A stretch of DNA of 64,000 nt, from NCBI GenBank assembly GCA_027489355.1, contig JAIXZY010000077.1:166339-230338 (forward strand), given 5' to 3'. This document shows positions 1 to 64,000 of the stretch, in pieces. The position numbers and the translations under genes were made by a program. The number at the start of each line of letters is the position of its first letter. Positions within the stretch are counted from its first letter, which is position 1. This stretch comes from Paracoccaceae bacterium (GTDB taxonomy: Bacteria > Pseudomonadota > Alphaproteobacteria > Rhodobacterales > Rhodobacteraceae). Under the pieces are notes generated by a model. It ran no database searches. It was not told where the DNA came from and saw only the letters and a program-made list of their open reading frames with translations.

Positions 1-175
1 GGCGGCCATCGGGGCGGCGACGAACGACAAGATGGCCGACATGCTGGAAGCGCATGAGGGCCACATGGTCTTCGCCCGCCAGATCCTGGAGCAGAAGGCC
101 AAGGCGGACGAACGCTTCGCGCGGCGCTTCGCGGCGATTGTCGAGAAGCACGACAAGAACGCCTATGGTGGCTAA
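1..175 (+). CDS. C-terminal end of an unidentified protein (partial)
   Basis: An open frame enters from the left edge and ends with TAA at 173-175. About 57 residues are visible, a charged, Ala/Lys/Glu-rich, probably helical tail ending in NAYGG. I do not recognise the family. The stop codon is followed with no gap by the GTG start of the next gene, so this is very likely the preceding member of the AAA-ATPase operon. The N-terminal part lies outside the window. Confidence 0.6.
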   Translation, partial: AAIGAATNDKMADMLEAHEGHMVFARQILEQKAKADERFARRFAAIVEKHDKNAYGG

Positions 176-1294
176 GTGGCCGACGTAAAGGACGTCCTCA
201 CCTCGGACCACCACGAGCTGTACGACACGCTCACGGCGCGGCGCTACTTTGCCAAGTTCGGCACCATCACCGGGCATCTGGGCCGGGTAGCGGCAGAGGT
301 AGAGGCCGAGGGGCGTCTCACGCTGACCGAGGCTCGGGTCTTGGGGCGGTATCTGACGGCAGTGGCGGGGACGTTCCGGGCGTTGTCGCACAAGTACCTG
401 ATGACCGGACGCGAGGGCGCGCCACGGCTGACCATCGACCGGCATGAGAGCGGGTTTCCGGTGGCCCAGGAACTGATGACGATGGCCGTCGATGCCCAGC
501 AGGCCGAGAAGCATCTGGCCGGGATGCCCTCGGAGGCCGAGCTGAAGGACCGGATGATCCGGCAGATCGTGGGCGACCTGACCATCCCCACCGCGCTGCA
601 GTTCGCACTGTCGCAGCGGTATTACTATGAGGCGCTTTTGGCCGGCGGCATCTTCTGGGCGCGGAACGATCCGGATGCGCAGTGGATCCAGGACCTGGGG
701 GAGAGGCGGCATTTCCTGGTGCATTGGGCGGTCTGGGACACTCAGGTCAACCTGCCGGTGGTCTACCTGATGGACGTGGAGGACAGCGGCAAGAAGCCCC
801 TGCCGAATGACGCCTACCGCTGGCCGCAGGTGCAGCAGGCCGTGATGGCCCAGGCGATCGGCGGGTTGAAGCTGGTGACGATCGCCACCGGCTTCGACAA
901 GGATTTCGAGGGGCTGCATCCCAAGCGTCTGCGCCGGATCATCCTGGGGCCGATGTATTCGGCCAGTTTCACCTTGCAGTCCGGCCCGATCTCCAAGGTG
1001 CTGGAGGGCGCCAAGGCGCCGGAGGGCGAGGATTGGGCGCTGGTCTGGACGGTGGAGGACCTGGTCTCGGACCGCGAGGAAGAGGTGAAGGACGGGTGGT
1101 TCTCCACCGCCGTGCGGCAGGTCTACCGGCTGGACCCTGTGGCGGGGGCGGAGCTGGGGGCCACGCGGCAGGACCGGATGATCATCCTGCCGGAAAAGCC
1201 CTATCAGGTGCTGGTGGAGCAGAACCCTCGGGGGCTTCAGGGATTGCGGAAGTTCGTCGTGGGGGCCGGGGGGCGGTTGATTCCGACGTTGTGA
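176..1294 (+). CDS. Uncharacterised 372-aa soluble protein, first full gene of the AAA operon
   Basis: A GTG start immediately follows the upstream stop codon, giving 372 residues. There is no signal peptide or membrane segment; the sequence looks mixed alpha/beta with a helical N-terminal half (residues about 1-150). No catalytic motif that I can name is present. Base composition and codon use are typical of the GC-rich host. Its position directly ahead of an AAA ATPase, in an array of abutting or overlapping genes, suggests it is a partner or substrate adaptor of that ATPase; this is inference. I do not recognise a named domain. Confidence 0.75.
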   Translation: MADVKDVLTSDHHELYDTLTARRYFAKFGTITGHLGRVAAEVEAEGRLTLTEARVLGRYLTAVAGTFRALSHKYLMTGREGAPRLTIDRHESGFPVAQELMTMAVDAQQAEKHLAGMPSEAELKDRMIRQIVGDLTIPTALQFALSQRYYYEALLAGGIFWARNDPDAQWIQDLGERRHFLVHWAVWDTQVNLPVVYLMDVEDSGKKPLPNDAYRWPQVQQAVMAQAIGGLKLVTIATGFDKDFEGLHPKRLRRIILGPMYSASFTLQSGPISKVLEGAKAPEGEDWALVWTVEDLVSDREEEVKDGWFSTAVRQVYRLDPVAGAELGATRQDRMIILPEKPYQVLVEQNPRGLQGLRKFVVGAGGRLIPTL

Positions 1295-1314
1295 GGGGAT
1301 TCGGAGGGATCGAA

Positions 1315-1533
1315 ATGTGCGTCGAAATCGAAATTGACGGAACTCGCTATCAGACTGTCAGGCAACTTTCGTCCGTGCTGGCAACGGTAATTTACAAGCC
1401 AGACACAAGTGCCGAAGACAGGGTGCCCGACAACTGCCTTTGTTTCATTGACTTGGAGCGTACTGCAGTAGCCAACGGGTTCATCTTCAGGTCCACCGAA
1501 GATTACTACCACGCAATCTTTCTCCGTAGATGA
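1315..1533 (+). CDS. Small AT-richer hypothetical protein (72 aa)
   Basis: The ATG at 1315 is preceded by GGAGGGA about 7 bases upstream, a good ribosome-binding site, and the frame stops at 1533, eight bases before the ATPase start. The 72-residue product is acidic, begins MCVEIEIDGTRYQTV and resembles a small beta-rich domain; no family is recognised. By eye the gene is near 50% GC with many third-position A/T, clearly unlike the genes on both sides. That makes it a probable late insertion into the operon, comparable with the gene at 3849-4613. A longer in-frame opening upstream (from 1033) overlaps the previous gene and is not credible as the start. Confidence 0.55.
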   Translation: MCVEIEIDGTRYQTVRQLSSVLATVIYKPDTSAEDRVPDNCLCFIDLERTAVANGFIFRSTEDYYHAIFLRR

Positions 1534-1540
1534 GGGTTTC

Positions 1541-3466
1541 ATGAGCACGCGCGACACGATGGAGCTGAAGGAAGAGACGATCCGGGCGCAGTATGAGGCC
1601 GCGCTGGGGATGGTCACCGGCTTCGATCATGCGCCGCGGTTGGCGAAGCCTTTGGTTCAGGCAGTGCAGGCGGAGCGGTCGCCGGGGGTTGGGGTGCGGC
1701 CCACGTTCCGGTCGACGGTGCCGGGAATGGCGACGCGGACGACGGCGCGACCCGGCGGGGTGCGGCTGGCAGAGCGCGTCGAGAGTCTGGGGGACGGGTT
1801 GGTCTCTCCGGTGCAGGCAGCAGTGCTGAATGCACTGCGGCGGTCGCTGGCGATTGCGTTGGCGATGGGGGAGACGTTTTCGGCTCAATCGGGGCTCGCC
1901 GAGTTGAAGAAGGCGAACCTGGAGGGGCGGGTGCCTGACGCGCGGCGGGCGGAATTCGGGGAGCTGTTGCAGGGCGAGGCGCTGGTGGTGCTGTTCACCT
2001 TCGGCAACGCGCTCGCCTACCTGATCGCGCCGCATGTCGGGCCCGGGACGGTGGAGCTGGGCGAGGTGGAGGAGGTGCTGACGGATAATGCTCCGCTGGC
2101 CTTGCAGGGGGCCTTGTGGGAGCTGGACCAGGATATTGGCGCTCTGGCGACGGATGACGCGAAGCTGGTGGCGGTGGTGTCGGCCTTTGCCGAGGCGCTG
2201 ATGAAGAAGGTGCAGATCCGGGCGGAGAATGGGGCGCGGGTGTCCGTGTTCACGGGCGGGTCGTGGAAGGTGGAGGCGGATGGGCTGACCATCGCGGGGT
2301 TCAAGCCGGCGAAGGCGGCGAAGGGCGGCATGATCGCCATGGCCTTCAAGAAGCCGCATGAGGTGGTGGGGAACCACATCGCCAAGTACCAGTCTCTGCG
2401 GCTGTCGAAGATGCTGATGGCCTATGACTTCGAGCGGCGGCTGAACCCGTTTGCGGAACTGGGCGGGTTCATCTTCACCTTCATGGGGGACGGGAAGCCG
2501 GGGACGGGGAAGACGACGCTGATCCAGATGATGGCGGGGCTGTTGAACGATTACTGCAAGGTGGCGGGGTATCCGTTCCGCTATCAGAACTTCAGCATCG
2601 ACCAGATCGACAGCTATCAGGGCAAGTCGGGGCAGAACGCCAAGGCCTTCATCGACGCGGTGCTGGACCCCTCGGTGATCGGCTTCGGGACCATCGACGA
2701 CATCGACCAGGTGGCGGGGAAGCGGGGGGACCGGCAGTCCTCCGCCGGCCAGCAGGAGGTGACGGCGGTCTTCATGCAGGCCTTTGCGGGGGCGGGGACG
2801 GTGGTGCGGGGGAACTGCACCTTCGGGATGTTCAGCAACTACCCGGAGAATGTGGACGACGCCTTGCGGCAACGGGCTGGGGCGCGGTTCCTGGTCGACG
2901 GGCCGCAGTCGAAGGAGGATTACATTGATATCCTCTCGCTGCTTCTGGGGAAGAACCATGCGATCCCGGTGGGGGAGCATGAGCTGTTCGCGGCGCAGGA
3001 GATCAAGAAGGCCGTTGCTGCGTCTTTCGAAGGGCATTCGAAGCCGCATGAGGAGGGGTTGCTGAAGGTCTGGGACCGGGTGTCGGGGGAGATCGGCAAG
3101 CTGGATACGCTGGCGAAGATCGGCACCTACCTGAAGGCGATCCAGCAGGCGGATGAGCGGTTCACGGGGCGGGCGATCAAGAACATCACCGATGCGGTGA
3201 AGGTCCGGGCGATGGACTTCGAGCTGCCGGATGAGTGGATGGCGGAGCCGGACCTGTTTCTCTTCAAGCCCTATGACGAGAAGCTGGCGATGATCAAAGG
3301 CCTGATGACGCCGATCACGGTGGAGATGGTGATCCAGGAGATCAACCGCTACGCCGACAGCGAGTTCCGCTATGCCGACAAGTCGGACGAGGTGGCCATC
3401 GAAGCGATGGTGCGCGACTTTGGCCGGACGGAGGAGGCGAAGCGACGGTATCTGGAGAAGAAGTGA
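1541..3466 (+). CDS. Classical AAA-family ATPase (641 aa)
   Basis: An N-terminal region of about 300 residues without a recognised domain is followed by an AAA module. Walker A reads GKPGTGKTT at about residues 319-327. The Walker B position reads GFGTIDDID at about 383-391, with DD where most AAA proteins have DE. A sensor-1-like SNYPENVDDAL is followed by RQRAGARF, which fits the second region of homology with its arginine finger. The C-terminal 200 residues include the lid and a helical tail. This architecture indicates a hexameric remodelling ATPase, not a MoxR or FtsH enzyme (no zinc-protease motif). The start ATG follows the small upstream gene by 7 bases; the stop overlaps the next start as GTGA. 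I know of no characterised homologue; partners are probably the neighbouring membrane proteins. Confidence 0.85.
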   Translation: MSTRDTMELKEETIRAQYEAALGMVTGFDHAPRLAKPLVQAVQAERSPGVGVRPTFRSTVPGMATRTTARPGGVRLAERVESLGDGLVSPVQAAVLNALRRSLAIALAMGETFSAQSGLAELKKANLEGRVPDARRAEFGELLQGEALVVLFTFGNALAYLIAPHVGPGTVELGEVEEVLTDNAPLALQGALWELDQDIGALATDDAKLVAVVSAFAEALMKKVQIRAENGARVSVFTGGSWKVEADGLTIAGFKPAKAAKGGMIAMAFKKPHEVVGNHIAKYQSLRLSKMLMAYDFERRLNPFAELGGFIFTFMGDGKPGTGKTTLIQMMAGLLNDYCKVAGYPFRYQNFSIDQIDSYQGKSGQNAKAFIDAVLDPSVIGFGTIDDIDQVAGKRGDRQSSAGQQEVTAVFMQAFAGAGTVVRGNCTFGMFSNYPENVDDALRQRAGARFLVDGPQSKEDYIDILSLLLGKNHAIPVGEHELFAAQEIKKAVAASFEGHSKPHEEGLLKVWDRVSGEIGKLDTLAKIGTYLKAIQQADERFTGRAIKNITDAVKVRAMDFELPDEWMAEPDLFLFKPYDEKLAMIKGLMTPITVEMVIQEINRYADSEFRYADKSDEVAIEAMVRDFGRTEEAKRRYLEKK

Positions 3467-3849
3467 ACGAACCGCTGACCCTGACCCTGTGGAATGCGAT
3501 CCTGCCGCTGGCGGGGTTGTGCGCGCTGGTCGCTTGGCTGCCGGGGCGGCTGGTGGGGCGGGGGAACCTGTCTCAAAGGGCGCTTGCGCGGGCGGTGGGA
3601 GTGACGGCTTTGGTGGCGCTGGTCGTGGGGGCCGTGCTGGCGGCCGTGCTTTATGCGGCGATCAACGAGGGGGTCTTGGCGGGGGTCCTGGCGGCTCCGC
3701 TGGAGCGGGCGGGGTTTTACCTCAGCCGCTCGGCGCTGTTCGCGCTGCTGTGGGGGCCGGTCTTGGGCTTCGTCTGGCTGGTGAAGGCGCAGGAGCTGAA
3801 CCGGCGGTTGGGGATGCGGATGGTGGATGGTGAAGGGGGGAAGGGGTGA
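3463..3849 (+). CDS. Small integral membrane protein (128 aa)
   Basis: GTG start overlapping the ATPase stop by four bases (GTGA), the classic sign of translational coupling. Three hydrophobic segments are visible at about residues 10-28, 42-66 and 88-107, and the C-terminus is charged and Gly-rich. No family is recognised. Coupling to the ATPase suggests that it anchors or receives the ATPase at the inner membrane; this is inference from context only. Confidence 0.75.
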   Translation: MNEPLTLTLWNAILPLAGLCALVAWLPGRLVGRGNLSQRALARAVGVTALVALVVGAVLAAVLYAAINEGVLAGVLAAPLERAGFYLSRSALFALLWGPVLGFVWLVKAQELNRRLGMRMVDGEGGKG

Positions 3850-4613
3850 TGGCGTCACAACGAATTCAAAAACTGCACGTGGTAAGACTTAAGTTGCGCA
3901 ATTTGGACGCACTCACCAAGCCTCAGAAAGCTACGCTAGCGATGGTCAGTTTTGCGTTGAGCGAGGTCAATGCAATCCGCAGGCTCTCGCTATTTTCCCT
4001 ATTCTCCTTGGAGGGCAAGACTGAGATTGAACCTGCTGCATTGATTCAAAGGAACCTCATCCTTAGGACCCTTACTGGAAAACTATTTGAGTTCTTGAAG
4101 TTCTTCGAAGCAATCTGTGCGGGAAAAGCGAAGGACAAGAAGATTCGTGATGAGTTTCTGAAGTTCAAGCCGAAGGTATCAGCACTACAGAACGGAAAGG
4201 GTTATCTGGTCGCAAAGACTATAAGAAACTGCCTCTCCAATCACTACGACATTGAGATGGTAATCCGTTCTCTTTCGAGTATTCCGGATTCGTGCGATTA
4301 CAGCATGTACCTGACCGAGCAACGCGGAAATTGCTACTTTCCTATGGGGGAGTATGTCGTTTTTGGTGGTGTGATGTCAGACAGCAGAAAGCAGCATGCC
4401 GTCCTCAATGAGACAGATTTAGACGCCTGGGTTGATTGGACGTCAAACGTTTCAGAACTCATTTATGAAATGCACAAGGCGCTCTTTAGAGAATTGGTGC
4501 ACAAGGCGGACCCATCTATCCGTCCTACTGAGCGAAATATCTATCTCGACCCAGACCTTGTTGGTGATATTGGCCAACAAAGGATGCCACTCTTCCACTG
4601 GAGTCATGGATGA
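3849..4613 (+). CDS. AT-richer hypothetical protein with a HEPN-like RX5H motif (254 aa)
   Basis: ATG at 3849 overlaps the previous stop as TGATG (an alternative GTG lies at 3846). The frame ends in an ATGA overlap with the next gene, so it is fully knitted into the operon. The protein is Lys/Leu-rich and helical in its first 150 residues and contains KTIRNCLSNHYD at about residues 121-132. An Arg followed six residues later by His, followed by Tyr, resembles the RX4-6H motif of HEPN domains and the related RNxxxxHY families seen in accessory loci. The base composition is far more AT-rich than the flanking genes. I read this as an acquired cargo gene. Assignment as a HEPN ribonuclease is a weak inference from one motif. 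Confidence 0.6.
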   Translation: MASQRIQKLHVVRLKLRNLDALTKPQKATLAMVSFALSEVNAIRRLSLFSLFSLEGKTEIEPAALIQRNLILRTLTGKLFEFLKFFEAICAGKAKDKKIRDEFLKFKPKVSALQNGKGYLVAKTIRNCLSNHYDIEMVIRSLSSIPDSCDYSMYLTEQRGNCYFPMGEYVVFGGVMSDSRKQHAVLNETDLDAWVDWTSNVSELIYEMHKALFRELVHKADPSIRPTERNIYLDPDLVGDIGQQRMPLFHWSHG

Positions 4614-5962
4614 AACGCCTCATCCAACGCGGGCTGATGTTCGGGAACCTGATCGAGGTCTCCTCCCCTGCGCTTGTCGAACGCTACAACCGGGCGCTCA
4701 AGCATTTGACCGGCAAGACCACGAAGCTCGACGATTTCCACATCGACCTGTCCGGCTATTCACCCGAGATCGGGGATGAGCTGGGCGACGACCTCTACCT
4801 CAACCCCAACGGGGCGAACCGGCAGTTCATCTTGCTGACCACGGCGCAGAAGGATGCGCCTTTGCTCAACATCAAGTTCTCCACCAGCCGGGGGATTCTG
4901 ACGCAGTTCATCGAGAAGAACGAGGCGCAGCTCTTTGCGCTGACCGCGCGGGATGCGGTGGCGGGGGAGTTGCAGAACTCGGTCTATGCCTTCGACACGC
5001 CGGCCAAGCTGTTCGACATAAGGCAGGTGACGGTCGAGGCGGATACGATCGGCGGGCATGTGGCGGATGCGGGGAAGCTCGCCAAGCTGATCGAGCGGTT
5101 CCGGCAAGAGCCCGACGGGTGGCGCGACGATGTGCTGGTGGCCGAGATGATCGGGCTGGCGAAGAAGACGGGCGACGTGACGCGGGTGCCGATCAGCCTT
5201 CCGGCGATGACCTTCCAGCAGTCGAACTTCTGGACCAGCCATTTCGGCGGGGTCTACATCTTCCAGGGCGTGCGCTATCCGGCGGCGATTTCGACGCTGG
5301 ACTGGCAGTCGCTGGGCGAGGTGCCCATCGCGCAGGTGATGGACCTGACCCACCGCAACCAGATCGCCGACTGGCTGGAGCGGAACGGCCTTGTCGAGCC
5401 CATCGTCCAGGCCCGGGGGGCGGATGCGGCGGCGATCCTGCGGCAGAAGATGGATTTCATCCTGGTGGATGCGGCGGACCGGCTGGGGATCGAGATCGGC
5501 GACGCGCGGCGGACAGAGCTGCGGAAGGTGGCCTACAAGCTGGGGACGTCCCTGCCCGAGGAGTTCCTGGGCCTCGCGGCGCTGCTAAGATGGGTGGAGG
5601 CCGGGGGGCCCTGGCCGAAGATCACTTCGGAGCACCCGGCGTATTTCTACACTTTAAGGGGCAAGGGGCCGGACAAGGACCTGGTGAACATGCTTCTGTC
5701 GGAACTGTCGCCGATGGACGTGCGGCAGATGTTCATCACCCACAAGGAGCTCTTCTACGCCCAATACGTGACCTGGAGCGACCGCAAGAAGACCTATGTG
5801 GCGGACTTCCTCGCGCGGGAGTATCAGGTGGACCGGGAAGGCGCGCGGACGGCGCTGTTCGGGCCAGAGCCGTCGATGGACGAGCTGCACCGCCCGCAGA
5901 TGGCCGAGGGGCCAAAGCCGGCCCGTCCGGTGGTGGGGCCTTGGGGAACGGGGAGACGGTAA
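4610..5962 (+). CDS. Conserved protein of unknown function, DUF6638-like (450 aa)
   Basis: The ATG overlaps the stop of the previous gene as ATGA. The 450-residue soluble protein starts MKRLIQRGLMFGNLIEV and resembles, from memory, the family catalogued as DUF6638, which I associate with Rhodobacterales AAA-ATPase neighbourhoods; I could not check this. There is no signal peptide or membrane span. The middle part (about residues 200-270) is beta-rich, the C-terminal third is helical, and the last 30 residues are Pro/Gly-rich and probably disordered. It is GC-rich, like the ATPase and unlike the gene just upstream. Likely a core partner of the ATPase. Confidence 0.75.
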   Translation: MKRLIQRGLMFGNLIEVSSPALVERYNRALKHLTGKTTKLDDFHIDLSGYSPEIGDELGDDLYLNPNGANRQFILLTTAQKDAPLLNIKFSTSRGILTQFIEKNEAQLFALTARDAVAGELQNSVYAFDTPAKLFDIRQVTVEADTIGGHVADAGKLAKLIERFRQEPDGWRDDVLVAEMIGLAKKTGDVTRVPISLPAMTFQQSNFWTSHFGGVYIFQGVRYPAAISTLDWQSLGEVPIAQVMDLTHRNQIADWLERNGLVEPIVQARGADAAAILRQKMDFILVDAADRLGIEIGDARRTELRKVAYKLGTSLPEEFLGLAALLRWVEAGGPWPKITSEHPAYFYTLRGKGPDKDLVNMLLSELSPMDVRQMFITHKELFYAQYVTWSDRKKTYVADFLAREYQVDREGARTALFGPEPSMDELHRPQMAEGPKPARPVVGPWGTGRR

Positions 5963-6241
5963 ATGGGTTGGCTACGGCTTGCGTTCTTCATGTATGTCGG
6001 CCTGACGGTCATCTACTTCGTCACCGGCATCTACTCCCGCTCCGTCCGGCGCGAGAAGCTTGAGAAAGAGTGGGACACCGACCCGGCGCGCGAGGGGCTG
6101 ACCGAGCAGGAACGGTCAGCCTTCATCGAGGCGGGGATGGTCCATTACGACAAGGGGCTGAAAAAGCGCCTGTTGTGGCTTATCTATATCCTGCCGACCA
6201 TCGGCTTTGCGGTGACGATCTACTTCATCAACTGGCACTGA
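5963..6241 (+). CDS. Small two-span membrane protein (92 aa)
   Basis: The ATG follows directly on the TAA of the preceding gene, with GGGAGA as ribosome-binding site inside that gene's end. There are hydrophobic segments at about residues 4-23 and 70-89, separated by a charged loop containing EQERSAFIEAG, so both ends probably face the same side. No family is recognised. It is the sixth consecutive gene of the operon with essentially no spacing. Confidence 0.7.
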   Translation: MGWLRLAFFMYVGLTVIYFVTGIYSRSVRREKLEKEWDTDPAREGLTEQERSAFIEAGMVHYDKGLKKRLLWLIYILPTIGFAVTIYFINWH

Positions 6242-6253
6242 AAGGGCTGACCC

Positions 6254-6928
6254 ATGTGGACCAAGATCAAATGGGGCCTTGGCATCCTTCTGGTGCTGAT
6301 CGTCGGGCTCTTCCTGCACTACACGCTGCCGCAGCATGACATTGTCCGGATCACCGAGACCTCGAACCGGATCACCCAGATCGGCGGCAACTGGATTTTC
6401 TACTCGATCGAGGACACCGGCACCGGGTCCGAGACCAGTACGACCCGCGACATCCGCTTCATCGACGCGGCCTATGCCGACGGCGACGTGATGGTCTACC
6501 GGAACGAGGATACCGGCTGGTTCTGGCCGCCGTACTTCAAGTGGGACAGCGCGACATTGCAGGCCGAGGCGGCGAACCTCCGCTCCACCGCTGCCGCGCC
6601 GCAATGGGTGGTGATCACGCATTACGGCTGGCGGATCCCGCTGTTCTCGGCCTTCCCGAACGCGGTCAACATCTACCCGGTCGAGGGGCCGGACGTCGCG
6701 ATCATCCCCTGGGTCAACCTTATCCTCCTGGTGGTGCTGATCTTCCTGATCGTGATGATCCGCAAGATGTGGCTGCAGTTCCGCGAGCGGATGATCGACC
6801 CGGCCCTGGCCGACGCTGGTGAGGCCTGGGATTCGGTCGAGGCCCGGGCCGAGAACGCGCGCAAGGAAGCGCGAGGGTTCTTTGGGCGGATCGGGGCCTG
6901 GATGAACACCTGGCGGGCCAGGAAGTAA
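6254..6928 (+). CDS. DUF1523 family membrane protein (224 aa)
   Basis: N-terminal membrane segment at about residues 6-23, an extracytoplasmic domain containing FYSIEDTGTG and GWFWPPYFKWDS, a second membrane segment at about 156-176, and a charged, probably coiled cytoplasmic tail. The sequence matches my memory of DUF1523, a family of unknown function common in Rhodobacteraceae. It is the last gene of the AAA operon; the next gene (pheT) is convergent. It may be the envelope-facing component of whatever the ATPase drives, which is inference. Confidence 0.75.
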   Translation: MWTKIKWGLGILLVLIVGLFLHYTLPQHDIVRITETSNRITQIGGNWIFYSIEDTGTGSETSTTRDIRFIDAAYADGDVMVYRNEDTGWFWPPYFKWDSATLQAEAANLRSTAAAPQWVVITHYGWRIPLFSAFPNAVNIYPVEGPDVAIIPWVNLILLVVLIFLIVMIRKMWLQFRERMIDPALADAGEAWDSVEARAENARKEARGFFGRIGAWMNTWRARK

Positions 6929-6933
6929 CCCGG

Positions 6934-6991
6934 CCCCGGACCTGATCTGGGGTCTCACGGGCCGAGAGGAGGCCCCGGATCAAGTCCGGGG
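6934..6991. repeat. Inverted repeat / probable bidirectional terminator
   Basis: Two copies of a 19-base unit (CCCCGGACyTGATCyGGGG) lie in opposite orientation at 6934-6952 and 6973-6991, separated by 20 bases. They fill the gap between the convergent DUF1523 and pheT genes. Each unit is also nearly self-complementary. The position suggests terminator or REP-like function. Confidence 0.6.
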
Positions 6992-7000
6992 CGGGTGTTC

Positions 7001-9418
7001 TTAGCTGCGCAGCGTCCCGCCCGTGGCCTTGGTCACCTTCTCGATGATCTTGGCGCTGACGGCCTCGATCTCGGCCTCGGTCAGGGTCTTGTCCTGCGGT
7101 TGCAGGCGGACGGTGAGCGCGATGGACTTCTTGCCCGCGCCCATCTGTGCTTCGGCCTTTTCGCCGGCGAACTGGTCGAAGACGCGGACGCTTTCGATCA
7201 GCGCCTTGTCGGCACCTTGGGCGGCGTTGACGGCGGTCAGGGCCTCGACCTTGGCATCGACGACGAAGGCGAAGTCGCGGTCGACGGCTTGCAGGTCGCT
7301 GATGGCCAGTGCCGGGCGAGTGGGTGTCTTGACCTTCGGCGCGGGGACGTTGGCGATGAGGATCGTGAAGGCCACGGCGGGGCCTTTGACGTCCATCGCC
7401 TGCAGGACGCGCGGGTGGATTTCGCCAAAGGTGGCCATCACGTTCGGGCCAAGGCCGATCACACCCGAACGGCCGGGGTGCCACCACTGTGCGACCTTGC
7501 GGCTGATCTGCACGCGGGCGGGCGCACCAAGGGCGGCGAGGACGGCCTCGGCATCGGCCTTGGCGTCGAAGACATCGACCATGCGGCGGCTGCCGTGCGG
7601 GTCACGCTGGGCCGCGGCCCCGATCAGAAGGCCGGCGGCCTGCAGGTGCTGGTCGCCCGGCTCGCCGCCGTGGAAGGCGGGGCCGATCTCGAACAGCGAC
7701 AGGTCCATGAAGCCGCGGGCCTGATTGCGGGCGGCGGCGGACAGGAGGCCGGGGAGGAGGTCGGGGCGGAGGTGCGTCATCTCCGACGAGATCGGGTTTT
7801 CAACCCTCACCGCCTCCGTTCCGCCGCCGAACAGCGCCGCCGACTTGGCGTCGATGAAGCTGTAAGTCACGCATTCGTTGTAGCCGAGCGCCGCCATGGT
7901 GCGGCGGGCGGTGCGTTCGCGGACCTGGAGCGGCGTCAGGATCGGACGCGGGACGCCCGGCTGCGTACGGGCCATCGGCGCGCCTTGCAGCTTGGTGAGG
8001 CTGGCGATGCGGGCGACTTCCTCGACCAGGTCGGCGTCGCCCAGGATGTCGGGGCGCCAGGTGGGCGGGGTCACGGCGTTGCCGTTGAGGGTGAAGCCCA
8101 GGGCCTCCAACGTGGCCCGCTGGGTGGCCTCGGGGATGTCCATCCCAACCAGGCTGACGACACGTGCGGGGTTCAGCTGGTAGGTGCGGGTCGGGTCGAT
8201 AGGGGCGCCGTCCTGCACGACGGTCCCGGCCTCGCCGCCGCAGAGGTCGAGGATCATCTGGGTCGCGAGTTCCAGGCCCGGCAGGGTGAAAGCTGGGTCC
8301 ACGCCACGTTCAAAGCGGTAGCGGGCGTCGGAGTTGATCTTCAGCGCGCGGCCGGTGGCGGCGATGGTGATCGGGTCCCAGTAGGCGGATTCGAGGAAGA
8401 CGTCGGTGGTGTCCGGTGTGCAGCCAGAGGCTTCGCCGCCCATGATCCCGGCGAGGGATTCGGGGCCGTGGTCGTCGGCGATCACCATCTGGCCGGGGGC
8501 CAGGGTGTAGGTCTTGCCGTCCAGCGCCAGCAGAGTCTCGCCCTCTTTTGCCGGGCGGATGTGCAGGTCGCCCTTCACCTTGGCGGCGTCAAAGACGTGC
8601 AGGGGCCGGTTCAGGCCGAAGGTGAAGTAGTTGGTGACGTCCACAAGCGCCGAGATCGGTCGCAGGCCGATGGCCTTGAGCCGAGCCTGCATCCAGTCGG
8701 GCGAGGGGCCGTTCTTCACGCCCCGGATCAGGCGGCCGGCGAAGTGGGGGCAGCCTTTGGTCTTGAGGCTCGGGTCGATGTGGATGCCGATGGGGGTGGG
8801 GAACTTGCCCGGCACCGGGGTGGCGGTGACGGGTTTCAGTTGGCCCAGCCCACGGGCGGCGAGGTCGCGGGCGATGCCGTGGATGCCGAGGGCGTCGGGG
8901 CGGTTGGGGGTGACCTTGATCTCGATCACCGGGTCGTTCAGGCCCTTCCAGTCGATGTAGCGCACGCCGAGGGGGGCGTCCGAAGGCAGTTCGATGATGC
9001 CGTCGTGGTTGTCGGACAGCATCAGCTCGCGTTCGGAACAGAGCATCCCGTTGGAATCGACGCCCCGGATGTTGCCGGGTTTCAGGTCGACGCCGGTGCC
9101 GGGGACATGGGTGCCGGGGGGCGCGAAGACGCCGATCAGGCCGGTTTTCGCATTGGGCGCGCCGCAGACGACCTGGACTTCCTCCACCCGCCCGCCGGGG
9201 CCTTCGGGGTAGGTCTCGACCCGGCAGACACGAAGGCGGTCGGCGTTGGGGTGCTGGACGGCCTCGATCACCCGGCAGATGCGGAAGGGGCCAAGCTGCG
9301 CGGTGGGGTCCTCGACGCCTTCGACTTCAAGGCCAAGGTCGGTCAGCGCCTCGGCGATGGCATCGACGGTGGCCGTCGTGTCGAGGTGATCCTTCAGCCA
9401 GGACAGGGTGAACTTCAT
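7001..9418 (-). CDS. pheT: Phenylalanyl-tRNA synthetase beta subunit
   Basis: 805 residues beginning MKFTLSWLKDHLDT, the hallmark start of bacterial PheT; a five-codon longer open frame upstream is rejected. Domains in order: B1 with the tRNA-binding OB fold (about residues 38-150, including GPFRICRV), B3/B4 editing domain, B5, the catalytic-like core (HLRPDLLPGLLSAAARN at about 540) and the C-terminal ferredoxin-like anticodon-binding domain ending GGTLRS. It forms an alpha2beta2 enzyme with PheS that charges tRNA-Phe and hydrolyses Tyr-tRNA-Phe. pheS is not the adjacent upstream gene: an unrelated membrane protein lies there. Convergent with the AAA operon. Confidence 0.97.
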   Translation of the reverse strand: MKFTLSWLKDHLDTTATVDAIAEALTDLGLEVEGVEDPTAQLGPFRICRVIEAVQHPNADRLRVCRVETYPEGPGGRVEEVQVVCGAPNAKTGLIGVFAPPGTHVPGTGVDLKPGNIRGVDSNGMLCSERELMLSDNHDGIIELPSDAPLGVRYIDWKGLNDPVIEIKVTPNRPDALGIHGIARDLAARGLGQLKPVTATPVPGKFPTPIGIHIDPSLKTKGCPHFAGRLIRGVKNGPSPDWMQARLKAIGLRPISALVDVTNYFTFGLNRPLHVFDAAKVKGDLHIRPAKEGETLLALDGKTYTLAPGQMVIADDHGPESLAGIMGGEASGCTPDTTDVFLESAYWDPITIAATGRALKINSDARYRFERGVDPAFTLPGLELATQMILDLCGGEAGTVVQDGAPIDPTRTYQLNPARVVSLVGMDIPEATQRATLEALGFTLNGNAVTPPTWRPDILGDADLVEEVARIASLTKLQGAPMARTQPGVPRPILTPLQVRERTARRTMAALGYNECVTYSFIDAKSAALFGGGTEAVRVENPISSEMTHLRPDLLPGLLSAAARNQARGFMDLSLFEIGPAFHGGEPGDQHLQAAGLLIGAAAQRDPHGSRRMVDVFDAKADAEAVLAALGAPARVQISRKVAQWWHPGRSGVIGLGPNVMATFGEIHPRVLQAMDVKGPAVAFTILIANVPAPKVKTPTRPALAISDLQAVDRDFAFVVDAKVEALTAVNAAQGADKALIESVRVFDQFAGEKAEAQMGAGKKSIALTVRLQPQDKTLTEAEIEAVSAKIIEKVTKATGGTLRS

Positions 9419-9475
9419 CGCGCGGGCCTCCAAACTTCGGGGTTCCGATTAGCGGAAAGCGGGGGCGAGGGGAAG

Positions 9476-10186
9476 TCAGCCGATGAAGCGGGCGTAGAGG
9501 TTGAAGAGGCCGAAGAGGATCGGCTGGTGGAGGAGATAGATGATCAGGGAGTGGCGGCCGGGGAAAGTGAGGGCGTGGCTGAGGCGGGAGGGTGCCGTGC
9601 CCCGCCACTGGTCGAGGCGGAGGGACTTGGCGAAGGCGATCCCGGCGAGGGCGGGGGCAGCCCAGGGGACGAGGGGGACGTAGTCGCCCATCATCGGGCG
9701 GGTCTCGGCCAGGCCGGTCCAGACCAGCCAGAGGGGATCGAAAGCCGCGAAGCGGGGACCCCAGGCGGCGGCGAAGATCAGGGCGGAGAGGGTAAGAGTG
9801 ACGGGCCAGGGGAGGCGCAGGACGATGAGGCCGACGAGCGCGGTGGCGGCCATCGCGTGCAGGATGCCGAACCATATCGGGCCCCCCGGCACCAGCCAGA
9901 TCGAGGCTATGGTGACGAGGGCGGCGGCGGCGGCGATCATCAGCCAGCGTTTCCAGAAGTTGGGCCAGCGGATGCTGCGGCCGTGGGCGATCCAGAGGCT
10001 GACGCCGGACAGGAAAAGGAAGCTGCCGGCGATCATCCGGGCGAAGTAGTACCAGAAGGGCTGGCTCATCGTGCCGGGGTCGATGTGGCCGAAGAGGGCG
10101 AGGTCGAAGGTGAAGTGGAAGATCACCATGCAGACCACGGCCAGGGTCCTGGCAGCGTCGAGGACAAGGAGGCGGGTGCCGGTCAT
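9476..10186 (-). CDS. DUF1624 / heparan-alpha-glucosaminide N-acetyltransferase-like membrane protein
   Basis: About 236 residues from ATG 10186 (MTGTRLLVLDAARTLAVV); the open frame extends 50 codons further upstream, but that part runs through an intergenic repeat and is not family-like. Seven or eight hydrophobic segments are visible, with the family signature LDAARTLAVVCMVIFHF near the N-terminus (conserved His in a membrane helix) and SLIIYLLHQPILFG near the C-terminus. Members are predicted membrane acyltransferases of unknown substrate. Downstream of TIGR02302 on the same strand, separated by about 170 bases. Confidence 0.8.
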   Translation of the reverse strand: MTGTRLLVLDAARTLAVVCMVIFHFTFDLALFGHIDPGTMSQPFWYYFARMIAGSFLFLSGVSLWIAHGRSIRWPNFWKRWLMIAAAAALVTIASIWLVPGGPIWFGILHAMAATALVGLIVLRLPWPVTLTLSALIFAAAWGPRFAAFDPLWLVWTGLAETRPMMGDYVPLVPWAAPALAGIAFAKSLRLDQWRGTAPSRLSHALTFPGRHSLIIYLLHQPILFGLFNLYARFIG

Positions 10187-10229
10187 CCGGACAGAGTGGC
10201 GCGGAATCCGGGGGGCCGCAAGGTGATCG

Positions 10230-10303
10230 TGTCCACGGTGGACAATCCCGGCTTTGTCTTGCAGATCAAAGACTTGGCCGCGGGCCGTAACGGTTTGTGA
10301 ACC
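10230..10303 (+). repeat. 74-bp conserved intergenic element, copy A
   Basis: Starts with the perfect 15-bp palindrome TGTCCACGGTGGACA (10230-10244). The conserved core GATCAAAGACTTGG lies 19 bases further on, and the element ends with GTAACGGTTTGTGAAC. It aligns without any gap to 24474-24547 and to the reverse complement of 57358-57431. It lies between TIGR02302 and the DUF1624 gene, outside coding sequence if the latter starts at 10186. Confidence 0.75.
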
Positions 10304-10355
10304 ATGCCGCGCGGCGTCGGGCAGCGTCACCGCCAACCGTCACAAGCCTGGGGCG

Positions 10356-12953
10356 TCAAAACATCTGCAACAGGCGCTTGAGGTAATCCAGCTCTTCCAG
10401 CGGTCGGGTCAGTTCGCCAGAGCGGCGGCGGATCTCGTCCAGGAGTTCCTGCGCGCGTTCGTCGGGGGTGTTCTGCACCATGTTCTCGTCCGAGCCGATG
10501 CGGGCAGTTTCTCCCGGGCGGCGGCCCAGCGGGTCGGTGCCCTGCGGATCGGCCGAGCCGAGGTCCTGCTCGCCACCCTGACCGTCGCGGTTCTGGCGCT
10601 GTTCGTCCGCAAGCGCCTCGCCGAAGTCGCGCATCCCGTCGCGGAGCGCCTCCATCGCTTCGGCCTGGCGGTCGAGCGCGCCGTCGAGGTCGCCATTGCG
10701 CAGGGCGTCCTCGGCTTCTTCCATCGCGCGGCCGGCGCGGTCGAGGTTGCGGCGACCCTCTTCGCCCTGCTCGGTCCCGTCGCCGGGAAGCTGGCCCTGC
10801 TGCAGATCGTTCAGTCGCTCGCGGAGTTCGCGCTGGCGGTCGGACAGCGAGCCGCCCTGGCCGTCGCCATCCTGGTTCTGCGCCTGGTCCTGGCCCTGGC
10901 CGTCCTGGTCCCCGGGCTGACCCTGGCCCTGCTGGTCGCCGGGCTGCTGGCCCTCGCCCTGGTTCTGGCCTTGCTGCTCGCCGTCGCGCGGTACGCCTTG
11001 CAAGTCGCGGAAGGCGTCGTCGGACAACTGTTGCTGGTCGCGAAGGGTTTCGCCCATCTCGCCCATCGGGCCGTCCTGGCCCTGCCCTTGGCCCTGGCCC
11101 TGCACCACCTGCATGTTCTGCATCAGCTGGCGGAGCTGCTCCATCAACTCGGCGGCTTCGGCGGTCTTGCCCTGCTCCATCAGCTCTTGCAGCTTGTCGA
11201 GCATTTCCTGCAATTGGTCGCCGGACATCATCTGGCCTTGCATCATCTGCTGCTGCTGTTGGTCGCCCGGGTTGCGCTGCGATTCTTCGGCCAGTTCGCG
11301 CATGTATTCGTTCAGCGCCTGCTGCATTTCCTTCATCAGCTGGTCGATCTCTTCCGGAGAGGCACCGTTTTCAATCGCTTCCTGAAGGCGGTCCTGCGCG
11401 CGTTGCAGGCGGTCCAGCGCGGACTGGAGGTTCCCCTCTTCCACCATCAGGGCGATGGTCCAGAGCTTTTCGGCGATCGCGTCGCGGTCTTCGGTCGACA
11501 GCGCGGCCTCTTTGGCTTCCAGGTCGCGCATCAGCACGCGCAGGTGCAGGAAAGCGCGGTCGTGGCGGATGAAGCCTTCGGAGCGGTTGGTGACGGCCTT
11601 GAGGATCTGCACCGCGCGGGGGGCGTTCACCCGGTTCCACAGGATGTCGCGGCGCATTTCGATCAGCGCGGCGGCGAGCGGGTCGAAGAAGCGTTTGCCG
11701 TGGAGGACGACCTGGTAGGGGGCAGAGGTGCCTTCGTTCCCGGCGGCGTCGACCACGGCAAAGACCATCGTCACGGGCAGGTTGGCGAAGACGTGTTTCG
11801 ACAGGTCGTCGACGAGGGTGGAGGTCAGTTCCGTCCGCTTGCCCTTGCGCGGCATCGGCAGGTCGAGGGTGACGGGCTCCATCGCCTCGGGGTCGACGGC
11901 AAGGCCGTAGCGGCGATCGGCCTTGGCAAGGTCGAGGCTGATCGTCACCCGGCCGGCGGTGACTCCATAGTCGTCCGAGGCGTTGAACGCCTGTTTGAAG
12001 CGGCCGTCGGCCTCGCGCACCATGTCGCCGGTGATCTCGACGGTGGGGGCGTTGTCGGGCGTGGCGGTGATCTGCCAGGTGCGGCCGCCGCTTCCCTGGA
12101 TCGACAGCTCACCCGAGCGGGTGATGGTCAGGTCGTGGACGCCCGCCATCGCGTTCGGAACGGCCGCGGTGGGGGTGGCTGCGGTGCCGGGGGCGGGCGT
12201 GGTCGGCGGGGGGACATCGGCGACGGTCTGGCTGACGGTCAGGTCGCCCTCGGGGCCGTAGAGGCGGATCTGCACGCGGGTTCCGGTGGGAACCTCAAGC
12301 GCGGGGTCGGTGATGTCGTTCAGGTAGAGCGAGGGCTTCCCCGTATAGGCCGGGGGCTGGGCCCAGGCCTCCCATGCCGGGCCGCCGGGCATCGCGACCG
12401 CGGCACCGGGAGTGAGGCCTGCGACCGACCCGGCCTTCCAGAAGGACCCGAACAGCGCGGCCATGACGAAGGCGGTCAGCGCGACGTAGCGCAGCGAGAA
12501 GCGGTCGCGCGAGGACAGGCGCAGGTCGGGCTGAACGGGTCTTGCGCCTGCGGCGCGGGCGGCCATCCTCTCCTGGTGCGCGCGCCAGACGGCGAGCGAG
12601 GCCGGATCGCCGGTGCCGATCGCCTGGGTGTCGCGCAGGGCGGCGATGGGGCGACCGGGCATGGTGCTGTCCAGCCGGTCAAGCGCGTCCATCGCGGTGG
12701 GGCGGCGGAACTGCCTTGCGCCCCAGGCCAGAAGCGCAAGCGCAGCGACGGCAACGGCGGCCCCGGCGGCCTGGGCATAGTGAAGCGGTCCGAGGTCGTG
12801 GACGCCAAAGGCCAGTGCGGCAAGGGTCATCAGCGCCAGCGACCAGAGCGGCCAGAAGGCGCGGGCCAGACGTTCCGCCCACAGCCCCGCAAGCGTCAGG
12901 CGCATCGGCCAGACGAGGGATTTCAGGGGCGGTTGGGTCTTGGGTCCGGTCAT
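10356..12953 (-). CDS. TIGR02302 family (DUF4175) membrane protein
   Basis: 865 residues. Two membrane segments lie in the N-terminal 90 residues (about 33-52 and 57-77) and a third at about 150-170. A large extracytoplasmic domain follows (about 190-560, containing PPAYTGKPSLYLNDI), then a long Gln/Gly-rich, coiled-coil-forming tail with QGQGQGQ and GDQQGQGQPGD stretches (about 560-830). This matches the alphaproteobacterial family TIGR02302, whose function is unknown. It follows lysA with a gap of 27 bases on the same strand, a neighbourhood common in Rhodobacteraceae as I remember it. The Gln-rich region produces long meaningless open frames on the opposite strand. Confidence 0.9.
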   Translation of the reverse strand: MTGPKTQPPLKSLVWPMRLTLAGLWAERLARAFWPLWSLALMTLAALAFGVHDLGPLHYAQAAGAAVAVAALALLAWGARQFRRPTAMDALDRLDSTMPGRPIAALRDTQAIGTGDPASLAVWRAHQERMAARAAGARPVQPDLRLSSRDRFSLRYVALTAFVMAALFGSFWKAGSVAGLTPGAAVAMPGGPAWEAWAQPPAYTGKPSLYLNDITDPALEVPTGTRVQIRLYGPEGDLTVSQTVADVPPPTTPAPGTAATPTAAVPNAMAGVHDLTITRSGELSIQGSGGRTWQITATPDNAPTVEITGDMVREADGRFKQAFNASDDYGVTAGRVTISLDLAKADRRYGLAVDPEAMEPVTLDLPMPRKGKRTELTSTLVDDLSKHVFANLPVTMVFAVVDAAGNEGTSAPYQVVLHGKRFFDPLAAALIEMRRDILWNRVNAPRAVQILKAVTNRSEGFIRHDRAFLHLRVLMRDLEAKEAALSTEDRDAIAEKLWTIALMVEEGNLQSALDRLQRAQDRLQEAIENGASPEEIDQLMKEMQQALNEYMRELAEESQRNPGDQQQQQMMQGQMMSGDQLQEMLDKLQELMEQGKTAEAAELMEQLRQLMQNMQVVQGQGQGQGQDGPMGEMGETLRDQQQLSDDAFRDLQGVPRDGEQQGQNQGEGQQPGDQQGQGQPGDQDGQGQDQAQNQDGDGQGGSLSDRQRELRERLNDLQQGQLPGDGTEQGEEGRRNLDRAGRAMEEAEDALRNGDLDGALDRQAEAMEALRDGMRDFGEALADEQRQNRDGQGGEQDLGSADPQGTDPLGRRPGETARIGSDENMVQNTPDERAQELLDEIRRRSGELTRPLEELDYLKRLLQMF

Positions 12954-12980
12954 GTCACCTGCCTGGGACCGGACAGGGTG

Positions 12981-14246
12981 TCACAGCCACGACGGGATGG
13001 TATCGCGCTTGAGGATTTCGTCAAAGCTTGGACGCGCCCGAATGACAGCGAAGTGATCCCCGTTGACTAGCACCTCGGGGATAAGCGGCCGAGTATTGTA
13101 TTCCGACGCCATGACCGCGCCGTAGGCCCCGGCGCTGCGGAAGGCGACAAGGTCTCCTTCCGCGACCAGGGGCAGGTCGCGGCCCTTGGCGAAGGTGTCG
13201 CCGGTTTCGCAGACCGGGCCGACGATGTCGAATTCCTGCGTGGGGGCGGCGACGGGAGGCTCCATGACGGGGACGATGTCGTGGTGCGCGCCGTACATCG
13301 AGGGGCGGACGAGGTCGTTCATTGCGGCGTCGAGGATCAGGAAGTCGCGGCCCTCGCCGTTCTTGACGTAGATGACCGAGGCGACCAGCAGCCCCGCATT
13401 GCCCGAGATCAGGCGGCCGGGTTCGATTTCCACCTCGCAGCCAAGGTCGCCCACGGTGCGCTTGATGAGCGCGCCGTAGTCGGTGGGCAGCGGCGGGGCT
13501 TCGTTTGACCGGGTGTAGGGGATGCCCAGCCCGCCCCCGAGGTCGAGGCGGGTGATGGTGTGGCCCTCGGACCGCAGGCGGCGGGTCAGGTCCGCGATCT
13601 TGAGGTAGGCCTGTTCGAAGGGTTCAAGCTCGGTCAGTTGCGAGCCGATGTGGACGTCGATGCCGACGACTTGCAGGCCCGGCAGGCGCGCGGCCTCGGC
13701 ATAGACCTGCGAGGCGCGGGCGATGGGGATGCCGAACTTGTTTTCCTTTTTCCCCGTGGCGATCTTTTCGTGGGTCTTGGCGTCGACGTCCGGGTTGACG
13801 CGGACGGCGATGGGAGCGGTTACGCCAAGCGAGGTGGCGATTTCGGACAGCGCCCGCATCTCGGGTTCGGATTCCACGTTGAACTGCCGTATGCCGCCGG
13901 TCAGGGCCAGCCGCATCTCCTCGCGCGTTTTTCCCACGCCGGAGAAGACGATGCGGTCGCCCGGGACGCCCGCCGCCTTGGCGCGCAGGTATTCGCCGCC
14001 CGAGACCACGTCCATTCCGGCGCCGAGGTTGCCGAGGGTCTTCAGGACGGCGACGTTCGACAGCGACTTGATGGCGAAGCAGACGAGGTGGGGAAGGGGC
14101 GACAGCGCCTCGGTGAACAGGCGGTAGTGCCGGGTCAGGGTGGCGGTGGAGTAGACGTAGAACGGGGTGCCGACCTGGGCCGCGATCTCGGTCAGGGCGA
14201 CGTCCTCGGCGTGGAGGGTGCCGTTCTTGTAGAGGAAATGGTCCAT
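12981..14246 (-). CDS. lysA: Diaminopimelate decarboxylase
   Basis: 421 residues, the normal family length. Final step of lysine biosynthesis: decarboxylation of meso-diaminopimelate with pyridoxal phosphate. The PLP lysine sits in VCFAIKSLSN near residue 60; the glycine-rich phosphate-binding LDLGGGLGIPY is at about 226-236, and the second-subunit active-site motif GPVCETGDTFA at about 342-352. The ATG at 14246 gives the expected N-terminus. Upstream lies the triple-hairpin repeat at 14302-14369, which separates it from the CDF gene. Confidence 0.97.
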   Translation of the reverse strand: MDHFLYKNGTLHAEDVALTEIAAQVGTPFYVYSTATLTRHYRLFTEALSPLPHLVCFAIKSLSNVAVLKTLGNLGAGMDVVSGGEYLRAKAAGVPGDRIVFSGVGKTREEMRLALTGGIRQFNVESEPEMRALSEIATSLGVTAPIAVRVNPDVDAKTHEKIATGKKENKFGIPIARASQVYAEAARLPGLQVVGIDVHIGSQLTELEPFEQAYLKIADLTRRLRSEGHTITRLDLGGGLGIPYTRSNEAPPLPTDYGALIKRTVGDLGCEVEIEPGRLISGNAGLLVASVIYVKNGEGRDFLILDAAMNDLVRPSMYGAHHDIVPVMEPPVAAPTQEFDIVGPVCETGDTFAKGRDLPLVAEGDLVAFRSAGAYGAVMASEYNTRPLIPEVLVNGDHFAVIRARPSFDEILKRDTIPSWL

Positions 14247-14301
14247 GCGTCGTCCCCGTGCTTCCGCGCCGTCATAGCCGGGGGCGGGACGGCTGCAAAG
14301 G

Positions 14302-14369
14302 ACGATTTCTTCGAAGAAATCGTGACGGAGCCTTTGAAGGCTCCGGTCCGGAATTTTTGAAAATTCCGG
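14302..14369. repeat. Triple-hairpin cassette, copy 1
   Basis: Three consecutive palindromes: 14302-14323 (22 bp, perfect, centred on TTCGAA), 14327-14344 (GGAGCC-TTTGAA-GGCTCC) and 14348-14369 (ten-base arms CCGGAATTTT/AAAATTCCGG). The same three, in the same order and with the same spacing, recur at 31501-31568 with compensating changes in the arms. The cassette sits immediately behind the CDF gene's stop and upstream of lysA, so it may act as a terminator, an mRNA-end protector or a REP-like element. Confidence 0.8.
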
Positions 14370-14372
14370 GCG

Positions 14373-14951
14373 TCAGGGCGCGGCGGACCTGCCTTCTTCG
14401 TGGGCGGCTTCCCAGACCTCATGCGCGGCGTCGAGGTTCATGGCGGCGATCACAAGGCCGACGAGGATGTCGGGCCAGATCGAGGGGTAGCTGGCGGTGA
14501 CCAGACCGGCGGCGATGATGCCGACGTTCGCCAGCGCGTCGTTGCGGGCCGAGAGGAAGGCGGCGCGGGTGAGCGAGCCTTCTGCCTTGCGGTGGCGCGC
14601 CAGCAGGAGCGCGGCGGTCAGGTTCACGGCCAGCGCACCAAGGCCGACAAAGGTCAGCGCCTCGGCGGTGGGGGGAGTGGGGTGCATCAGCTTCATGCCC
14701 AGCGTCCACAGGAAGGCCGCCGCCGGGACCAGAAGCAGCGCGGCCAGCACCTTGCCCACGGCGGCGCGGCGGGTGGCGGTCCAGGTCAGGGCGAAGAAGA
14801 TCAGGATGTTGACGGCCGCGTCTTCCAGGAAATCGGCGCTGTCGGCCAGAAGGGAGACCGAGCCCGCCTTCAGCGCCGCGACGAACTCGACCCCGAAATA
14901 GGCAAGGTTCAGCGCGGCGACGATCAGGACGGTCTGCCGAAGGCCGGGCAT
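14373..14951 (-). CDS. Short cation-diffusion-facilitator-like transporter (192 aa)
   Basis: Five or six hydrophobic segments. LLADSADFLEDA in the second segment and ARNDALANVG in the fifth correspond to the metal-site positions of CDF transporters, although the usual His of HxxxD is replaced by Leu/Asn. The cytoplasmic C-terminal metal-sensing domain of full-length CDF proteins (about 300 aa) is absent; the protein stops soon after the last span with a His-containing tail. Probably a divalent cation exporter relative; the substrate is unknown. Start overlaps the DUF2834 stop by one base (TGATG). Confidence 0.75.
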   Translation of the reverse strand: MPGLRQTVLIVAALNLAYFGVEFVAALKAGSVSLLADSADFLEDAAVNILIFFALTWTATRRAAVGKVLAALLLVPAAAFLWTLGMKLMHPTPPTAEALTFVGLGALAVNLTAALLLARHRKAEGSLTRAAFLSARNDALANVGIIAAGLVTASYPSIWPDILVGLVIAAMNLDAAHEVWEAAHEEGRSAAP

Positions 14952-15265
14952 CAGGCGCGGCCGGACCGCAGGAAGAGGTACAGCGGCAGCCCGCAGCTGA
15001 CGCCGATGCAGAAGGTCGCGGGGATCGCGATCAGGTGCGCCCAGGCGCGGCGAGAGATCGCCTCGGCCAGGACCCAGACGGTCAGGGCCAGGGCGGCGAT
15101 GGTCAGGTCCCAGGTCAGGCCGGTGGTCGAGGCGTTGACATACCAGGCGTCGATCAGGCCGCCAAGGCCGGTCTCGGTTTCGCGCATGTGCGTCAGGAAC
15201 CAGTACATCGGATGCACCGCGCCCCAGACGGCCAGCGCCAGGAAGGCAAGGCGCAGCGGGGTCAC
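14951..15265 (-). CDS. DUF2834 domain membrane protein (104 aa)
   Basis: Three hydrophobic segments (about residues 5-22, 52-71, 77-96) with the family-like TTGLTWDLTIAALALTVW. DUF2834 is a small family of unknown function. The start is GTG at 15265, overlapping the preceding lipoprotein stop as GTGA; its end overlaps the CDF gene start. The tight arrangement argues for one transcript with the lipoproteins and the CDF gene. Confidence 0.8.
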   Translation of the reverse strand: MTPLRLAFLALAVWGAVHPMYWFLTHMRETETGLGGLIDAWYVNASTTGLTWDLTIAALALTVWVLAEAISRRAWAHLIAIPATFCIGVSCGLPLYLFLRSGRA

Positions 15266-15390
15266 TTCAGCACCACGCCGACCTGCGCCTCGCCCGAGAT
15301 GGTGATCCCCGGCTTGGTCGGCGGCTCGGGCGCGCCGTCGGCTCCGCAGGCGGCAAGGGCAAGGCAGGCGAGAAGGATCAGGCGGGGCAT
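15262..15390 (-). CDS. Very small lipoprotein (42 aa)
   Basis: ATG at 15390 (MPRLILLACLALAACGADG): a signal peptide with lipobox LAAC, so the mature part is under 30 residues and anchored by an acylated Cys. The mature part is Pro-rich. Function unknown. It lies between another small lipoprotein and DUF2834 and is coupled to the latter by GTGA. Confidence 0.65.
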   Translation of the reverse strand: MPRLILLACLALAACGADGAPEPPTKPGITISGEAQVGVVLK

Positions 15391-15401
15391 GATGACCTCG
15401 G

Positions 15402-15554
15402 TTAGGGTTGCACGCTGACGTTGGCCTTGCCGATCTCGCCCGACAAGGTCGGGTTTACCGATACGCCGTCCTCGCCGAAGGAGAAGTCGGTCGAGAGCAT
15501 CGGGTTCGAACAGGCGGCCAGGGCCAGCAGGGCGAGCAAGAGCAGGGGCTTCAT
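15402..15554 (-). CDS. Very small lipoprotein downstream of argH (50 aa)
   Basis: ATG at 15554 (MKPLLLLALLALAACSNPML) with a clear lipobox LAAC at residues 12-15; the mature peptide has about 36 residues and ends VSVQP before TAA. It lies 45 bases behind the argH stop codon. A tiny lipoprotein directly after argH is a recurring arrangement in Rhodobacteraceae as I remember it; its function is unknown. Confidence 0.65.
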   Translation of the reverse strand: MKPLLLLALLALAACSNPMLSTDFSFGEDGVSVNPTLSGEIGKANVSVQP

Positions 15555-15599
15555 CGGGGGACTCCTTCGCGGCCGAAGCTAGCACCCCGGCCGGAAATG

Positions 15600-17003
15600 T
15601 CACCCCAGCGCGGCACGCCAGCGGGCGATCTGGGCGCGAACCTGGTCAGGCGCGGTGCCGCCATAGGAGGTGCGGCTGCGGACCGAGTTTTCCACCCCGA
15701 GGACCGAGTAGATTTCCTGGGTGATGCCGGGGTGGACGCTGTTCATCTCTTGCAGCGACAGTTCCGGCAGGTCGCAGCCCTTCTTCTCGGCCATGGCCAC
15801 CAGCGTCCCGGTGACATGGTGCGCCTCGCGGAAGGGAAGGTTCAGCGCGCGGACCAGCCAGTCGGCCAGGTCGGTCGCGGTCGAGAAGCCCGAGGCGGCG
15901 GCGGCCTTCAGCACCTCGCGGTTGGCGGTCATGTCGCTGACCATTCCGGTCATCGCGGCAAGGCCCAGCATGAGGCTGTCGGCGGCGTCGAAGACCTGTT
16001 CCTTGTCTTCCTGCATGTCCTTGGAATAGGTCAGCGCCAGGCCCTTCATGACCGTGAACAGCGCGACGGTCGCGCCAAGGATGCGCCCCAGCTTGGCGCG
16101 CAGAAGCTCGGCCGCGTCGGGGTTCTTCTTCTGCGGCATGATGCTGGACCCGGTGGTCCAGCGGTCGGAGAGGCGGACGAAGCGGAACTGGGCAGAGGAC
16201 CAGATCACCAGCTCTTCGGCGAAGCGCGACAGGTGCATGGCGCAGATCGAGGCGGCCGACAGGAACTCCAGCGCGAAGTCGCGGTCGCTGACCGAATCAA
16301 GGCTGTTGGCGGTGGGCCGGTCGAAGCCAAGCGCCTTGGCGGTCATGTGGCGGTCGATCGGGAAGCTTGTCCCCGCCAGCGCGGCGGCGCCGAGCGGGCA
16401 TTCGTTCATGCGATTGCGGGCGTCCTGAAAGCGCGACCGGTCGCGGGCCAGCATCTCGACATAGGCCATCATGTGGTGGCCCCAGGTGACGGGCTGGGCG
16501 GTCTGGAGGTGGGTGAAGCCGGGCATCACCCAGTCGGCCCCGGCCTCGGCCTGGGACAGGAAAGCTTGCATCAGCCCGGTCAGCCCGGCGATGGCCTGGT
16601 CGCACTGGTCGCGGACCCAGAGGCGGAAGTCGACGGCGACCTGGTCGTTGCGCGACCGCCCGGTGTGCAGGCGCTTGCCCGCCTCGCCGATGCGGTCGGT
16701 CAGGCGGGCTTCGATGTTCAGGTGGATGTCTTCCAAGTCGGGCGTGAAGGGGAATGTCCCGGCCTCGATCTCTGACAAGATCGAGAGGAGGCCTTCCCCA
16801 ATCGCCTGCGCGTCCTTATCAGTCAGGATGCCCTGCGCCGCGAGCATTGCCGCATGGGCCCGGCTGCCCGCGATGTCCTGGGCGTAGAGCCGCTGGTCGA
16901 ACCCGATCGAGGCGTTGATCGCCGTCATGATCGCGTCCGGCCCGCTGGCGAAGCGCCCGCCCCACATGGTGTTGGCGGCTTTCGAATCGCGGGGATCGGA
17001 CAT
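15600..17003 (-). CDS. argH: Argininosuccinate lyase
   Basis: 467 residues from ATG 17003 ([18 protein letters not shown]); a much longer open frame upstream is antisense to tlpA and is rejected. Splits argininosuccinate to arginine and fumarate, the last step of arginine synthesis; cytosolic homotetramer. Visible family motifs: GGRFASGPD at the N-terminus, [17 protein letters not shown] (about residues 109-125), and the signature [12 protein letters not shown] (about 282-293). Divergent from tlpA, with about 24 bases between starts. Confidence 0.97.
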
Positions 17004-17027
17004 GGCTGGGCCTTTGGAGTGAGAAAC

Positions 17028-17567
17028 GTGCGGAAATTGCTGGCAGTCCTCTACACGGCCTTCCTGATCGGTGCAAATCCGGGCTTCGCCGATGTTGCAG
17101 CCTTGCGCGAGGGCGACATGAAGAAGCTGGCCCTGCACGAGGCCCCGGTGGCAATCCCCGAGGTGGTGCTGCTGGACGCCGAGGATGGGGAACATTCGCT
17201 GGCGGAGTACCGCGGCAAATGGGTGGTGCTGAACTTCTGGGCGACCTGGTGCGCCCCCTGCCGGCGCGAGATGCCGTCGCTGGAACGGCTGCAGGCGGCG
17301 ATGCCGGAACTGGCGGTGGTGCCGGTGGCAACGGGGCGCAATGCGGTCGAGGGCATCCGGCGGTTCTTCGACGAGGCCGGGGTGAAGGCCCTGCCGATCC
17401 TGCGCGATCCGCAGTCCGAACTGGCGCGGGGCATGGGGGTCATGGGCCTGCCGGTGACGGTCATCCTGAACCCCGAGGGGCAAGAGGTCGCCCGACTGAT
17501 CGGAGATGCGGAATGGGACAGCGACAGCGCCAAGGCGGTGCTGGGCGCGCTGGTCGCGGGGCAGTAG
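17028..17567 (+). CDS. TlpA-type thiol-disulfide oxidoreductase
   Basis: The GTG at 17028 has GGAG eight bases upstream; an in-frame GTG at 17019 is possible but too close to that site. The 179-residue product has an N-terminal signal sequence or anchor ([15 protein letters not shown]...), then a thioredoxin fold with [14 protein letters not shown] (redox CxxC) and the cis-Pro loop [10 protein letters not shown]. This is the periplasmic TlpA family, reductants used in cytochrome c or oxidase maturation and general disulfide reduction. It diverges from argH. Confidence 0.88.
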
Positions 17568-18017
17568 TCAGTCGTCCAGAAGCCGGGGGTCGAAGTCGAA
17601 CGGCTCGATGCGGATGACCGTCACCCTATGCATGTCGGGGTGGCGCGGGTTCAGGACGACGTTCGCCTCCAGCGGCACGACGCTGGAGGGGACGCTGAGT
17701 GCCAGGCAGTCCAGGCTTTCCAGCCAGTCGTCGCCAAGGGGGCGGGTCTTTTCCTCGGGCAGGACGCCGGGGAAGCCGGAGAGTTTGCACAAGGCGTCCG
17801 GAAGGTCGTATTCGACGGCGGACTGGGCAGGAGTGTGACCCTTGTGGCGCTGGTCGCGGGGAAGGTTGACCAGCACTTCCAGCGCGGCAAGCGACAGGGA
17901 CGAGGCGCAGTAGACCGCGGGGCGGCCGGGGCTGTTCCAGCGTCCGCCGTGCCGGGCGGTGCCTTCGCCGGACAGGCCTGGCAGCTGTTCAGGGTCCACG
18001 AGTTGCCACAGTCGCAC
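17568..18017 (-). CDS. RES-domain protein (NAD+-degrading toxin-like), without adjacent antitoxin
   Basis: 149 residues from GTG 18017. The RES fold signature GGRWNSPGRPAVYCASS followed by ALEVLVNL, and a later LNPRHPDMHRV, match RES toxins, which degrade NAD+ by phosphorolysis or hydrolysis; the expected Arg, Tyr and Glu of the active site are present. Such genes normally follow an Xre-type antitoxin gene. Here the upstream neighbour on the same strand is xthA, 57 bases away, and the downstream neighbour is the convergent tlpA, so no antitoxin is visible. Its stop abuts that of tlpA. Confidence 0.8.
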   Translation of the reverse strand: MRLWQLVDPEQLPGLSGEGTARHGGRWNSPGRPAVYCASSLSLAALEVLVNLPRDQRHKGHTPAQSAVEYDLPDALCKLSGFPGVLPEEKTRPLGDDWLESLDCLALSVPSSVVPLEANVVLNPRHPDMHRVTVIRIEPFDFDPRLLDD

Positions 18018-18074
18018 GTCCTACCCCCTTCGCTGCCCAGTGGAGTGAGCGGGCATGGGGCGGATTTGTTCCCG

Positions 18075-18863
18075 TCAGAGGTCGAAGCTCGCGAAGACCG
18101 GGACGTGGTCGCTGGGCTGTTCCCAGCCGCGGACGGGGCGCAGGATGCGGCTGGAATGGGCGGAATTCGCGATGTCCGGCGTGGCCCAGACATGGTCCAG
18201 CCGGCGGCCCTTGTCGGCTGCGTGCCAGTCCGGGCTGCGGTAGCTCCACCAACTGTAAAGCCGGCCGGTCGGAATGTCCTTGCGGGTGACGTCCTGCCAG
18301 CCGCCCGATTCCATCACCTGGCCCAAGTGATCGACCTCGACGGGGGTGTGGCTGACGATCTTCAGAAGCGCCTTGTGGTCCCAGACGTCATCCTCGCGCG
18401 GGGCGATGTTCAGGTCGCCGACCAGGATGGATTTCTCGGGCCGCTCGTCGTGGAAATGGTCGCGCATGTGCGTCAGGAAGTCGAGCTTCTGACCGAATTT
18501 GAGGTTTTGCTCACGATCCGGTATGTCCCCGCCCGCCGGGACATAGAAGTTGTGGATCGTCACGCCGTTTTCCAGTCGGCCAGCGACGTGGCGGGCGTGG
18601 CCCAGGGTGGCGAAGTCATGGCCGCCCACATCCTCGATCGGCAGTTTCGACAGGATCGCGACGCCGTTGTAACCCTTCTGGCCGCGCGCGACGACGTGGG
18701 AGTAGCCAAGCGCGCGAAACCCTTCCAGCGGGATCAGGTCCACCGGGCATTTGCATTCCTGCAGGCACAGGATGTCCGGCGTCTCTTCCGTCATCAGCCG
18801 CGAGACCAGCGCCTCGCGCAGGCGGACGGAGTTGATGTTCCAGGTGGCAAGGGTGAAGGGCAT
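18075..18863 (-). CDS. xthA: Exodeoxyribonuclease III
   Basis: 262 residues, the standard length. Endonuclease/exonuclease/phosphatase fold: ATWNINSVR at the N-terminus, catalytic-loop LQECKCP (metal-binding Glu), KGYNGVAILSK, LVGDLNIAPREDDVWD (Asp/Asn active site) and the C-terminal SDHVPVFASF (Asp-His). AP endonuclease and 3'-5' exonuclease in base-excision repair. The start ATG at 18863 is the family start. Confidence 0.96.
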   Translation of the reverse strand: MPFTLATWNINSVRLREALVSRLMTEETPDILCLQECKCPVDLIPLEGFRALGYSHVVARGQKGYNGVAILSKLPIEDVGGHDFATLGHARHVAGRLENGVTIHNFYVPAGGDIPDREQNLKFGQKLDFLTHMRDHFHDERPEKSILVGDLNIAPREDDVWDHKALLKIVSHTPVEVDHLGQVMESGGWQDVTRKDIPTGRLYSWWSYRSPDWHAADKGRRLDHVWATPDIANSAHSSRILRPVRGWEQPSDHVPVFASFDL

Positions 18864-18930
18864 CGTCGGGCTCCTGCGCTTGGGCGGTGGACCCTAAGGC
18901 CCCCCGCCCCGAGTCTCAAGGCCCGGCAGA

Positions 18931-19239
18931 TCAGTCCGTCAGGGTGTAGGTGCCCAGCTCGCACAGGTTCTGGGTGTCCTCGGCCTCGCCGCCCTCGGCC
19001 GAGACGTAGCGCAGGTCGTAGTCGCAGACATCCAGCCCGTCAGCGATCGTCACCTCGCCGGACATTCCCGGATCGACCGGCCCGAACAGGATGTTGTCGC
19101 CCCACTGGTCGGACCCCACTTCCGAGACATACATCTCGACGATGGTGTGCGAGCTGTCGTTGGTCAGGGTGAAGACCAGGTCTTCGGCAAGCGCGGGCGT
19201 CGCGACAAGGATGGCAAGGGCGGCAAGGGCAGGACGCAT
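18931..19239 (-). CDS. Exported small protein of unknown function (102 aa)
   Basis: ATG 19239 with GGAG six bases upstream; a GTG four codons earlier lacks this spacing. The signal peptide MRPALAALAILVATPALAED has an ALA cleavage site, leaving about 84 residues in the periplasm. The mature part is acidic and beta-like, with two cysteines (VCDYDLRY and LCEL) that could form a disulfide. I do not recognise the family. Confidence 0.7.
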   Translation of the reverse strand: MRPALAALAILVATPALAEDLVFTLTNDSSHTIVEMYVSEVGSDQWGDNILFGPVDPGMSGEVTIADGLDVCDYDLRYVSAEGGEAEDTQNLCELGTYTLTD

Positions 19240-19345
19240 GAAGATCTCCACTTTTCACCGCAGCCTGTCTGCGGCGGGGTGGATCTGGAGGGCGATTGTG
19301 CTGTCCGTGCGGCAAGGTCGCGTCCTGTCCGTGGCTTTTGGACAA

Positions 19346-19372
19346 GAAAAAAGCCGGGCATTGCGCCCGGCC
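19346..19372 (-). terminator. Intrinsic terminator, distal of a tandem pair
   Basis: Arms GCCGGGC (19353-19359) and GCCCGGC (19365-19371) with a five-base loop; on the minus strand the hairpin is followed by TTTTTTC. Lies about 90 bases beyond a second, very similar terminator. Confidence 0.8.
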
Positions 19373-19442
19373 AGACCAATTGGGAAGTGACGTTACCCTA
19401 GGTGGGCCCGCAGGCCGGCGATTTGATCTGGCTCAAGCTGAA

Positions 19443-19471
19443 CAAAAAAAGGCCGGGCAAGAAGCCCGGCC
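19443..19471 (-). terminator. Intrinsic terminator, proximal of a tandem pair
   Basis: Eight-base arms GGCCGGGC (19451-19458) and GCCCGGCC (19464-19471), loop of five bases, followed on the minus strand by TTTTTTT. It is oriented to end transcripts coming from the CenR-like gene or from a small RNA lying between them. Confidence 0.85.
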
Positions 19472-19545
19472 AGGTCCAACAGGGAGGATGCCGCGCCATG
19501 ACCCCGACGCGACCAGGGGAACTTGCTGCACAACCGGTGCATGTG
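19443..19545 (-). ncRNA. Candidate small RNA ending at the proximal terminator
   Basis: The minus-strand segment ahead of the terminator carries GCATCCTCCCTG, a pyrimidine-rich anti-Shine-Dalgarno-like stretch, just before the hairpin, reminiscent of CCUCC-type regulatory RNAs of Rhodobacter. No convincing promoter could be fixed by eye, so it may be only the 3' end of the regulator mRNA. The evidence is the strong terminator about 180 bases from the nearest stop codon plus the C-rich motif. Confidence 0.25.
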
Positions 19546-19648
19546 AGAAAGGTAGCAAGCGATTCCGGCAACAATAAGCCTTAACAGGCAAGATTTCTTG
19601 TTTGTTGCATGGCGGTCGCAATCACCATTCCCACCGGCGGTCCTTGGC

Positions 19649-20335
19649 CTATGCCACCAGCCGGTATCCGCCGCTTTCCGTCACCAGCAAACGCGCATTA
19701 GAGGGATCGGGCTCGATCTTCTGGCGCAGGCGGTAGATGTGCGTCTCTAGCGTATGGGTCGTCACGCCCGCGTTGTAGCCCCAGACCTCGTGCAGAAGCA
19801 CGTCCCGCGGCACCACGCCCGATGTGGACCGATAGAGGTACTTGAGGATGTTCGTCTCCTTCTCGGTCAGGCGGATCTTCTTTTCCTTCTCGTCCACCAG
19901 CAGCTTCTGGGCGGGCTTGAAGGTATAGGGGCCAAGCTGGAAGACCGCATCCTCGGACTGTTCATGGGTGCGCAACTGGGCGCGGATGCGGGCCAGCAGC
20001 ACCGGGAACTTGAAGGGCTTCGTCACATAGTCGTTCGCCCCGGCGTCAAGGCCCAGGATCGTGTCGCTGTCGGTGTCGTGCCCAGTCAGCATCAGGATCG
20101 GGCATTTGACGCCCTGCTTGCGCATCCGGCGGCACAGCTCACGCCCGTCGGTGTCGGGCAGGCCCACGTCGAGGATCACCAGGTCGAACAGCCCGGCCTT
20201 CACCTTCTCCATGCCCTCGGCGCCGTTGCGCGCCTCGAACACGTCGAAATCCTCGGTCATCACCAACTGCTCGCTCAGCGCCTCGCGCAGGTCGTCGTCG
20301 TCGTCGACAAGCAGGATCTTCCGCAGTCCGGCCAT
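19649..20335 (-). CDS. cenR: OmpR-family response regulator, probably CenR
   Basis: 228 residues from ATG 20335 (MAGLRKILLVDDDDDLREAL); earlier in-frame starts are rejected. The receiver domain has an acidic VDDDDD pocket, phosphoacceptor Asp in LVILDVGLPDTDGREL (about residue 56), conserved Thr in ILMLTGHD and Lys in YVTKPFKFP. A winged-helix output domain follows, with GYNAGVTTHTLETHIYRLR. The very conserved sequence matches my memory of CenR, the essential regulator of envelope and outer-membrane genes in Rhodobacter and Caulobacter. No histidine kinase gene is adjacent, as expected for CenR. Divergent from ribA, with a 139-bp gap that must hold both promoters. Confidence 0.8.
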   Translation of the reverse strand: MAGLRKILLVDDDDDLREALSEQLVMTEDFDVFEARNGAEGMEKVKAGLFDLVILDVGLPDTDGRELCRRMRKQGVKCPILMLTGHDTDSDTILGLDAGANDYVTKPFKFPVLLARIRAQLRTHEQSEDAVFQLGPYTFKPAQKLLVDEKEKKIRLTEKETNILKYLYRSTSGVVPRDVLLHEVWGYNAGVTTHTLETHIYRLRQKIEPDPSNARLLVTESGGYRLVA

Positions 20336-20474
20336 GAAAGCCTCCGTTGCTTCTTGCGGCATGAGATGCGCCCGGATCACAAGTCCCGCAAGATTTGCTA
20401 CGAAATCCTCACGGGGTCGTGTCGGTTCCGTGGCCTATGTTTCAATTTCGTCCTCTGCCGGGTAAGGAGGGGGC

Positions 20475-21563
20475 ATGGCCCTGACCCTTTCCATCCCCGA
20501 ACGCCTTGCACGTGCCCGCGGCGACCTGCGCATGGGCGTGCCCGTTGTGCTGTGCGGAGCCGGCGGCGCGGCGCTGGTCGTGGCGGTCGAGGCGCTGGAC
20601 GCCGCGCGGCTGGAGGACCTGAGGCGCCTTGGCGATCCGACGCTGGCCATCACCGCCCGCCGGGCCGAGACGCTGAAGGCGCGTGCCTATGATGGCGACC
20701 TTGCGCGGATCGTGCCGCCTGCCGACGCCGCGCTGGACTGGTTCCGCTCGGTCGCGGACCCGGCGGACGACCTGCGCGCGCCGATGAAGGGGCCGCTGCA
20801 ATCCCAACGCGACGGGGCGGCGGACCTGCACCGTGCGGCGCTGGCGCTGGCGAAGTCGGCGCACCTGCTGCCGGCGGCGCTGGTGGTTCCCGTCCGCGAC
20901 GCGCTGGCGTTGGCCGGCGCCAACGGGTTGACCCTGCTGACGCTGGACGAGATCGCCCCTGTTCTGGCCGCCGTGTCGCCGCTGGACGAGGTCGTCTCGG
21001 CGCGGGTGCCGATGGTCGCGTCCAGTGCGGGCCGCGTCCACATCTTCCGGCCCGATGACGGGGGCGAGGAACACTATGCGATCGAGATCGGCCGGCCCGA
21101 CCGGTCAAAGCCCGTGCTGGCGCGGCTGCATTCGGCCTGCTTCACCGGCGACGTGCTGGGGAGCCTGAAATGCGACTGCGGACCCCAGCTGCGCGCCGCG
21201 CTGGCCCAGATGGGCGAGGAAGGGGCGGGGGTTCTGTTGTATCTGAACCAGGAGGGCCGGGGCATCGGGCTGGCGAACAAGATGCGCGCCTACAGCCTTC
21301 AGGACCAGGGCTTCGACACGGTTGAGGCGAACCACCGCCTGGGCTTCGAGGACGACGAACGCGACTTCAGCATCGGGGCCGAGATATTGCGGAAGATGGG
21401 GTTCTCGTCCGTGCGGCTGCTCACCAACAACCCGAAGAAGCTGGCGATGATGGAAAGCTGCGGGCTGCACGTGACCGAACGCGTGCCGTTGAAAGTGGGC
21501 GAGACGGCCGAGAACCGGGCCTATCTGGCGACGAAGGCGGCGAAGTCAGGTCACCTCCTGTAG
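20475..21563 (+). CDS. ribA: GTP cyclohydrolase II with a divergent N-terminal domain
   Basis: 362 residues. The ATG at 20475 has a strong GGAGG site. The C-terminal half (about residues 160-355) is a complete RibA: zinc ligands in [15 protein letters not shown], active-site [32 protein letters not shown] and LLTNNPKK. It opens GTP to start riboflavin synthesis. The N-terminal 150 residues occupy the place of the RibB (DHBP synthase) domain of bifunctional enzymes but have only a faint resemblance and lack its clear acidic motif, so this half is probably degenerate. Its 3' end overlaps the convergent NTF2-like gene by 18 bases. Confidence 0.93.
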
Positions 21564-21935
21564 CGCGGATTCGCAGTGGGCGTGGCAAAGCCAGCCGTCG
21601 CCGTTGTGCACCCAGGTCGAGCATTCGGCCGCCGACCAGGTCTTGCTCTGGCCATCCATCGTGACGTCCTGCTGCACAAGGTAGCCGATGATGGCCACAT
21701 CCGGCATCGGAGAGGTGACGTGAACCTCGCCGAAGCTGAAGCTGTTCAGCCTCCACTTGCCCTCTTCGGTCATCTTCCGCATTGTCGGCGCCGACAGCGC
21801 GCTGACGCCATGCGCATTGGTCGAAACGACCGTGTCACCGCACAACCTGGCCGCCGCCGCGCCATCCTTGTCGCGCATCGCGGTCCAGAACGCGGTCTCA
21901 AGGTCAAGGATCGTCTGTCGCAGGTCCGGTTCCAT
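21546..21935 (-). CDS. NTF2-like / DUF4440-type small protein (129 aa)
   Basis: ATG 21935 ([20 protein letters not shown]). The helix plus curved-sheet pattern with [19 protein letters not shown] and a terminal [17 protein letters not shown] fits SnoaL/DUF4440 proteins: cone-shaped small-molecule-binding or enzymatic folds of varied function. It contains three cysteines near the C-terminus. It overlaps the end of ribA on the other strand. Precise function unknown. Confidence 0.75.
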
Positions 21936-22034
21936 GACAGCCTCTTTCCCGTTGTCCGCGTGCGAAACCGCCGCGCGCGCGGCATGTTCCACCCCTTCGC
22001 GCCACGTGCCAGAATGGCGGCGGAGGATCGCCGA

Positions 22035-22541
22035 ATGCACAAAGCCGAAGATCTTGTCGTCACTCCTATGGGCCTGCTGTTCGCCGGGCGCCGCTTTCCC
22101 TGTTCGGTTGGGCGCGGCGGGATCGTGCCGGCGAGGTCCAAGCGCGAGGGCGACGGCGCGACCCCGGCTGGCGTGCACCGGCTGGTGGGGATGCTGTACC
22201 GGCCCGACCGCCTGACCCGCCCGGCGGACTGGGCGCTGCCGATCGGGCCGTCGGACCTCTGGTCGGATGACCCCGCGGATGAGGACTACAACCTCATGGT
22301 CCGCGCGCCGCACGGGTTCAGCCACGAACGGCTGCGGCGGGCCGATCCGATGTATGATCTGGTGATCATCACCGACTGGAACTGGCCCCATGCCGAACCG
22401 GGCCGCGGCTCGGCCATCTTCATCCACCAGTGGCGCCGGCCGGGCGCGCCCACGGCGGGCTGCGTGGCCCTTGCACGCCGGGACCTGCACTGGATCGCCC
22501 CCCGCATCACCCACCAGACACGGCTGGTCGTGCCGCTGTAA
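22035..22541 (+). CDS. L,D-transpeptidase-family protein (YkuD fold, 168 aa)
   Basis: ATG 22035 (MHKAEDLVVTPMGLL) after a GGAG-like site. The catalytic region FIHQWRRPGAPTAGCVAL has the His and Cys of YkuD enzymes in the spacing HxnTxGC. There is no obvious signal peptide, unlike classical cell-wall L,D-transpeptidases, which places it with the short YkuD-domain proteins of alphaproteobacteria whose role in peptidoglycan cross-linking is assumed but not shown. Confidence 0.83.
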   Translation: MHKAEDLVVTPMGLLFAGRRFPCSVGRGGIVPARSKREGDGATPAGVHRLVGMLYRPDRLTRPADWALPIGPSDLWSDDPADEDYNLMVRAPHGFSHERLRRADPMYDLVIITDWNWPHAEPGRGSAIFIHQWRRPGAPTAGCVALARRDLHWIAPRITHQTRLVVPL

Positions 22542-22597
22542 AGCTCTTTCCAAAACGCTTTGGCTTCCATAATCTGCCCGAGATACGGGGGGATTCG

Positions 22598-24472
22598 ATG
22601 GCGTCAGGTCGCAGCGCAGAGGATGAGATTTTCGACCTGCGGCTGGCCCGCTCGGCCCCTGATCTGTTCCCGATGATCGAGGCGCTTTATGGCACGCACC
22701 GGGACTATCCGGCGTTCCGGGACAAGCTGGTGAAGGCCCTGCGCAAGGGTTTTGCCGACCGTCCGGCCGACCTGAAGCGGCTCGACCTCCAGCGCGACCT
22801 GGAGCCGGACTGGTTCCAGCGGCCGGACATGGCGGGGTATGTGTTCTACATCGACCGTTTCAACGGCACCCTGAAGGGCGTGCTGGAGAAGCTGGATTAC
22901 CTGGCCGATCTCGGAATCACCTACGTCCACCTGATGCCCTGCCTCAAGCCGCGGCCCGGAGACAGTGACGGCGGCTATTCGGTGATGGACTACCGCCAGA
23001 TCAACCCGGCCTTCGGAACGATGGAGGATTTCGAGGCGGTCAGCGCCGCGCTGCGGGCACGGGGCATCTCGCTTTGCGTGGACCTGGTGCTGAACCACAC
23101 GGCCAAGGAGCACGCCTGGGCGAAGAAGGCGGCGAAGGGGGATCCGAAGTATCAGGACTACTACCTGATGTTCGACACGCCGGACATGCCGACCCTGTAC
23201 GAGCAGACGCTGGTCGAGGTCTTCCCCGACAACGCGCCGGGCAACTTCACGCATTACCCCGAGATCGGAAAATGGGTCTGGACCACCTTCAACGAACACC
23301 AGTGGGACCTGAACTGGGCCAACCCGGCGGTCTTTCTGGAGATCGTCGAGGTCATGCTGTTCCTCGCCAACAAGGGCGTCGATGTCCTGCGGCTGGATGC
23401 GGTCGCCTTCATGTGGAAGCGGCTGGGGACACGCTGCCAGTCCGAGCCGGAGGTCCACATGATCCTCCAGGCGCTGCGGGCCTGCTCGCGCATCGCCTCG
23501 GCGGCGGTGATCCACCTGGAAGAGGCGATCGTCGCGCCGGCAGAGATGCTGCCCTACCTGGGTCGCGGCCGGCATGACGGGAAGGAGGGGAACCTCGCCT
23601 ACCACAACTCCCTGATGGTGCAGTTCTGGTCGGCGCTGGCGACGCGGGATGTGCGGCTGATGCGGCATGTGCTGGGGACGCATTTCCCGGACCGGCTGAC
23701 CAACGCGACCTACGCGACCTACATCCGTTGCCACGACGACATCGGCTGGGCGGTGACCGACGAGGACGCGGCAGCGGTGGGGGTGTCGGGGCAGGGGCAC
23801 CGCGCCTTCCTGTCGGACTTCTACGAGGGGTCGTTCCCCGGCGCTTTCGCGAAGGGGGCGCTGTTTCAGGAGAATCCGCTGACCGGGGACAAGCGGATCT
23901 CGGGGTCGTTCGCCAGCCTGGCGGGGCTGGAGACGGCGCGGGACGGGCGGGAGGAGGATCTGGCGGTGCAGCGGATCCTGATGGGGCACGCGCTGATCGC
24001 GGCCTGGGGCGGGATTCCGCTGGTCTACATGGGCGACGAGCTGGCGCTGAAGAACGACTACGGATACCTCGACACCCCCCACCACGCGCATGACAGCCGC
24101 TGGGTGCACCGGCCGCGGATGGACTGGGACCTTGCCGCGGCGCGGGAGAGCGGGGAGGGACCCTCGGCGCGGGTGTTCCGGGGGGTGCGGCATATCCTGG
24201 CGCGGCGGCGGGCGACGGCGGAGTTGCATGCGGGCAACCCGGTGCGGGTCGCGGCCTTGGGGAACGACGCGGTGCTGGCCTTCCAGCGGGTCGCGCCGAC
24301 CGGCGTGCTGCTGGGGCTCTTCAACTTCACCGAAGAATGGCAGCACCTGCCGGAAGGCTGGGTCCGGGCGCTGGGGGTCAGCCGGATGTGGGACGCCCTG
24401 TCCGAGGCCGAGGTTGCCCTGCATGGCGGGCAGGTCGTGCTGCCGCCCTATGGAAGGGTCTGGCTGCTGTAG
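22598..24472 (+). CDS. Amylosucrase (GH13)
   Basis: 624 residues from ATG 22598 with GGGGGGA upstream; the open frame extends further 5' but without family similarity. Catalytic features of GH13 amylosucrases: nucleophile Asp in GVDVLRLDAVAFMWKRLG (about residue 268), general acid Glu in VIHLEEAIVAP (about 309), stabilising Asp in YIRCHDDIGW (about 376), the earlier DLVLNHTAKEH and the late PLVYMGDELAL. It transfers glucose from sucrose to an alpha-1,4-glucan. No sucrose transporter or glycogen gene is next to it. The 74-bp element begins two bases after the stop codon. Confidence 0.9.
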   Translation: MASGRSAEDEIFDLRLARSAPDLFPMIEALYGTHRDYPAFRDKLVKALRKGFADRPADLKRLDLQRDLEPDWFQRPDMAGYVFYIDRFNGTLKGVLEKLDYLADLGITYVHLMPCLKPRPGDSDGGYSVMDYRQINPAFGTMEDFEAVSAALRARGISLCVDLVLNHTAKEHAWAKKAAKGDPKYQDYYLMFDTPDMPTLYEQTLVEVFPDNAPGNFTHYPEIGKWVWTTFNEHQWDLNWANPAVFLEIVEVMLFLANKGVDVLRLDAVAFMWKRLGTRCQSEPEVHMILQALRACSRIASAAVIHLEEAIVAPAEMLPYLGRGRHDGKEGNLAYHNSLMVQFWSALATRDVRLMRHVLGTHFPDRLTNATYATYIRCHDDIGWAVTDEDAAAVGVSGQGHRAFLSDFYEGSFPGAFAKGALFQENPLTGDKRISGSFASLAGLETARDGREEDLAVQRILMGHALIAAWGGIPLVYMGDELALKNDYGYLDTPHHAHDSRWVHRPRMDWDLAAARESGEGPSARVFRGVRHILARRRATAELHAGNPVRVAALGNDAVLAFQRVAPTGVLLGLFNFTEEWQHLPEGWVRALGVSRMWDALSEAEVALHGGQVVLPPYGRVWLL

Positions 24473-24473
24473 C

Positions 24474-24547
24474 TGTCCACGGTGGACATTTTAGGTTTGC
24501 CTATTTGAATCAGGGAGATGCCTGCGGACGTTAGGGGTTTGTTAAGG
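24474..24547 (+). repeat. 74-bp conserved intergenic element, copy B
   Basis: Perfect palindrome TGTCCACGGTGGACA at 24474-24488, core GAATCAGGGAGATG with the same spacing as copies A and C, and terminal GTTAGGGGTTTGTTAAGG. Here the end contains TTAG-N7-TTAA, close to the CtrA-type TTAA-N7-TTAA pattern. It lies between two convergent genes, so it is not a promoter of either. Confidence 0.75.
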
Positions 24548-24659
24548 CGCGAATCCGGGCTTTCGGCTGTCCTTGACCCTCGCCCCCCGCCGGGGTCGGG
24601 ACACGGGTTTTCGGTGCGGTTCCCGGTTCCCACGCGGCGGAAGTGCCGCACGGGCGGAG

Positions 24660-24692
24660 CCTCCGGCGGGAGTATTTGGGAAAAGAGCAAGG
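24660..24692 (+). repeat. CTCCGGCGGGrrTATTTG dispersed repeat, copy 1
   Basis: CCTCCGGCGGGAGTATTTGG followed by AAAAGAGCAAGG. Related copies occur at 37951-37981, 37991-38023, 43134-43158, 45839-45872, 45896-45931 and 63325-63349. All are intergenic. It occupies the gap between amylosucrase and the convergent YggS gene. Confidence 0.75.
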
Positions 24693-24711
24693 CGCTGGGC
24701 GGGCCTCGGGG

Positions 24712-25365
24712 TCAGGCGTAGCTGCGGGCGCCGAAGATCGCGCTGCCGACGCGGACGTGGGTGGCCCCGTGCGCCACGGCGGCCTCGAAGTCGCCGCTCA
24801 TCCCCATCGAGAGGCCGGACAATCCGTGATCGGCGGCCATGCGGGCCAGCATCGCGAAATGCGGGGTGGAGTCCTCGCCTTCGGGCGGGATGCACATCAG
24901 GCCGACGGGGGAAAGGTCCATCGCGCGGCAATCGCGGAGAAAGCCCGTCAGGTCGGTGGGCAGCACCCCGGCCTTCTGCGGCTCGGCGCCGGTGTTCACC
25001 TGGACGAAGAGCTGCGGCAAGGACCCGCGCGCCTGCTGGAGGCTGGCCAGCTTCTGCGCCAGCGAGGGGCGGTCGAGCGTGTGGATCACGTCGAAGAGGT
25101 CCAGGGCGAGCTTGGCCTTGTTGGTCTGCAAGGGGCCGATCATGTGCAGCTGAAGCGGGCCGAAGCGGTCGCGCCAGGCGGGCCATTTGCCGGCGGCCTC
25201 TTGCACGTAGTTTTCGCCAAAGATGCGGTGGCCCTGTTGCAGAACGGCCTCGACCCGGTCGGCGGGCTGGACCTTGGACACGGCGATCAGCGTGACCGAG
25301 CCTTCCGCCCGCCCCGCCGCCCGTTCTGCCGCGCGCAACCGATCCTGGATGTCCGTCAATGCCAT
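24712..25365 (-). CDS. YggS-family pyridoxal-phosphate homeostasis protein
   Basis: 217 residues, the usual length. Single-domain alanine-racemase-like barrel: PLP lysine in TLIAVSKVQP (about residue 31), FGENYVQEA, MIGPLQTNKAK, VQVNTGAEPQKAGV and the C-terminal SMGMSGDFEAAVAHGAT. Binds PLP and buffers its level; loss disturbs amino-acid and keto-acid pools in other bacteria. Not an active racemase. Stands alone, convergent with amylosucrase. Confidence 0.93.
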   Translation of the reverse strand: MALTDIQDRLRAAERAAGRAEGSVTLIAVSKVQPADRVEAVLQQGHRIFGENYVQEAAGKWPAWRDRFGPLQLHMIGPLQTNKAKLALDLFDVIHTLDRPSLAQKLASLQQARGSLPQLFVQVNTGAEPQKAGVLPTDLTGFLRDCRAMDLSPVGLMCIPPEGEDSTPHFAMLARMAADHGLSGLSMGMSGDFEAAVAHGATHVRVGSAIFGARSYA

Positions 25366-25415
25366 CGCTACCCCCGCTTTCGGCCAGACCCTAACCGCGC
25401 CGGGGCCAAAAAGAA

Positions 25416-25440
25416 AAGAGCGGGCGCAAGGCCCGCTCTT
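25416..25440 (-). terminator. Intrinsic terminator of the porin gene
   Basis: Ten-base arms AAGAGCGGGC and GCCCGCTCTT with a five-base loop (GCAAG); on the minus strand it is followed by a T-rich stretch. It lies 23 bases after the porin stop. Confidence 0.9.
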
Positions 25441-25463
25441 TCCGTTCGTCCAATCCGGGAGGA

Positions 25464-26441
25464 TTAGAACGTGAAGTTCAGGCCGAGGTCGGCAACGGTC
25501 TCGCCCGACGGATCGGTGCCAACGCCGCCAGCCGGAATGGCTGCGGCCGGAACGCCAGCGCCCACGTCGTAGTTGACGATACCGCCAACCACCGAAGCGC
25601 CGCCGCCGAGGTCGTAGGATGCGCCCAGGCCGATCGCGTCGATCTCGCCATCAGCGACACCGAAGTCCACGCGCTTGAAGAAGCCGGTGACGGTGGTCGC
25701 ACCGAAGGCCGAGGAGGCCGAGATGCCGTACTGGTCGAAGCCGTCGATCGCGCCATCGCCCGTGCCGTAGATGGCCTTGACGGTGGTGGTGCCGAAGGTG
25801 CCGGTAGCGCCCAGAACGATGTGCTTGGCAGCTTCACCGACGACCGGGTCCGAGTGTTCGTAGCCCAGCGAGAAGCTGTAAGCGTCGGTCGAGTACTTCA
25901 CACCGACAGCCATGTTCTGGACGTCGTCGCCAGCCGAAGCGTCGGAGCCGAACAGACCGCCGCCCTGGAGGTTGCCATCGTTGGCCGACAGGTAGCCCGA
26001 GAAGGCGCCGGCGCTGTATTCGTACAGCATGACCGGGTTGTCGTCGGTCACTTCAACGCCGTCGCCGGTGATGAAGACGGTGTCCGAGAAGTCGCCGAGG
26101 CCGGTCAGGCCGACGCCGTTCAGGTCGCCAACGGCAGCTTCAGCAGCGCCAGCAACGTCACCCATCGACAGCTTGCCGAAAGCGCCCGAAACGAAGACCG
26201 AGCCAGCGCCCATGCCGTCGTTCGCAGCGCCAGCCTGGTCAGCGCGAACCGAGTAGCCGAACGCGATGCCCGAGTCCGACTCGCCCGAGGCGGTGAAGTT
26301 CACGCGAGCGCGGCTGGTGAAGTTGATGTCTTCGCCGTTGTAGATCAGACCCATGCGGGCCGAGCCGGAGATCGAGACTTCGGCGGCGGCGGCGCCGGCC
26401 ATCAGCGACAGGGCGCTGGTCGCGAGAAGAATCTTTTTCAT
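25464..26441 (-). CDS. Rhodobacter-type general porin
   Basis: 325 residues with signal peptide MKKILLATSALSLMAGAAAA and cleavage before EVSISGSARMG. The mature chain alternates polar and hydrophobic residues in beta-strand fashion, is Gly/Ala/Asp-rich, and ends in the aromatic LGLNFTF that outer-membrane insertion requires. This matches the 16-strand trimeric porins of Rhodobacter. Codon choice is strongly biased (almost all GGC, GCC/GCG, ACC), as expected for a very abundant protein. A GAGGGAAA ribosome-binding site and a 274-bp upstream gap shared with the divergent DUF3576 gene precede it; I see no further gene in that gap. Confidence 0.95.
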   Translation of the reverse strand: MKKILLATSALSLMAGAAAAEVSISGSARMGLIYNGEDINFTSRARVNFTASGESDSGIAFGYSVRADQAGAANDGMGAGSVFVSGAFGKLSMGDVAGAAEAAVGDLNGVGLTGLGDFSDTVFITGDGVEVTDDNPVMLYEYSAGAFSGYLSANDGNLQGGGLFGSDASAGDDVQNMAVGVKYSTDAYSFSLGYEHSDPVVGEAAKHIVLGATGTFGTTTVKAIYGTGDGAIDGFDQYGISASSAFGATTVTGFFKRVDFGVADGEIDAIGLGASYDLGGGASVVGGIVNYDVGAGVPAAAIPAGGVGTDPSGETVADLGLNFTF

Positions 26442-26715
26442 GTTTTCCCTCTTTCTTCAAGGTAAGCCCGCCGCAGGGGAATCCGCAGGGGAATGAGCCG
26501 TATTTCACCCCTGCCGCCCGCGATTGCAACGTTCGCCAGCCGCCGTGAAGAATTCCGCCCGAAATTGGTGCAGCAAAGCCACAGGTCTGGAATCACCGGC
26601 ACTTCCGCCGGTTCAGGCCGCAGGCCGGGGCCCGGGCGCGCGCGTGCGAGCGAAAGGCCTTGGCAGGCCGGGGTGCCTAAGCTAGACAGCGGGCAAGGGT
26701 TCCAAAGGTGGCCGG

Positions 26716-27261
26716 ATGAACTTGCACAAACTTGCACGCATGGCGCTGGCGACGGGTCTGGTTGTCACCTTGTCGGCTTGTGGCGGCGGGATCGGCAGCG
26801 GAAACCTGTTCGGCAAGCGCGGCTCGATCCCGACCGAGGATCAGTTGTCCCGCAAGGAGCGCGCAGATGCGCAGCGGGCGGCGCTTGCGAAAGCGCGGGG
26901 TGAGGACGAGAAGAAGTCGACCATCTGGGACCTGTTCTCGAACGCGGATGATCCGAACACCACGGTCGAGGTCAACAAGTACATCTGGCAGGCCTCGCTG
27001 GAAGTGCTGAACTTCCTGCCCATCGAATCGGTCGACCCGTTCACCGGGGTGATCGTGACGGGGTATGGGCGGCCTCCGGGTGGCGGGCGGGCCTATCGGG
27101 CGACGATCTATGTCCAGGACCCGGCGCTGGATGCGCGCAGCCTGAAGGTGGCGCTGCAGGGGCAGGGCGGCGGCTCGGTGGCTCCGGAAACGGTGCGGGC
27201 GGTCGAGGACGCGATCCTGACGCGGGCGCGGCAGCTGCGGGTGCGCGACAGCAAGCTTTAA
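26716..27261 (+). CDS. DUF3576 lipoprotein
   Basis: 181 residues with signal peptide and lipobox: MALATGLVVTLSACGGG. After a charged linker comes a domain with STIWDLFS, NKYIWQASLEVLNFLPIES and DPFTGVIVTGYG, which matches DUF3576, a family regularly found just upstream of leuS and lptE in alphaproteobacteria. Presumed to be an outer-membrane or periplasmic lipoprotein; role unknown. It precedes leuS by about 90 bases on the same strand. Confidence 0.9.
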   Translation: MNLHKLARMALATGLVVTLSACGGGIGSGNLFGKRGSIPTEDQLSRKERADAQRAALAKARGEDEKKSTIWDLFSNADDPNTTVEVNKYIWQASLEVLNFLPIESVDPFTGVIVTGYGRPPGGGRAYRATIYVQDPALDARSLKVALQGQGGGSVAPETVRAVEDAILTRARQLRVRDSKL

Positions 27262-27319
27262 GCGATTAGGGCGGGGCGTGAGGCCGGGAAGGGGTGGACC
27301 TTTCCGGGCTGGCATGTGT

Positions 27320-27335
27320 AATTCCGCGCGGAATT
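27320..27335. promoter_or_regulatory. 16-bp perfect palindrome upstream of leuS
   Basis: AATTCCGCGCGGAATT is a perfect palindrome ending 16 bases ahead of the leuS start at 27352. It could be a binding site or, as RNA, a hairpin close to the ribosome-binding site. No known operator is recognised. Confidence 0.4.
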
Positions 27336-27351
27336 CCGCATGAGGCTGACG

Positions 27352-29982
27352 ATGTCGCGCTATGACCCTTCGGTGATCGAACCCAAATGGCAGGCCGCCT
27401 GGGAGGCCGCAGGGGCCTTTACGGCGCGGCGCGATCCGTCGAAGCCCAAGTACTACGTGCTGGAGATGTTCCCCTATCCGTCGGGGCGCATCCACATGGG
27501 CCATGTGCGCAACTACACGATGGGCGACGTGGTGGCGCGCACCAAGGCGGCGCAGGGGTTCAGCGTGCTGCATCCGATGGGCTGGGACGCTTTCGGGATG
27601 CCGGCCGAGAACGCGGCGATGGAGCGTGGGGGGCATCCGAAGGATTGGACCTACGGCAACATCGCGGACATGAAGGCCCAGATGAAGCCTTTGGGCCTGT
27701 CGATCGACTGGAGCCGCGAGCTCGCGACCTGCGATCCGGAGTATTACGGCCAGCAGCAGGCGATGTTCATCGACATGATGGAGGCCGGCCTGGTCTACCG
27801 GAAGGCCGCCGTGGTCAACTGGGACCCGGTCGACATGACCGTGCTGGCGAACGAGCAGGTGATCGACGGCAAGGGCTGGCGGTCGGGCGCGGCGGTGGAG
27901 CGGCGCGAGCTGACGCAGTGGTTCTTCAAGATCTCCGACTACTCGGAGGAGCTGCTCTCGGCGCTCGACGGGCTGAAGGATTGGCCGGAGAAGGTGCGCC
28001 TGATGCAGGCGAACTGGATCGGGAAGTCTCGCGGGCTGCAGTTTGCGTTCGAGACGGTCGGCGCGCCTTCGGGCTTCGAAAAGCTGGAGGTCTACACAAC
28101 CCGGCCCGACACGCTGATGGGCGCAAGCTTCGCGGCGATCAGCCCGGATCATCCGCTGGCCAAGGTGCTGGAGGCCGACCCGAAGGTGGCCGACTTCGTC
28201 GCGCTGTGCCGCAAGGGCGGGACATCGGCCGAGGAGATCGAGACGGCAGAGAAGATCGGGTACGACACCGGCATCCGGGTGAAGCATCCGCTTGATCCGG
28301 CTTGGGAATTGCCGGTCTGGATCGCGAACTTCATCCTGATGGATTACGGCACCGGCGCGATCTTCGGCTGCCCGGCGCATGACCAGCGGGACTTCGACTT
28401 CGCCTCGAAATACCACCTGCCGATCAAGCCGGTCTTCTCTGCCGACGGCAGCGACGCGACGCTGGCCGAGGCTTTCGTGCCGATGAAGTCCGAGAAGGTC
28501 CACTATATCCGCGGCTTTGCCGGGGACAAGGTGCAGACCGGGGACGAGGGCGTCAGCGCGGCCATCGCCCATGCGGAAGCCAACGGCTATGGCAAGGGCG
28601 TCACCAAGTACCGCCTGCGCGACTGGGGCGTCAGCCGCCAGCGCTATTGGGGCTGCCCGATCCCGGTGATCCACTGCGCCAGCTGCGGCGTGGTGCCGGA
28701 GGCGAAGGCGAACCTGCCCATCGAACTGCCCTATGACGTGAGCTTCGACGTCCCCGGCAACCCGCTGGACCGCCACCCGACCTGGCGCGACTGCACCTGC
28801 CCGAAGTGCGGCGCCAAGGCCCGGCGCGAGACGGACACGATGGACACGTTCGTCGACTCCAGCTGGTACTACGCCCGCTTCACGGCTCCGCGGGCGACGA
28901 CCCCGACCGTGGCAGAGGATGCCGAGTACTGGATGAACGTCGACCAGTATATCGGCGGGATCGAGCATGCGATCCTTCACCTTCTGTATTCCCGCTTCTT
29001 CGCCCGGGCGATGCACAAGACCGGCCACCTTCCGGCAAAGGCCATCGAGCCGTTCAACGCGCTGTTCACGCAAGGGATGGTGACGCACGAAATCTACAAG
29101 TCGACCGATGCGCAGGGCCGACCGGTCTATCACCTGCCCGAGGACATCCTGCGCTTCAACATCGGCAACGAGCCGGTGGCCTTCCTGCGCGCGGATCATG
29201 CGACCGACCTCAGCGAGCTGAGCGAGGACGAGCTGAAGGCAAAGCTGGAAGAAGCGGCGGGGACGGCGATCGAGATCATTCCCTCGGCCAAGATGTCGAA
29301 GTCGAAGAAGAACGTCGTCGACCCGATGAACATCATCGCGGACTTCGGGGCCGACACGGCGCGCTGGTTCGTGATGTCGGATTCTCCGCCCGAGCGGGAC
29401 GTGGAATGGACCTCGTCCGGAGCGGAGGCGGCGCACAAGCACCTGAGCCGCGTCTGGGCCTTGTCGGCGCGGATCGGCGAGATGCCGGCCGACCACGCGG
29501 GCGAAGGCGACGCGGCGCTGGCCAAGGCGACGGCGAAGGCCATCGACGAGGTGACGAAAGGCATCGAGGGCTTTGCCTTCAACAAGGCCATCGCGGTGCT
29601 TTACGGATTCACCAACACCATCGCAAAGGCCAAGGCCTCGACCGGCGTGATGAAAGAGGCGATCCGGACGCTGGCAAAGCTGATGTCGCCGATGACCCCG
29701 CACCTGTCCGAAGAGATCTGGGCGGCGCAGGGTGGTGCGGGCCTGTGCGCTCAGGCGCCCTGGCCCAAGGCCGATCCGGTGCTGCTGGTCGATGACACGG
29801 TGACGCTGCCGATCCAGATCAACGGCAAGCGACGCGCGGAAATCAGCGTGCCGAAGGATATGCCTGCGGCAGAGGTTGAAAAGATCGCGCTGGCGAATGA
29901 GGATGTGCTGAAGTTCCTTGCCGGGCAGCCGGTGAAGAAGATCATCGTCGTTCCGGGCCGTATCATCAATGTCGTCGTCTGA
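27352..29982 (+). CDS. leuS: Leucyl-tRNA synthetase
   Basis: 876 residues from ATG 27352 ([14 protein letters not shown]), preceded by GAGG at suitable spacing; an ATG four codons earlier is also open. Class I synthetase: [15 protein letters not shown] (HIGH motif) near residue 42, a CP1 editing domain with [14 protein letters not shown] and the conserved Asp in [27 protein letters not shown] (KMSKS) at about 645, and the anticodon-binding domain. Its stop overlaps the lptE start by 14 bases, so leuS, lptE and holA form an operon. Confidence 0.97.
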
Positions 29983-30487
29983 CCCAGTGACCCCTTGCCC
30001 CGTCGCGCCGGTGACACGGCGCGGCCTTCTGATCGCGCCACTGCTGCTGGCGGCTTGCGGCTTTGCCCCGGCTTACGGCCCCGGCGGCGGCGCGACCCGG
30101 CTGACCGGCGCGGTGCGGGTGCAGGATCCGGTGGACAAGAACGGCTTCGACCTGGTCGAGCGGCTTGAAGAACGGCTCGGTCGGCCTGAGGCGACGCGTT
30201 ATGACCTGGCCTATACCATCACTACCGAAAGCGTGGGCGTCGGGATCACCTCGGACAACAAGACCACGCGCTACAACCTGAAAGGCGTCATCGACTATTC
30301 GCTGACCGAGCAGGCCACGGGCGCGCGGGTGACGGGCGGGCGGGTGCAAAGCTTTACCGCCTATTCGGCGACAGGGTCCACCGTCGCGGGGCTGGCGGCC
30401 GAGGAGGACGCGGCCTACCGGCTGATGCGCATCCTCGCCGACCAGATCGTTGCCCGGCTCATCGGTGCCGCCGACAGCCTGCCATGA
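29969..30487 (+). CDS. lptE: LPS-assembly lipoprotein LptE
   Basis: 172 residues with a Tat/Sec-like signal ending in [13 protein letters not shown] (lipobox LAAC, then the GF(A/R)P typical of LptE). LptE plugs the LptD barrel that inserts lipopolysaccharide in the outer membrane. The short N-terminal arm rich in Pro/Ser before TRRGLL is normal for Rhodobacterales. It overlaps leuS by 14 bases and holA by four (ATGA), the standard leuS-lptE-holA order. Confidence 0.9.
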
Positions 30488-31497
30488 TCCTGAAGGGGGT
30501 CGAAGCGGCCCGCTATTGCGCGAAGCCTGACCCTGCGCGGGCGGGGCTCCTGATCTTTGGCGCGGATGCGATGCGGGTGGCGCTGAAGCGGCAGGAGGCC
30601 ATCGCGGCGCTGGTCGGACCCGAGGGCGAATCCGAGATGCGCCTGACGCGGATGTCGGGCGGGGACCTGCGGCGGGATGCAAGCCTGCTCCTGGACGCCA
30701 TCAAGGCGGTGGGGTTCTTCCCCGGCCCGCGGGTGGCTTTCGTCGAAGAGGCGACTGATGGGCTGGCCGAAACCGTCTCGGTCGCGCTGAAGGAGTGGAA
30801 GCCGGGCGATGCGGTGATCGTGGTCACGGCGGGCGGGCTGACGGGCAAGTCAGCCCTGAAAACGCTTTTCGAGAAGCATCCGTCGGCGGTCTGCATCGGG
30901 CTGTATGACGAGCCTCCGGGACGCGAGGAGATCGAGGAGGCGCTGCGCAAGGCGGGGCTGACCAACATCGACCGCGAGGCGATGAACGACCTGAACACCC
31001 TCGCGCGCGCACTGGACCCCGGCGATTTCCGGCAGACGCTGGAAAAAATCGCGCTGTACAAGTACGGCGACACCTCGGCGCTGACCCCGACGGATGTGGC
31101 GGCGATGGCGCCCGCGACGATCGAGGCCGATGTCGATGACCTGATCGACGCGGTTGCCGAGGGGCGAAGCCAGGCGATCGGTCCGCTGTTCCGTCGGCTG
31201 GAGGGGCAAGGCGTGCTGCCGGTGACGATCTGCATCGGGGCGCTGCGGCACTTTCGCATCCTGCACGCGGCGGCGGTCGATCCGCAGGGGCCGGGGGTGG
31301 GCATCCAAAAGGCGCGGGTGAACTTCAAGCAGAAGGACGCGATGGGGCGTCAGGCCGGGCAATGGGGCGTCCGCGCGCTGGAGACGGCGGTGGCGGTGCT
31401 GGTCGAGACCGACCTGACGCTGCGGTCCTCCAGCAAGGCGCCGGGGATGGCGCTGATGGAGCGCGCGCTGATCCGCATCGCGATGTCGCGGCGCTAG
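30484..31497 (+). CDS. holA: DNA polymerase III delta subunit
   Basis: 337 residues. Degenerate AAA+ domain I/II (AGLLIFGADAMRVALKRQEA; VAFVEEATDG; VIVVTAGGLTGKSALKTLFE) followed by the helical collar domain (RRLEGQGVLPVTICIGALRH and MERALIRIAM). As usual for delta, the Walker A is not intact. Part of the clamp loader that opens the beta clamp. Its start overlaps lptE. The triple-hairpin cassette follows four bases after its stop. Confidence 0.93.
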   Translation: MILKGVEAARYCAKPDPARAGLLIFGADAMRVALKRQEAIAALVGPEGESEMRLTRMSGGDLRRDASLLLDAIKAVGFFPGPRVAFVEEATDGLAETVSVALKEWKPGDAVIVVTAGGLTGKSALKTLFEKHPSAVCIGLYDEPPGREEIEEALRKAGLTNIDREAMNDLNTLARALDPGDFRQTLEKIALYKYGDTSALTPTDVAAMAPATIEADVDDLIDAVAEGRSQAIGPLFRRLEGQGVLPVTICIGALRHFRILHAAAVDPQGPGVGIQKARVNFKQKDAMGRQAGQWGVRALETAVAVLVETDLTLRSSSKAPGMALMERALIRIAMSRR

Positions 31498-31500
31498 GGG

Positions 31501-31568
31501 GCGATTTCTTCGAAGAAATCGCATCGGAGCCTTCAAAGGCTCCGGTCCGGAATCTTTGAAGATTCCGG
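31501..31568. repeat. Triple-hairpin cassette, copy 2
   Basis: Palindromes at 31501-31522 (22 bp, perfect, centre TTCGAA), 31526-31543 (GGAGCC-TTCAAA-GGCTCC) and 31547-31568 (CCGGAATC-TTTGAA-GATTCCGG), in the order and spacing of copy 1 at 14302-14369. Arms differ between copies while pairing is kept, for example GAATC/GATTC against GAATTTT/AAAATTC. It sits between the convergent holA and OsmC genes. Confidence 0.85.
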
Positions 31569-31572
31569 CGTT

Positions 31573-31971
31573 TCACGCCCTGCGGAGGGTGCCGGTCAGG
31601 GGAACGGCGGCGGAAAGCGTGTTTGAAATCGTGCCGTATTTCAGGATGTTGCGGTGGAGAAGGTCCAGTCGCGCATCGGCCTCGGGGCTGTCCACGGTGA
31701 TCTGGTAGCGGATCGCGGTCAGCTTCGGCGGTGCGTCCTGGCGGTCGGCCTCGAGCGCGACGGTCATCCCGTCCAGTTGGAACTTCAGCGTCGGAACCAC
31801 GCGTTCCGCGCCCTTGATCATGCAGGCTGCCAGCGCCGAGAGCAGAAGCTCGACCGGGTTCAGCGCGTCCTTGCGGCCGTCCCTGTCGGTGGCAAGGCGG
31901 ACCTCGGCGCCGTGGCTGGTCGCAAGGCTGCCGGTGTCGTCCAGGCGGCGGGCGGTGACTTGGTATTGCAT
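31573..31971 (-). CDS. OsmC-family protein (132 aa)
   Basis: ATG 31971 (MQYQVTARRLDD) with GAGGAG upstream; longer frames are rejected. The motif NPVELLLSALAACMIKGAERV carries the single conserved Cys of the OsmC/Ohr superfamily at the start of the long helix; the second catalytic Cys of true Ohr peroxidases is not evident. OsmC-like proteins reduce organic hydroperoxides or bind small ligands, so the exact activity is uncertain. Divergent from the GAF-domain gene. Confidence 0.85.
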   Translation of the reverse strand: MQYQVTARRLDDTGSLATSHGAEVRLATDRDGRKDALNPVELLLSALAACMIKGAERVVPTLKFQLDGMTVALEADRQDAPPKLTAIRYQITVDSPEADARLDLLHRNILKYGTISNTLSAAVPLTGTLRRA

Positions 31972-32063
31972 CGGCTCCTCGCGCGATTGACAGTCCGGAT
32001 GCGCGGGGGAGAATGGTCGCAACACGTCACCCGCGCCTTGATCCGGCGCAAAGCGAGGCCCCC

Positions 32064-32486
32064 TTGACCGCATTCACCGACCTGCATACCCGCTGCGCCG
32101 CGCTTGGGACACGGCTTTTCACCGTGACGACGGTGGACGAAGCGGCGGGCCTGGCGCGCAGGCTATATACCTCGCACCCGGCGGAGTACCCGGTGTCGGG
32201 GACGAAGCCGATGGAGAAGGACGGCTGGTACTACCATACCGTTGCGGGCAAGCGGACCTTTGTCGCCAACACTCCGCCCGAGTTCGCGATGTACTTCTTC
32301 GACCATGCGCTGATCGTGTCGCTGGGCCTGGGGTCCTGCATCAACGTACCGGTGGTGGATGGGGGCCTGGTGCTGGGGACGGTGAACATCCTGGCGGAGG
32401 CCGGGCATTTCACGCCGGCGAAGCTGGCGGCCTATGAGGCGCTGGTGGCCGAGGCGACCCCGGCGCTGGCGGCAGAGTTGCGCTGA
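32064..32486 (+). CDS. GAF-domain protein (140 aa)
   Basis: A TTG start at 32064 is chosen because GAGG lies five bases upstream; an ATG at 32013 is in frame but lacks a spaced ribosome-binding site. The whole protein is one GAF-like domain with LGLGSCINVPVVDGGLVLGTVNIL, the usual sheet-and-loop signature. There is no output domain, so it is a stand-alone ligand sensor or redox protein of unknown target. Coupled to the next gene (TGATG). Confidence 0.7.
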   Translation: MTAFTDLHTRCAALGTRLFTVTTVDEAAGLARRLYTSHPAEYPVSGTKPMEKDGWYYHTVAGKRTFVANTPPEFAMYFFDHALIVSLGLGSCINVPVVDGGLVLGTVNILAEAGHFTPAKLAAYEALVAEATPALAAELR

Positions 32487-32806
32487 TGGCAAAGGACAAG
32501 ACCCCGGTCGAGGTGTTCCTGGAGCCGCTGGCCAAGCTGGCGCGGACGCACCGCGACATCGAAGGCCTGGTGTTCTGGGGTGGCGACGGCTGGGACCCCT
32601 CGCCGTCCGAGGCGCTGGAAGCCGAGGAGATCGTGTTCTACGCCGAGGGCCTGTTGATCGACGGCTTCCACATGGACTGGGCGCTGGTCGCGGACGAGGC
32701 GGGGCCGGATCATATCCGGCTGTGCTTCTGGCAGGAGGGCCCCGCCCCCGGTCGCCGCGCCGTGGCGGGTCGAGGCGCAGGGGCGCTGGACGGGCTAGAG
32801 CCGTGA
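32486..32806 (+). CDS. Conserved hypothetical protein (106 aa)
   Basis: ATG overlaps the preceding stop by one base. The protein is acidic and tryptophan-rich at IEGLVFWGGDGWDPSPSEAL and FHMDWALV, with a disordered Gly/Ala/Arg tail. No family recognised. It converges with the small transporter gene and overlaps its 3' end by 12 bases. Its coupling to the GAF gene suggests a shared task. Confidence 0.6.
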   Translation: MAKDKTPVEVFLEPLAKLARTHRDIEGLVFWGGDGWDPSPSEALEAEEIVFYAEGLLIDGFHMDWALVADEAGPDHIRLCFWQEGPAPGRRAVAGRGAGALDGLEP

Positions 32807-33229
32807 CAAAAGGAGGCCCGCCGCGACCAGGCCGGCGGCGGCAAGCCGGGTGGGGGTGATCTCGCGCACCGCCATGCCAAGCGCCCCCGTCGCGTCGATC
32901 AGCAGGGCGGCGGCCATCTGGCCCAGGATCAGCGCGGCGACAAGCGTGACCACCCCCAGCGAGGACACGCCCCAGACTGCGGTGAAGACATACCAGGCCC
33001 CGAGAAGGCCGCCGAGCAGCGTCCAGGCCGGAACCTGGGTCAGCTTCAGGAAGGCGGCGCCCTGGCCCTGCACCAGCGCGACGGCCATCAGCACCAGGAA
33101 GCCCACGCCGAACGATACGGCTGCGGCGGGAACGGGGGCGCCCAGTTCGCGCCCGAGGGCCGCGTTGATCGGGGCCTGCACGGAAATCGCCGCCCCGCCC
33201 AGGACCACGGCCAGGATGATCCACCACAT
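32795..33229 (-). CDS. DMT-superfamily small transporter (DUF606/YdcZ-like)
   Basis: 144 residues from ATG 33229 (MWWIILAVVLGGAAISVQ), preceded by GGAG six bases upstream; an alternative ATG four codons earlier has no such site. Five hydrophobic segments. The N-terminal PINAALGRELGAP matches the DUF606 family of half-size drug/metabolite transporters, which probably act as dimers. Substrate unknown. Divergent from the LysR gene. Confidence 0.82.
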   Translation of the reverse strand: MWWIILAVVLGGAAISVQAPINAALGRELGAPVPAAAVSFGVGFLVLMAVALVQGQGAAFLKLTQVPAWTLLGGLLGAWYVFTAVWGVSSLGVVTLVAALILGQMAAALLIDATGALGMAVREITPTRLAAAGLVAAGLLLSRL

Positions 33230-33320
33230 GCGCGTCTCCATTGATCTGTTCCGACGCATCTAGAACACCCGCCACGGCAAGCTTCAACCCTTGCGCCCGC
33301 CGCGGGATCGGGCAGATTGG

Positions 33321-33337
33321 CCGATATACACTATCGG
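33321..33337. promoter_or_regulatory. Possible LysR operator
   Basis: CCGATA-TACAC-TATCGG is a perfect 6+6 inverted repeat with 5-bp spacer ending eight bases before the LysR start codon, in the gap shared with the divergent DMT gene. This is where an autoregulating LysR protein usually binds, and the outer bases give the T-N11-A style spacing. Confidence 0.45.
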
Positions 33338-33345
33338 CGGATCCG

Positions 33346-34254
33346 ATGGCTTTCACCCTGCGCCAGCTTCAGTTCTTCGTCGCCGCCGCCGAGGCCGGGT
33401 CGGTTTCGGGCGCGGCGCGGGCCTTGTCGATCAGCCAGTCCTCGGTGACCGAGGCGATCCGGGGGCTGGAGGACGACCTGGGCGTGGTCCTGTTCGACCG
33501 GCAGGCGCGCGGTATCCTGCTGACCCACAAGGGCAGCGCCTTCCTGCGCCACGCGCGGCAGATCCTGTCCGACGTGGCAACGGCGCGGTCCACCTTCCAG
33601 GTCGAGGCCGAGGCGGCCAAGGGGCGGCTGTCGCTGGGGGTCACCAGCCTTGTGGCGGGCTATGTGCTGTCAGACATCCTGCAACGCTATCGGCGCGCTT
33701 TCCCGCAGGTCGAGCTGAACGTAATCGAGGATTCGGGCGAATACCTTCAGCACCTGCTGATCGGGGGAGAGCTGGACGTGGCGGTGCTGCTGACCTCGTC
33801 CGTCCATGACCGCATGGCGCTGAACGTGGAGACGCTGGTCGTTTCGCCCTATCGTCTGTGGCTGCCGCTGGGGCATGTGCTGGCGCAGCAGGAAAGCATT
33901 GCATTGGAAGAACTTGCCGGGTCGCCGATGATCCAGCTGATGGTGGACGAGATCGAGGAATCCACCCGCAGGCTGACGGCCGCCCTGCCGGTCAAGCCGC
34001 AGATCGCCTTCCGCACCCGCAGCGTCGAGGCGGTGCGGTCGCTGGTCGCCACGGGCGCGGGGCTGGCGATCCTGCCCAGCCTCGTCTACCGGCCCTGGTC
34101 GCTGGAAGGCGACCGGATCGAGATCCGTGACGTGTCGGGCGATCTGCCGACGGTGCAGGTGGGCCTGGCCTGGCGCAAGGGCGCGCCGCTGACGGGGCCG
34201 GCGTCGAACTTCATCCGGTCGGCGCAAAGCACGGCGGTGGCGCGGCCAAGCTAG
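33346..34254 (+). CDS. LysR-family transcriptional regulator
   Basis: 302 residues from ATG 33346 (MAFTLRQLQFFVAAAEAGSV). The N-terminal winged helix contains ARALSISQSSVTEAIRGLE; a linker helix and periplasmic-binding-like effector domain follow (GVTSLVAGYVLSDIL onward). The start is set by homology: the longer frame upstream runs through the palindrome. The nearest divergent gene is the small DMT transporter, its likeliest target. The 3' end overlaps the convergent glycosyltransferase by four bases. Confidence 0.9.
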   Translation: MAFTLRQLQFFVAAAEAGSVSGAARALSISQSSVTEAIRGLEDDLGVVLFDRQARGILLTHKGSAFLRHARQILSDVATARSTFQVEAEAAKGRLSLGVTSLVAGYVLSDILQRYRRAFPQVELNVIEDSGEYLQHLLIGGELDVAVLLTSSVHDRMALNVETLVVSPYRLWLPLGHVLAQQESIALEELAGSPMIQLMVDEIEESTRRLTAALPVKPQIAFRTRSVEAVRSLVATGAGLAILPSLVYRPWSLEGDRIEIRDVSGDLPTVQVGLAWRKGAPLTGPASNFIRSAQSTAVARPS

Positions 34255-35432
34255 GACGCGGGCGGCGTGATCCCGGCGATGCGGGCCAGATGCTCCATCC
34301 GGCGACGGAACTCGGGCAGGAAGCCGTGGGTCTGCGAGAAGGCCCAGGCGTTGCGGGCGCGGCTGCTGATCTGATCGCGGTCGCGGGCGACGCTGGCGAT
34401 GCGATCGGCCAGGGCATAGGGTTGCCCAAGCGGCGTACCCCAGCCCGCCTGCGCCTCGGCGTTAAGGCGCTGCCACATGCGGTTGTCGTAGCTTGCCACG
34501 GCGACACCGCAGCCCATCGCCTCGATATAGGTGCAGGATGGGTCTGACTGGCGATGGCAGCCCAGGAAGATGTCGGCGTTACGGCGGGTGAAGGGGACGA
34601 GTTCGGTTTCGAAATCGACGGCCTTGTGCAGGCGGACGCGCTGCGGGTCGGCAAGTGTGGCGATCCCGGCGGTGATCTCGGCTTCCAGCGAGCCGGTGCC
34701 GAAAATGTCCAGGGTGAAGTCGACGCCGCGTTCGGCAAGGCGGCGGGCCACGGGGACAAGGTCCTGTGCGCCCTTCATGGTTTCCAGCCGGCCCGAGAAG
34801 ATCAGCCGCAGCGGCCCGCCTGCGGCGCGGTGGGCCTCGCGCGCGGCCAACTCGGTCTCGGTCGCGAAGAGGTCGGGGGTCATGCGGCCGTCAAGATAAA
34901 GAAGCGCATCGCGATTCATCGGCCCGTACAGGTCATGCGCCGGATAGCCGTTCGACTGCAGCCCCTGCGCGGCCCGGAAGGCGCGTTGCCGCTTGCGTTC
35001 CTGCCGCATCAGCCAGAGCCGCCCCTTCAGGCGGCTGACCAGGCCGCGGTTGCGATCGAGGTTCACGATCTGAAGCCGGGTTTCCGGTGTGTATTCAATC
35101 ACGTAGACGATCTTCTGTCCGGGCGAAAGCTGATCGGTCAGGCCCAGGCAATGGAAATCGTCGCCCCCGGCATAGACCAGATCCGCCCCGGTCAGATGTC
35201 GGGGCTGAAGCGTCTCCTGCGGGTCCAGGATACGCAGATCAAAGGGCAGGTCTGCGCGGTCGTAGTCCCGGCCAAAGGGAATGGACGGCGCCCCGCGGCG
35301 CAGGAGGCAGGTCATGCGACTGGGCCAGTGCGCCTGCTGCAGCCGCATGCCTTCGACGAATTTCACATCCAGCCGAAGCCTGTCCCCGACCTCGATCACC
35401 GGCGCCGGAGCGATCATCAGCAAATGAGCCAT
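34251..35432 (-). CDS. Glycosyltransferase family 1/4 (GT-B fold)
   Basis: 393 residues. The C-terminal Rossmann domain carries LRLIFSGRLETMKGAQDLV (donor-binding Gly/Arg/Lys) and the acidic PSCTYIEAMGCGVAVASYDN, equivalent to the EX7E motif of GT4 enzymes. The N-terminal domain lacks the usual GGxE loop but has ADLVYAGGDDF. It is not surrounded by other polysaccharide genes, so acceptor and sugar are unknown. A small open frame (35417-35590) overlaps its start. Confidence 0.8.
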   Translation of the reverse strand: MAHLLMIAPAPVIEVGDRLRLDVKFVEGMRLQQAHWPSRMTCLLRRGAPSIPFGRDYDRADLPFDLRILDPQETLQPRHLTGADLVYAGGDDFHCLGLTDQLSPGQKIVYVIEYTPETRLQIVNLDRNRGLVSRLKGRLWLMRQERKRQRAFRAAQGLQSNGYPAHDLYGPMNRDALLYLDGRMTPDLFATETELAAREAHRAAGGPLRLIFSGRLETMKGAQDLVPVARRLAERGVDFTLDIFGTGSLEAEITAGIATLADPQRVRLHKAVDFETELVPFTRRNADIFLGCHRQSDPSCTYIEAMGCGVAVASYDNRMWQRLNAEAQAGWGTPLGQPYALADRIASVARDRDQISSRARNAWAFSQTHGFLPEFRRRMEHLARIAGITPPAS

Positions 35433-35590
35433 TCAACAATCCACTCATATCCAATCCGGATTCTGTAATCCGACTCGCCCGTGTCTCCAAAGGATTCGAT
35501 GGAGCGGGACGAAAAATCAGCGTCCAAGATATCGACAAATCCGATAGGTAGCTTCAGTTTTTTGTTATTGCGAAAGTTCTGTGACTTCAT
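35417..35590 (-). CDS. Possible small protein overlapping the glycosyltransferase start (57 aa)
   Basis: On the minus strand an ATG at 35590 opens a 57-codon frame (MKSQNFRNNKKLKLPIGFVD...) that stops 15 bases inside the glycosyltransferase gene. Its amino-acid make-up is protein-like and the DNA is unusually AT-rich for the window. No family is recognised and there is no clear ribosome-binding site. It may be a leader peptide, a gene remnant or chance. Confidence 0.25.
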   Translation of the reverse strand: MKSQNFRNNKKLKLPIGFVDILDADFSSRSIESFGDTGESDYRIRIGYEWIVEWLIC

Positions 35591-35661
35591 ACCCTTTCGC
35601 ACAAGTCCGCGGGAACGGGCCCTCTGCACCCATGTCAGAGACACAGCAACGGGAGTATGCC

Positions 35662-36819
35662 ATGAATCGCCTCAAGCTTTTGGGAACCACGACGCTTGCC
35701 CTGATGACCGGTATCAGTCCGGTGCTGGCCCAGGTCACCGAGATCGGCGCGCCGGAGGGTCAGGTGAACATCGTGGCCTGGCCGGGCTACATCGAGCGGG
35801 GCGAGACCGACAAGGCGTTCGACTGGGTGACGAAGTTCGAGGCGGCCTCGGGCTGCAAGGTGAACGTCAAGACCGCCAACACCTCGGACGAGATGGTGGC
35901 GCTGATGAACGAGGGCGGGTTCGACCTGGTGACCGCCTCGGGCGACGCCTCGCTGCGGCTGGTGGCGGGCGACCGGGTGCAGCCGATCAACGTGGACCTG
36001 ATCCCGTCCTGGAAGACGGTGGACGAGCGGCTGCAGAACGCTCCCTGGCACACGGTGGATGGTGTGCACTACGGCGTGCCCTACATGTGGGGGCCGAACG
36101 TGCTGATGTACAACACGGAAGTGTTCAAGGAGCCGCCGACCAGCTGGAACGTGGTGTTCGAGGAGATGACGCTGCCGGACGGCAAGTCGAACAAGGGCCG
36201 GGTGCAGGCCTACGACGGCCCGATCCACATCGCGGACGCGGCGCAGTACCTGATGTTCCACAAGCCGGAACTGAAGATCACCTCGCCCTACGAGCTGAAC
36301 GAAGAGCAGTACAAGGCCGCGCTCGACCTGCTGCGCGTCCAGCGCGAGCTGACCAGCCGCTACTGGCACGACGCCTTCATCCAGATCGACGACTTCAAGA
36401 ACGAGGGCGTGGTCGCCTCGGGTTCCTGGCCGTTCCAGGTGAACCTGCTGAAGGCCGATGGCCAGCCGGTGGCCTCGACCATCCCGCAGGAAGGCGCGAC
36501 GGGCTGGGCCGACACGACGATGATGCATGTCGACGCGGCGAACCCGAACTGCAGCTACCTGTGGATGGAACATTCGCTGGCCTCGAACCTGCAGTCCGAC
36601 CTCGCGGTCTGGTTCGGCGCCAACCCGAGCGTGCCGGCGGCCTGCACCGACGGGCGCGGCATGTCGACGGCGGAAAGCTGCACGGCAAACGGGATGGACG
36701 ATTTCGACAAGATCCGGTTCTGGACCACTCCGGTGTCGAACTGCTCGCAGGGGGATGGGGCCTGCGTTCCCTATTACCGCTGGGTCAGCGACTACATCGG
36801 CGTGATCGGCGGCCGTTGA
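35662..36819 (+). CDS. Putrescine/spermidine-type ABC transporter substrate-binding protein
   Basis: 385 residues from ATG 35662 with GGGAG upstream. Signal peptide MNRLKLLGTTTLALMTGISP ending in VLAQ. The mature protein has the PotD/PotF/YdcS fold: VNIVAWPGYIERG near the start, FDLVTASGDASLRLVAGD, GVPYMWGPNVLMYNTEVF and a late WMEHSLASNLQSDLA. First gene of a transporter-plus-aldehyde-dehydrogenase operon whose order equals ydcSTUV-patD of enterobacteria, so putrescine is the likely substrate. Two stem-loops follow its stop, a common way to give binding protein in excess of the other subunits. Confidence 0.9.
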   Translation: MNRLKLLGTTTLALMTGISPVLAQVTEIGAPEGQVNIVAWPGYIERGETDKAFDWVTKFEAASGCKVNVKTANTSDEMVALMNEGGFDLVTASGDASLRLVAGDRVQPINVDLIPSWKTVDERLQNAPWHTVDGVHYGVPYMWGPNVLMYNTEVFKEPPTSWNVVFEEMTLPDGKSNKGRVQAYDGPIHIADAAQYLMFHKPELKITSPYELNEEQYKAALDLLRVQRELTSRYWHDAFIQIDDFKNEGVVASGSWPFQVNLLKADGQPVASTIPQEGATGWADTTMMHVDAANPNCSYLWMEHSLASNLQSDLAVWFGANPSVPAACTDGRGMSTAESCTANGMDDFDKIRFWTTPVSNCSQGDGACVPYYRWVSDYIGVIGGR

Positions 36820-36832
36820 TCCTTTGATCCAC

Positions 36833-36896
36833 GGGTGGGCGGATCGCCCACCCTACTTCCCCAGTCCCATTGGATGGTGCGCAATGAATGCGCACC
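36833..36896. repeat. Two stem-loop repeats between binding-protein and ATPase genes
   Basis: First: GGGTGGGCGGATCGCCCACC with CTAC after it (36833-36856), a member of the GTAGGGTGGGC family also seen at 41678, 50100 and 60042. Second: GGTGCGCA-ATGAA-TGCGCACC followed again by CTAC (36876-36900). Both would form stable hairpins in the mRNA between the first and second gene of the operon. Confidence 0.8.
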
Positions 36897-36909
36897 CTAC
36901 GGATGTGTC

Positions 36910-37896
36910 ATGACCGCTGCCGTCGAATTCCAGAATGTCTCGCGCCACTTCGGTCCGGTGAAGGCCGTCGACGGCGTGGACCTGACCATCGCCGAAGGGT
37001 CGTTCTTCGCCATGCTCGGGCCGTCCGGGTCGGGCAAGACCACCTGCCTGCGGCTGATCTCGGGCTTCGAGAAGCCGACGGGCGGACAGATCCGCATCTT
37101 CGGCGAAGACGTGTCGAACACGCCCCCGCATCTGCGCAACGTGAACACGGTGTTCCAGGACTATGCGCTGTTTCCGCATCTGAATGTGCGGGACAACGTG
37201 GCCTACGGGCTGATGGTCAAGGGTGTGGGCCGGTCCCAGCGTCATGCCAAGGCCGAAGAGATGCTCGCGCTCGTCAAGCTGGACGGCTACGGCGACCGCA
37301 AGCCCGCGCAGCTGTCAGGCGGCCAGCGGCAGCGTGTGGCCCTGGCGCGGGCGCTCGTGAACCAGCCGCGGGTGCTTCTGCTGGACGAACCCCTGGGCGC
37401 GCTGGACCTGAAACTGCGCGAGGCGATGCAGGACGAGTTGAAGGCCCTGCAGCACAAGCTGGGCCTGACCTTCGTCTTCGTCACGCATGACCAGCACGAG
37501 GCGCTGTCGATGGCCGATAGCCTTGCGGTGTTCAACGAGGGCAAGATCGCCCAGATCGGCACCCCGCGAGACATCTACGACCGCCCCGCCACCCGCTTCG
37601 TCGCGGATTTCGTCGGCTCGTCCAACGTCCTGCCCCCCGACCTGACCCGCGCTTTGGGCGGCCCGGCCCAGTGGGCATCCCTCCGCCCCGAGGCCACCCG
37701 CCTTGCCGCGACCGGCCCGGTCAGCGGCACCGTCACCGCGCTGCGCTACCTTGGCTCGGGGACCCGCGTGGTGATCCGCGCGGGCGGAACCGAAATCGCC
37801 GCCCTTGTCCCCGCGGGCCAACCCGTCCCGACCGAGGGCGCGACGACTGCCATCGCCTTCGATCCGCAGGCCTTGCACCTGATGGGGGCCATCTGA
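36910..37896 (+). CDS. Polyamine ABC transporter ATPase
   Basis: 328 residues from ATG 36910 ([20 protein letters not shown]); upstream in-frame codons lie in the hairpin repeats. Walker [22 protein letters not shown]-loop [13 protein letters not shown], signature [16 protein letters not shown], Walker [13 protein letters not shown], His switch [11 protein letters not shown], then a C-terminal TOBE regulatory domain (about 240-325). PotA-type energy module for the two permeases downstream. Confidence 0.95.
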
Positions 37897-37923
37897 TGTG
37901 CCGCTTCCAGGACGCCCTGTCGC

Positions 37924-38091
37924 GGGGGGCGCTGCCCCCCGCCTTCGGCTCCCCCCGGGATATTTGCTTCCAGTATGAAAGGAGACAGGTCTTTCATACT
38001 GGCACAAATATCCCCGCCGGAGGCTCTGACCTTGCCGATCCGCGCAGCGCTGTAGAACGAAGCGCCCAAAATTCTTTCTTCAAGAATTTTG
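37924..38091. repeat. Cluster of hairpins and dispersed repeats inside the polyamine operon
   Basis: Three structures fill the 214-bp gap between the ATPase and the first permease gene. GGGGGGCGCTGCCCCCC lies at 37924-37940. A long inverted repeat has arms GGATATTTG...CAGTATGAAAG (37958-37981) and CTTTCATACTG...CAAATATCC (37991-38013), two opposed copies of the CTCCGGCGGGGATATTTG family, the second extending through CCGCCGGAGGC to 38023. The third is CAAAATTCTT-TCTTC-AAGAATTTTG at 38067-38091. No gene is present. Confidence 0.8.
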
Positions 38092-38110
38092 CCGGTCGGA
38101 GGGCGCACGC

Positions 38111-39049
38111 ATGACCTATCCGGCGATCCTGCCCGCCAAGGGCCTCGCCGACCGGCTGACCGGAACCTTCTGGCGGCGGCCGGGGCTGCTGCTTCTTCTC
38201 CTGATCGCCCCGCCTCTGCTGTGGTTGGGCGTGGTCTACCTCGGCTCGCTTGCCGCCCTGCTTCTCCAGTCCTTCTACTCGATCGACGAGTTCTCGGGCG
38301 TGGTGAAGGAAGAGTTCACGCTCAAGACCTATGCCGAGCTGTTCCGGGCGCAGAACCTGGACATCATCATCCGCACCGTCGTGATGGCGACGGCGGTCAC
38401 CTTGGCCTGCGCGGTGCTCGCCTTCCCCATCGCCTATTATGCCGCCCGCTATGCCAAGGGGCCGTGGAAGGCCGCCTTCTACCTGGGCGTCATGCTGCCC
38501 CTGTGGTCGTCCTACCTGGTCAAGGTCTATGCCTGGAAGCTGATCCTGGCGAAGGAGGGCATCCTGGGCTGGGCGGCCGAAGGGACGCATACCTCTTGGA
38601 TCATCGACGGCATCCTGTCGGTCCCGTTCCTGGAAGGCTCGTCGCTCTCCACCTCGCCCTTCGGGACCTTCCTGGTCTTCGTCTACATCTGGCTGCCCTA
38701 CATGATCCTGCCGATGCAGGCCGCGTTGGAGCGTGTCCCCAACTCCATGCTCGAGGCCTCCGCCGACCTTGGCGCCACGCAATCGCAGACCTTCCGCACG
38801 GTGATCCTGCCGCTCGCCCTGCCTGGGGTGATCGCCGGGTCGATCTTCACCTTCTCGCTGACGCTGGGCGACTACATCATCCCGCAGATCGTTGGCGACT
38901 CGTCGCGCTTCATCGGCCTGACGGTCTACCAGCTGCAGGGCACCGCCGGGAACACGCCGCTCGCCGCCGCCTTTGCCGTAGTGCCCATCCTGATCATGCT
39001 CGTCTACCTGTCGCTGGCCAAACGCGCGGGGGCTTTCGATGCGCTCTGA
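38111..39049 (+). CDS. Polyamine ABC transporter permease 1 (PotB/YdcU type)
   Basis: 312 residues, six membrane segments. The cytoplasmic EAA loop reads [20 protein letters not shown] (about residues 217-236), the contact point for the ATPase. The first membrane span follows a short cytoplasmic arm. Its 3' end overlaps the second permease start by 11 bases. Confidence 0.93.
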
Positions 39050-39842
39050 AGCCTCCTGGGGTCTGAAACTCGCGGCGCTGGGGGGCTTGCTGTTCCTTCA
39101 CCTGCCGATCCTGCTGATCTTCCTCTACGCCTTCACGACCGAGGAGCGCAGCTACGCCTTCCCGCCACCGGGCTACACGACCGAATGGTTCGCCGTGGCC
39201 TGGAACCGCGAGGACATCTGGCCGCCGCTCTGGCTGTCGCTGAAGGTCGCCGCGATCTCGACCGTGATGGCGATGATCCTGGGCACGCTCGCCGCCGCCG
39301 CGATGGCACGGGCGCGGTTCTTCGGGCGGGACCAGGTCACCCTCCTGATCCTCCTCCCCATCGCGCTGCCTGGGGTCATCACCGGCATGTCGCTGCGGTC
39401 GGCCTTCGGGGTCCTGGACATCCCGTTCAGCACCTGGACCATCGTCCTGGGCCACGCGACCTTCTGCATCGTCATCGTCTACAACAACGCCATCGCCCGG
39501 ATGCGGCGTTTGTCCGGGGGCATCCTTGAAGCCAGCGCCGACCTGGGTGCGAACGCCTTCCAGACCTTCCGCCATGTACTCCTGCCGAACCTCGGATCTG
39601 CGCTTCTGGCCGGCGGGATGCTTGCCTTTGCCCTGTCGTTCGACGAGGTCATCGTCACCACCTTCACCGCGGGCCAGCAAAGCACCCTGCCGATCTGGAT
39701 GCTGAACGAGCTTGTCCGCCCGCGCCAGCGCCCTGTCACCAACGTCGTCGCCATCGTGGTCTTTGCCGCCACCTTCGTGCCGATCCTCATCGCCTACTAC
39801 CTCACCCGCGGCGGGTCCGAGACCGCCGGCATGGGCAAATAG
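39039..39842 (+). CDS. Polyamine ABC transporter permease 2 (PotC/YdcV type)
   Basis: 267 residues, six membrane segments, EAA loop [20 protein letters not shown] at about residues 163-182. [20 protein letters not shown] after the first span is typical of PotC-like subunits. It forms the membrane channel with the preceding permease; the aldehyde dehydrogenase follows 12 bases later. Confidence 0.93.
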
Positions 39843-39854
39843 GGAGATTACCCC

Positions 39855-41285
39855 ATGACCATCCAGACCAAATTCCTGATCGGGTCCGCCTTCGAGGCCG
39901 GGCAGGAGGCCGCCGAGCATATCCTCAATCCGCGCACGGGCGGGCTGATCCTGGAACTGCCCGAAGCCTCGACCGCGCAGGTCGACCGGGCGGTGGCCGC
40001 GGCACGGAAGGCGTTCGAGGACTGGTCGCGGACGACGCCGGCGGAACGCTCTGCGGCGCTTCTGACCATCGCCGACCGGATCGAGGCCGAGGCCGATGCC
40101 TTCGCCCAGTTGGAGGCCTTGAACTGCGGCAAGCCGATCAATGCCGCGCGGAATGACGAGATCCCGGCGATTGTCGACTGCTTCCGCTACTTCGCGGGGG
40201 CGGTGCGCTGCATGACGGGGACGGTGGCGGGGGAGTATCTCTCGGGCCATACGTCGATGATCCGCCGCGATCCGGTGGGTGTGGTGGCCTCCATCGCGCC
40301 GTGGAACTATCCGCTGATGATGATGGCCTGGAAGCTTGGCCCCGCCATCGGCGGTGGGAATACGGTGGTGTTCAAGCCGTCCGAGCAGACCCCGCTGACC
40401 GCGCTGAAGCTGGCGCAGATTCTGGCCGACGTGCTGCCCGAAGGCGTGGTCAACGTCATCGCGGGGCGCGGGCAGACGGTGGGCAGCTACCTCATCAACC
40501 ATCCGCAGGTGGACATGATCTCCCTCACCGGCGACGTGGCGACGGGGAAGAAGATGCTGGACGCTGCCGCCAAGACGGTGAAGCGGACGCATCTGGAGCT
40601 GGGCGGCAAGGCCCCGGTGGTGGTCTTCGACGATGCCGACGTCGATGCGGTGGTCGAGGGGCTGCGGGCCTTCAGCTTCTACAACGCCGGGCAGGATTGC
40701 ACCGCGGCCTGCCGGGTCTATGCCGGGAAGAAGATCTACGACAATCTTGTCGCGGACCTCACCTCGGCGGCGTCGTCCATCGTTCTGGGGGCGGAGGACG
40801 ACGCCACCAATGAAATCGGCCCGTTGATTTCGCAGCGCCAGCGCGATCGGGTGGCCAGCTTCGTCAACCGCGCGAGGGAGCTGAACCACGTCCAGATCAC
40901 CACGGGCGGCGAGGCGATGGACCAGGGCTTCTACTACAAGCCCACCGTCGTCGCCGGGGCCAAGCAGGACGACGAGATCGTCCGGCGCGAGGTCTTCGGG
41001 CCGGTGGTCTCGGTCACCCCGTTCAGCGACGTGGACGAGGCGGTGGGCTGGGCCAACGACAGCGATTACGGGCTCGCGTCAAGCGTCTGGACGCGCGACG
41101 TCGGTCGGGCGATGGCGACGGCGGCGCGGCTGCGCTATGGCTGCACCTGGATCAACACCCACTTCATGCTGACCAACGAGATGCCGCACGGCGGGCTGAA
41201 GCAATCCGGTTATGGCAAGGACATGTCCGCCTATGCGCTGGAGGACTACACCGTCGTCCGGCATGTAATGGTGAAGCACGGGTAA
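39855..41285 (+). CDS. patD: Gamma-aminobutyraldehyde dehydrogenase
   Basis: 476 residues from ATG 39855 with GGGAGA upstream. NAD(P)-dependent aldehyde dehydrogenase: cofactor loop [12 protein letters not shown], catalytic Glu in [16 protein letters not shown], catalytic Cys in [12 protein letters not shown]. The stretch [19 protein letters not shown] is very like enterobacterial PatD/YdcW, which oxidises 4-aminobutanal from putrescine to GABA. Encoded directly behind a polyamine importer, it makes uptake and catabolism one unit. No putrescine aminotransferase gene is in this operon, so that step must be supplied elsewhere. Confidence 0.9.
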
Positions 41286-41303
41286 GGCTTCGCACAGCGC
41301 CGG

Positions 41304-41636
41304 TCAGGCTTTCGGTTTCCGACTGCGTGGCGGGCTCTGGCTGGCCGTCCAGGCCAGCCGCAGCAGCGTCCGGATTTCGTCCGCCGCGAGGCTGTCGAGG
41401 TTCAGCATTGTCCATCCTTGTGCGCCCCACTTGTTCGGCACCGGTGCGAGAGCCTGGGGCAGCAGGGCGCACCAGTGCTCTTGCTGGTCGCGGTCAAGTT
41501 TGAGGTTCGCGGTCTGCCCGTCGGCGGCGAGGGTGGCGTAGGTCCTGCGGGTGCGGAAGGCGCGGCGGTCGAAATGCGGTGCCTCGGTGGTGCCATCAAG
41601 GGCGAGCGCCAGCTGGGCGAAGGTTTCGGCGGCCAT
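41304..41636 (-). CDS. MmcQ/YjbR family protein (110 aa)
   Basis: ATG 41636 (MAAETFAQLALALDGTTEAP) follows the family start. The small alpha/beta fold with TEAPHFDRRAFRTRRTYATL, NLKLDRDQQEHW and a C-terminal LLRLAWTAS helix is the CyaY-like MmcQ/YjbR family, loosely annotated as DNA-binding. Basic Pro/Arg/Lys tail. Its upstream region holds a GTAGGGTGGGC palindrome. Confidence 0.85.
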   Translation of the reverse strand: MAAETFAQLALALDGTTEAPHFDRRAFRTRRTYATLAADGQTANLKLDRDQQEHWCALLPQALAPVPNKWGAQGWTMLNLDSLAADEIRTLLRLAWTASQSPPRSRKPKA

Positions 41637-41677
41637 GCGGCAGTCCTTCTCTGGAGTCACGGTCTGGGTCGTGCACG

Positions 41678-41702
41678 GGGTGGGCGATACCGCCCACCCT
41701 AC
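41678..41702. repeat. GTAGGGTGGGC palindrome, providing the AraC gene's stop codon
   Basis: GGGTGGGCGATACCGCCCACCC plus TAC: nine-base arms around a short loop. Read on the minus strand, its GTAGGGTGGG supplies the TAG that ends the AraC-type gene at 41699. Related copies are at 36833, 50100 and 60042. Confidence 0.8.
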
Positions 41703-42700
41703 CGGGTTCGGACCCGGCGCCATTCGGCGGGGGGCGTAGCGTACTGCCGGGTGAAGGCCCGCGTGAACGCGGCCTCGGTCCCATAGCCCGCCGACGTGGC
41801 GATGGTGATGATCGGATCGGGGGTGGCGGCAAGCGCCTCGGCGGCAAGGTAGAGACGCCAGTCGCGCAGGTAGCGCATGGGGGAGGTTCCAAGAAGATCG
41901 GCAAACCGGGCAGTGAGGGCAGAGCGGGAGGTTCCGGCCTGCAGCGCCAGCGACGGCAGGGTCCAGTTCCGCGCCGGATCGTCATGCAGGGCGAGCAGCG
42001 CACGAGACAGCGCCGGGTCCAGGATCGCGGCCAGCCAGCCCTTCGGCGCGGGTGTCCGGAACTGGCGGCGGAGGATTTCCAGGAACGCCAGTTCGGTCAG
42101 CCGTTCCAGGATCGGGCCGCCGCCGGGCTGGGGCTGGTCGACCTCGGTGACGATCTGGGCGATGGTGCCGGAGAGCCAGTCGTTCTGGCCCGCGGTGCGG
42201 ATGTGGATGAACTCGGGCAGGGCGGCGCGGAAGGGGGCGAAGCCGGTGGCCTGGCACTGGACATAGCCGCAGAGGATGCGGACCTTGGGACCTGGCGCCG
42301 GATAGTGCAGCGTGGGAGTCGCGGGCCAGGGCTGGGGCGGAAGATCGCCGCCCGGGTCGATCAGCCGTCCCCCGGAACCGCCGCCCAGAAGATGCGGGGT
42401 CCCGAAGGGAAAGGCGGCGATGTCGCCGGTTTCCAGCGTTGTGCGGGTGCCGTGCAGGTCAACCCAGCAGGGGCCGGCGGCGACGATGTGGAATCCGATG
42501 GCGTCCCTGGGCCGCCACGGCGCGGGGGTGGCGTCGGTGGTCCAGTCGCCCTGCGGCATGAAGCAGTATTGCAGCGAACCCGAGATGCGCACCCGGCGCA
42601 GGGCCTGGGAGAGCAGCTGCCCGGTGTCTGGCGGATCGGTCAAGCTTTTCGGCGGGTCGGCCAAAGACGAAGGCCCTTCGCGTGGAGGAGGATGGGGCAT
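41699..42700 (-). CDS. AraC-family transcriptional regulator
   Basis: 333 residues from ATG 42700; the frame opens earlier but that part is antisense to the DsrE gene. The N-terminal cupin-like sensor domain contains VDLHGTRTTLETGDIAAFPFGTPH-type residues (Gly/His pattern), and the C-terminal pair of helix-turn-helix motifs ends in TIATSAGYGTEAAFTRAFTR and PPAEWRR. The gene diverges from the DsrE-like gene with only 18 bases between the two start codons, so it may control that gene. Confidence 0.85.
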   Translation of the reverse strand: MPHPPPREGPSSLADPPKSLTDPPDTGQLLSQALRRVRISGSLQYCFMPQGDWTTDATPAPWRPRDAIGFHIVAAGPCWVDLHGTRTTLETGDIAAFPFGTPHLLGGGSGGRLIDPGGDLPPQPWPATPTLHYPAPGPKVRILCGYVQCQATGFAPFRAALPEFIHIRTAGQNDWLSGTIAQIVTEVDQPQPGGGPILERLTELAFLEILRRQFRTPAPKGWLAAILDPALSRALLALHDDPARNWTLPSLALQAGTSRSALTARFADLLGTSPMRYLRDWRLYLAAEALAATPDPIITIATSAGYGTEAAFTRAFTRQYATPPAEWRRVRTR

Positions 42701-42718
42701 TGGCCACAGGAGGGTATC

Positions 42719-43087
42719 ATGGCGGACGTCTGCGACAAGCTGGTGGTGGTGATGACGAACGGGATTGCATCCGAACTGTCCTCGGTCGGGTTCACAATTG
42801 CGAATGGCGGGATCACGGCGGGGTTGAAGGTCAGCGTGTTCCTGACCTCGAACGCGGTCGACCTGGTGCGGAAGGGTGGTCAGGCGATGACGCATGTGCC
42901 GCCCTTGGACCCGCTGGCGGCGCTGATCGCCGACTTCATGGCGCGCGGTGGCGTAATCTGGGCCTGCCCGCCCTGCGTGAAGGCACGGGGCTATGCGCAG
43001 GAAGACCTGCTGGACGGCGTGGTGATCCAGGGAGCGAGCGCGATGCATGCCGAGGTCAAGGCAGGTGCGGCGGTGATGTCGTTCTGA
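42719..43087 (+). CDS. DsrE-family protein with a CPPC motif (122 aa)
   Basis: ATG 42719 after AGGAGGG, a strong ribosome-binding site. DsrE/DsrF-like fold: KLVVVMTNGI, VSVFLTSNAVDLV, LIADFMARGGVIWACPPC and a final GASAMHAEV. DsrE-type proteins handle sulfur or peroxide-linked thiol chemistry; here a Cys-Pro-Pro-Cys pair at about residues 84-87 is the probable active centre. Stands alone, divergent from an AraC regulator. Confidence 0.85.
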   Translation: MADVCDKLVVVMTNGIASELSSVGFTIANGGITAGLKVSVFLTSNAVDLVRKGGQAMTHVPPLDPLAALIADFMARGGVIWACPPCVKARGYAQEDLLDGVVIQGASAMHAEVKAGAAVMSF

Positions 43088-43105
43088 GGCGCTTCCGCGC
43101 GACCG

Positions 43106-43158
43106 CCGGGGGTTTCACACCCCCGGACCCCCGTGGAGTATTTGTCAAAAGAGCAAGG
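43106..43158 (+). terminator. Hairpin plus dispersed repeat behind the DsrE gene
   Basis: CCGGGGG-TTTCACA-CCCCCGG (43106-43126) is a strong stem-loop 18 bases after the DsrE stop. It is followed at 43134-43158 by GGAGTATTTGTCAAAAGAGC-AAGG, matching the repeat at 24668-24692. No T-run directly follows the hairpin, so termination efficiency is uncertain. Confidence 0.5.
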
Positions 43159-43182
43159 AAAATTTGATTTGAATTTGCGCGA

Positions 43183-43920
43183 TCAGCGCGGCGGGAAGAT
43201 CCGGTAGTAGAGCCAGTCGGGCAGGAAATTCCCGCCCTGGAAGAGCCAGCTGAAGACGGTGGGAAAGCTGATCTTGAAGCGGTCCGATTGCATGTGGCGG
43301 AACATGATGTCGGCGGCGGCTTCGGGTTCCATGATGAAGGGCATTGCGAAATCGTTTTTCGCCGTCAGCCGGGTGCGGATGAAGCCGGGATTCGCGAGCT
43401 GCACGGTTATGCCGGTCTTCCTGAGGTCGGCATAAATCGATTCGGCCAGCACCATCGTCCCGGCCTTGGCGGCGGCATAGCCGATGGCCCCCGGCAGGCC
43501 GCGGAAGCCGGAGAGCGAGCCGGTGATGACGACGTGGCCCCGGTTCCGCGCGACCATCGGGGGCAGGGCCGCGCCGACCACGCGCATGCAGCCGGTGAAG
43601 TTGATGTCGGCCATAGCCTCGGCCTGGTCGGCGTTCCAGTCCTGGGCACGCATCGGCCAGTAGACGCCGGCGAGGAAGACCAGGCCGTCAAGCTCGGGCA
43701 GCTGGGCTGCGGCGGCCTTCACGCTGTCGCTGGAGCTGACGTCGACGGGCAGGATCGTCGCCGGGCCGGGCAGGGTGGCGGCGGCTTTCGCCAGGGTGTC
43801 GGCGTTGCGGGCCGAGAGGATCACCGTTGCCCCAGCGGCGCTGAGCTTTTGCGCCAGCGCAAGGCCCAGTCCCTCGGATGCACCGACGAGCCAGTAGCGT
43901 TTGCCCTTGAAGTCCCTCAT
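43183..43920 (-). CDS. Short-chain dehydrogenase, last gene of the sigma-E operon
   Basis: 245 residues. Cofactor loop LVGASEGLGLALAQ (GxxxGxG variant), LVFLAGVYWP, catalytic Ser in VVITGSLSGF and Tyr-Lys in IGYAAAKAG. The C-terminal part ends in an unusual hydrophobic FSWLFQGGNFLPDWLYYR, suggesting membrane association. It corresponds by position to the SDR gene that closes the singlet-oxygen operon next to rpoE-chrR in R. sphaeroides. Start overlaps the DUF3833 stop (ATGA). Confidence 0.9.
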   Translation of the reverse strand: MRDFKGKRYWLVGASEGLGLALAQKLSAAGATVILSARNADTLAKAAATLPGPATILPVDVSSSDSVKAAAAQLPELDGLVFLAGVYWPMRAQDWNADQAEAMADINFTGCMRVVGAALPPMVARNRGHVVITGSLSGFRGLPGAIGYAAAKAGTMVLAESIYADLRKTGITVQLANPGFIRTRLTAKNDFAMPFIMEPEAAADIMFRHMQSDRFKISFPTVFSWLFQGGNFLPDWLYYRIFPPR

Positions 43921-44504
43921 TCGGCGGCGGCCAGTTGACGGGCTTGCGCCTCGACCGGGCGGATCGTGGCGACCAGCTCGGCGACCTTGATGCCGAACTT
44001 GCGGAACTGCGAGCGGTTCATGATTGCGCCATTGTCCAGCAGGTACATCCAGTCGGTCACGTCAAGCACATGGCCCCCCGCCTCGGGCGTGAGGCGGATA
44101 CGGTAGCGGAGGAGGACGCCAGAGCCTTCCACGCGGCCCGTGCCCCGGCCCTCCACGTCCGCGGCTGTGGCGGTGATCTGGCCGTTCGGGCCCAGTGCCA
44201 GCGTCCAGGCGCGGTGCTGGACGGTGCCGCTGTCATAGCGGAAGACCTCGGCCAATGTGCCGGTGGTGCCGTCCCAGGTGCCGGTCATGTCGGCCACGAA
44301 GCGTGAGGTGACGCGGCCGGTTGGGCCGAAGATCACGCCCTCGCAGGTCAGCGGACCGTTCAGGTGGCGGCGCAGGTCGAAGCTGGGGCCTTTGCCCGCG
44401 TAGTCCGACGGGGCCTGCGCCGCGAAGGAGGCGAAGCGGACACGGATCGCGATCAGGGCGATGACGATCAGCGCGCCGGCAAGGGCGGAGAGGATCGGGG
44501 TCAT
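43917..44504 (-). CDS. DUF3833 family protein
   Basis: 195 residues from ATG 44504, overlapping the MFS gene stop as ATGA. One N-terminal membrane anchor (residues 3-20) and a beta-rich lipocalin-like domain with GPLTCEGVIFGPTGRVTSRF and VTDWMYLLDNGAIMNRSQF. Unknown function; conserved in sigma-E/ChrR operons between the MFS and SDR genes. Confidence 0.88.
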   Translation of the reverse strand: MTPILSALAGALIVIALIAIRVRFASFAAQAPSDYAGKGPSFDLRRHLNGPLTCEGVIFGPTGRVTSRFVADMTGTWDGTTGTLAEVFRYDSGTVQHRAWTLALGPNGQITATAADVEGRGTGRVEGSGVLLRYRIRLTPEAGGHVLDVTDWMYLLDNGAIMNRSQFRKFGIKVAELVATIRPVEAQARQLAAAE

Positions 44505-45751
44505 CGGGGGGTGTCCTTCAGGGGCATGGCGAGGGTCGTTCGGGCGAGGAGTGCGATTGCTATGACCTTCAATACGCAAGGCAGGCCCGCGTAGATCAGT
44601 GTCAGGGTTCCCAGTGCCGAGTCCGTGTTCTGCGCGCCCGGCTGGAAGCCTGCGGCCTGGAGCGCGGGGAGGATGGTGACGGCGGCGAGCGCGAGCGAGA
44701 GCTTGGAGACGAAGTTCCACAGGCCGAATGCCGCGGCCTCGGGCGTGCCGGTCTGGGCGAGGCGCTGGGCGAAGATCGCGGGCAGCAGGGTGAGGTCGGC
44801 CCCCAAAGCGGCTCCGGAGGCGGCGCAGATCAGGGCGAAGGGGATGAGGTCCGAGGGGCCGAGGGTGAGGGTCCAGAGGAACGTGGCGATCGCGAGGGTC
44901 ATCGCGGAAAGGAGGGTGGGTTTCGGACCGTGCTTGCGGGCCAGGTGGCTCCAGACCGGGGTCGAGGCGGCGGCGGCGAGGAAGAAGAGGAGGAGGAGCG
45001 GGCCTTCATGGCCGGGGAGCTGGAGGCGGGACTCGACGAAGAAGAGGAAGAGGGTGGAGGTGACGGCCACCGGGGCGGCGTTCAGGAGCGCGATGAGGAG
45101 GAGGCGGCGGGAGAGGGGGTCGGCGAGGGCGGGGCGGAAGAGGTCCCAGGGGTGGGCGGTCGGTTCCGCTGGCGTGCCCTGCCATTCGCGGCGCATGGCG
45201 AGGGTGGCAAGAATCGCCACGGCGGCGAAGATCAGGGCGAAGGCGGTGAAGGGTTGGGCGGTGAGGGGGGAGAGGGCGACGGGGGCGGTGGCGGCGAGGC
45301 AGACGCCGAGGAGAGATCCGCCCTCGCGCCAGCCGGCGAGGCGGATGTGGCCCTGGGGGCCGAGGGTTTGGGCCTTGGTCACGCCCTCGGCGTAGAAGCA
45401 GATGGTGAGGTAGGAGAAGGCAGAGAAGAGGGCGGTGAGAGTGACGGCGAACCAGAGGAGCGGCTGGATCGGGGGCGCGACGGCGAAAAGGGCGTAGAGG
45501 GAGAGCGCCATCAGGGAGGTGGCGAGGGCGATGGTTGCCCGGCGGATCGGGCGAGTGGCTTCGGCCAGCCAGCCGAGGAGGGGATCCTGCACCACGTCGA
45601 TGAGGCGCAGGGCGGCGAGGGTGAGGCCCATCGCGGCGAGGGATGTGCCGTACTGGTCGACGTAGAACTTCGGCGCGTGGATGTAGATCGGCAGGCCCGC
45701 CATCGCGATCAGGGCGGCAAACAGGGACCAGGCGGGAAGGCGGTGCGTCAT
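44501..45751 (-). CDS. MFS transporter (GPH-like) of the sigma-E operon
   Basis: 416 residues, about twelve membrane segments; LRLIDVVQDPLLGWLAEATR in the first half is the GPH/MFS loop signature, and a second half-repeat follows. In the sigma-E operons I remember, this gene follows DUF1365. The substrate is unknown; a role in moving lipid or oxidation products is speculation. It is separated from DUF1365 by 202 bases filled with dispersed repeats, a break in an otherwise overlapping operon. Confidence 0.9.
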   Translation of the reverse strand: MTHRLPAWSLFAALIAMAGLPIYIHAPKFYVDQYGTSLAAMGLTLAALRLIDVVQDPLLGWLAEATRPIRRATIALATSLMALSLYALFAVAPPIQPLLWFAVTLTALFSAFSYLTICFYAEGVTKAQTLGPQGHIRLAGWREGGSLLGVCLAATAPVALSPLTAQPFTAFALIFAAVAILATLAMRREWQGTPAEPTAHPWDLFRPALADPLSRRLLLIALLNAAPVAVTSTLFLFFVESRLQLPGHEGPLLLLFFLAAAASTPVWSHLARKHGPKPTLLSAMTLAIATFLWTLTLGPSDLIPFALICAASGAALGADLTLLPAIFAQRLAQTGTPEAAAFGLWNFVSKLSLALAAVTILPALQAAGFQPGAQNTDSALGTLTLIYAGLPCVLKVIAIALLARTTLAMPLKDTPR

Positions 45752-45785
45752 CGGCGGCTATGAAATTGAGTGCCTTGCGGCACAA

Positions 45786-45931
45786 GCCTTTTGTCTCGCC
45801 TCTGCGCGCGAAGGGCGCGCAACCGGCTGGGACGAAGGGCCTCCGGCGGGGATATTTGCGCCAGTATGAAAGCGGCTACGTCGGAGGAGGATGCGGAGCC
45901 TCCGGCGGGGATATTTGCGCAAAGATGAAAG
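45786..45931 (+). repeat. Composite dispersed repeat inserted in the sigma-E operon
   Basis: A 43-base unit at 45786-45828 (starting GCCTTTTGTCTCGCC) is identical to the reverse complement of 63357-63399. It is followed by two copies of CTCCGGCGGGGATATTTGCG at 45841-45860 and 45900-45919, each with a downstream ATGAAAG. All lie between the MFS and DUF1365 genes. Confidence 0.85.
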
Positions 45932-45953
45932 GCTGGGGGCCGGGGGGGCCGGA

Positions 45954-46703
45954 TCATCGCGAGATGTCTTCGGCGGGGGGCGTGGGGCGGTGGTTGAACT
46001 TCACGCGCTTCAGCCAGAGTTTCAGCGCCTGCCAGTGGATCAGCGCCAGCACGCGGCGCGAGCCGAAGGGGCGGCGGAGGGCGGAGGCGAGGATCCCCGC
46101 GTTGGTCAGCGGTAGGCGCGGGCCGATCAGGTTGGTGAAAAGGCCGCCGCCCGGGGTGGTGTAGTCGATCCAGATGCCGATGCGGTCGGGCCTTATGTCG
46201 AAGCGGAAGGTGTAGGTCCCGGCCACGGGCTGGAAGGGCGAGACGTGGAAGATCTTCTGCGCGGTGATCGTATCCTCGCGCGTGATGGGGGCGCGGTCCT
46301 CGCGGTGGCAGAGGTAGGAGTGGCGGTCGCCGTAGGTGTTGGTGACCTCGGCGATCACGGCGCGGAGGTGGCCCAGGGGATCGTAGGAGAGCCAGAACGA
46401 GACCGGGTTGAAGACGTGGCCGAGGAGGCGGGGCTGGGCGAGCAGAAGGATGCGGTCGTGCGCAAGGTTGTGCTGGGCAAGGACCTCGCGCGCCCAGTCC
46501 ACCCCGCGCCCCTGACCGGGCGCGCCGCCGTGGTCGGCGTCGTGGACCGACATCAGGTTGCGGGCGTTGCGAGAGAACAAGGCGGGACCCTTCGCCTTGG
46601 CAGGGTCCAGCAGCAGATAGTCCACAGAGTAGCGGAAGGCGTTCTTCACCGCGCCCTTGCGGCCGTGGAAGGTCTCGGCCGGGATGCGCTGCACCTCAGT
46701 CAT
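45954..46703 (-). CDS. DUF1365 family protein (UfaO homologue candidate)
   Basis: 249 residues, start overlapping the FAD gene stop as ATGA. HGRKGAVKNAFRYSVDYLLL at the N-terminus, GHVFNPVSFWLSYD in the middle, ITAQKIFHVSPF and a C-terminal LALIHWQALKLWLKR helix match DUF1365. In R. sphaeroides the equivalent sigma-E-controlled gene is, as I remember it, the one assigned as UfaO, which inserts O2-derived oxygen into a methylated diene acyl chain to form a furan fatty acid. Confidence 0.9.
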   Translation of the reverse strand: MTEVQRIPAETFHGRKGAVKNAFRYSVDYLLLDPAKAKGPALFSRNARNLMSVHDADHGGAPGQGRGVDWAREVLAQHNLAHDRILLLAQPRLLGHVFNPVSFWLSYDPLGHLRAVIAEVTNTYGDRHSYLCHREDRAPITREDTITAQKIFHVSPFQPVAGTYTFRFDIRPDRIGIWIDYTTPGGGLFTNLIGPRLPLTNAGILASALRRPFGSRRVLALIHWQALKLWLKRVKFNHRPTPPAEDISR

Positions 46704-47995
46704 GCGGCAAGCCGGAAGGCATGACGCTCGGCCATCGCCTGGACAACGTCCACCGCCGAGGCGAAGCCATCCTCGTGGAAGCCGTTCCGCATCCAGGCAC
46801 CGCAGAACCAGGTGTTGCGGCTGCCGTTCATCGCGCGGATGCGGTCCTGCGCGGCGAAGGCGGCTACGTCGAAAACCGGGTGGTGGAAGGTGGTCACGTC
46901 ATGGATCAGCTCGTCCCGGATAGGGCGGTCGGTGTTCAGCGTGACGAACAGCGGATCGTCCTGCGGAATGGGCTGCAGCGAGTTCATCCAGTAGGTGAGG
47001 TCAATCCGCTCCCCCGGCCCGGTCTTGGGTTCGACGTAGGACCATGAGGACCAGACCTTGCGCGACTTCGGCATCAGGGAGGCGTCGGAGTGCAGGACAG
47101 CCTCGTTCGGCTGGTAGCGGATGGCGGCAAGTGCGCCGGTTTCCTCGGGCGTGCCATCGGCGAGGAGCTTCAGGCAGGTGTCGGAATGGGTGGCGAAGAC
47201 CACGTCGTCGAAGAGTTCAGGCTCGCAGCCTTGGGCGCGGACAAAGACCGACCCGGCCTCGCGCCGGACGGCGGCGATGGGGGTGGCGGTGCGGATGTCG
47301 ACGCCCTGGGCGGTCATCGCGGCCTGCAGGCGGCGGACGTATTCGATCGAGCCGCCCTTCACGGTGTACCACTGGTGCTGGCCTTCATAGTCCATCAACG
47401 CGTGGTTCCGGAAGAAGCGGACCAGCGCCTGGGCCGGGAAATCCAGGATGCCCGAGGTGGGCGTGGACCAGATCGCGCCCGAGAATGGGGTGATGTAGTG
47501 GTCGCGGAACCAGGGCCCTGTGCCAAGACGGAGAAGCAGTTCGCGGATGGTCATGGCCGGGTCGTTCGCCACGGCCTCGGCGTTGCGGTTGAAGTGCAGG
47601 ATGTCGGTCAGCATCCGCAGGAAGCGCGGGTTCAGCGCGTTCTTGCGCTGGGCGAAGATCGTGTCCATCGAGGCCAGCCCGTATTCCACGGCCCCGCCCC
47701 GGATCGAGGCACCGAAGGACATGCTGCTTTCGGTGACCGGGACGTCCAGCTTTTCGAAAAGCCTGACGAGATGCGGATAGTTCACGCGGTTGAACACGAT
47801 GAAGCCGGTGTCCACCGGCTGGCCCTTGCGCTTGCCCGCGATCACGGTGCGGGCGTGGCCGCCCAAGCGCGGCTCGGCCTCGAACAGTACGACGGAGTTG
47901 CGATCGGCAAGCATGTGCGCGGCGGCCATGCCGGAAATGCCCCCTCCGATCACGGCGATGCGACGCGGGGCGGGGCCGAATTGTTCGAAGGGCAT
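46700..47995 (-). CDS. FAD-dependent amine-oxidase-like oxidoreductase (UfaD homologue candidate)
   Basis: 431 residues. N-terminal dinucleotide-binding IAVIGGGISGMAAAHML, then LFEAEPRLGGHARTV and DTGFIVFNRVNYPHLVRLFE, the pattern of NAD(P)-binding amine-oxidase-like proteins found next to DUF1365 genes. In R. sphaeroides this first gene of the operon is, as I recall, the acyl-chain desaturase UfaD of furan-fatty-acid synthesis. It is read from a promoter with TGATCC-N18-TAACCA about 23-60 bases upstream and diverges from rpoE. Confidence 0.92.
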   Translation of the reverse strand: MPFEQFGPAPRRIAVIGGGISGMAAAHMLADRNSVVLFEAEPRLGGHARTVIAGKRKGQPVDTGFIVFNRVNYPHLVRLFEKLDVPVTESSMSFGASIRGGAVEYGLASMDTIFAQRKNALNPRFLRMLTDILHFNRNAEAVANDPAMTIRELLLRLGTGPWFRDHYITPFSGAIWSTPTSGILDFPAQALVRFFRNHALMDYEGQHQWYTVKGGSIEYVRRLQAAMTAQGVDIRTATPIAAVRREAGSVFVRAQGCEPELFDDVVFATHSDTCLKLLADGTPEETGALAAIRYQPNEAVLHSDASLMPKSRKVWSSWSYVEPKTGPGERIDLTYWMNSLQPIPQDDPLFVTLNTDRPIRDELIHDVTTFHHPVFDVAAFAAQDRIRAMNGSRNTWFCGAWMRNGFHEDGFASAVDVVQAMAERHAFRLAA

Positions 47996-48024
47996 TTAGG
48001 CGAAGTTCCCTGACTTGTTTCACG

Positions 48025-48054
48025 TGGTTACGCAGCGGGTGCCCGATCGGATCA
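48025..48054 (-). promoter_or_regulatory. Sigma-E-type promoter of the FAD/DUF1365/MFS/DUF3833/SDR operon
   Basis: Minus strand: TGATCC (48054-48049), 18-base spacer, TAACCA (48030-48025). The -35 hexamer and spacer length are identical to those of the rpoE promoter on the other strand. The start of transcription would be near 48018, leaving a short leader before the ATG at 47995. Confidence 0.75.
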
Positions 48055-48194
48055 CCCTTCGCCAGCGGATACGGAGCCACGGCAAAGAAAGTTTCGTGTC
48101 AGGTTCTCTATACGCGCCTGTCCTGGCAAATCTGTCAAACCAAGTTGACAGGAAGTCTTGACTTGTTGCCGGCGTGCTCCAGTTCGCTGAAAAA

Positions 48195-48224
48195 TGATCC
48201 GACTGCGGGTTGAAGGCGTAGAAG
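48195..48224 (+). promoter_or_regulatory. Sigma-E-type autoregulatory promoter of rpoE-chrR
   Basis: TGATCC (48195-48200), 18-base spacer, TAGAAG (48219-48224). Matches the TGATC-type -35 remembered for R. sphaeroides sigma-E promoters. Initiation would fall near 48231, at or after the upstream ATG at 48229/48232, which supports a downstream start for rpoE. Confidence 0.75.
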
Positions 48225-48327
48225 GCACATGATGCTTGACGCCAGAGATGCCGCTGTGACGGAGCAGGCCTTGCCGCTGCCCTTGGGGTCGGTCAGGTTC
48301 GGTTCGCGTCAGAAGAAGGACGGATTG

Positions 48328-48870
48328 TTGGCGACGACGGACGATACAGACTGGGCCGACCTTCTGGTGAAGGTGCGCGACCATCAGGACCGGGCGGCCT
48401 TTGCGGCGCTGTTCCGGCACTTCGCCCCACGGGTGAAGGCCTTCCTGATGAAGTCGGGCGCCGGGGCCTCGCTGGCCGAGGAATGCGCGCAGGACGTCAT
48501 GGCGACGCTCTGGCAGAAGGCGCATCTCTTCGATCCCGCGCGGGCCTCGGTGGCGACCTGGGTCTACACGATCGCCCGCAACCGGAGGATCGACGCGCTG
48601 CGGAAGGCGCGCCGGGCCGAGCCGGAGGAATTGGATTGGGGTCCCGAGCCCGAGCCTGACCAGGCCGAGGTGATGGAAGCCCAAGAGGAGACGGAGCGGT
48701 TGGGACGTGCCCTTGCGGCACTGCCCGCACCGCAGAGGACGTTGATCGAACGCGCCTTCTACGGCGAGCTCTCGCACAGCGAGATCGCGGCCGAGACGGG
48801 GCTTCCCCTTGGGACGATCAAATCGCGGATACGGCTGGCGCTGGACAAGCTGCGCCACCAGTTGGGCTAG
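48328..48870 (+). CDS. rpoE: ECF sigma factor sigma-E (singlet-oxygen response)
   Basis: The TTG start at 48328 is preceded by AAGGA seven bases upstream and gives MATTDDTDWADLLVKVRD, the length and beginning expected from R. sphaeroides RpoE. The ATG at 48229 adds 33 residues without family similarity and coincides with the predicted transcription start. 180 residues: region 2 with AFAALFRHFAPRVKAFLMKS and WVYTIARNRRID, region 4 with ERAFYGELSHSEIAAETGLP. Directs transcription of singlet-oxygen defence genes; held inactive by ChrR, encoded 28 bases downstream. The 332-bp gap to the FAD gene holds both divergent promoters. Confidence 0.93.
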   Translation: MATTDDTDWADLLVKVRDHQDRAAFAALFRHFAPRVKAFLMKSGAGASLAEECAQDVMATLWQKAHLFDPARASVATWVYTIARNRRIDALRKARRAEPEELDWGPEPEPDQAEVMEAQEETERLGRALAALPAPQRTLIERAFYGELSHSEIAAETGLPLGTIKSRIRLALDKLRHQLG

Positions 48871-48898
48871 GGGCCAATAGGCTAAGGGACTGAGAAGA

Positions 48899-49543
48899 AT
48901 GACGATACGCCACCATCTTTCGGATCAGCTCCTGATGGCCTATGCGGCCGGTCAGTTGCCCGAGGCGTTCAACCTTGTCGTCGCGACGCATGTGTCGCTG
49001 TGTGACGAGTGCCGGGCGCGGGCCGGGTCCTTCGACGCGGTCGGCGGGGCGCTGCTGGAGGAGGCCGAGGAAATCTCGATGGGCGAGGATGCCCTTGCCC
49101 GCGCGCTGGAACGGATCGAGGGGCTTCCGCAGGCGACGCGGTCCGAGCCGTTGAAACCGGCGGGCATCTTCCCCGCGCCGCTGGCGGATTACGTGGGCGG
49201 AGACCTCTCGGCGGTGCGCTGGCGCAAGGTGGGCGGCGGGGTGCGGCAGGCAATCCTGCCCACTAGCAAGGACGCAACCGCGCGGCTTCTGTACATCCCG
49301 GCAGGGACGGCGGTGCCGGACCACGGGCATCGGGGGATGGAGCTGACGCTGGTCCTGCAGGGCGCCTTCGCGGACGAGAACGACCGCTTCGGCCGGGGCG
49401 ACATCGAGATTGCCGACGAGGAAATGGAGCATACTCCGGTCGCGCTGGCCGGGCAGGACTGCATCTGCCTTGCCGCAACGGACGCTCCGCTGCGGTTCCG
49501 CGGGCTGATTCCTCGGTTGGCGCAGCCGCTGCTGCGGATCTGA
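48899..49543 (+). CDS. chrR: Zinc-dependent anti-sigma factor ChrR
   Basis: 214 residues. The N-terminal anti-sigma domain binds zinc through a His in MTIRHHLSD and the THVSLCDEC (HxxxCxxC) motif. The C-terminal cupin has PDHGHRGMELTLVLQG and EHTPVA followed by CIC, the residues that in R. sphaeroides ChrR are required for release of sigma-E on singlet oxygen. Very close to the R. sphaeroides protein as I remember it. Same operon as rpoE. Confidence 0.96.
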   Translation: MTIRHHLSDQLLMAYAAGQLPEAFNLVVATHVSLCDECRARAGSFDAVGGALLEEAEEISMGEDALARALERIEGLPQATRSEPLKPAGIFPAPLADYVGGDLSAVRWRKVGGGVRQAILPTSKDATARLLYIPAGTAVPDHGHRGMELTLVLQGAFADENDRFGRGDIEIADEEMEHTPVALAGQDCICLAATDAPLRFRGLIPRLAQPLLRI

Positions 49544-49559
49544 CAGTCTGAAGGCTGGC

Positions 49560-50084
49560 TTACAGCCCGTGTAACCGCACCGCTATCACGGGCCAGTCGC
49601 CTTGCAGTCGGGCAGGGCCTTCCGTGAGGATAAGGTCGTCCCGGTTGATTGCCGAGCCGTTCACGAGGCAAGGCCCGAGAGCGTAAAGCGCCAGCGTCCC
49701 GCCGCCCGGAAGGCTGTCGTTCTGCGCGACGATGACCTGCGGCCTTGGCAGTCTGCGGGCGGTCATCACGTTGAAATCGTCGGATTGCTGGCCATTGGTC
49801 TCGGTCGCCGTGACCTCGACGTCGCCGGGGAAGGCCACCGGGACCAGCGGGTCGCAGCGCAGGTTCAGCTCCGGGCCGGTCAGCCGGAAGCCCGGGCCGG
49901 ACAGCACGGTCAGGTTGCGCTCGATCCCGGGAAAGAGCGAGAACGGCCCGTCCTCGACCACTGCGGCGCGCGAGAGGCGGACGAGAAGCTGCCCGTCGCG
50001 GTCCAGCCGCCAAAGCTCGGTCGTGGTGCCGCGTCCGTTCTTCCAGGGCTGGCGGGTGTAATCGGAGGCGGTGAGGTGGCGCAT
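49560..50084 (-). CDS. HutD/Ves-family cupin protein
   Basis: 174 residues from ATG 50084 (MRHLTASDYTRQPWKNGRGT). The start YTRQPWKNGRGTTTELWR and the later RLSRAAVVEDGPFSLFPGIE are diagnostic of the HutD/Ves family, a bicupin of uncertain role linked to histidine use in some bacteria; no hut gene is nearby. It lies 17 bases behind a GTAGGGTGGGC palindrome that ends rmuC and converges with chrR. Confidence 0.9.
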   Translation of the reverse strand: MRHLTASDYTRQPWKNGRGTTTELWRLDRDGQLLVRLSRAAVVEDGPFSLFPGIERNLTVLSGPGFRLTGPELNLRCDPLVPVAFPGDVEVTATETNGQQSDDFNVMTARRLPRPQVIVAQNDSLPGGGTLALYALGPCLVNGSAINRDDLILTEGPARLQGDWPVIAVRLHGL

Positions 50085-50099
50085 GGGTCCTTTCCGGGC

Positions 50100-50122
50100 G
50101 GTGGGCGGATCGCCCACCCTAC
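50100..50122. repeat. GTAGGGTGGGC palindrome, providing the rmuC stop codon
   Basis: GGTGGGCGGATCGCCCACC followed by CTAC. On the minus strand the GTAGGGTGGG end supplies the TAG that terminates rmuC at 50119. Same family as 36833, 41678 and 60042. Confidence 0.8.
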
Positions 50123-51273
50123 TCGGCCGCGCCGATCACGCGGGCGGGGGTGTCGGGGGCCAATTCCTCGAAGTCGAAGTTGTCCAGCCGGCGCGCGCGC
50201 TTGGTGGCCTTGTCGGAGGAGATCTTGATTTCCTCGATGTCCTTCGCCGCCTGTCCGAAGTGGCGGTCCAGGTTTTCGACCCGCGCGCCAAGGCGTTCGA
50301 CGTCGGCGTAGAGAAGCGACAGTTCCTTGCGGATGGCCCCGGCCTGTTCGCGCATCCGCGCGTCCTTCAGGACGGCCCGCATCGTGTTCAAGGTCGCCAT
50401 GCAGGTGGTGGGCGAGACGATCCAGACCTTGGCGGAGAAGCCCTCGCGCACCAGGTCGGGGAAGTTGGCGTGAAGTTCGGCATAGACCGCTTCCGAGGGC
50501 AGGAACATCAGCGCGCCGTCGGCGGTCTCGCCCTCCAGGATGTATTTCTCGCTGATCGCGCGGATATGGGCGCGGACCGCGGCGCGCATCAGTTGCGCGG
50601 CCTCCTGCTGGAGGCGCGGGGAGTCGGCACGGCGCAGGGCCTCGTAGGCTTCCAAGGGAAACTTGGCGTCGATGACGATGGGGCCGGGCGGGTTCGGCAG
50701 GTGGATCAGGCAGTCGGCGCGGCGGCCGTTCGTCAGGGTCGCCTGCATGGTGTAGGCGTCCTTCGGCAGGGCTTTCTGCACGATGTCGTGCAGCTGGATT
50801 TCCCCAAAGGCGCCGCGGGTCTGCTTGTTGGACAGGATGTCCTGCAAGGACAGCACGTTGCCCGACAGCTTCTCGATGTTCGCCTGCGCCTTGTCGATGG
50901 TTTCCAGCCGCTGCTGCAATTCCCCAAGGGACCGTGCCGTCCGGGTCGAGGTGCCGTGCAGCGCCTCGGTCATCTGGCGCTGCACCTCGGCGAGGCGCTG
51001 TTCCATCACCTTCAGCATCGCCGTCTGGCTGACCGCCTGCGCCTCGGAGACATGGTGCAGGCCGCCCGCCAGCCGTTCCTGCCCGTCGCCCAGCGATTGC
51101 AGACGGGAGGACAGCCACGAGACCTCGCGCATCAGGGGTTCGGCGGTCGAGGAGGCGCGGGCGGCGGCGCGCAGGATCAGGACAAGGAAGAGAAGCAGGA
51201 CAAGGGCAGCCCCGCCGAGAAGCAGCATCTCGGGCGCGTTCCAGGCGTAGGTCTGGCCGAAAAGCGTGATCAT
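50119..51273 (-). CDS. rmuC: DNA recombination protein RmuC
   Basis: 384 residues from ATG 51273, overlapping the mutL stop (ATGA). An N-terminal membrane anchor (about residues 16-36), a long coiled coil (about 45-160), then the RmuC nuclease-like domain with [29 protein letters not shown] and YVSPTT-like [14 protein letters not shown]. RmuC limits inversions at short inverted repeats in E. coli. The gene order mutL-rmuC is coupled by the overlap. Confidence 0.93.
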
Positions 51274-53105
51274 CTGCGGCCGAACAGGCGTTCGATGTCG
51301 TGGAGCGACAACTCGACATAGGTGGGCCGCCCGTGGTTGCACTGACCGGAAAGCGGCGTCGCCTCCATCTCGCGCAGAAGCGCGTTCATTTCCTCGGGGC
51401 GCATCTGGCGGCCAGAGCGGACCGAGCCCTGGCAGGCCATGCGCGACAGGATCGCGTCGATCTTCGCGCGGACGAGCTGGCTGTCGCCCTGGTCGGCCAG
51501 TTCGTCCAGGATGTCGCGGACCAGCGCCGCGCCGTTGACCTGGCCCAGGATCGCGGGAACTTCGCGGATCGCAACGGCGCTGCCGCCGAAAGGTTCGATC
51601 CCCAGCCCGACCTCGGCCAGCGCCGGGGCGGCGTCGATCAGGCGTGCGGCGTCGTCGGGAGAGAGGTCGACGATCTCGGGGATCAGCAGCGCCTGGGCGC
51701 GGATGCCGGTTTCGGCCATCTGGCGTTTCAGGCGTTCGTAGACGAGCCGTTCGTGGGCGGCGTGCTGGTCGACGATGACGATGCCCGTGGCGGTCTGGGC
51801 GACGATGTAGTTTTCATGCAGCTGCGCGCGGGCGGCGCCCAGGGGATGCGCGGGCGCGTCCTGAACCACGGGGGGCGCGTCCTGGGCGTAGGAGGGGGCC
51901 ATCGGGGCCTCGGCAAAGCCCGCGAAGCTGTCGGGGGCCTGAAAGGCGTAGGCGCGGGCGAAGGTCGAGGGGGCGGGGCGGTCCATCTGGTAGACGCGCG
52001 CGGGTTCGGGGCGGAAGGCGTCAAGCGTGGCTGCGCCGACGGTGGAGGAGGCGCGGTGGCCGGCCCCCGTCAGCGCCGATTTCAGCGCGGTGATGATGAG
52101 GCTGCGGGCCGCGTCTGGTTCGCGGAAGCGGACCTCGGCCTTGGCGGGGTGGACGTTCACGTCAACGCGCTGGGGGTCGGCGATCAGGTTCAGCACCGCC
52201 GCCGGGTGACGGTCGCGGGAAAGGACGTCGAAATAGGCCGCCCGCAGCGCGCCGTAGAGCATCCGGTCCAGCACCGGGCGGCCGTTGACGAAGAGGTACT
52301 GCTGCGCCGATGACCCGCGCGAATAGGTGGGCAGCGCGGCATAGCCTTGCAGGCGCAACCCTTCACGCTCGGCGTCGATGCGCAGCGCATTGTCGATGAA
52401 GTCGCGCCCGATCACCGAGGCAAGGCGCGAGCCCAACGCGTCGAACAGGTCGCCCGTCGCCGGGTCGGCACGGAAGAGGGTGCGCGCCTCACCCCCGGTC
52501 ACGTCGCGCAGCGTGAAGCCCACCAGCGGCTCGGCCATCGCCAGACGGCGGATCACCTCGGTCACCGCCTGCATCTCGGCCCGGTCCGAGCGGAGGAATT
52601 TCAGCCGCGCGGGGGTGGCGAAGAAGAGGTCGCGCAGTTCGACCACCGTGCCACGGGTCAGCGCCGCGGGGCGGACGGGGGCGATCCGGCTGCCCTCACA
52701 GGTGATCTGAGCGGCGTCCCCGTCGGCCCGGCTGGTGATCGTCAGGCGACCCACCGCTCCAAGGCTGGGCAAAGCCTCGCCCCTGAAGCCGAAGCTGCGG
52801 ATATCGAGAAGGTCCGATCCGTCGATCTTGGACGTGGCATGGCGCGAAAGGGCCAAGGGCAGGTCCTCGGCCGTCATGCCGCAGCCGTCGTCGGTGACCC
52901 GGATCAGCGTCTTGCCGCCGTCGGCGATGTCGACCTGGATGCGCGACGCCCCGGCGTCGAGCGCGTTCTCGACCAGCTCTTTCACGGCGCTCGCGGGACG
53001 TTCCACCACCTCGCCCGCCGCAATGCGGTTGATCGCGGCCTCGTCCAGTTGTCGGATCACCGGACGGCCGGAAGCGCCCGTTATCTTGGGGGTGTGAAGC
53101 GTCAT
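51270..53105 (-). CDS. mutL: DNA mismatch repair protein MutL (endonuclease type)
   Basis: 611 residues. GHKL ATPase: [33 protein letters not shown] and FRGEALPS. The C-terminal domain carries [12 protein letters not shown], matching the endonuclease motif DQHA(X)2E(X)4E, and CNHGRPTY near the end. So this MutL itself nicks DNA, as in bacteria without MutH. The central linker is Pro/Ala-rich (about residues 330-420). Confidence 0.96.
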
Positions 53106-53159
53106 GCCGCTATCTGTAGCAGGCGGCCGCGAGTCGGGGAAGAACGAACCGGACTGTGT

Positions 53160-53756
53160 TCAGCTTGCCCGAGGGGCAAAGACGTAAAGGCAGCGGCACG
53201 GCCCTGGCCCGCCGCTCAGACAGGCGTGGGGCATGGCGCCGTCGAAATGGACGGTGTCGCCGGGATGCAGGGTGGCGGGGGCATAGCCCTCGGTGTGCAG
53301 GACGAGCGTGCCGGACAGGACGTGCAGCATGTCGTCGGTGTCGTGTCGGTTCCAGTCCCCGAAGGCGGCAAGGTCGGTCTGGATGAAGTCGACCAGCATC
53401 GACTGGAACGGCCGGCCCTTCAGCGTGGCGCCCAGCGGCCAGAGCAGGGTGTTCGCGTTCTCGATCGCCTCGCCCGGCGCGCCCCGGTCGATCACCATGC
53501 GACCCGCCAGGCTTGGCGTCTCGGCGCGCACCAGGTCGGCCAGGTCGCAGCCGAAGCCCTGTGCCAGCTTCAGGAGGATCTCGAAGGTCGGCGACAGAAG
53601 GCCGTTCTCGATCTTCGACAGGGTGGACCGCGCAAAGCCCGCCCGGTCGGCCAGCGCCTGCTGGTTCCAGCCGCGCGCCTCGCGCCAGCGGCGGATGCGC
53701 GACGCCAGTTCCTGGTGCGGTTCTGCGCTGCGCGGGCGGTCGGTGAGCGGGGCCAT
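53160..53756 (-). CDS. XRE-family regulator with cupin domain
   Basis: 198 residues. N-terminal helix-turn-helix (NQQALADRAGFARSTLSKIE, about residues 32-51), C-terminal cupin with MLHVLSGTLVLHTEG and HPGDTVHFDGAMPHACLSGG. This architecture (SutR/PuuR-like) commonly controls amino-acid or polyamine catabolic genes. It is divergent from the aminotransferase gene, its probable target. Confidence 0.9.
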   Translation of the reverse strand: MAPLTDRPRSAEPHQELASRIRRWREARGWNQQALADRAGFARSTLSKIENGLLSPTFEILLKLAQGFGCDLADLVRAETPSLAGRMVIDRGAPGEAIENANTLLWPLGATLKGRPFQSMLVDFIQTDLAAFGDWNRHDTDDMLHVLSGTLVLHTEGYAPATLHPGDTVHFDGAMPHACLSGGPGPCRCLYVFAPRAS

Positions 53757-53784
53757 GCTGTTCCGTTTGACGACAGGATGTTCC

Positions 53785-53790
53785 TATAAT
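53785..53790 (+). promoter_or_regulatory. Probable -10 element in the regulator/aminotransferase gap
   Basis: TATAAT lies 34 bases before the aminotransferase ATG in an unusually AT-rich stretch. No well-spaced -35 (TTGACG occurs, but only 12 bases upstream) is visible, which would fit an activator-dependent or repressed promoter. Confidence 0.4.
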
Positions 53791-53824
53791 AACAATCGGT
53801 GCAGCAATCACAATGGGGCAACAC

Positions 53825-55147
53825 ATGGCTGGTCCGAAATCGCAAAGTCTGTTCGAACGGGGCATGAAGGTGCTGGTCGAGGGGGTATCCTCGGCCTCCC
53901 GTGGGCCGGCGACCTTTGGCGGCGCGCCGCGCTACATGAGCCACGGGGCGGGGGCGCGGCTCTATGACGTGGACGGCAAGGAATACATCGACTGGATGAT
54001 GGCCTTCGGCGCGTTGCCGCTGGGCCATGCGCATCCCAAGGTCGTGGAAACCGTGGCGCGGGAAGTCGCCCGCGGGACGCATTTCGCCACGGCGCTGGAG
54101 GTCGAGGTCGAGGTGGCCGAGATGCTGGTTGCCCTCCTGCCCCACGTAGACAAGGTGCGCTTCGCCAACACCGGGACCGAGGCCGCGATGGCCGCTTTCC
54201 GGCTGGCGCGGGGGCACACCGGCCGCAGGAAGATCATCAAGTTCGAGGGCCACTATCACGGCTGGTGGGATTCGGTGCTGGTGAACACCAACCCCTATCC
54301 GCCGACGCTGCTGGGCCACCCGAACGACCCGATCCGTATCCCCGACTCCTCCGGCATTCCCGAGGAAGCGTGGAAGGACACCATCGTTTGCCGCTGGAAC
54401 GATATAGACGCGCTGGAGCGGGTGATGGCGCTGCATGGGGACCAGGCGGCTTGCGTCGTGACGGAAGGGGTGATGTCCAACATGGGCGTCATTCCCCCGA
54501 AACCGGGCTACCTGCAGCGGATGCAGGAGCTGTGCCGGAAGCACGGCGCGCTCTTCTATCTGGACGAGACGGTGACGGGCTTCCGCCTGGCGGCCGGGGG
54601 CTGCGCCGAGCTTTACGGGCTGACACCGGACATCGTGACCTATGGCAAGGCGCTGGGTGGGGGCCTGCCGATGGCGATGATCGGCGGGAGGGCGGATGTG
54701 ATGGCGGGCCTCGAATGGGGCAAGGTCCTGCATTTCGGCACCCACAACGCCGGCCGACTGGCGCTGCATGTGACCAAGGTGATGCTGGAGACGATGCTGG
54801 AGGACGATCAGGCGGGGTTCCGGAAGATCAAGGACCTGGGCCTGAAGATGGCCGAGTCGGTCCGCCAGGTCGCCCGCACGTCGAACCGGCACGGGATCGT
54901 GGTGCAGGGCGTCAATTCGATGTTCCAGATCTTCTTCACCGACAAGGATCAGATCGCCGACTACCGCGACTTCTGCAGCCACGTCGACCGGATGAAGTTC
55001 CGCGACTTTGCCCTGCGGCTGATGGACAAGGGCGTCTACATGAACCCCTCGGCCACGCTGCATTCGTTGTCCTCGGTCGCGCATACCGAGGCCGACATCG
55101 CCACCACCGCGCAGGCCATGGCCGAGGTGCTGGAGGAGATGGCGTGA
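53825..55147 (+). CDS. Class-III aminotransferase, glutamate-1-semialdehyde-aminomutase-like
   Basis: 440 residues from ATG 53825 (MAGPKSQSLFERGMKVLV); an ATG four codons earlier is also open. PLP-dependent fold type I: FANTGTEAAMAAFRLARGHT, KFEGHYHGWWDS, LDETVTGFRL, PLP lysine in IVTYGKALGGGLPMAMIGG. HemL-like, but the context is not tetrapyrrole: it is coupled by GTGA to a ProC-like reductase and lies near a lysine-dehydrogenase-like gene. Probably acts on an amino or omega-amino acid; the substrate is unknown. Confidence 0.85.
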   Translation: MAGPKSQSLFERGMKVLVEGVSSASRGPATFGGAPRYMSHGAGARLYDVDGKEYIDWMMAFGALPLGHAHPKVVETVAREVARGTHFATALEVEVEVAEMLVALLPHVDKVRFANTGTEAAMAAFRLARGHTGRRKIIKFEGHYHGWWDSVLVNTNPYPPTLLGHPNDPIRIPDSSGIPEEAWKDTIVCRWNDIDALERVMALHGDQAACVVTEGVMSNMGVIPPKPGYLQRMQELCRKHGALFYLDETVTGFRLAAGGCAELYGLTPDIVTYGKALGGGLPMAMIGGRADVMAGLEWGKVLHFGTHNAGRLALHVTKVMLETMLEDDQAGFRKIKDLGLKMAESVRQVARTSNRHGIVVQGVNSMFQIFFTDKDQIADYRDFCSHVDRMKFRDFALRLMDKGVYMNPSATLHSLSSVAHTEADIATTAQAMAEVLEEMA

Positions 55148-55899
55148 CCACGCTCGGCTTCCTTGGCGCCGGACATCTGGCCGAGCTTCTGGTCCGGGGG
55201 CTGGCGGGGCAGGGGGATCGGCTGGTCCTGTCCCCCCGAAACGCCGAGGTCGCGGCACGGCTGGCGGCCGAGCATGGCTGCGAGGTCGCGTCCAGCAACC
55301 AGGCGGTGGTCGATGCCGCGGATGGGGTTCTGGTCTGCCTCCCCGCCGCGAGTGGCGCAGACGAACTTGCGCGGCTGACCTTCCGCCCCGGCCAGCCGGT
55401 CCTGTCGGCGATGGCGGGGACAGGGCTGGCGCGGCTGCAAGCGGCGATCGGCCCTGCCCGCGCGGCGGTCACGATGATGCCGGGCTATGCCAACGCCTTC
55501 CGCGTCGGCCCCTCGATCCTTTGCCCCGAGGACGGGTTCTGGCACGCGGTGCTTCAGAAACTCGGCCCCGTCATCGCCTTCTCCGATGAAAGCCAGTTCA
55601 CCACCGCCGCCGCCTTCGGTGCCTTTTCGGGCGCCAGCTTCGGCTGGATGGCGCATGTGATCGGCTGGTTCCAGGCCCAGGGCCTGCCCCCCGACACCGC
55701 CCGCACGCTGATCGCCGCCACCCTGCGTGGCAACGCCGAGGTCCTTCTGCGCGAGGACCGCCCGCTGGACGACATCGCCCGCAGTGTCGTCACCCCCGGC
55801 GGGATCAGCGAGATGGTCCTTGCCGCTCTGTCCGCCGGGGATGGCCTGACCGCCTGGGACGTCGGGCTGGACCGCGTGCGCAAGCGCATCGGCGGCTAG
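55144..55899 (+). CDS. Pyrroline-5-carboxylate-reductase-like oxidoreductase
   Basis: 251 residues from GTG 55144, overlapping the aminotransferase stop as GTGA. N-terminal Rossmann motif LGFLGAGHLAELLVRGL; later VTMMPGYANAFRVGPSIL and VVTPGGISEMVLAALSAGDG, the latter equivalent to the ProC signature (TxPGGTTxxGL...). It is a divergent member, so reduction of a cyclic imine such as P5C or piperideine carboxylate is likely but not certain. Confidence 0.85.
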   Translation: MTTLGFLGAGHLAELLVRGLAGQGDRLVLSPRNAEVAARLAAEHGCEVASSNQAVVDAADGVLVCLPAASGADELARLTFRPGQPVLSAMAGTGLARLQAAIGPARAAVTMMPGYANAFRVGPSILCPEDGFWHAVLQKLGPVIAFSDESQFTTAAAFGAFSGASFGWMAHVIGWFQAQGLPPDTARTLIAATLRGNAEVLLREDRPLDDIARSVVTPGGISEMVLAALSAGDGLTAWDVGLDRVRKRIGG

Positions 55900-55923
55900 G
55901 CCCCTCGTCCAGGTCGGCCAGTC

Positions 55924-57003
55924 TTACGCGTGACGGCTGCGGTGGCCGACGGTGTAGTAGTTGCCGGTGCGCGTCTTCAGATAGGGCTCCAGCGGGATCG
56001 CTTCCTGCTTCAGGAAGCCCTGCTGCGGCAGGTGCCCGTCGCGGACCATCTCGATCACGCCAACGACCGAGGCCGAGGTCGTCCAGGCGATCGCGGTGCG
56101 CATCTTGCCGCCGATCTCGATCGGGTAATAGGACCGCACGAATTCCTTGCGACGCAGCTGACCGCCCTGCCAGCCTTCCGCCGCGACATGGACATAGACC
56201 ACGTCCTCGTCGACGGGGGGCTTGGCGTTGGTCAGGATCCTCCCGGCCTCGGCCCGGTTCTCGCGCATCAGAAGCTCGTGGAAGAAGAAATTCATCAGCT
56301 TCACATGGCCCGGATAGCGCATGGTCTTGTAGTCCAGGTTCTCGATCCGGTCGGCATAGGTCTCGCACATCGTCCCCAGCCCGCCCGAGGTGGTGAAGGC
56401 CTCAAGCTGCATGCCGTCGATGTAGATCGTCTCCAGCCATTCCATCGCCGAGACGGTCTTCAGCACGCCTTCCTCGATCACCTCGCAATCGTTGAGGTAT
56501 TCGTTGACCACGCCTTCGGGCGACCAGTTGAACGCATAGCCCAGAAGCCCCGTCGGGTTCTGCGGCAGGGCGCCCACGCGCAGGCGGATCGAGCGGACCT
56601 TGTCGAACTGTTCGGCCAGATGCGCGCCGACGATCCCCACGAAGCCGGGCGCAAGGCCGCATTGCGGGGCCATCAGGCCCTTGGAGGTCGTGGACAGATC
56701 GCGGATATGGCGCGTGGTCGGGACGTCCTCGGTCAAGTCGAAATAGTGCAGCCCCAGCGCATGCGCCACGGTCGAGACGCCGATGTTCAGGTGGAAGGGC
56801 AGGCAGGACAGGACCGCGTCCTGGCCGTTCAGAAGCTCGGTGATGGCCACCGGATCCTGCAGGTCGACGCTGCGGGTGGGAAACGAGGCCTCCAGCTTGC
56901 GCGCATCGACGCCCGTCACCTCGAACCCGGAGTCCACCAGAAGCTCGGCGGCCAGATGGCCGACCTTTCCAAGGCCAAGCACCGCCACTTTCCTGAACGA
57001 CAT
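55924..57003 (-). CDS. Saccharopine/lysine dehydrogenase-family oxidoreductase
   Basis: 359 residues from ATG 57003 (MSFRKVAVLGLGKVGHLAAE); a start 17 codons earlier is rejected. Rossmann fold with GLGKVGHLAAELLVDSGFEV; YFDLTEDVPTTRHIRDLS and PQCGLAPGFVGIVGAHL follow the saccharopine dehydrogenase pattern. Length and pattern also fit L-lysine 6-dehydrogenase, which forms piperideine-6-carboxylate. Convergent with the aminotransferase/ProC-like pair, so all three may serve one lysine or pipecolate pathway. Confidence 0.85.
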   Translation of the reverse strand: MSFRKVAVLGLGKVGHLAAELLVDSGFEVTGVDARKLEASFPTRSVDLQDPVAITELLNGQDAVLSCLPFHLNIGVSTVAHALGLHYFDLTEDVPTTRHIRDLSTTSKGLMAPQCGLAPGFVGIVGAHLAEQFDKVRSIRLRVGALPQNPTGLLGYAFNWSPEGVVNEYLNDCEVIEEGVLKTVSAMEWLETIYIDGMQLEAFTTSGGLGTMCETYADRIENLDYKTMRYPGHVKLMNFFFHELLMRENRAEAGRILTNAKPPVDEDVVYVHVAAEGWQGGQLRRKEFVRSYYPIEIGGKMRTAIAWTTSASVVGVIEMVRDGHLPQQGFLKQEAIPLEPYLKTRTGNYYTVGHRSRHA

Positions 57004-57117
57004 GAGTATTTTCCTTTGCTGGCCGCAGTCTTGCGACGCGGAGATTTCCGGCAAAGGCTAGCGGTGGGAGATGCCGGTCATGCTGGGCCGTTTGGCGAAA
57101 TCACCGGCATAATCTTA

Positions 57118-57144
57118 CAGAATGCCGACCATTTCGGCATTCTG
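57118..57144. promoter_or_regulatory. Perfect 10+10 inverted repeat upstream of the saccharopine-dehydrogenase-like gene
   Basis: CAGAATGCCG-ACCATTT-CGGCATTCTG, 115 bases before the start at 57003. The size and spacing fit an operator for a dimeric regulator (for example Lrp/AsnC or GntR); as RNA it would be a stable hairpin. The rest of the 57004-57189 gap holds nothing else recognisable. Confidence 0.5.
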
Positions 57145-57189
57145 CATGTGTCTTGGCGCGGGGCGGTCGCGGCCCGCGGGTCGGAAGCC

Positions 57190-57333
57190 TTAGAACAGCC
57201 CGTCGCCGCCCTTGTCCTGTTCCACGACTTCGTCCGCGACCACCGCCGCCGCACCACCGACAACAAGCGGGGCACAGCCCGCCAGCGTCAGCATCAGCAG
57301 CGCCGCCATCAGCATCAATCCGGTGTTCTGCAT
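57190..57333 (-). CDS. Very small lipoprotein (47 aa)
   Basis: ATG 57333 with GGGAGAGGCGAGG upstream. Signal peptide and lipobox MLMAALLMLTLAGCAPLVVGG (LAGC), then AAAVVADEVVEQDKGGDGLF. Mature part under 30 residues. The gene stands alone; the 74-bp element (copy C) lies 25 bases ahead of its start, with its TTAA end towards the gene. Confidence 0.65.
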   Translation of the reverse strand: MQNTGLMLMAALLMLTLAGCAPLVVGGAAAVVADEVVEQDKGGDGLF

Positions 57334-57357
57334 CCTCGCCTCTCCCGTATCTGCATG

Positions 57358-57431
57358 TGTTGCGAAACCGTTAACGCCCGAAACCAAGTCCTTGATTCTA
57401 GACCGCTCCCGGCGATTGTCCACCGTGGACA
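57358..57431 (-). repeat. 74-bp conserved intergenic element, copy C
   Basis: Reverse strand: palindrome TGTCCACGGTGGACA (57431-57417), core GAATCAAGGACTTGG, end CGTTAACGGTTTCGCAAC. The best-matched partner of copy A (10230-10303), with no gaps. Lies between cobO and the small lipoprotein gene and could here overlap the lipoprotein's promoter. Confidence 0.75.
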
Positions 57432-57434
57432 GGT

Positions 57435-58067
57435 TTAGAACTCTACCCCCGGCTGGCCCTTGATCCCCGCGCGGAACGGGTGCTTCACCAGCGTCATCTC
57501 GGTCACCAGGTCGGCCGCCTCGATCAACTCTTCCTTCGCATTCCGCCCGGTCAGGACCACATGAGTCAAGGGCGGCTTTTCGGACTTCAGGAACTCCAGC
57601 ACCTCGGCGATGTCCAGGTAGTCATACCGCAGCGCGATGTTGATCTCGTCCAGCAGCACCATGCGGATCTCCGGGTTCCGGATCAGCTCCTTCGCCTTCT
57701 CCCACCCCGCCCGCGCCGCCGCGATGTCGCGGGCCTTGTCCTGGGTTTCCCAGGTGAAGCCCTCGCCCATGGCGTGGAACTGGCAGAGGTCGCTGAAGTT
57801 CTCGGTGATCAGCCGCCGCTCGCCGGTATCCCAGGCGCCCTTGATGAACTGGACCACCGCGCAGGGCATCCCATGCGCGATGCAGCGCAGGATCATCCCG
57901 AATCCGCTGGAGCTTTTGCCCTTCCCCGCCCCGGTGTGAACGATGATGAGGCCCTTCTCCCCCTCCTTCCCGGCCATGATCTTGTCCCGCGCGGCCTTCT
58001 TCTTCGCCATCTTCTGGGCGTGGCGGGCCAGGTCGTCGGTCTCAGGCGTCGCAACAGGGTCGGTCAT
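57435..58067 (-). CDS. cobO: Cob(I)yrinic acid a,c-diamide adenosyltransferase
   Basis: 210 residues from ATG 58067 with AGGA upstream. GLIIVHTGAGKGKSSSGFG is the P-loop of CobO/BtuR; further VVQFIKGAWDTGERRL, VLLDEINIALRYDYL and VVLTGRNAKEELIEAAD. Adds the 5'-deoxyadenosyl group to cobalt during cobalamin synthesis. Divergent from the riboswitch-controlled cob operon; the riboswitch is on the other strand and does not precede cobO. Confidence 0.95.
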   Translation of the reverse strand: MTDPVATPETDDLARHAQKMAKKKAARDKIMAGKEGEKGLIIVHTGAGKGKSSSGFGMILRCIAHGMPCAVVQFIKGAWDTGERRLITENFSDLCQFHAMGEGFTWETQDKARDIAAARAGWEKAKELIRNPEIRMVLLDEINIALRYDYLDIAEVLEFLKSEKPPLTHVVLTGRNAKEELIEAADLVTEMTLVKHPFRAGIKGQPGVEF

Positions 58068-58121
58068 GGTCGGTCCTATCCCTGACACGAGGGGGGTGCT
58101 TGCCTCAGGGGGGCGGGCGCT

Positions 58122-58290
58122 GGTGCCTTTTTATGACCGGCGAAGAGGGAATGCGACAGGTCGGAAACGACCCTAAGCAGCCGCCCCCGCGACCGTGACC
58201 GGAGAGGTCCCAAGGCCACTGGCGGATGCCGGGAAGGCGGGGGCCGTGGGGCCATCGCCCCGTATCCGCAAGCCGGGAGACCTGCCAGCG
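58122..58290 (+). promoter_or_regulatory. Cobalamin riboswitch upstream of DUF1636-cobW-cobN
   Basis: In order: GGTGCC, GAAGAGGGAATGCGA, a P3-P6 region with GCCCCCGCGACCGTGACCGG, GCCACTGG, CCGGGAAGGCG and the B12 box variant AAGCCGGGAGACCTGCC. These are the conserved core elements of AdoCbl riboswitches with normal spacing. About 100 bases of G/C-rich hairpins follow before the DUF1636 start, presumably the expression platform. It occupies most of the 321-bp gap between cobO and DUF1636. Confidence 0.93.
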
Positions 58291-58388
58291 TGGACTGAAA
58301 CCGGCGGACGGGGTGTTCCGCGACCGGTGATCGGCGGTATCCCCGCCCCTCGCTGGCCCACCCTTTTCGCCTTTGAGGCAAGGCACCG

Positions 58389-58763
58389 ATGGGCACGACC
58401 CTCTTCGTCTGCACCACCTGCAAGGCCGGCCAGCCGGTGCCCGAGGGCTCAACGCCCCCCGGTGCCCAGCTGCACGCCGCCCTCACCGCCGAACCCACGC
58501 CCGAAGGCGTCCGCATCGTCGGCGTCGAGTGCCTGTCCGCCTGCAACACCGGCTGCGCGGTTTCGCTGACCAAACCCGGCGCCTGGTCCTACGTGTATGG
58601 TCGCCTGACCCTTGACGACGTCCCCGCGATCCTGGAAGGCGCCGGGAAATACGCCGCGACTACCGACGGCATCGTCCCCTGGCGCGACCGGCCCACCGTC
58701 TTCCGCAAGCAATCCATCGCCCGCATCCCTCCCCTCCCGCCGCTTGAAGAGGCCGCAGAATGA
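58389..58763 (+). CDS. DUF1636 (CobW-associated metal-binding, thioredoxin-like) protein
   Basis: 124 residues. LFVCTTCKAGQ at the start and VECLSACNTGCAVSL in the middle supply a CxxC...CxxxCxxxC cluster, as in DUF1636 proteins, which are thought to bind metal or a [2Fe-2S] cluster and occur next to cobW. First gene under the cobalamin riboswitch; the stop overlaps the cobW start (ATGA). Confidence 0.93.
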   Translation: MGTTLFVCTTCKAGQPVPEGSTPPGAQLHAALTAEPTPEGVRIVGVECLSACNTGCAVSLTKPGAWSYVYGRLTLDDVPAILEGAGKYAATTDGIVPWRDRPTVFRKQSIARIPPLPPLEEAAE

Positions 58764-59794
58764 CCGATCTGACGAAAATCCCCGTGACCGTGATCACCGG
58801 CTTCCTCGGGGCGGGCAAGACCACCCTGATCCGCCACCTGATGCAGAACCCGCAGGGCAAGCGGCTCGCTATCCTCGTCAACGAGTTCGGAACCGTGGGC
58901 GTCGACGGCGACATCCTGAAATCCTGCGCGGACGAGAACTGCCCGGTCGAGAACATCGTGGAGCTCGCCAACGGCTGCATATGCTGCACCGTCGCCGACG
59001 ACTTCATCCCGACGATCGAGCAGCTGATGGCCATGCCCCAGCGCCCCGACCACATCCTGATCGAGACCTCGGGCCTCGCCTTGCCGAAGCCCTTGCTCAA
59101 GGCCTTCGACTGGCCCGCGATCCGGTCGAGGATCACCGTGGACGGCGTCATCGCCCTCGCCGATGCCGAGGCCGTCGCCGCGGGCCGCTTCGCCCCGGAC
59201 GTCGAGGCGGTCGAAGCCCAACGCGCCGCCGACGACTCGCTCGACCACGAAACCCCGCTGTCGGAGGTCTTCGAAGACCAGATCCTCTGCGCCGACCTGA
59301 TCCTGCTCTCCAAGGCCGACCTCGCCGGGGAAGCGGGCCTTGCGGCGGCAAAGGACGTCATCGCAGCCGAGATGAACCGCCCGGTCCCCATGCTCCCCAT
59401 GACCGACGGCATAATCGACCCGCGCGTGATCCTGGGCCTGAACGCCGCCGCCGAGGACGACCTCGCCTCCCGCCCCTCGCACCACGACGGGGCCGACGAC
59501 CATGAGCATGACGACTTCGACTCCGTCGTCATCGACCTGCCCGAAGTCACCGACCCCGAAGCCCTCACGGCTGCCATCCAGCGACTTGCCCGCGAACAGC
59601 ACATCCTGCGCGTGAAGGGCCATGTCGCCGTCACGGGCAAACCGATGCGCCTTCTCGTCCAAGCCGTGGGCGAGCGGGTCCGCACCCAGTTCGACAAGCC
59701 CTGGGGCACCACCCCACGCAAGTCGCAGCTTGTCGTCATCGCCGAGCATCACGACATCGACGAATCCGCCATCCGCAAGGTCCTGGGGGCCTGA
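58760..59794 (+). CDS. cobW: CobW GTPase (cobalamin-synthesis metallochaperone)
   Basis: 344 residues. P-loop TVITGFLGAGKTTLIRHL, metal-binding ELANGCICCTVADD (CxCC), SKADLAGE (NKxD equivalent) and a His/Asp-rich loop SHHDGADDHEHDDFD before the C-terminal CobW domain. COG0523 GTPases of this type deliver Co(II) to the CobNST chelatase. Followed by cobN after a repeat-containing gap of 105 bases. Confidence 0.96.
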   Translation: MTDLTKIPVTVITGFLGAGKTTLIRHLMQNPQGKRLAILVNEFGTVGVDGDILKSCADENCPVENIVELANGCICCTVADDFIPTIEQLMAMPQRPDHILIETSGLALPKPLLKAFDWPAIRSRITVDGVIALADAEAVAAGRFAPDVEAVEAQRAADDSLDHETPLSEVFEDQILCADLILLSKADLAGEAGLAAAKDVIAAEMNRPVPMLPMTDGIIDPRVILGLNAAAEDDLASRPSHHDGADDHEHDDFDSVVIDLPEVTDPEALTAAIQRLAREQHILRVKGHVAVTGKPMRLLVQAVGERVRTQFDKPWGTTPRKSQLVVIAEHHDIDESAIRKVLGA

Positions 59795-59831
59795 CCGACG
59801 TGACCCACCCCTTCCCATCCCGCAGGCCCAA

Positions 59832-59880
59832 AGCGCCTCCCTCCCCCCATCGTGGGGGAGGGTCGGGGTGGGGGGGCACC
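59832..59880 (+). repeat. 49-bp G/C-rich repeat, intergenic copy
   Basis: Begins AGCGCCTCCCTCCCCCC and ends GGGGGGGCACC, with an internal CCCCCC/GGGGG stem. It aligns gap-free with 60563-60611 inside cobN (about 44 of 49 bases identical by eye). Lies between cobW and cobN. Confidence 0.85.
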
Positions 59881-59899
59881 TCCGCCCGGGGGTCGTGAC

Positions 59900-62800
59900 A
59901 TGCACGTCGTCTTCCGCGACTCCCACGGGCTGGAGGAAACCGAGACCCCCTTCGACCTCGGCCAGGACCCCGCCGACCTCATCGTCCTCAGCTTCTCCGA
60001 CAGCGACCTCGGCGCCTTCACGGCGGGCTATGAGCGCATGCGTAGGGTGGGCAATACTGCCCACCCTACCGTGCGTCTCGCCAACATCATCGCGTTGAAG
60101 CACCCGATCTCGGTCGACACCTACGCCGAACGCACCCTCTCCGCTGCCAAGGCCATCCTCGTCCGCCTGATCGGGGGCGAGGCCTACTGGCCCTACGGCC
60201 TTGCGACCCTGCAGGACCTCGCCCGCCGCAACGGCACCGCGCTTGCCATCCTCCCCGCCGACGGCCGTCCCGACCCGCGCCTGGATGAACTCTCCACGCT
60301 CCCCGTCTCCACCCTCCGCCGGTTGCAGTCGCTCTGCGACGAAGGCGGGGCGGTCGCCGCCCATGCCGCCCTGGCGCAACTCGCTTTGGCCGCAGGCATC
60401 TACGCCGCCCCGGTCATGGGCGAGAAGACTGTGCCGCAGATGGGGTTCTACGATCCCGAACGCGGTGTCATTCCTCCGCCGGGTGCCCCCCACCCCCATC
60501 CCCTCCCCACAGAGGGGGAGGGGGGCCGCCCCGGCCAGCCGTTGCACACAACCGCGCCCGCAAGCGCCTCCCTCCCCCCCACGTGGGGGAGGGATGGGGA
60601 GGGGGGGCACCCGGCTTCCCGCATCGCGCCCACGGCACCGCCCCAGACGCCCGCCAAAGGCGCCGTCCTCGTCACCTTCTACCGCAGCTACCTGACCTCC
60701 GGCGACACGGCCCCGGTGGACACCCTGATCCACGCCCTCCGCACCGCAGGCTTCCAGGCCTACGGTGCCTTCGCCCCCAGCCTGAAGGCCCCTGGCGTTG
60801 CTGACTGGCTCTCCGCCCACCTGACCGCAAACCCGCCCGTGGCCGTGATCAACGCCACCGCCTTCTCCGCCAAGTCCGACGACGGCGCGACCCCCTTCGA
60901 CGCCGCTCAATGCCCCGTCTTCCAGGTCGCCCTCTCCACCGCCCGCCGCCGCGACTGGGCCGCCTCCGACCGGGGCCTCTCCTCCGCCGACCTTGCCATG
61001 CACGTCGTCCTGCCCGAGGTCGACGGCCGCCTCTTCGCCGGCATCGTCAGCCACAAGTCCCCCGGCAAGCGCCACCCGGACCTGCAATTCTCCCGCTTCG
61101 CCCACCGCGCCGACGCCTCCCGCATCGCCGCCGTCGTGGACCGCGTCAGCCACTGGCACCGCCTTGCCACCACGCCCGCGCCAGACCGCCAACTCGCGAT
61201 CATCCTCTCCACCTACCCCGGCCGCGCGCACCAGATGGCCCATGCCGTCGGCCTCGATGCGCTCGCCTCGTCCGAGGCGCTGCTGACCACCCTGACAGTC
61301 GAAGGCTACACCACTACAGAGGGCGCCCCGCTCCCGCAGGCCCTGACCGAAACTCTCTCCTGGCCCCTCGCCGCCTACGAAGCCGCCCTCCAGACCCTTC
61401 CCGAACCTCTGCGCCGGGACCTCAGCTCTGCTTGGGGCAACCCCGCCACCGACCCCTCCGTCCGCAACGGCGCATTCCACTTCCCCGCCACCCGCCGCGG
61501 CAAGACCCTCATCGCCCTGCAACCCGAACGCGGTGACGTCACACAGCGCGACACCGACTACCACGACCTCTCCCGCACCCCACGCCACGCCTATGTCGCC
61601 TTCTACCTCTGGCTCCGCGCGCAAGGCCTCCACGCCCTGATCCACATGGGCGCTCACGGCACGCTGGAGTGGCTCCCCGGCAAGTCCGTCGCCCTCTCCG
61701 ACACCTGCTGGCCCGAGGCCCTGATCGGCCCCCTGCCAGTCATCTACCCCTTCATCGTCAACGACCCCGGCGAGGCCGCCCAGGCCAAGCGCCGCATCGG
61801 CGCCGTCACCCTCGGCCACCTGCCCCCGCCGCTGACCACTGCCCAAGTCCCCCCCGAGCTTCAACGCCTCGAACGCCTCCTCGACGAATACTCCACCGCC
61901 GACGGGTTGGACCCCGCCCGCCGCACCCGCCTGATCGCCTCCATCCGCGACGAGGCGTCAGCCTCGGGCGTGGCGCAAGACCTCGGCCTCGCCCCCAACG
62001 CCACCCCCGCCGAGGTGATCACAAGGATCGACCGCTTCGTCTGCGACCTGAAGGAAAGCCAGTTCGGCCAGGGTCTCCACATCTTCGGCGACGGCGAGGG
62101 CGAGACCCAAGGCCTCCTCACCGCCCTGAACGGCCACCGCGTCTCCCCCGGACCCGCCGGCTCCCCGAACCGCGGCCGCTCCGACGTCCTCCCCACCGGC
62201 CGCAACCTCTTCTCCGTCGACCCCCGCGCCGTCCCCAGCCGCAACGCCCACGCCCAGGGCGTCAAACTGGCCGAGGAACTGATCCGTCGGCACTTGCAGG
62301 ACCACGGCGACTACCCGCGCGGCCTGGTCGTCGACCTCTGGGGCAGCGCCACCATGCGCACCGCCGGGGAAGAGTTCGCCATGGCCCTCCACCTCGCTGG
62401 CCTCGCCCCCAAATGGGACGACGGCTCGGCGAGGGTCTCCGGCTTCGAAATCCTCCCTCTCGCCCTCCTCGGAAGGCCCCGCATAGACGTCACCCTCCGC
62501 GTCTCCGGCCTCTTCCGCGACGTCTTCCCGACCCTCGCGCAACTCTTCGAAGCCGGCGCCGAGGCCCTGTCCCAACGCGACGAAAGCCCCGAAGACAACC
62601 CCTACACCCAGCGCGCCGCGAGGGTCTTCGGCCCCAAACCCGGCCTCTACGGCCTTGGGTTAGGCACCGCCGCCGACACCCTCACCGACGAGGCCCGCGC
62701 CGCCGCCGGTGAGGCCTGGCTCAACGCCTCAAGCTGGGCGATCGGCCCTGACGGCCAGTCCCATGAGGCCCGCGAAGCCCTCGAAGCCCGCGTCCTCGCG

Positions 62801-63307
62801 TCTGAGGCCTTCGTCCATTCCCAAGACCTCCCCGAAACCGACGTCCTCATCGCCGCCGACTACGCCGCCCACGAGGCCGGCTTTGCCGCTGCCGTCGCCA
62901 AACTGGGCGGAGCCAAACCCACCCTATACCACCTCGACGCCACCCGCCCCGACACCCCCCACGCCCGCACCCTGACGGAAGAAATCGCCCGCACCGTCCG
63001 CGCCCGGGCAGCCAACCCCCAATGGGCCGAAGGCATGATGAACCACGGCTTCCGCGGCGGGGCCGAAATCGCCGCCACCCTCGACCACATGGCCGCCTTC
63101 GCCCATCTCGCCCAAGTCGTCCCGCCGCACCTCTTCGACCTCTACCACGAGGCCACCCTCGGCCGCGACGAGGTCTACGACTTCCTCCAACGCGAGAACC
63201 CGGCAGCCCTCGCCGCGATGGAAGACCTCTTCCGCCGCCTGAGGGACGCCGGCCTCTGGCAAACCCGCCGCAACTCCATCGCAGCCCGGCTGGACGGTGC
63301 TGCATGA
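59900..63307 (+). CDS. cobN: Cobaltochelatase large subunit CobN, with two repeat-derived inserts
   Basis: 1135 residues from ATG 59900 (MHVVFRDSHGLEETETPFDL); the frame opens earlier but through a repeat. Aerobic-type subunit that inserts Co(II) into hydrogenobyrinate a,c-diamide together with CobS/CobT. Motifs: VRLANIIALKHPISVDTYAE, LIHMGAHGTLEWLPGK, RGLVVDLWGSATMRTAGEE, WLNASSWAIG and a C-terminal MMNHGFRGGAEIAATLDHM. At residues about 48-57 (RVGNTAHPTV) a GTAGGGTGGGC palindrome is read in frame. At about 195-237 an inverted pair of the G/C-rich repeat is read as a Pro/Gly/His-rich linker (APHPHPLPTEGEGG...). Neither stretch belongs to the family. The frame remains open, so the gene is probably still functional. 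Confidence 0.95.
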   Translation: MHVVFRDSHGLEETETPFDLGQDPADLIVLSFSDSDLGAFTAGYERMRRVGNTAHPTVRLANIIALKHPISVDTYAERTLSAAKAILVRLIGGEAYWPYGLATLQDLARRNGTALAILPADGRPDPRLDELSTLPVSTLRRLQSLCDEGGAVAAHAALAQLALAAGIYAAPVMGEKTVPQMGFYDPERGVIPPPGAPHPHPLPTEGEGGRPGQPLHTTAPASASLPPTWGRDGEGGHPASRIAPTAPPQTPAKGAVLVTFYRSYLTSGDTAPVDTLIHALRTAGFQAYGAFAPSLKAPGVADWLSAHLTANPPVAVINATAFSAKSDDGATPFDAAQCPVFQVALSTARRRDWAASDRGLSSADLAMHVVLPEVDGRLFAGIVSHKSPGKRHPDLQFSRFAHRADASRIAAVVDRVSHWHRLATTPAPDRQLAIILSTYPGRAHQMAHAVGLDALASSEALLTTLTVEGYTTTEGAPLPQALTETLSWPLAAYEAALQTLPEPLRRDLSSAWGNPATDPSVRNGAFHFPATRRGKTLIALQPERGDVTQRDTDYHDLSRTPRHAYVAFYLWLRAQGLHALIHMGAHGTLEWLPGKSVALSDTCWPEALIGPLPVIYPFIVNDPGEAAQAKRRIGAVTLGHLPPPLTTAQVPPELQRLERLLDEYSTADGLDPARRTRLIASIRDEASASGVAQDLGLAPNATPAEVITRIDRFVCDLKESQFGQGLHIFGDGEGETQGLLTALNGHRVSPGPAGSPNRGRSDVLPTGRNLFSVDPRAVPSRNAHAQGVKLAEELIRRHLQDHGDYPRGLVVDLWGSATMRTAGEEFAMALHLAGLAPKWDDGSARVSGFEILPLALLGRPRIDVTLRVSGLFRDVFPTLAQLFEAGAEALSQRDESPEDNPYTQRAARVFGPKPGLYGLGLGTAADTLTDEARAAAGEAWLNASSWAIGPDGQSHEAREALEARVLASEAFVHSQDLPETDVLIAADYAAHEAGFAAAVAKLGGAKPTLYHLDATRPDTPHARTLTEEIARTVRARAANPQWAEGMMNHGFRGGAEIAATLDHMAAFAHLAQVVPPHLFDLYHEATLGRDEVYDFLQRENPAALAAMEDLFRRLRDAGLWQTRRNSIAARLDGAA
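60042..60069. repeat. GTAGGGTGGGC palindrome inside cobN
   Basis: GTAGGGTGGGC-AATACT-GCCCACCCTAC: eleven-base perfect arms. Coding, in frame, for RVGNTAHPTV. The only copy of this family in the window that lies within a protein-coding region; the others are at gene ends or in gaps. Confidence 0.9.
60482..60611. repeat. Inverted pair of the G/C-rich repeat inside cobN
   Basis: A minus-oriented copy begins at 60482 (GGTGCCCCCCACCCCCATCC) and a plus-oriented 49-bp copy occupies 60563-60611, nearly identical to the intergenic copy at 59832-59880. Together they could form a large hairpin in the cobN mRNA. They contribute about 43 codons without a stop or frameshift. Confidence 0.85.
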
Positions 63308-63324
63308 CTTTCACCCATTTCATG

Positions 63325-63399
63325 TCCCCAAATATTCCCGCCGGAGGCACTCCCCGAGCCGGTTGCGCGCCCTTCGCGCGCAGAGGCGAGACAAAAGGC
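63325..63399 (-). repeat. Composite dispersed repeat between cobN and cobG
   Basis: The minus-strand unit at 63399-63357 is identical over 43 bases to 45786-45828, and is followed by CCTCCGGCGGGAATATTTGG (63348-63329), the same arrangement as in the sigma-E operon copy. It fills most of the 142-bp gap. Confidence 0.85.
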
Positions 63400-63449
63400 T
63401 CGCGCGAAGCGCTCATTCTAGAAGCCGCCCCAACCCACGGTCGCACCGC

Positions 63450-64000
63450 ATGACCACCTGGGAGATCAAAGGCTGGTGCCCCGGAGCCCTCCGTCCGATG
63501 CAATCCGGCGACGGCCTCGTCGTCCGCATCCGCCCGCCGCTTGGCCGCCTGAGCCCCGCACAGGCCAGCGCCATCGCGCAAGCTGCCCAGGCCCACGGCA
63601 ACGGCATCATCGACCTCTCCGCCCGCGCCAACCTGCAACTGCGCGGCGTGACCGAGACCTCGCACCCCCACCTCATCGACAACCTCCGCGCACATTCCCT
63701 CATCGACCCCGACATCGAGACCGAAACTCTCCGCAACCTCATCGTCACGCCCTTCCGCGACGCCGAGACGACCCAACTCGCCGCCACCCTCACTGCCGCC
63801 CTTACGCGGATGCCGAGCCTCCCCGGCAAGTTTGGCTTCGCCCTCGACACCGGCCCCCGGCCAGTCCTGAGCGGGGCCTCCGTCGACATCCGCGTCGAGC
63901 GCGGCGAAGACGGCCGCCTGATCCTCCGCCCCGACGGCCACCCTCTCGGCCAACCCGTCACCGATCTTGCCACCGACGCCATCGCGATGGCCCACTGGTT
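63450..64000 (+). CDS. cobG: Precorrin-3B synthase CobG (N-terminal part, cut by the window edge)
   Basis: Open from ATG 63450 (MTTWEIKGWCPGALRPMQSG) to the edge, about 183 codons. KGWCPGALRPMQSGDGLVVR followed by IDLSARANLQLRGV is the N-terminal ferredoxin-like half of CobG-type nitrite/sulfite-reductase-fold proteins. CobG oxygenates precorrin-3A in the aerobic B12 pathway, consistent with cobN upstream. The iron-sulfur cysteines would lie beyond the window. Confidence 0.9.
   Translation, partial: MTTWEIKGWCPGALRPMQSGDGLVVRIRPPLGRLSPAQASAIAQAAQAHGNGIIDLSARANLQLRGVTETSHPHLIDNLRAHSLIDPDIETETLRNLIVTPFRDAETTQLAATLTAALTRMPSLPGKFGFALDTGPRPVLSGASVDIRVERGEDGRLILRPDGHPLGQPVTDLATDAIAMAHW

Follow-up and report, generated by a model that had tools for sequence, protein, structure and literature searches.

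A composite intergenic element with a species-specific palindrome in Rhodobacteraceae, a candidate IHF-assisted parS-like site, and a second ParB/Noc-family protein as its candidate reader

The locus studied here raises the question of what an intergenic element of about 75 bp, present three times in the window (i.e., the whole stretch of 64,000 nt that was analysed), is made for. Its parts follow one another in a constant order and at a near-fixed spacing: a palindrome, hereafter called the word; a box resembling the IHF consensus, WATCARNNNNTTR; and a box resembling TTAR-N7-TTAA.

10230..10244, + strand: copy 1, word, palindrome TGTCCACGGTGGACA
10264..10276, + strand: copy 1, IHF-like box GATCAAAGACTTG, differing from the consensus at one position
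10287..10301, + strand: copy 1, end box GTAACGGTTTGTGAA, degenerate TTAR-N7-TTAA
24474..24488, + strand: copy 2, word, 1 nt past the stop codon of an Alpha-amylase-family gene (22673-24472)
24508..24520, + strand: copy 2, IHF-like box AATCAGGGAGATG, one mismatch
24531..24545, + strand: copy 2, end box TTAGGGGTTTGTTAA, TTAR-N7-TTAA
57417..57431, - strand: copy 3, word, 3 nt past the cobO stop codon (gene 57435-58067, - strand)
57385..57397, - strand: copy 3, IHF-like box AATCAAGGACTTG, in complete agreement with the consensus
57360..57374, - strand: copy 3, end box TTAACGGTTTCGCAA, degenerate TTAR-N7-TTAA

A sequence-only reading had located these three copies, and we confirmed all of their coordinates and strands; the common palindrome, ATCA core and end box that it described are present in each copy, at equal spacing. 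According to a custom codon-usage gene caller, copy 1 is flanked by one minus-strand gene on each side, copy 2 lies between a convergent gene pair, as had been claimed for one copy, and copy 3 lies directly 3' of a gene identified as cobO by Pfam CobA_CobO_BtuR, the next gene being on the same strand. When up to three mismatches are allowed, TGTCCACGGTGGACA has 11 matches in the window versus 1.97 expected, a number reached by none of 100 shuffles. An Rfam scan of the window returned a cobalamin riboswitch and SorX only, and no match at the elements.

We found that the whole genome to which the window belongs (G000) contains 75 exact copies of TGTCCACGGTGGACA (43 on the + strand and 32 on the - strand), while a reversed-palindrome control gave no exact copy. 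Together with three one-mismatch palindromes, these copies form the set of 78 examined here. Their sequence logo displays ATCA, CTTGG and CGTTA..TTAA at constant distance (offset 21 in 66 of the 78). The downstream module is scored in 76 palindromes using a leave-one-out weight matrix and, in the remaining two (L012 and L018), it is visible in the opposite orientation; hence, all 78 carry a module and no palindrome stands without one. Outside the boxes, the copies have diverged. The strict IHF consensus is matched in a minority of copies (25/78), the shorter TCARNNNNTTR is correctly placed in 49 (background 0.14% per window), and CARNNNNTTR is found at the expected place in 65. As for the end box, strict TTAR-N7-TTAA is also a minority form (16/78), and TTAR-N7-NNAA is present in 37 copies (background 0.13%). 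Concerning gene context, 48 of the 78 words begin 0-10 nt past a stop codon of their own strand and 14 sit between two opposite-strand genes. This position at gene ends agrees with the earlier statement that the element is not simply a promoter, and led us to reject a promoter or a CtrA-only site.

The element is not restricted to this genome. Searching with the module only, among the best 150 scored candidates per genome, we detected it 27-135 times in 16 of the 18 genomes examined from the same genus, versus 0-5 times in 12 genomes of other families. The sequence-only reading was to fall if the genome held no further copies or if the spacing was not conserved in relatives; since more copies occur genome-wide and the module spacing is kept in relatives, neither applies. 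The words are species-specific (TGTCCACGGTGGACA, GCGCCGCGCGCGGCGC, TGCCCRCGCGYGGGCA, TGTCCACGCGTGGACA, TGTCCCGGGCAGGGACA, CGTCCGAGCTCGGACG, and others), CGTCCGAGCTCGGACG being found in G034 at 169 sites with at most one mismatch. In relatives they measure 15-19 bp and are uniform in some species and mixed in others, hybrid words also occur (e.g., GCGCC...GGGCA), and the remainder of the element is kept. Computation over these genomes shows the elements at orthologous places in related species, where only the word changes. Indeed, the orthologous cobO end carries a recognisable element in 21 of 28 species, with at least eight different words and a module that is homologous by eye (in G202, this element is half-decayed). 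As the places are kept and the word differs, the palindrome is a species-specific word that has been altered in place between species, and such a change calls for a co-changing reader.

By searching for ParB_N proteins, we found, 37 kb beyond the window end, a second, orphan ParB/Noc-family protein of 275 aa (G000:C7:267606-268430), hereafter X. No description of X or of the elements was found in the open-licence literature. The ParB N-terminal domain (PF02195) is above the cut-off in three of four X proteins and just below it in that of G203 (25.3 vs. 26.3 bits). A first model of X, built from a shallow alignment (pLDDT 58.6), gave no match at E 0.001 in a fold search. With a model built from a deeper alignment (pLDDT 91.5), the best solved match in Foldseek was Noc (7nfu, E 4.9e-9), then ParB (6sdk) and KorB (8qa9), and a profile search likewise returned Noc first (7ng0, E 3.3e-10). 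As regards CTP binding and clamp closing, the G.RR and ENE.R motifs are retained in the X alignment, and X scores 35.3 bits with the NCBIfam Noc family (TIGR04285), below its curated cut-off of 315. As modelled, X has a ParB/Noc fold.

Five genomes with elements (G000, G211, G203, G191 and G034) encode X in addition to normal ParB, and X is of full length in 19 of 32 same-genus genomes; the ParB_N search did not find it in the element-poor G198 and G209. Over 17 genomes, the identity of the X helix-turn-helix (HTH) to that of G000 correlates with how frequent the G000 word is (rho 0.785), versus rho 0.07 for cobO identity; the partial permutation p is 0.0002 when cobO is controlled for and 0.005 when the X N-domain is controlled for as well. 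Moreover, normal ParB is 88% identical to that of G000 in G211 and 93% in G191, and X 93% and 75%, respectively; the similarity of X between species thus goes with the word rather than with relatedness. The X HTH varies where that of normal ParB does not, the latter keeping 85-96% identity across the seven species compared, with a nearly invariant recognition helix. Of the 18 genomes in which X is full length, 17 have the cobO element, versus 5 of the 10 others (Fisher p 0.013, or 0.003 when the half-decayed G202 element is counted as lost). There is hence a statistical link between X and the word. The mapping from helix to word is not one to one: G235 has a G000-type helix, but a different word at cobO and few G000 words, and G237 and G238 have a different helix, yet many G000-like words.

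We also chose three genomes of other genera for having X. A weight matrix detected two elements in 170 kb of G047 (word TGTCCCACGRTGGGACA) and four in 400 kb of G148 (word CGTCCCAYGRTGGGACG); in G101, which has an X homologue (266 bits), it detected none in 400 kb. An exact-word repeat count in these three genomes gave no element word at four copies or more. Among X-less genomes, G022, G028 and G068 have 1-2 module matches each and one has no elements. The word could be read by another DNA-binding protein, X merely travelling along. In this sense, no X was found in six assemblies that do have elements (G199, G202, G204, G207, G212 and G232, the element of the last being known from cobO alone), G101 has an X homologue and no elements in the 400 kb scanned, and the word correlation concerns the whole of X rather than the HTH alone (C-domain rho 0.76, N-domain rho 0.58). 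On the contrary, the loss of X in G198 and G209 coincides with element loss, elements turned up in G047 and G148 as predicted from X, and only the DNA-reading part is variable in X but not in normal ParB, so that we regard another reader as unlikely. X is present only as fragments in three further element-bearing assemblies (G208, G210 and G213). In several assemblies X is located close to a contig end, so that gaps may possibly explain the missing X.

We consider it probable that these elements constitute dispersed parS-like sites assisted by IHF, with X as their candidate reader. This agrees with the earlier suggestions of rigidly spaced protein sites and of a chromosome-level site, which together remain the best reading. 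As to the proteins bound and the role of the sites, we infer the following. A dimer of X would read the word through its central HTH domain, and IHF would bind the middle box and bend the DNA. The end box could then be contacted either by X itself, through its C-terminal domain in the manner of P1 ParB at its B-box, or by a different protein, CtrA for instance. Distributed along the chromosome, some 60-170 such complexes would serve to load clamps of the ParB type and may organise or anchor the nucleoid at the 25-60 kb scale. In P1 parS, as described, an IHF site is surrounded by protein boxes of two types; P1 ParB uses its central domain for one type and its C-terminal beta1-beta2-beta3-alpha1 domain for the other (PMC5016525). 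Similarly, an IHF-like box lies here between boxes and the C-terminal domain of X is predicted to form three strands and a helix. P1 has, as described there, one parS locus on a plasmid and a ParA partner, whereas dozens to more than 100 single chromosomal sites are found here, the word is species-specific and no ParA gene was called beside X in the eight loci inspected (about 1.5 kb on each side).

The sites are distributed all round the chromosome of G203 (66 sites), unlike canonical chromosomal parS, which are few, near the origin and bound by normal ParB, whose recognition helix is nearly invariant while the words differ. Near the G203 terminus, inferred from the parB position and GC skew, they are not depleted (11 of 66 within 250 kb vs. 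7.9 expected). Their spacing is even in G034 (at least 93 exact sites, CV 0.685, 0 of 5000 random sets) and on contig C1 of G211 (at least 30 exact sites, CV 0.60, p 0.0018; 40 sites, CV 0.48, 0 of 5000 once one-mismatch sites among the matches listed are added), and is not even in G203 (CV 0.87, p 0.16). When orientation is plotted against replication in G203, as had been proposed, 41 of 66 sites point with replication (p 0.064), no more than gene ends might give. Noc, the best structural match of X, is likewise a second chromosomal ParB-family protein without its own ParA and with many dispersed palindromic sites (NBS); reports limit it to Firmicutes and describe NBS as missing around the terminus, with an NBS preference conserved among Noc orthologues (PMC7383237, PMC8429893). 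Unlike Noc, X is found in Rhodobacteraceae, and its candidate sites persist near the inferred terminus, include an IHF-like box and an end box, and vary from one species to another within a single genus. Pseudomonas aeruginosa ParB is also reported to bind half-parS in hundreds of scattered places, for which a topological role has been proposed (PMC7022226). The likeness lies in a ParB-family protein (here a candidate reader) and dispersed sites; there, normal ParB acts on a 7-bp half site, and here a separate protein is associated with a 75-bp composite site.

A non-autonomous mobile or REP-like repeat without cellular function would fit the many intergenic copies per genome and the fact that X changed place between species. 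REP sequences, moreover, differ by species, as the words do here, and the RIP/RIB elements of E. coli (IHF-binding REP composites) join a palindrome to an IHF site in dozens of intergenic copies; they differ by having no ParB and another kind of palindrome. However, the copies have diverged save at the boxes, orthologous positions are retained with the word alone changing, spacing is even in two of three genomes and, among the matches listed, one viral locus of 128 (L386) has the full element, which makes such a repeat quite improbable and also led us to reject a phage origin.

The frequent position just after a stop codon is also what a transcribed 3'-end element (RNA hairpin or terminator) would display, and the words could fold into short hairpins with compensating changes between species. 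But the logo has no T run after the palindrome, as an intrinsic terminator would, the words between opposite-strand genes do not fit, hybrid words disrupt the outer pairs, and L106 and L112 sit, by eye, past a terminator-like hairpin and T run. Furthermore, a hairpin would need no uniformity of sequence within a species. This reading is thus very unlikely, and the small RNA suggested earlier is likewise unsupported.

A cell-cycle regulatory site, with CtrA at the end box and a partner at the palindrome, is more doubtful still. The likeness to CtrA boxes noticed earlier holds for the TTAR-N7-TTAA spacing, which a minority of copies match strictly; a precedent is the CtrA site CTAAN7TTAAC reported in a Paracoccus repABC promoter (PMC9040568). 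Nevertheless, the elements are at gene ends rather than promoters, the palindrome never occurs without the module, and the word dialects are left unexplained. A clue to autoregulation was also rejected, as those genes whose 5' region contains an element read as housekeeping. Finally, attachment-like sites of a tyrosine recombinase, suggested by anatomy alone (phage attL has core, IHF and arm sites), can hardly be at stake, as only two integrase-family groups are common to the eight genomes searched, read as XerC and XerD, and these occur also in the element-poor G198 and G209.

If the reading as an IHF-assisted parS-like site is true, X would be a second, independent ParB paralogue with chromosome-wide sites, outside Firmicutes and with a P1-like IHF-assisted site, and would provide direct access to the way the nucleoid is organised in Alphaproteobacteria. 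Close relatives with different words at the same orthologous places would constitute a natural series on how a DNA-binding protein and its many sites change specificity together. More speculatively, a plasmid-derived ParB may have been domesticated in Rhodobacteraceae and its IHF-assisted parS scattered chromosome-wide, protein and about 100 sites repeatedly co-changing specificity, with one "password" per lineage that perhaps separates chromosome, plasmids and relatives. The closest X homologues outside the genus group are plasmid ParB of Rhodobacterales rep-parA-parB modules; homologues occur in 412 PLSDB plasmids (57 at 80% coverage or more), all below 60% identity. Unlike the X system, these plasmids have two palindromes each near the par genes and a longer ParB. 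In the two plasmids inspected, a 17-19 bp palindrome, GGTTTCGCNGCGAAACC, directly follows parB and, in one of them, a strict IHF consensus lies 41 bp beyond it.

The sequence-only reading had described three copies of a rigidly spaced element in the window; these are real and more frequent than chance, and more copies exist beyond it. Indeed, the source genome (G000) carries 75 exact TGTCCACGGTGGACA, for 0 copies of the reversed control in the same exact search. The logo built from 78 fetched G000 copies displays a nearly invariant palindrome, hereafter the word (positions 0-14), a middle box (positions 34-46) that resembles the IHF consensus, WATCARNNNNTTR, and an end box CGTTAR...TTAAC (positions 55-72). 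The proposed spacing held as well, the offset being identical in 66/78 copies, and the two boxes, i.e., the module, accompany every word examined among the 78. TCARNNNNTTR is found in 49 of these copies (background 0.14%), the looser CARNNNNTTR in 65 and the strict WATCARNNNNTTR in 25; TTAR-N7-NNAA is found in 37 (background 0.13%) and the strict TTAR-N7-TTAA in 16. In some of the copies and in some species (loci L022, L073 and several others), the word is immediately preceded by a GGGGCCGCAAGGGACTCC-like unit.

By our own gene calls, a same-strand gene ends left of the element in 60/78 cases, and the word starts 0-10 nt past the stop codon in 48 of these 60 (0-20 nt in 55).

Gene context of the 78 elements (own gene calls)
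Convergent genes around the element: 36/78
Tandem genes around the element: 21/78
Element between two opposite-strand genes: 14/78
Divergent genes around the element: 3/78
Context truncated by contig end: 4/78

Two RNA families were also matched in the window:
58104-58303 (+): cobalamin riboswitch (RF00174, 77.1 bits), near cobO
19445-19519 (-): SorX small RNA (RF02784, 75.4 bits)

The exact G000 word occurs in 6/198 family genomes, with one copy apiece except in G000; at up to 2 mismatches, it is frequent in some of the 32 same-genus genomes and at background level in others. We also describe the element through a word-free model (the 64 bases after the word), which finds elements irrespective of the word. 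Among the matches listed, it gives 27-135 copies in 16/18 same-genus genomes, 2 in G198, 6 in G209 and 0-5 in each of 12 other-family genomes. With stricter filters (E 1e-4), matches occur in 7/149 family genomes. Among the matches listed, named contigs carrying the module belong mostly to Tabrizicola or to Rhodobacter calidifons. The words form dialects: GCGCCGCGCGCGGCGC, TGCCCRCGCGYGGGCA, TGTCCACGCGTGGACA and TGTCCCGGGCAGGGACA are read at the word position in the same genus, and G207 and G200 carry mixtures and hybrids. In other genera, G034 has CGTCCGAGCTCGGACG in 4/4 elements read (169 sites genome-wide at ≤1 mismatch), G040 and G068 have GTCCC...GGGAC forms, and G135 has TTCCC[CA]CTGTGTTAC in 5/5 elements read (L110-L114), a non-palindromic word where every other lineage seen has a palindrome.

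The site directly after cobO, occupied by the third window copy, was located in 28/32 same-genus genomes. By eye, 21 of the 28 have a recognisable element, one (G202) has a word beside a decayed module, and 6 have no element. These 21 elements carry at least 8 different words and share flanking idiosyncrasies, e.g., GGCAAGA, despite them; as read from the sequences, the word is altered in place at this orthologous site. The distance from word start to middle box is the same in 113/123 words of 15 bp and 25/35 of 16 bp, and mixed for those of 17 bp, part of which are 15-mers with one extra matching pair. It follows from this mostly constant distance that the right half-site shifted and the left one did not.

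In P1 parS, two kinds of repeats flank an IHF site, according to PMC5016525. Because the element's anatomy resembles this site, ParB_N proteins were sought in 8 genomes. A second, divergent ParB, hereafter X, stands beside the normal one in G000, G211, G203, G191 and G034; in this search, G198 and G209 have the normal ParB alone, and G227 has two further ParB_N proteins, plasmid-like by appearance. X belongs to ParB_N (Pfam) and scores under the cut-offs of the NCBIfam Noc and RepB models; profile search of solved structures returns Noc and ParB, and Noc ranks first in the fold search (model pLDDT 91.5). The predicted architecture runs from an N-terminal ParB domain through a helical DNA-binding domain to a C-terminal beta-beta-beta-alpha domain. 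Rhodobacterales plasmid partition proteins are the nearest outside homologues of X, and both plasmids inspected have a palindrome directly after parB, one with the strict IHF consensus.

Full X is present in 19/32 same-genus genomes, fragmentary in 3 (G208, G210, G213) and was not found in 10. Of these 10, four seem poor in elements (G198, G209 and, going by cobO and word counts only, G227 and G234) and six bear them (G199, G202, G204, G207, G212 and G232). The neighbours of X vary between species (by our reading dnaE, an acyltransferase and others), and C-terminal X fragments elsewhere in G000 (C61:45025-45177) and G237 (L500) are likely remains of former copies. In G214 (L492), X lies directly behind a gene reading like the DUF4175 gene adjoining the first window copy; an element site is thus a possible landing place of X. 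The 60 bp upstream of X (CTTAACCC...GCGTTCCCTCC) move together with it; downstream, GTAG-headed hairpin repeats (GTAGGTCGGGCTTCAGCCCGAC, GTAGGGTGCGCTACAGCGCACC), REP-like by appearance, occur in several species (L477, L479, L488, L493 and others).

Across 17 genomes, identity of the X helix-turn-helix (HTH) to that of G000 correlates with G000-word frequency (rho 0.785); for cobO identity, rho is 0.07. The HTH-word link has a partial permutation p of 0.0002 given cobO identity, and of 0.005 given the X N-domain as well. The C-domain correlates nearly as well (rho 0.76), so whole-protein descent accounts for part of the correlation, and no one-to-one helix-word code emerges, as G235, G237 and G238 do not fit. 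The normal ParB has a helix conserved between species; its identity to G000 is 93% in G191 and 88% in G211, the opposite order to X (75% and 93%). An element stands at cobO in 17/18 genomes with full X versus 5/10 without (p 0.013).

The analysis shows the distribution of the elements, the word dialects, the fold of X and its statistical link with the word. We infer a parS-like composite, made up of the word, the IHF-like box and the end box, with X as its reader: X would bind the word, IHF would bind the middle box, and the end box would be reached by X or by another protein. Nucleoid organisation or anchoring is the putative role that we put first, because of the number and spread of the sites and the orphan ParB. 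Site spacing is more regular than random in G034 and G211 among the matches listed, and no more regular than random in G203. In the latter, 66/66 model matches lie on the 4.19-Mb chromosome, and element orientation is weakly aligned with replication. Noc-type nucleoid occlusion is less likely, because sites near the inferred G203 terminus are not depleted.

Family-wide, the X profile has matches listed in 64/149 genomes, mostly longer plasmid-type proteins. From three genomes chosen for their X-like proteins (G148, G047 and G101), 400, 170 and 400 kb were taken. G148 yielded 4 elements and G047 yielded 2, each with a new word; no element was found in the stretch searched of G101, nor in 400 kb of the X-less control G003. 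The L535-L544 region of G101 holds a CRISPR array, with a repeat ending GGGGGCGCGGATTGAAAC and 22-23 copies of its 15-mers.
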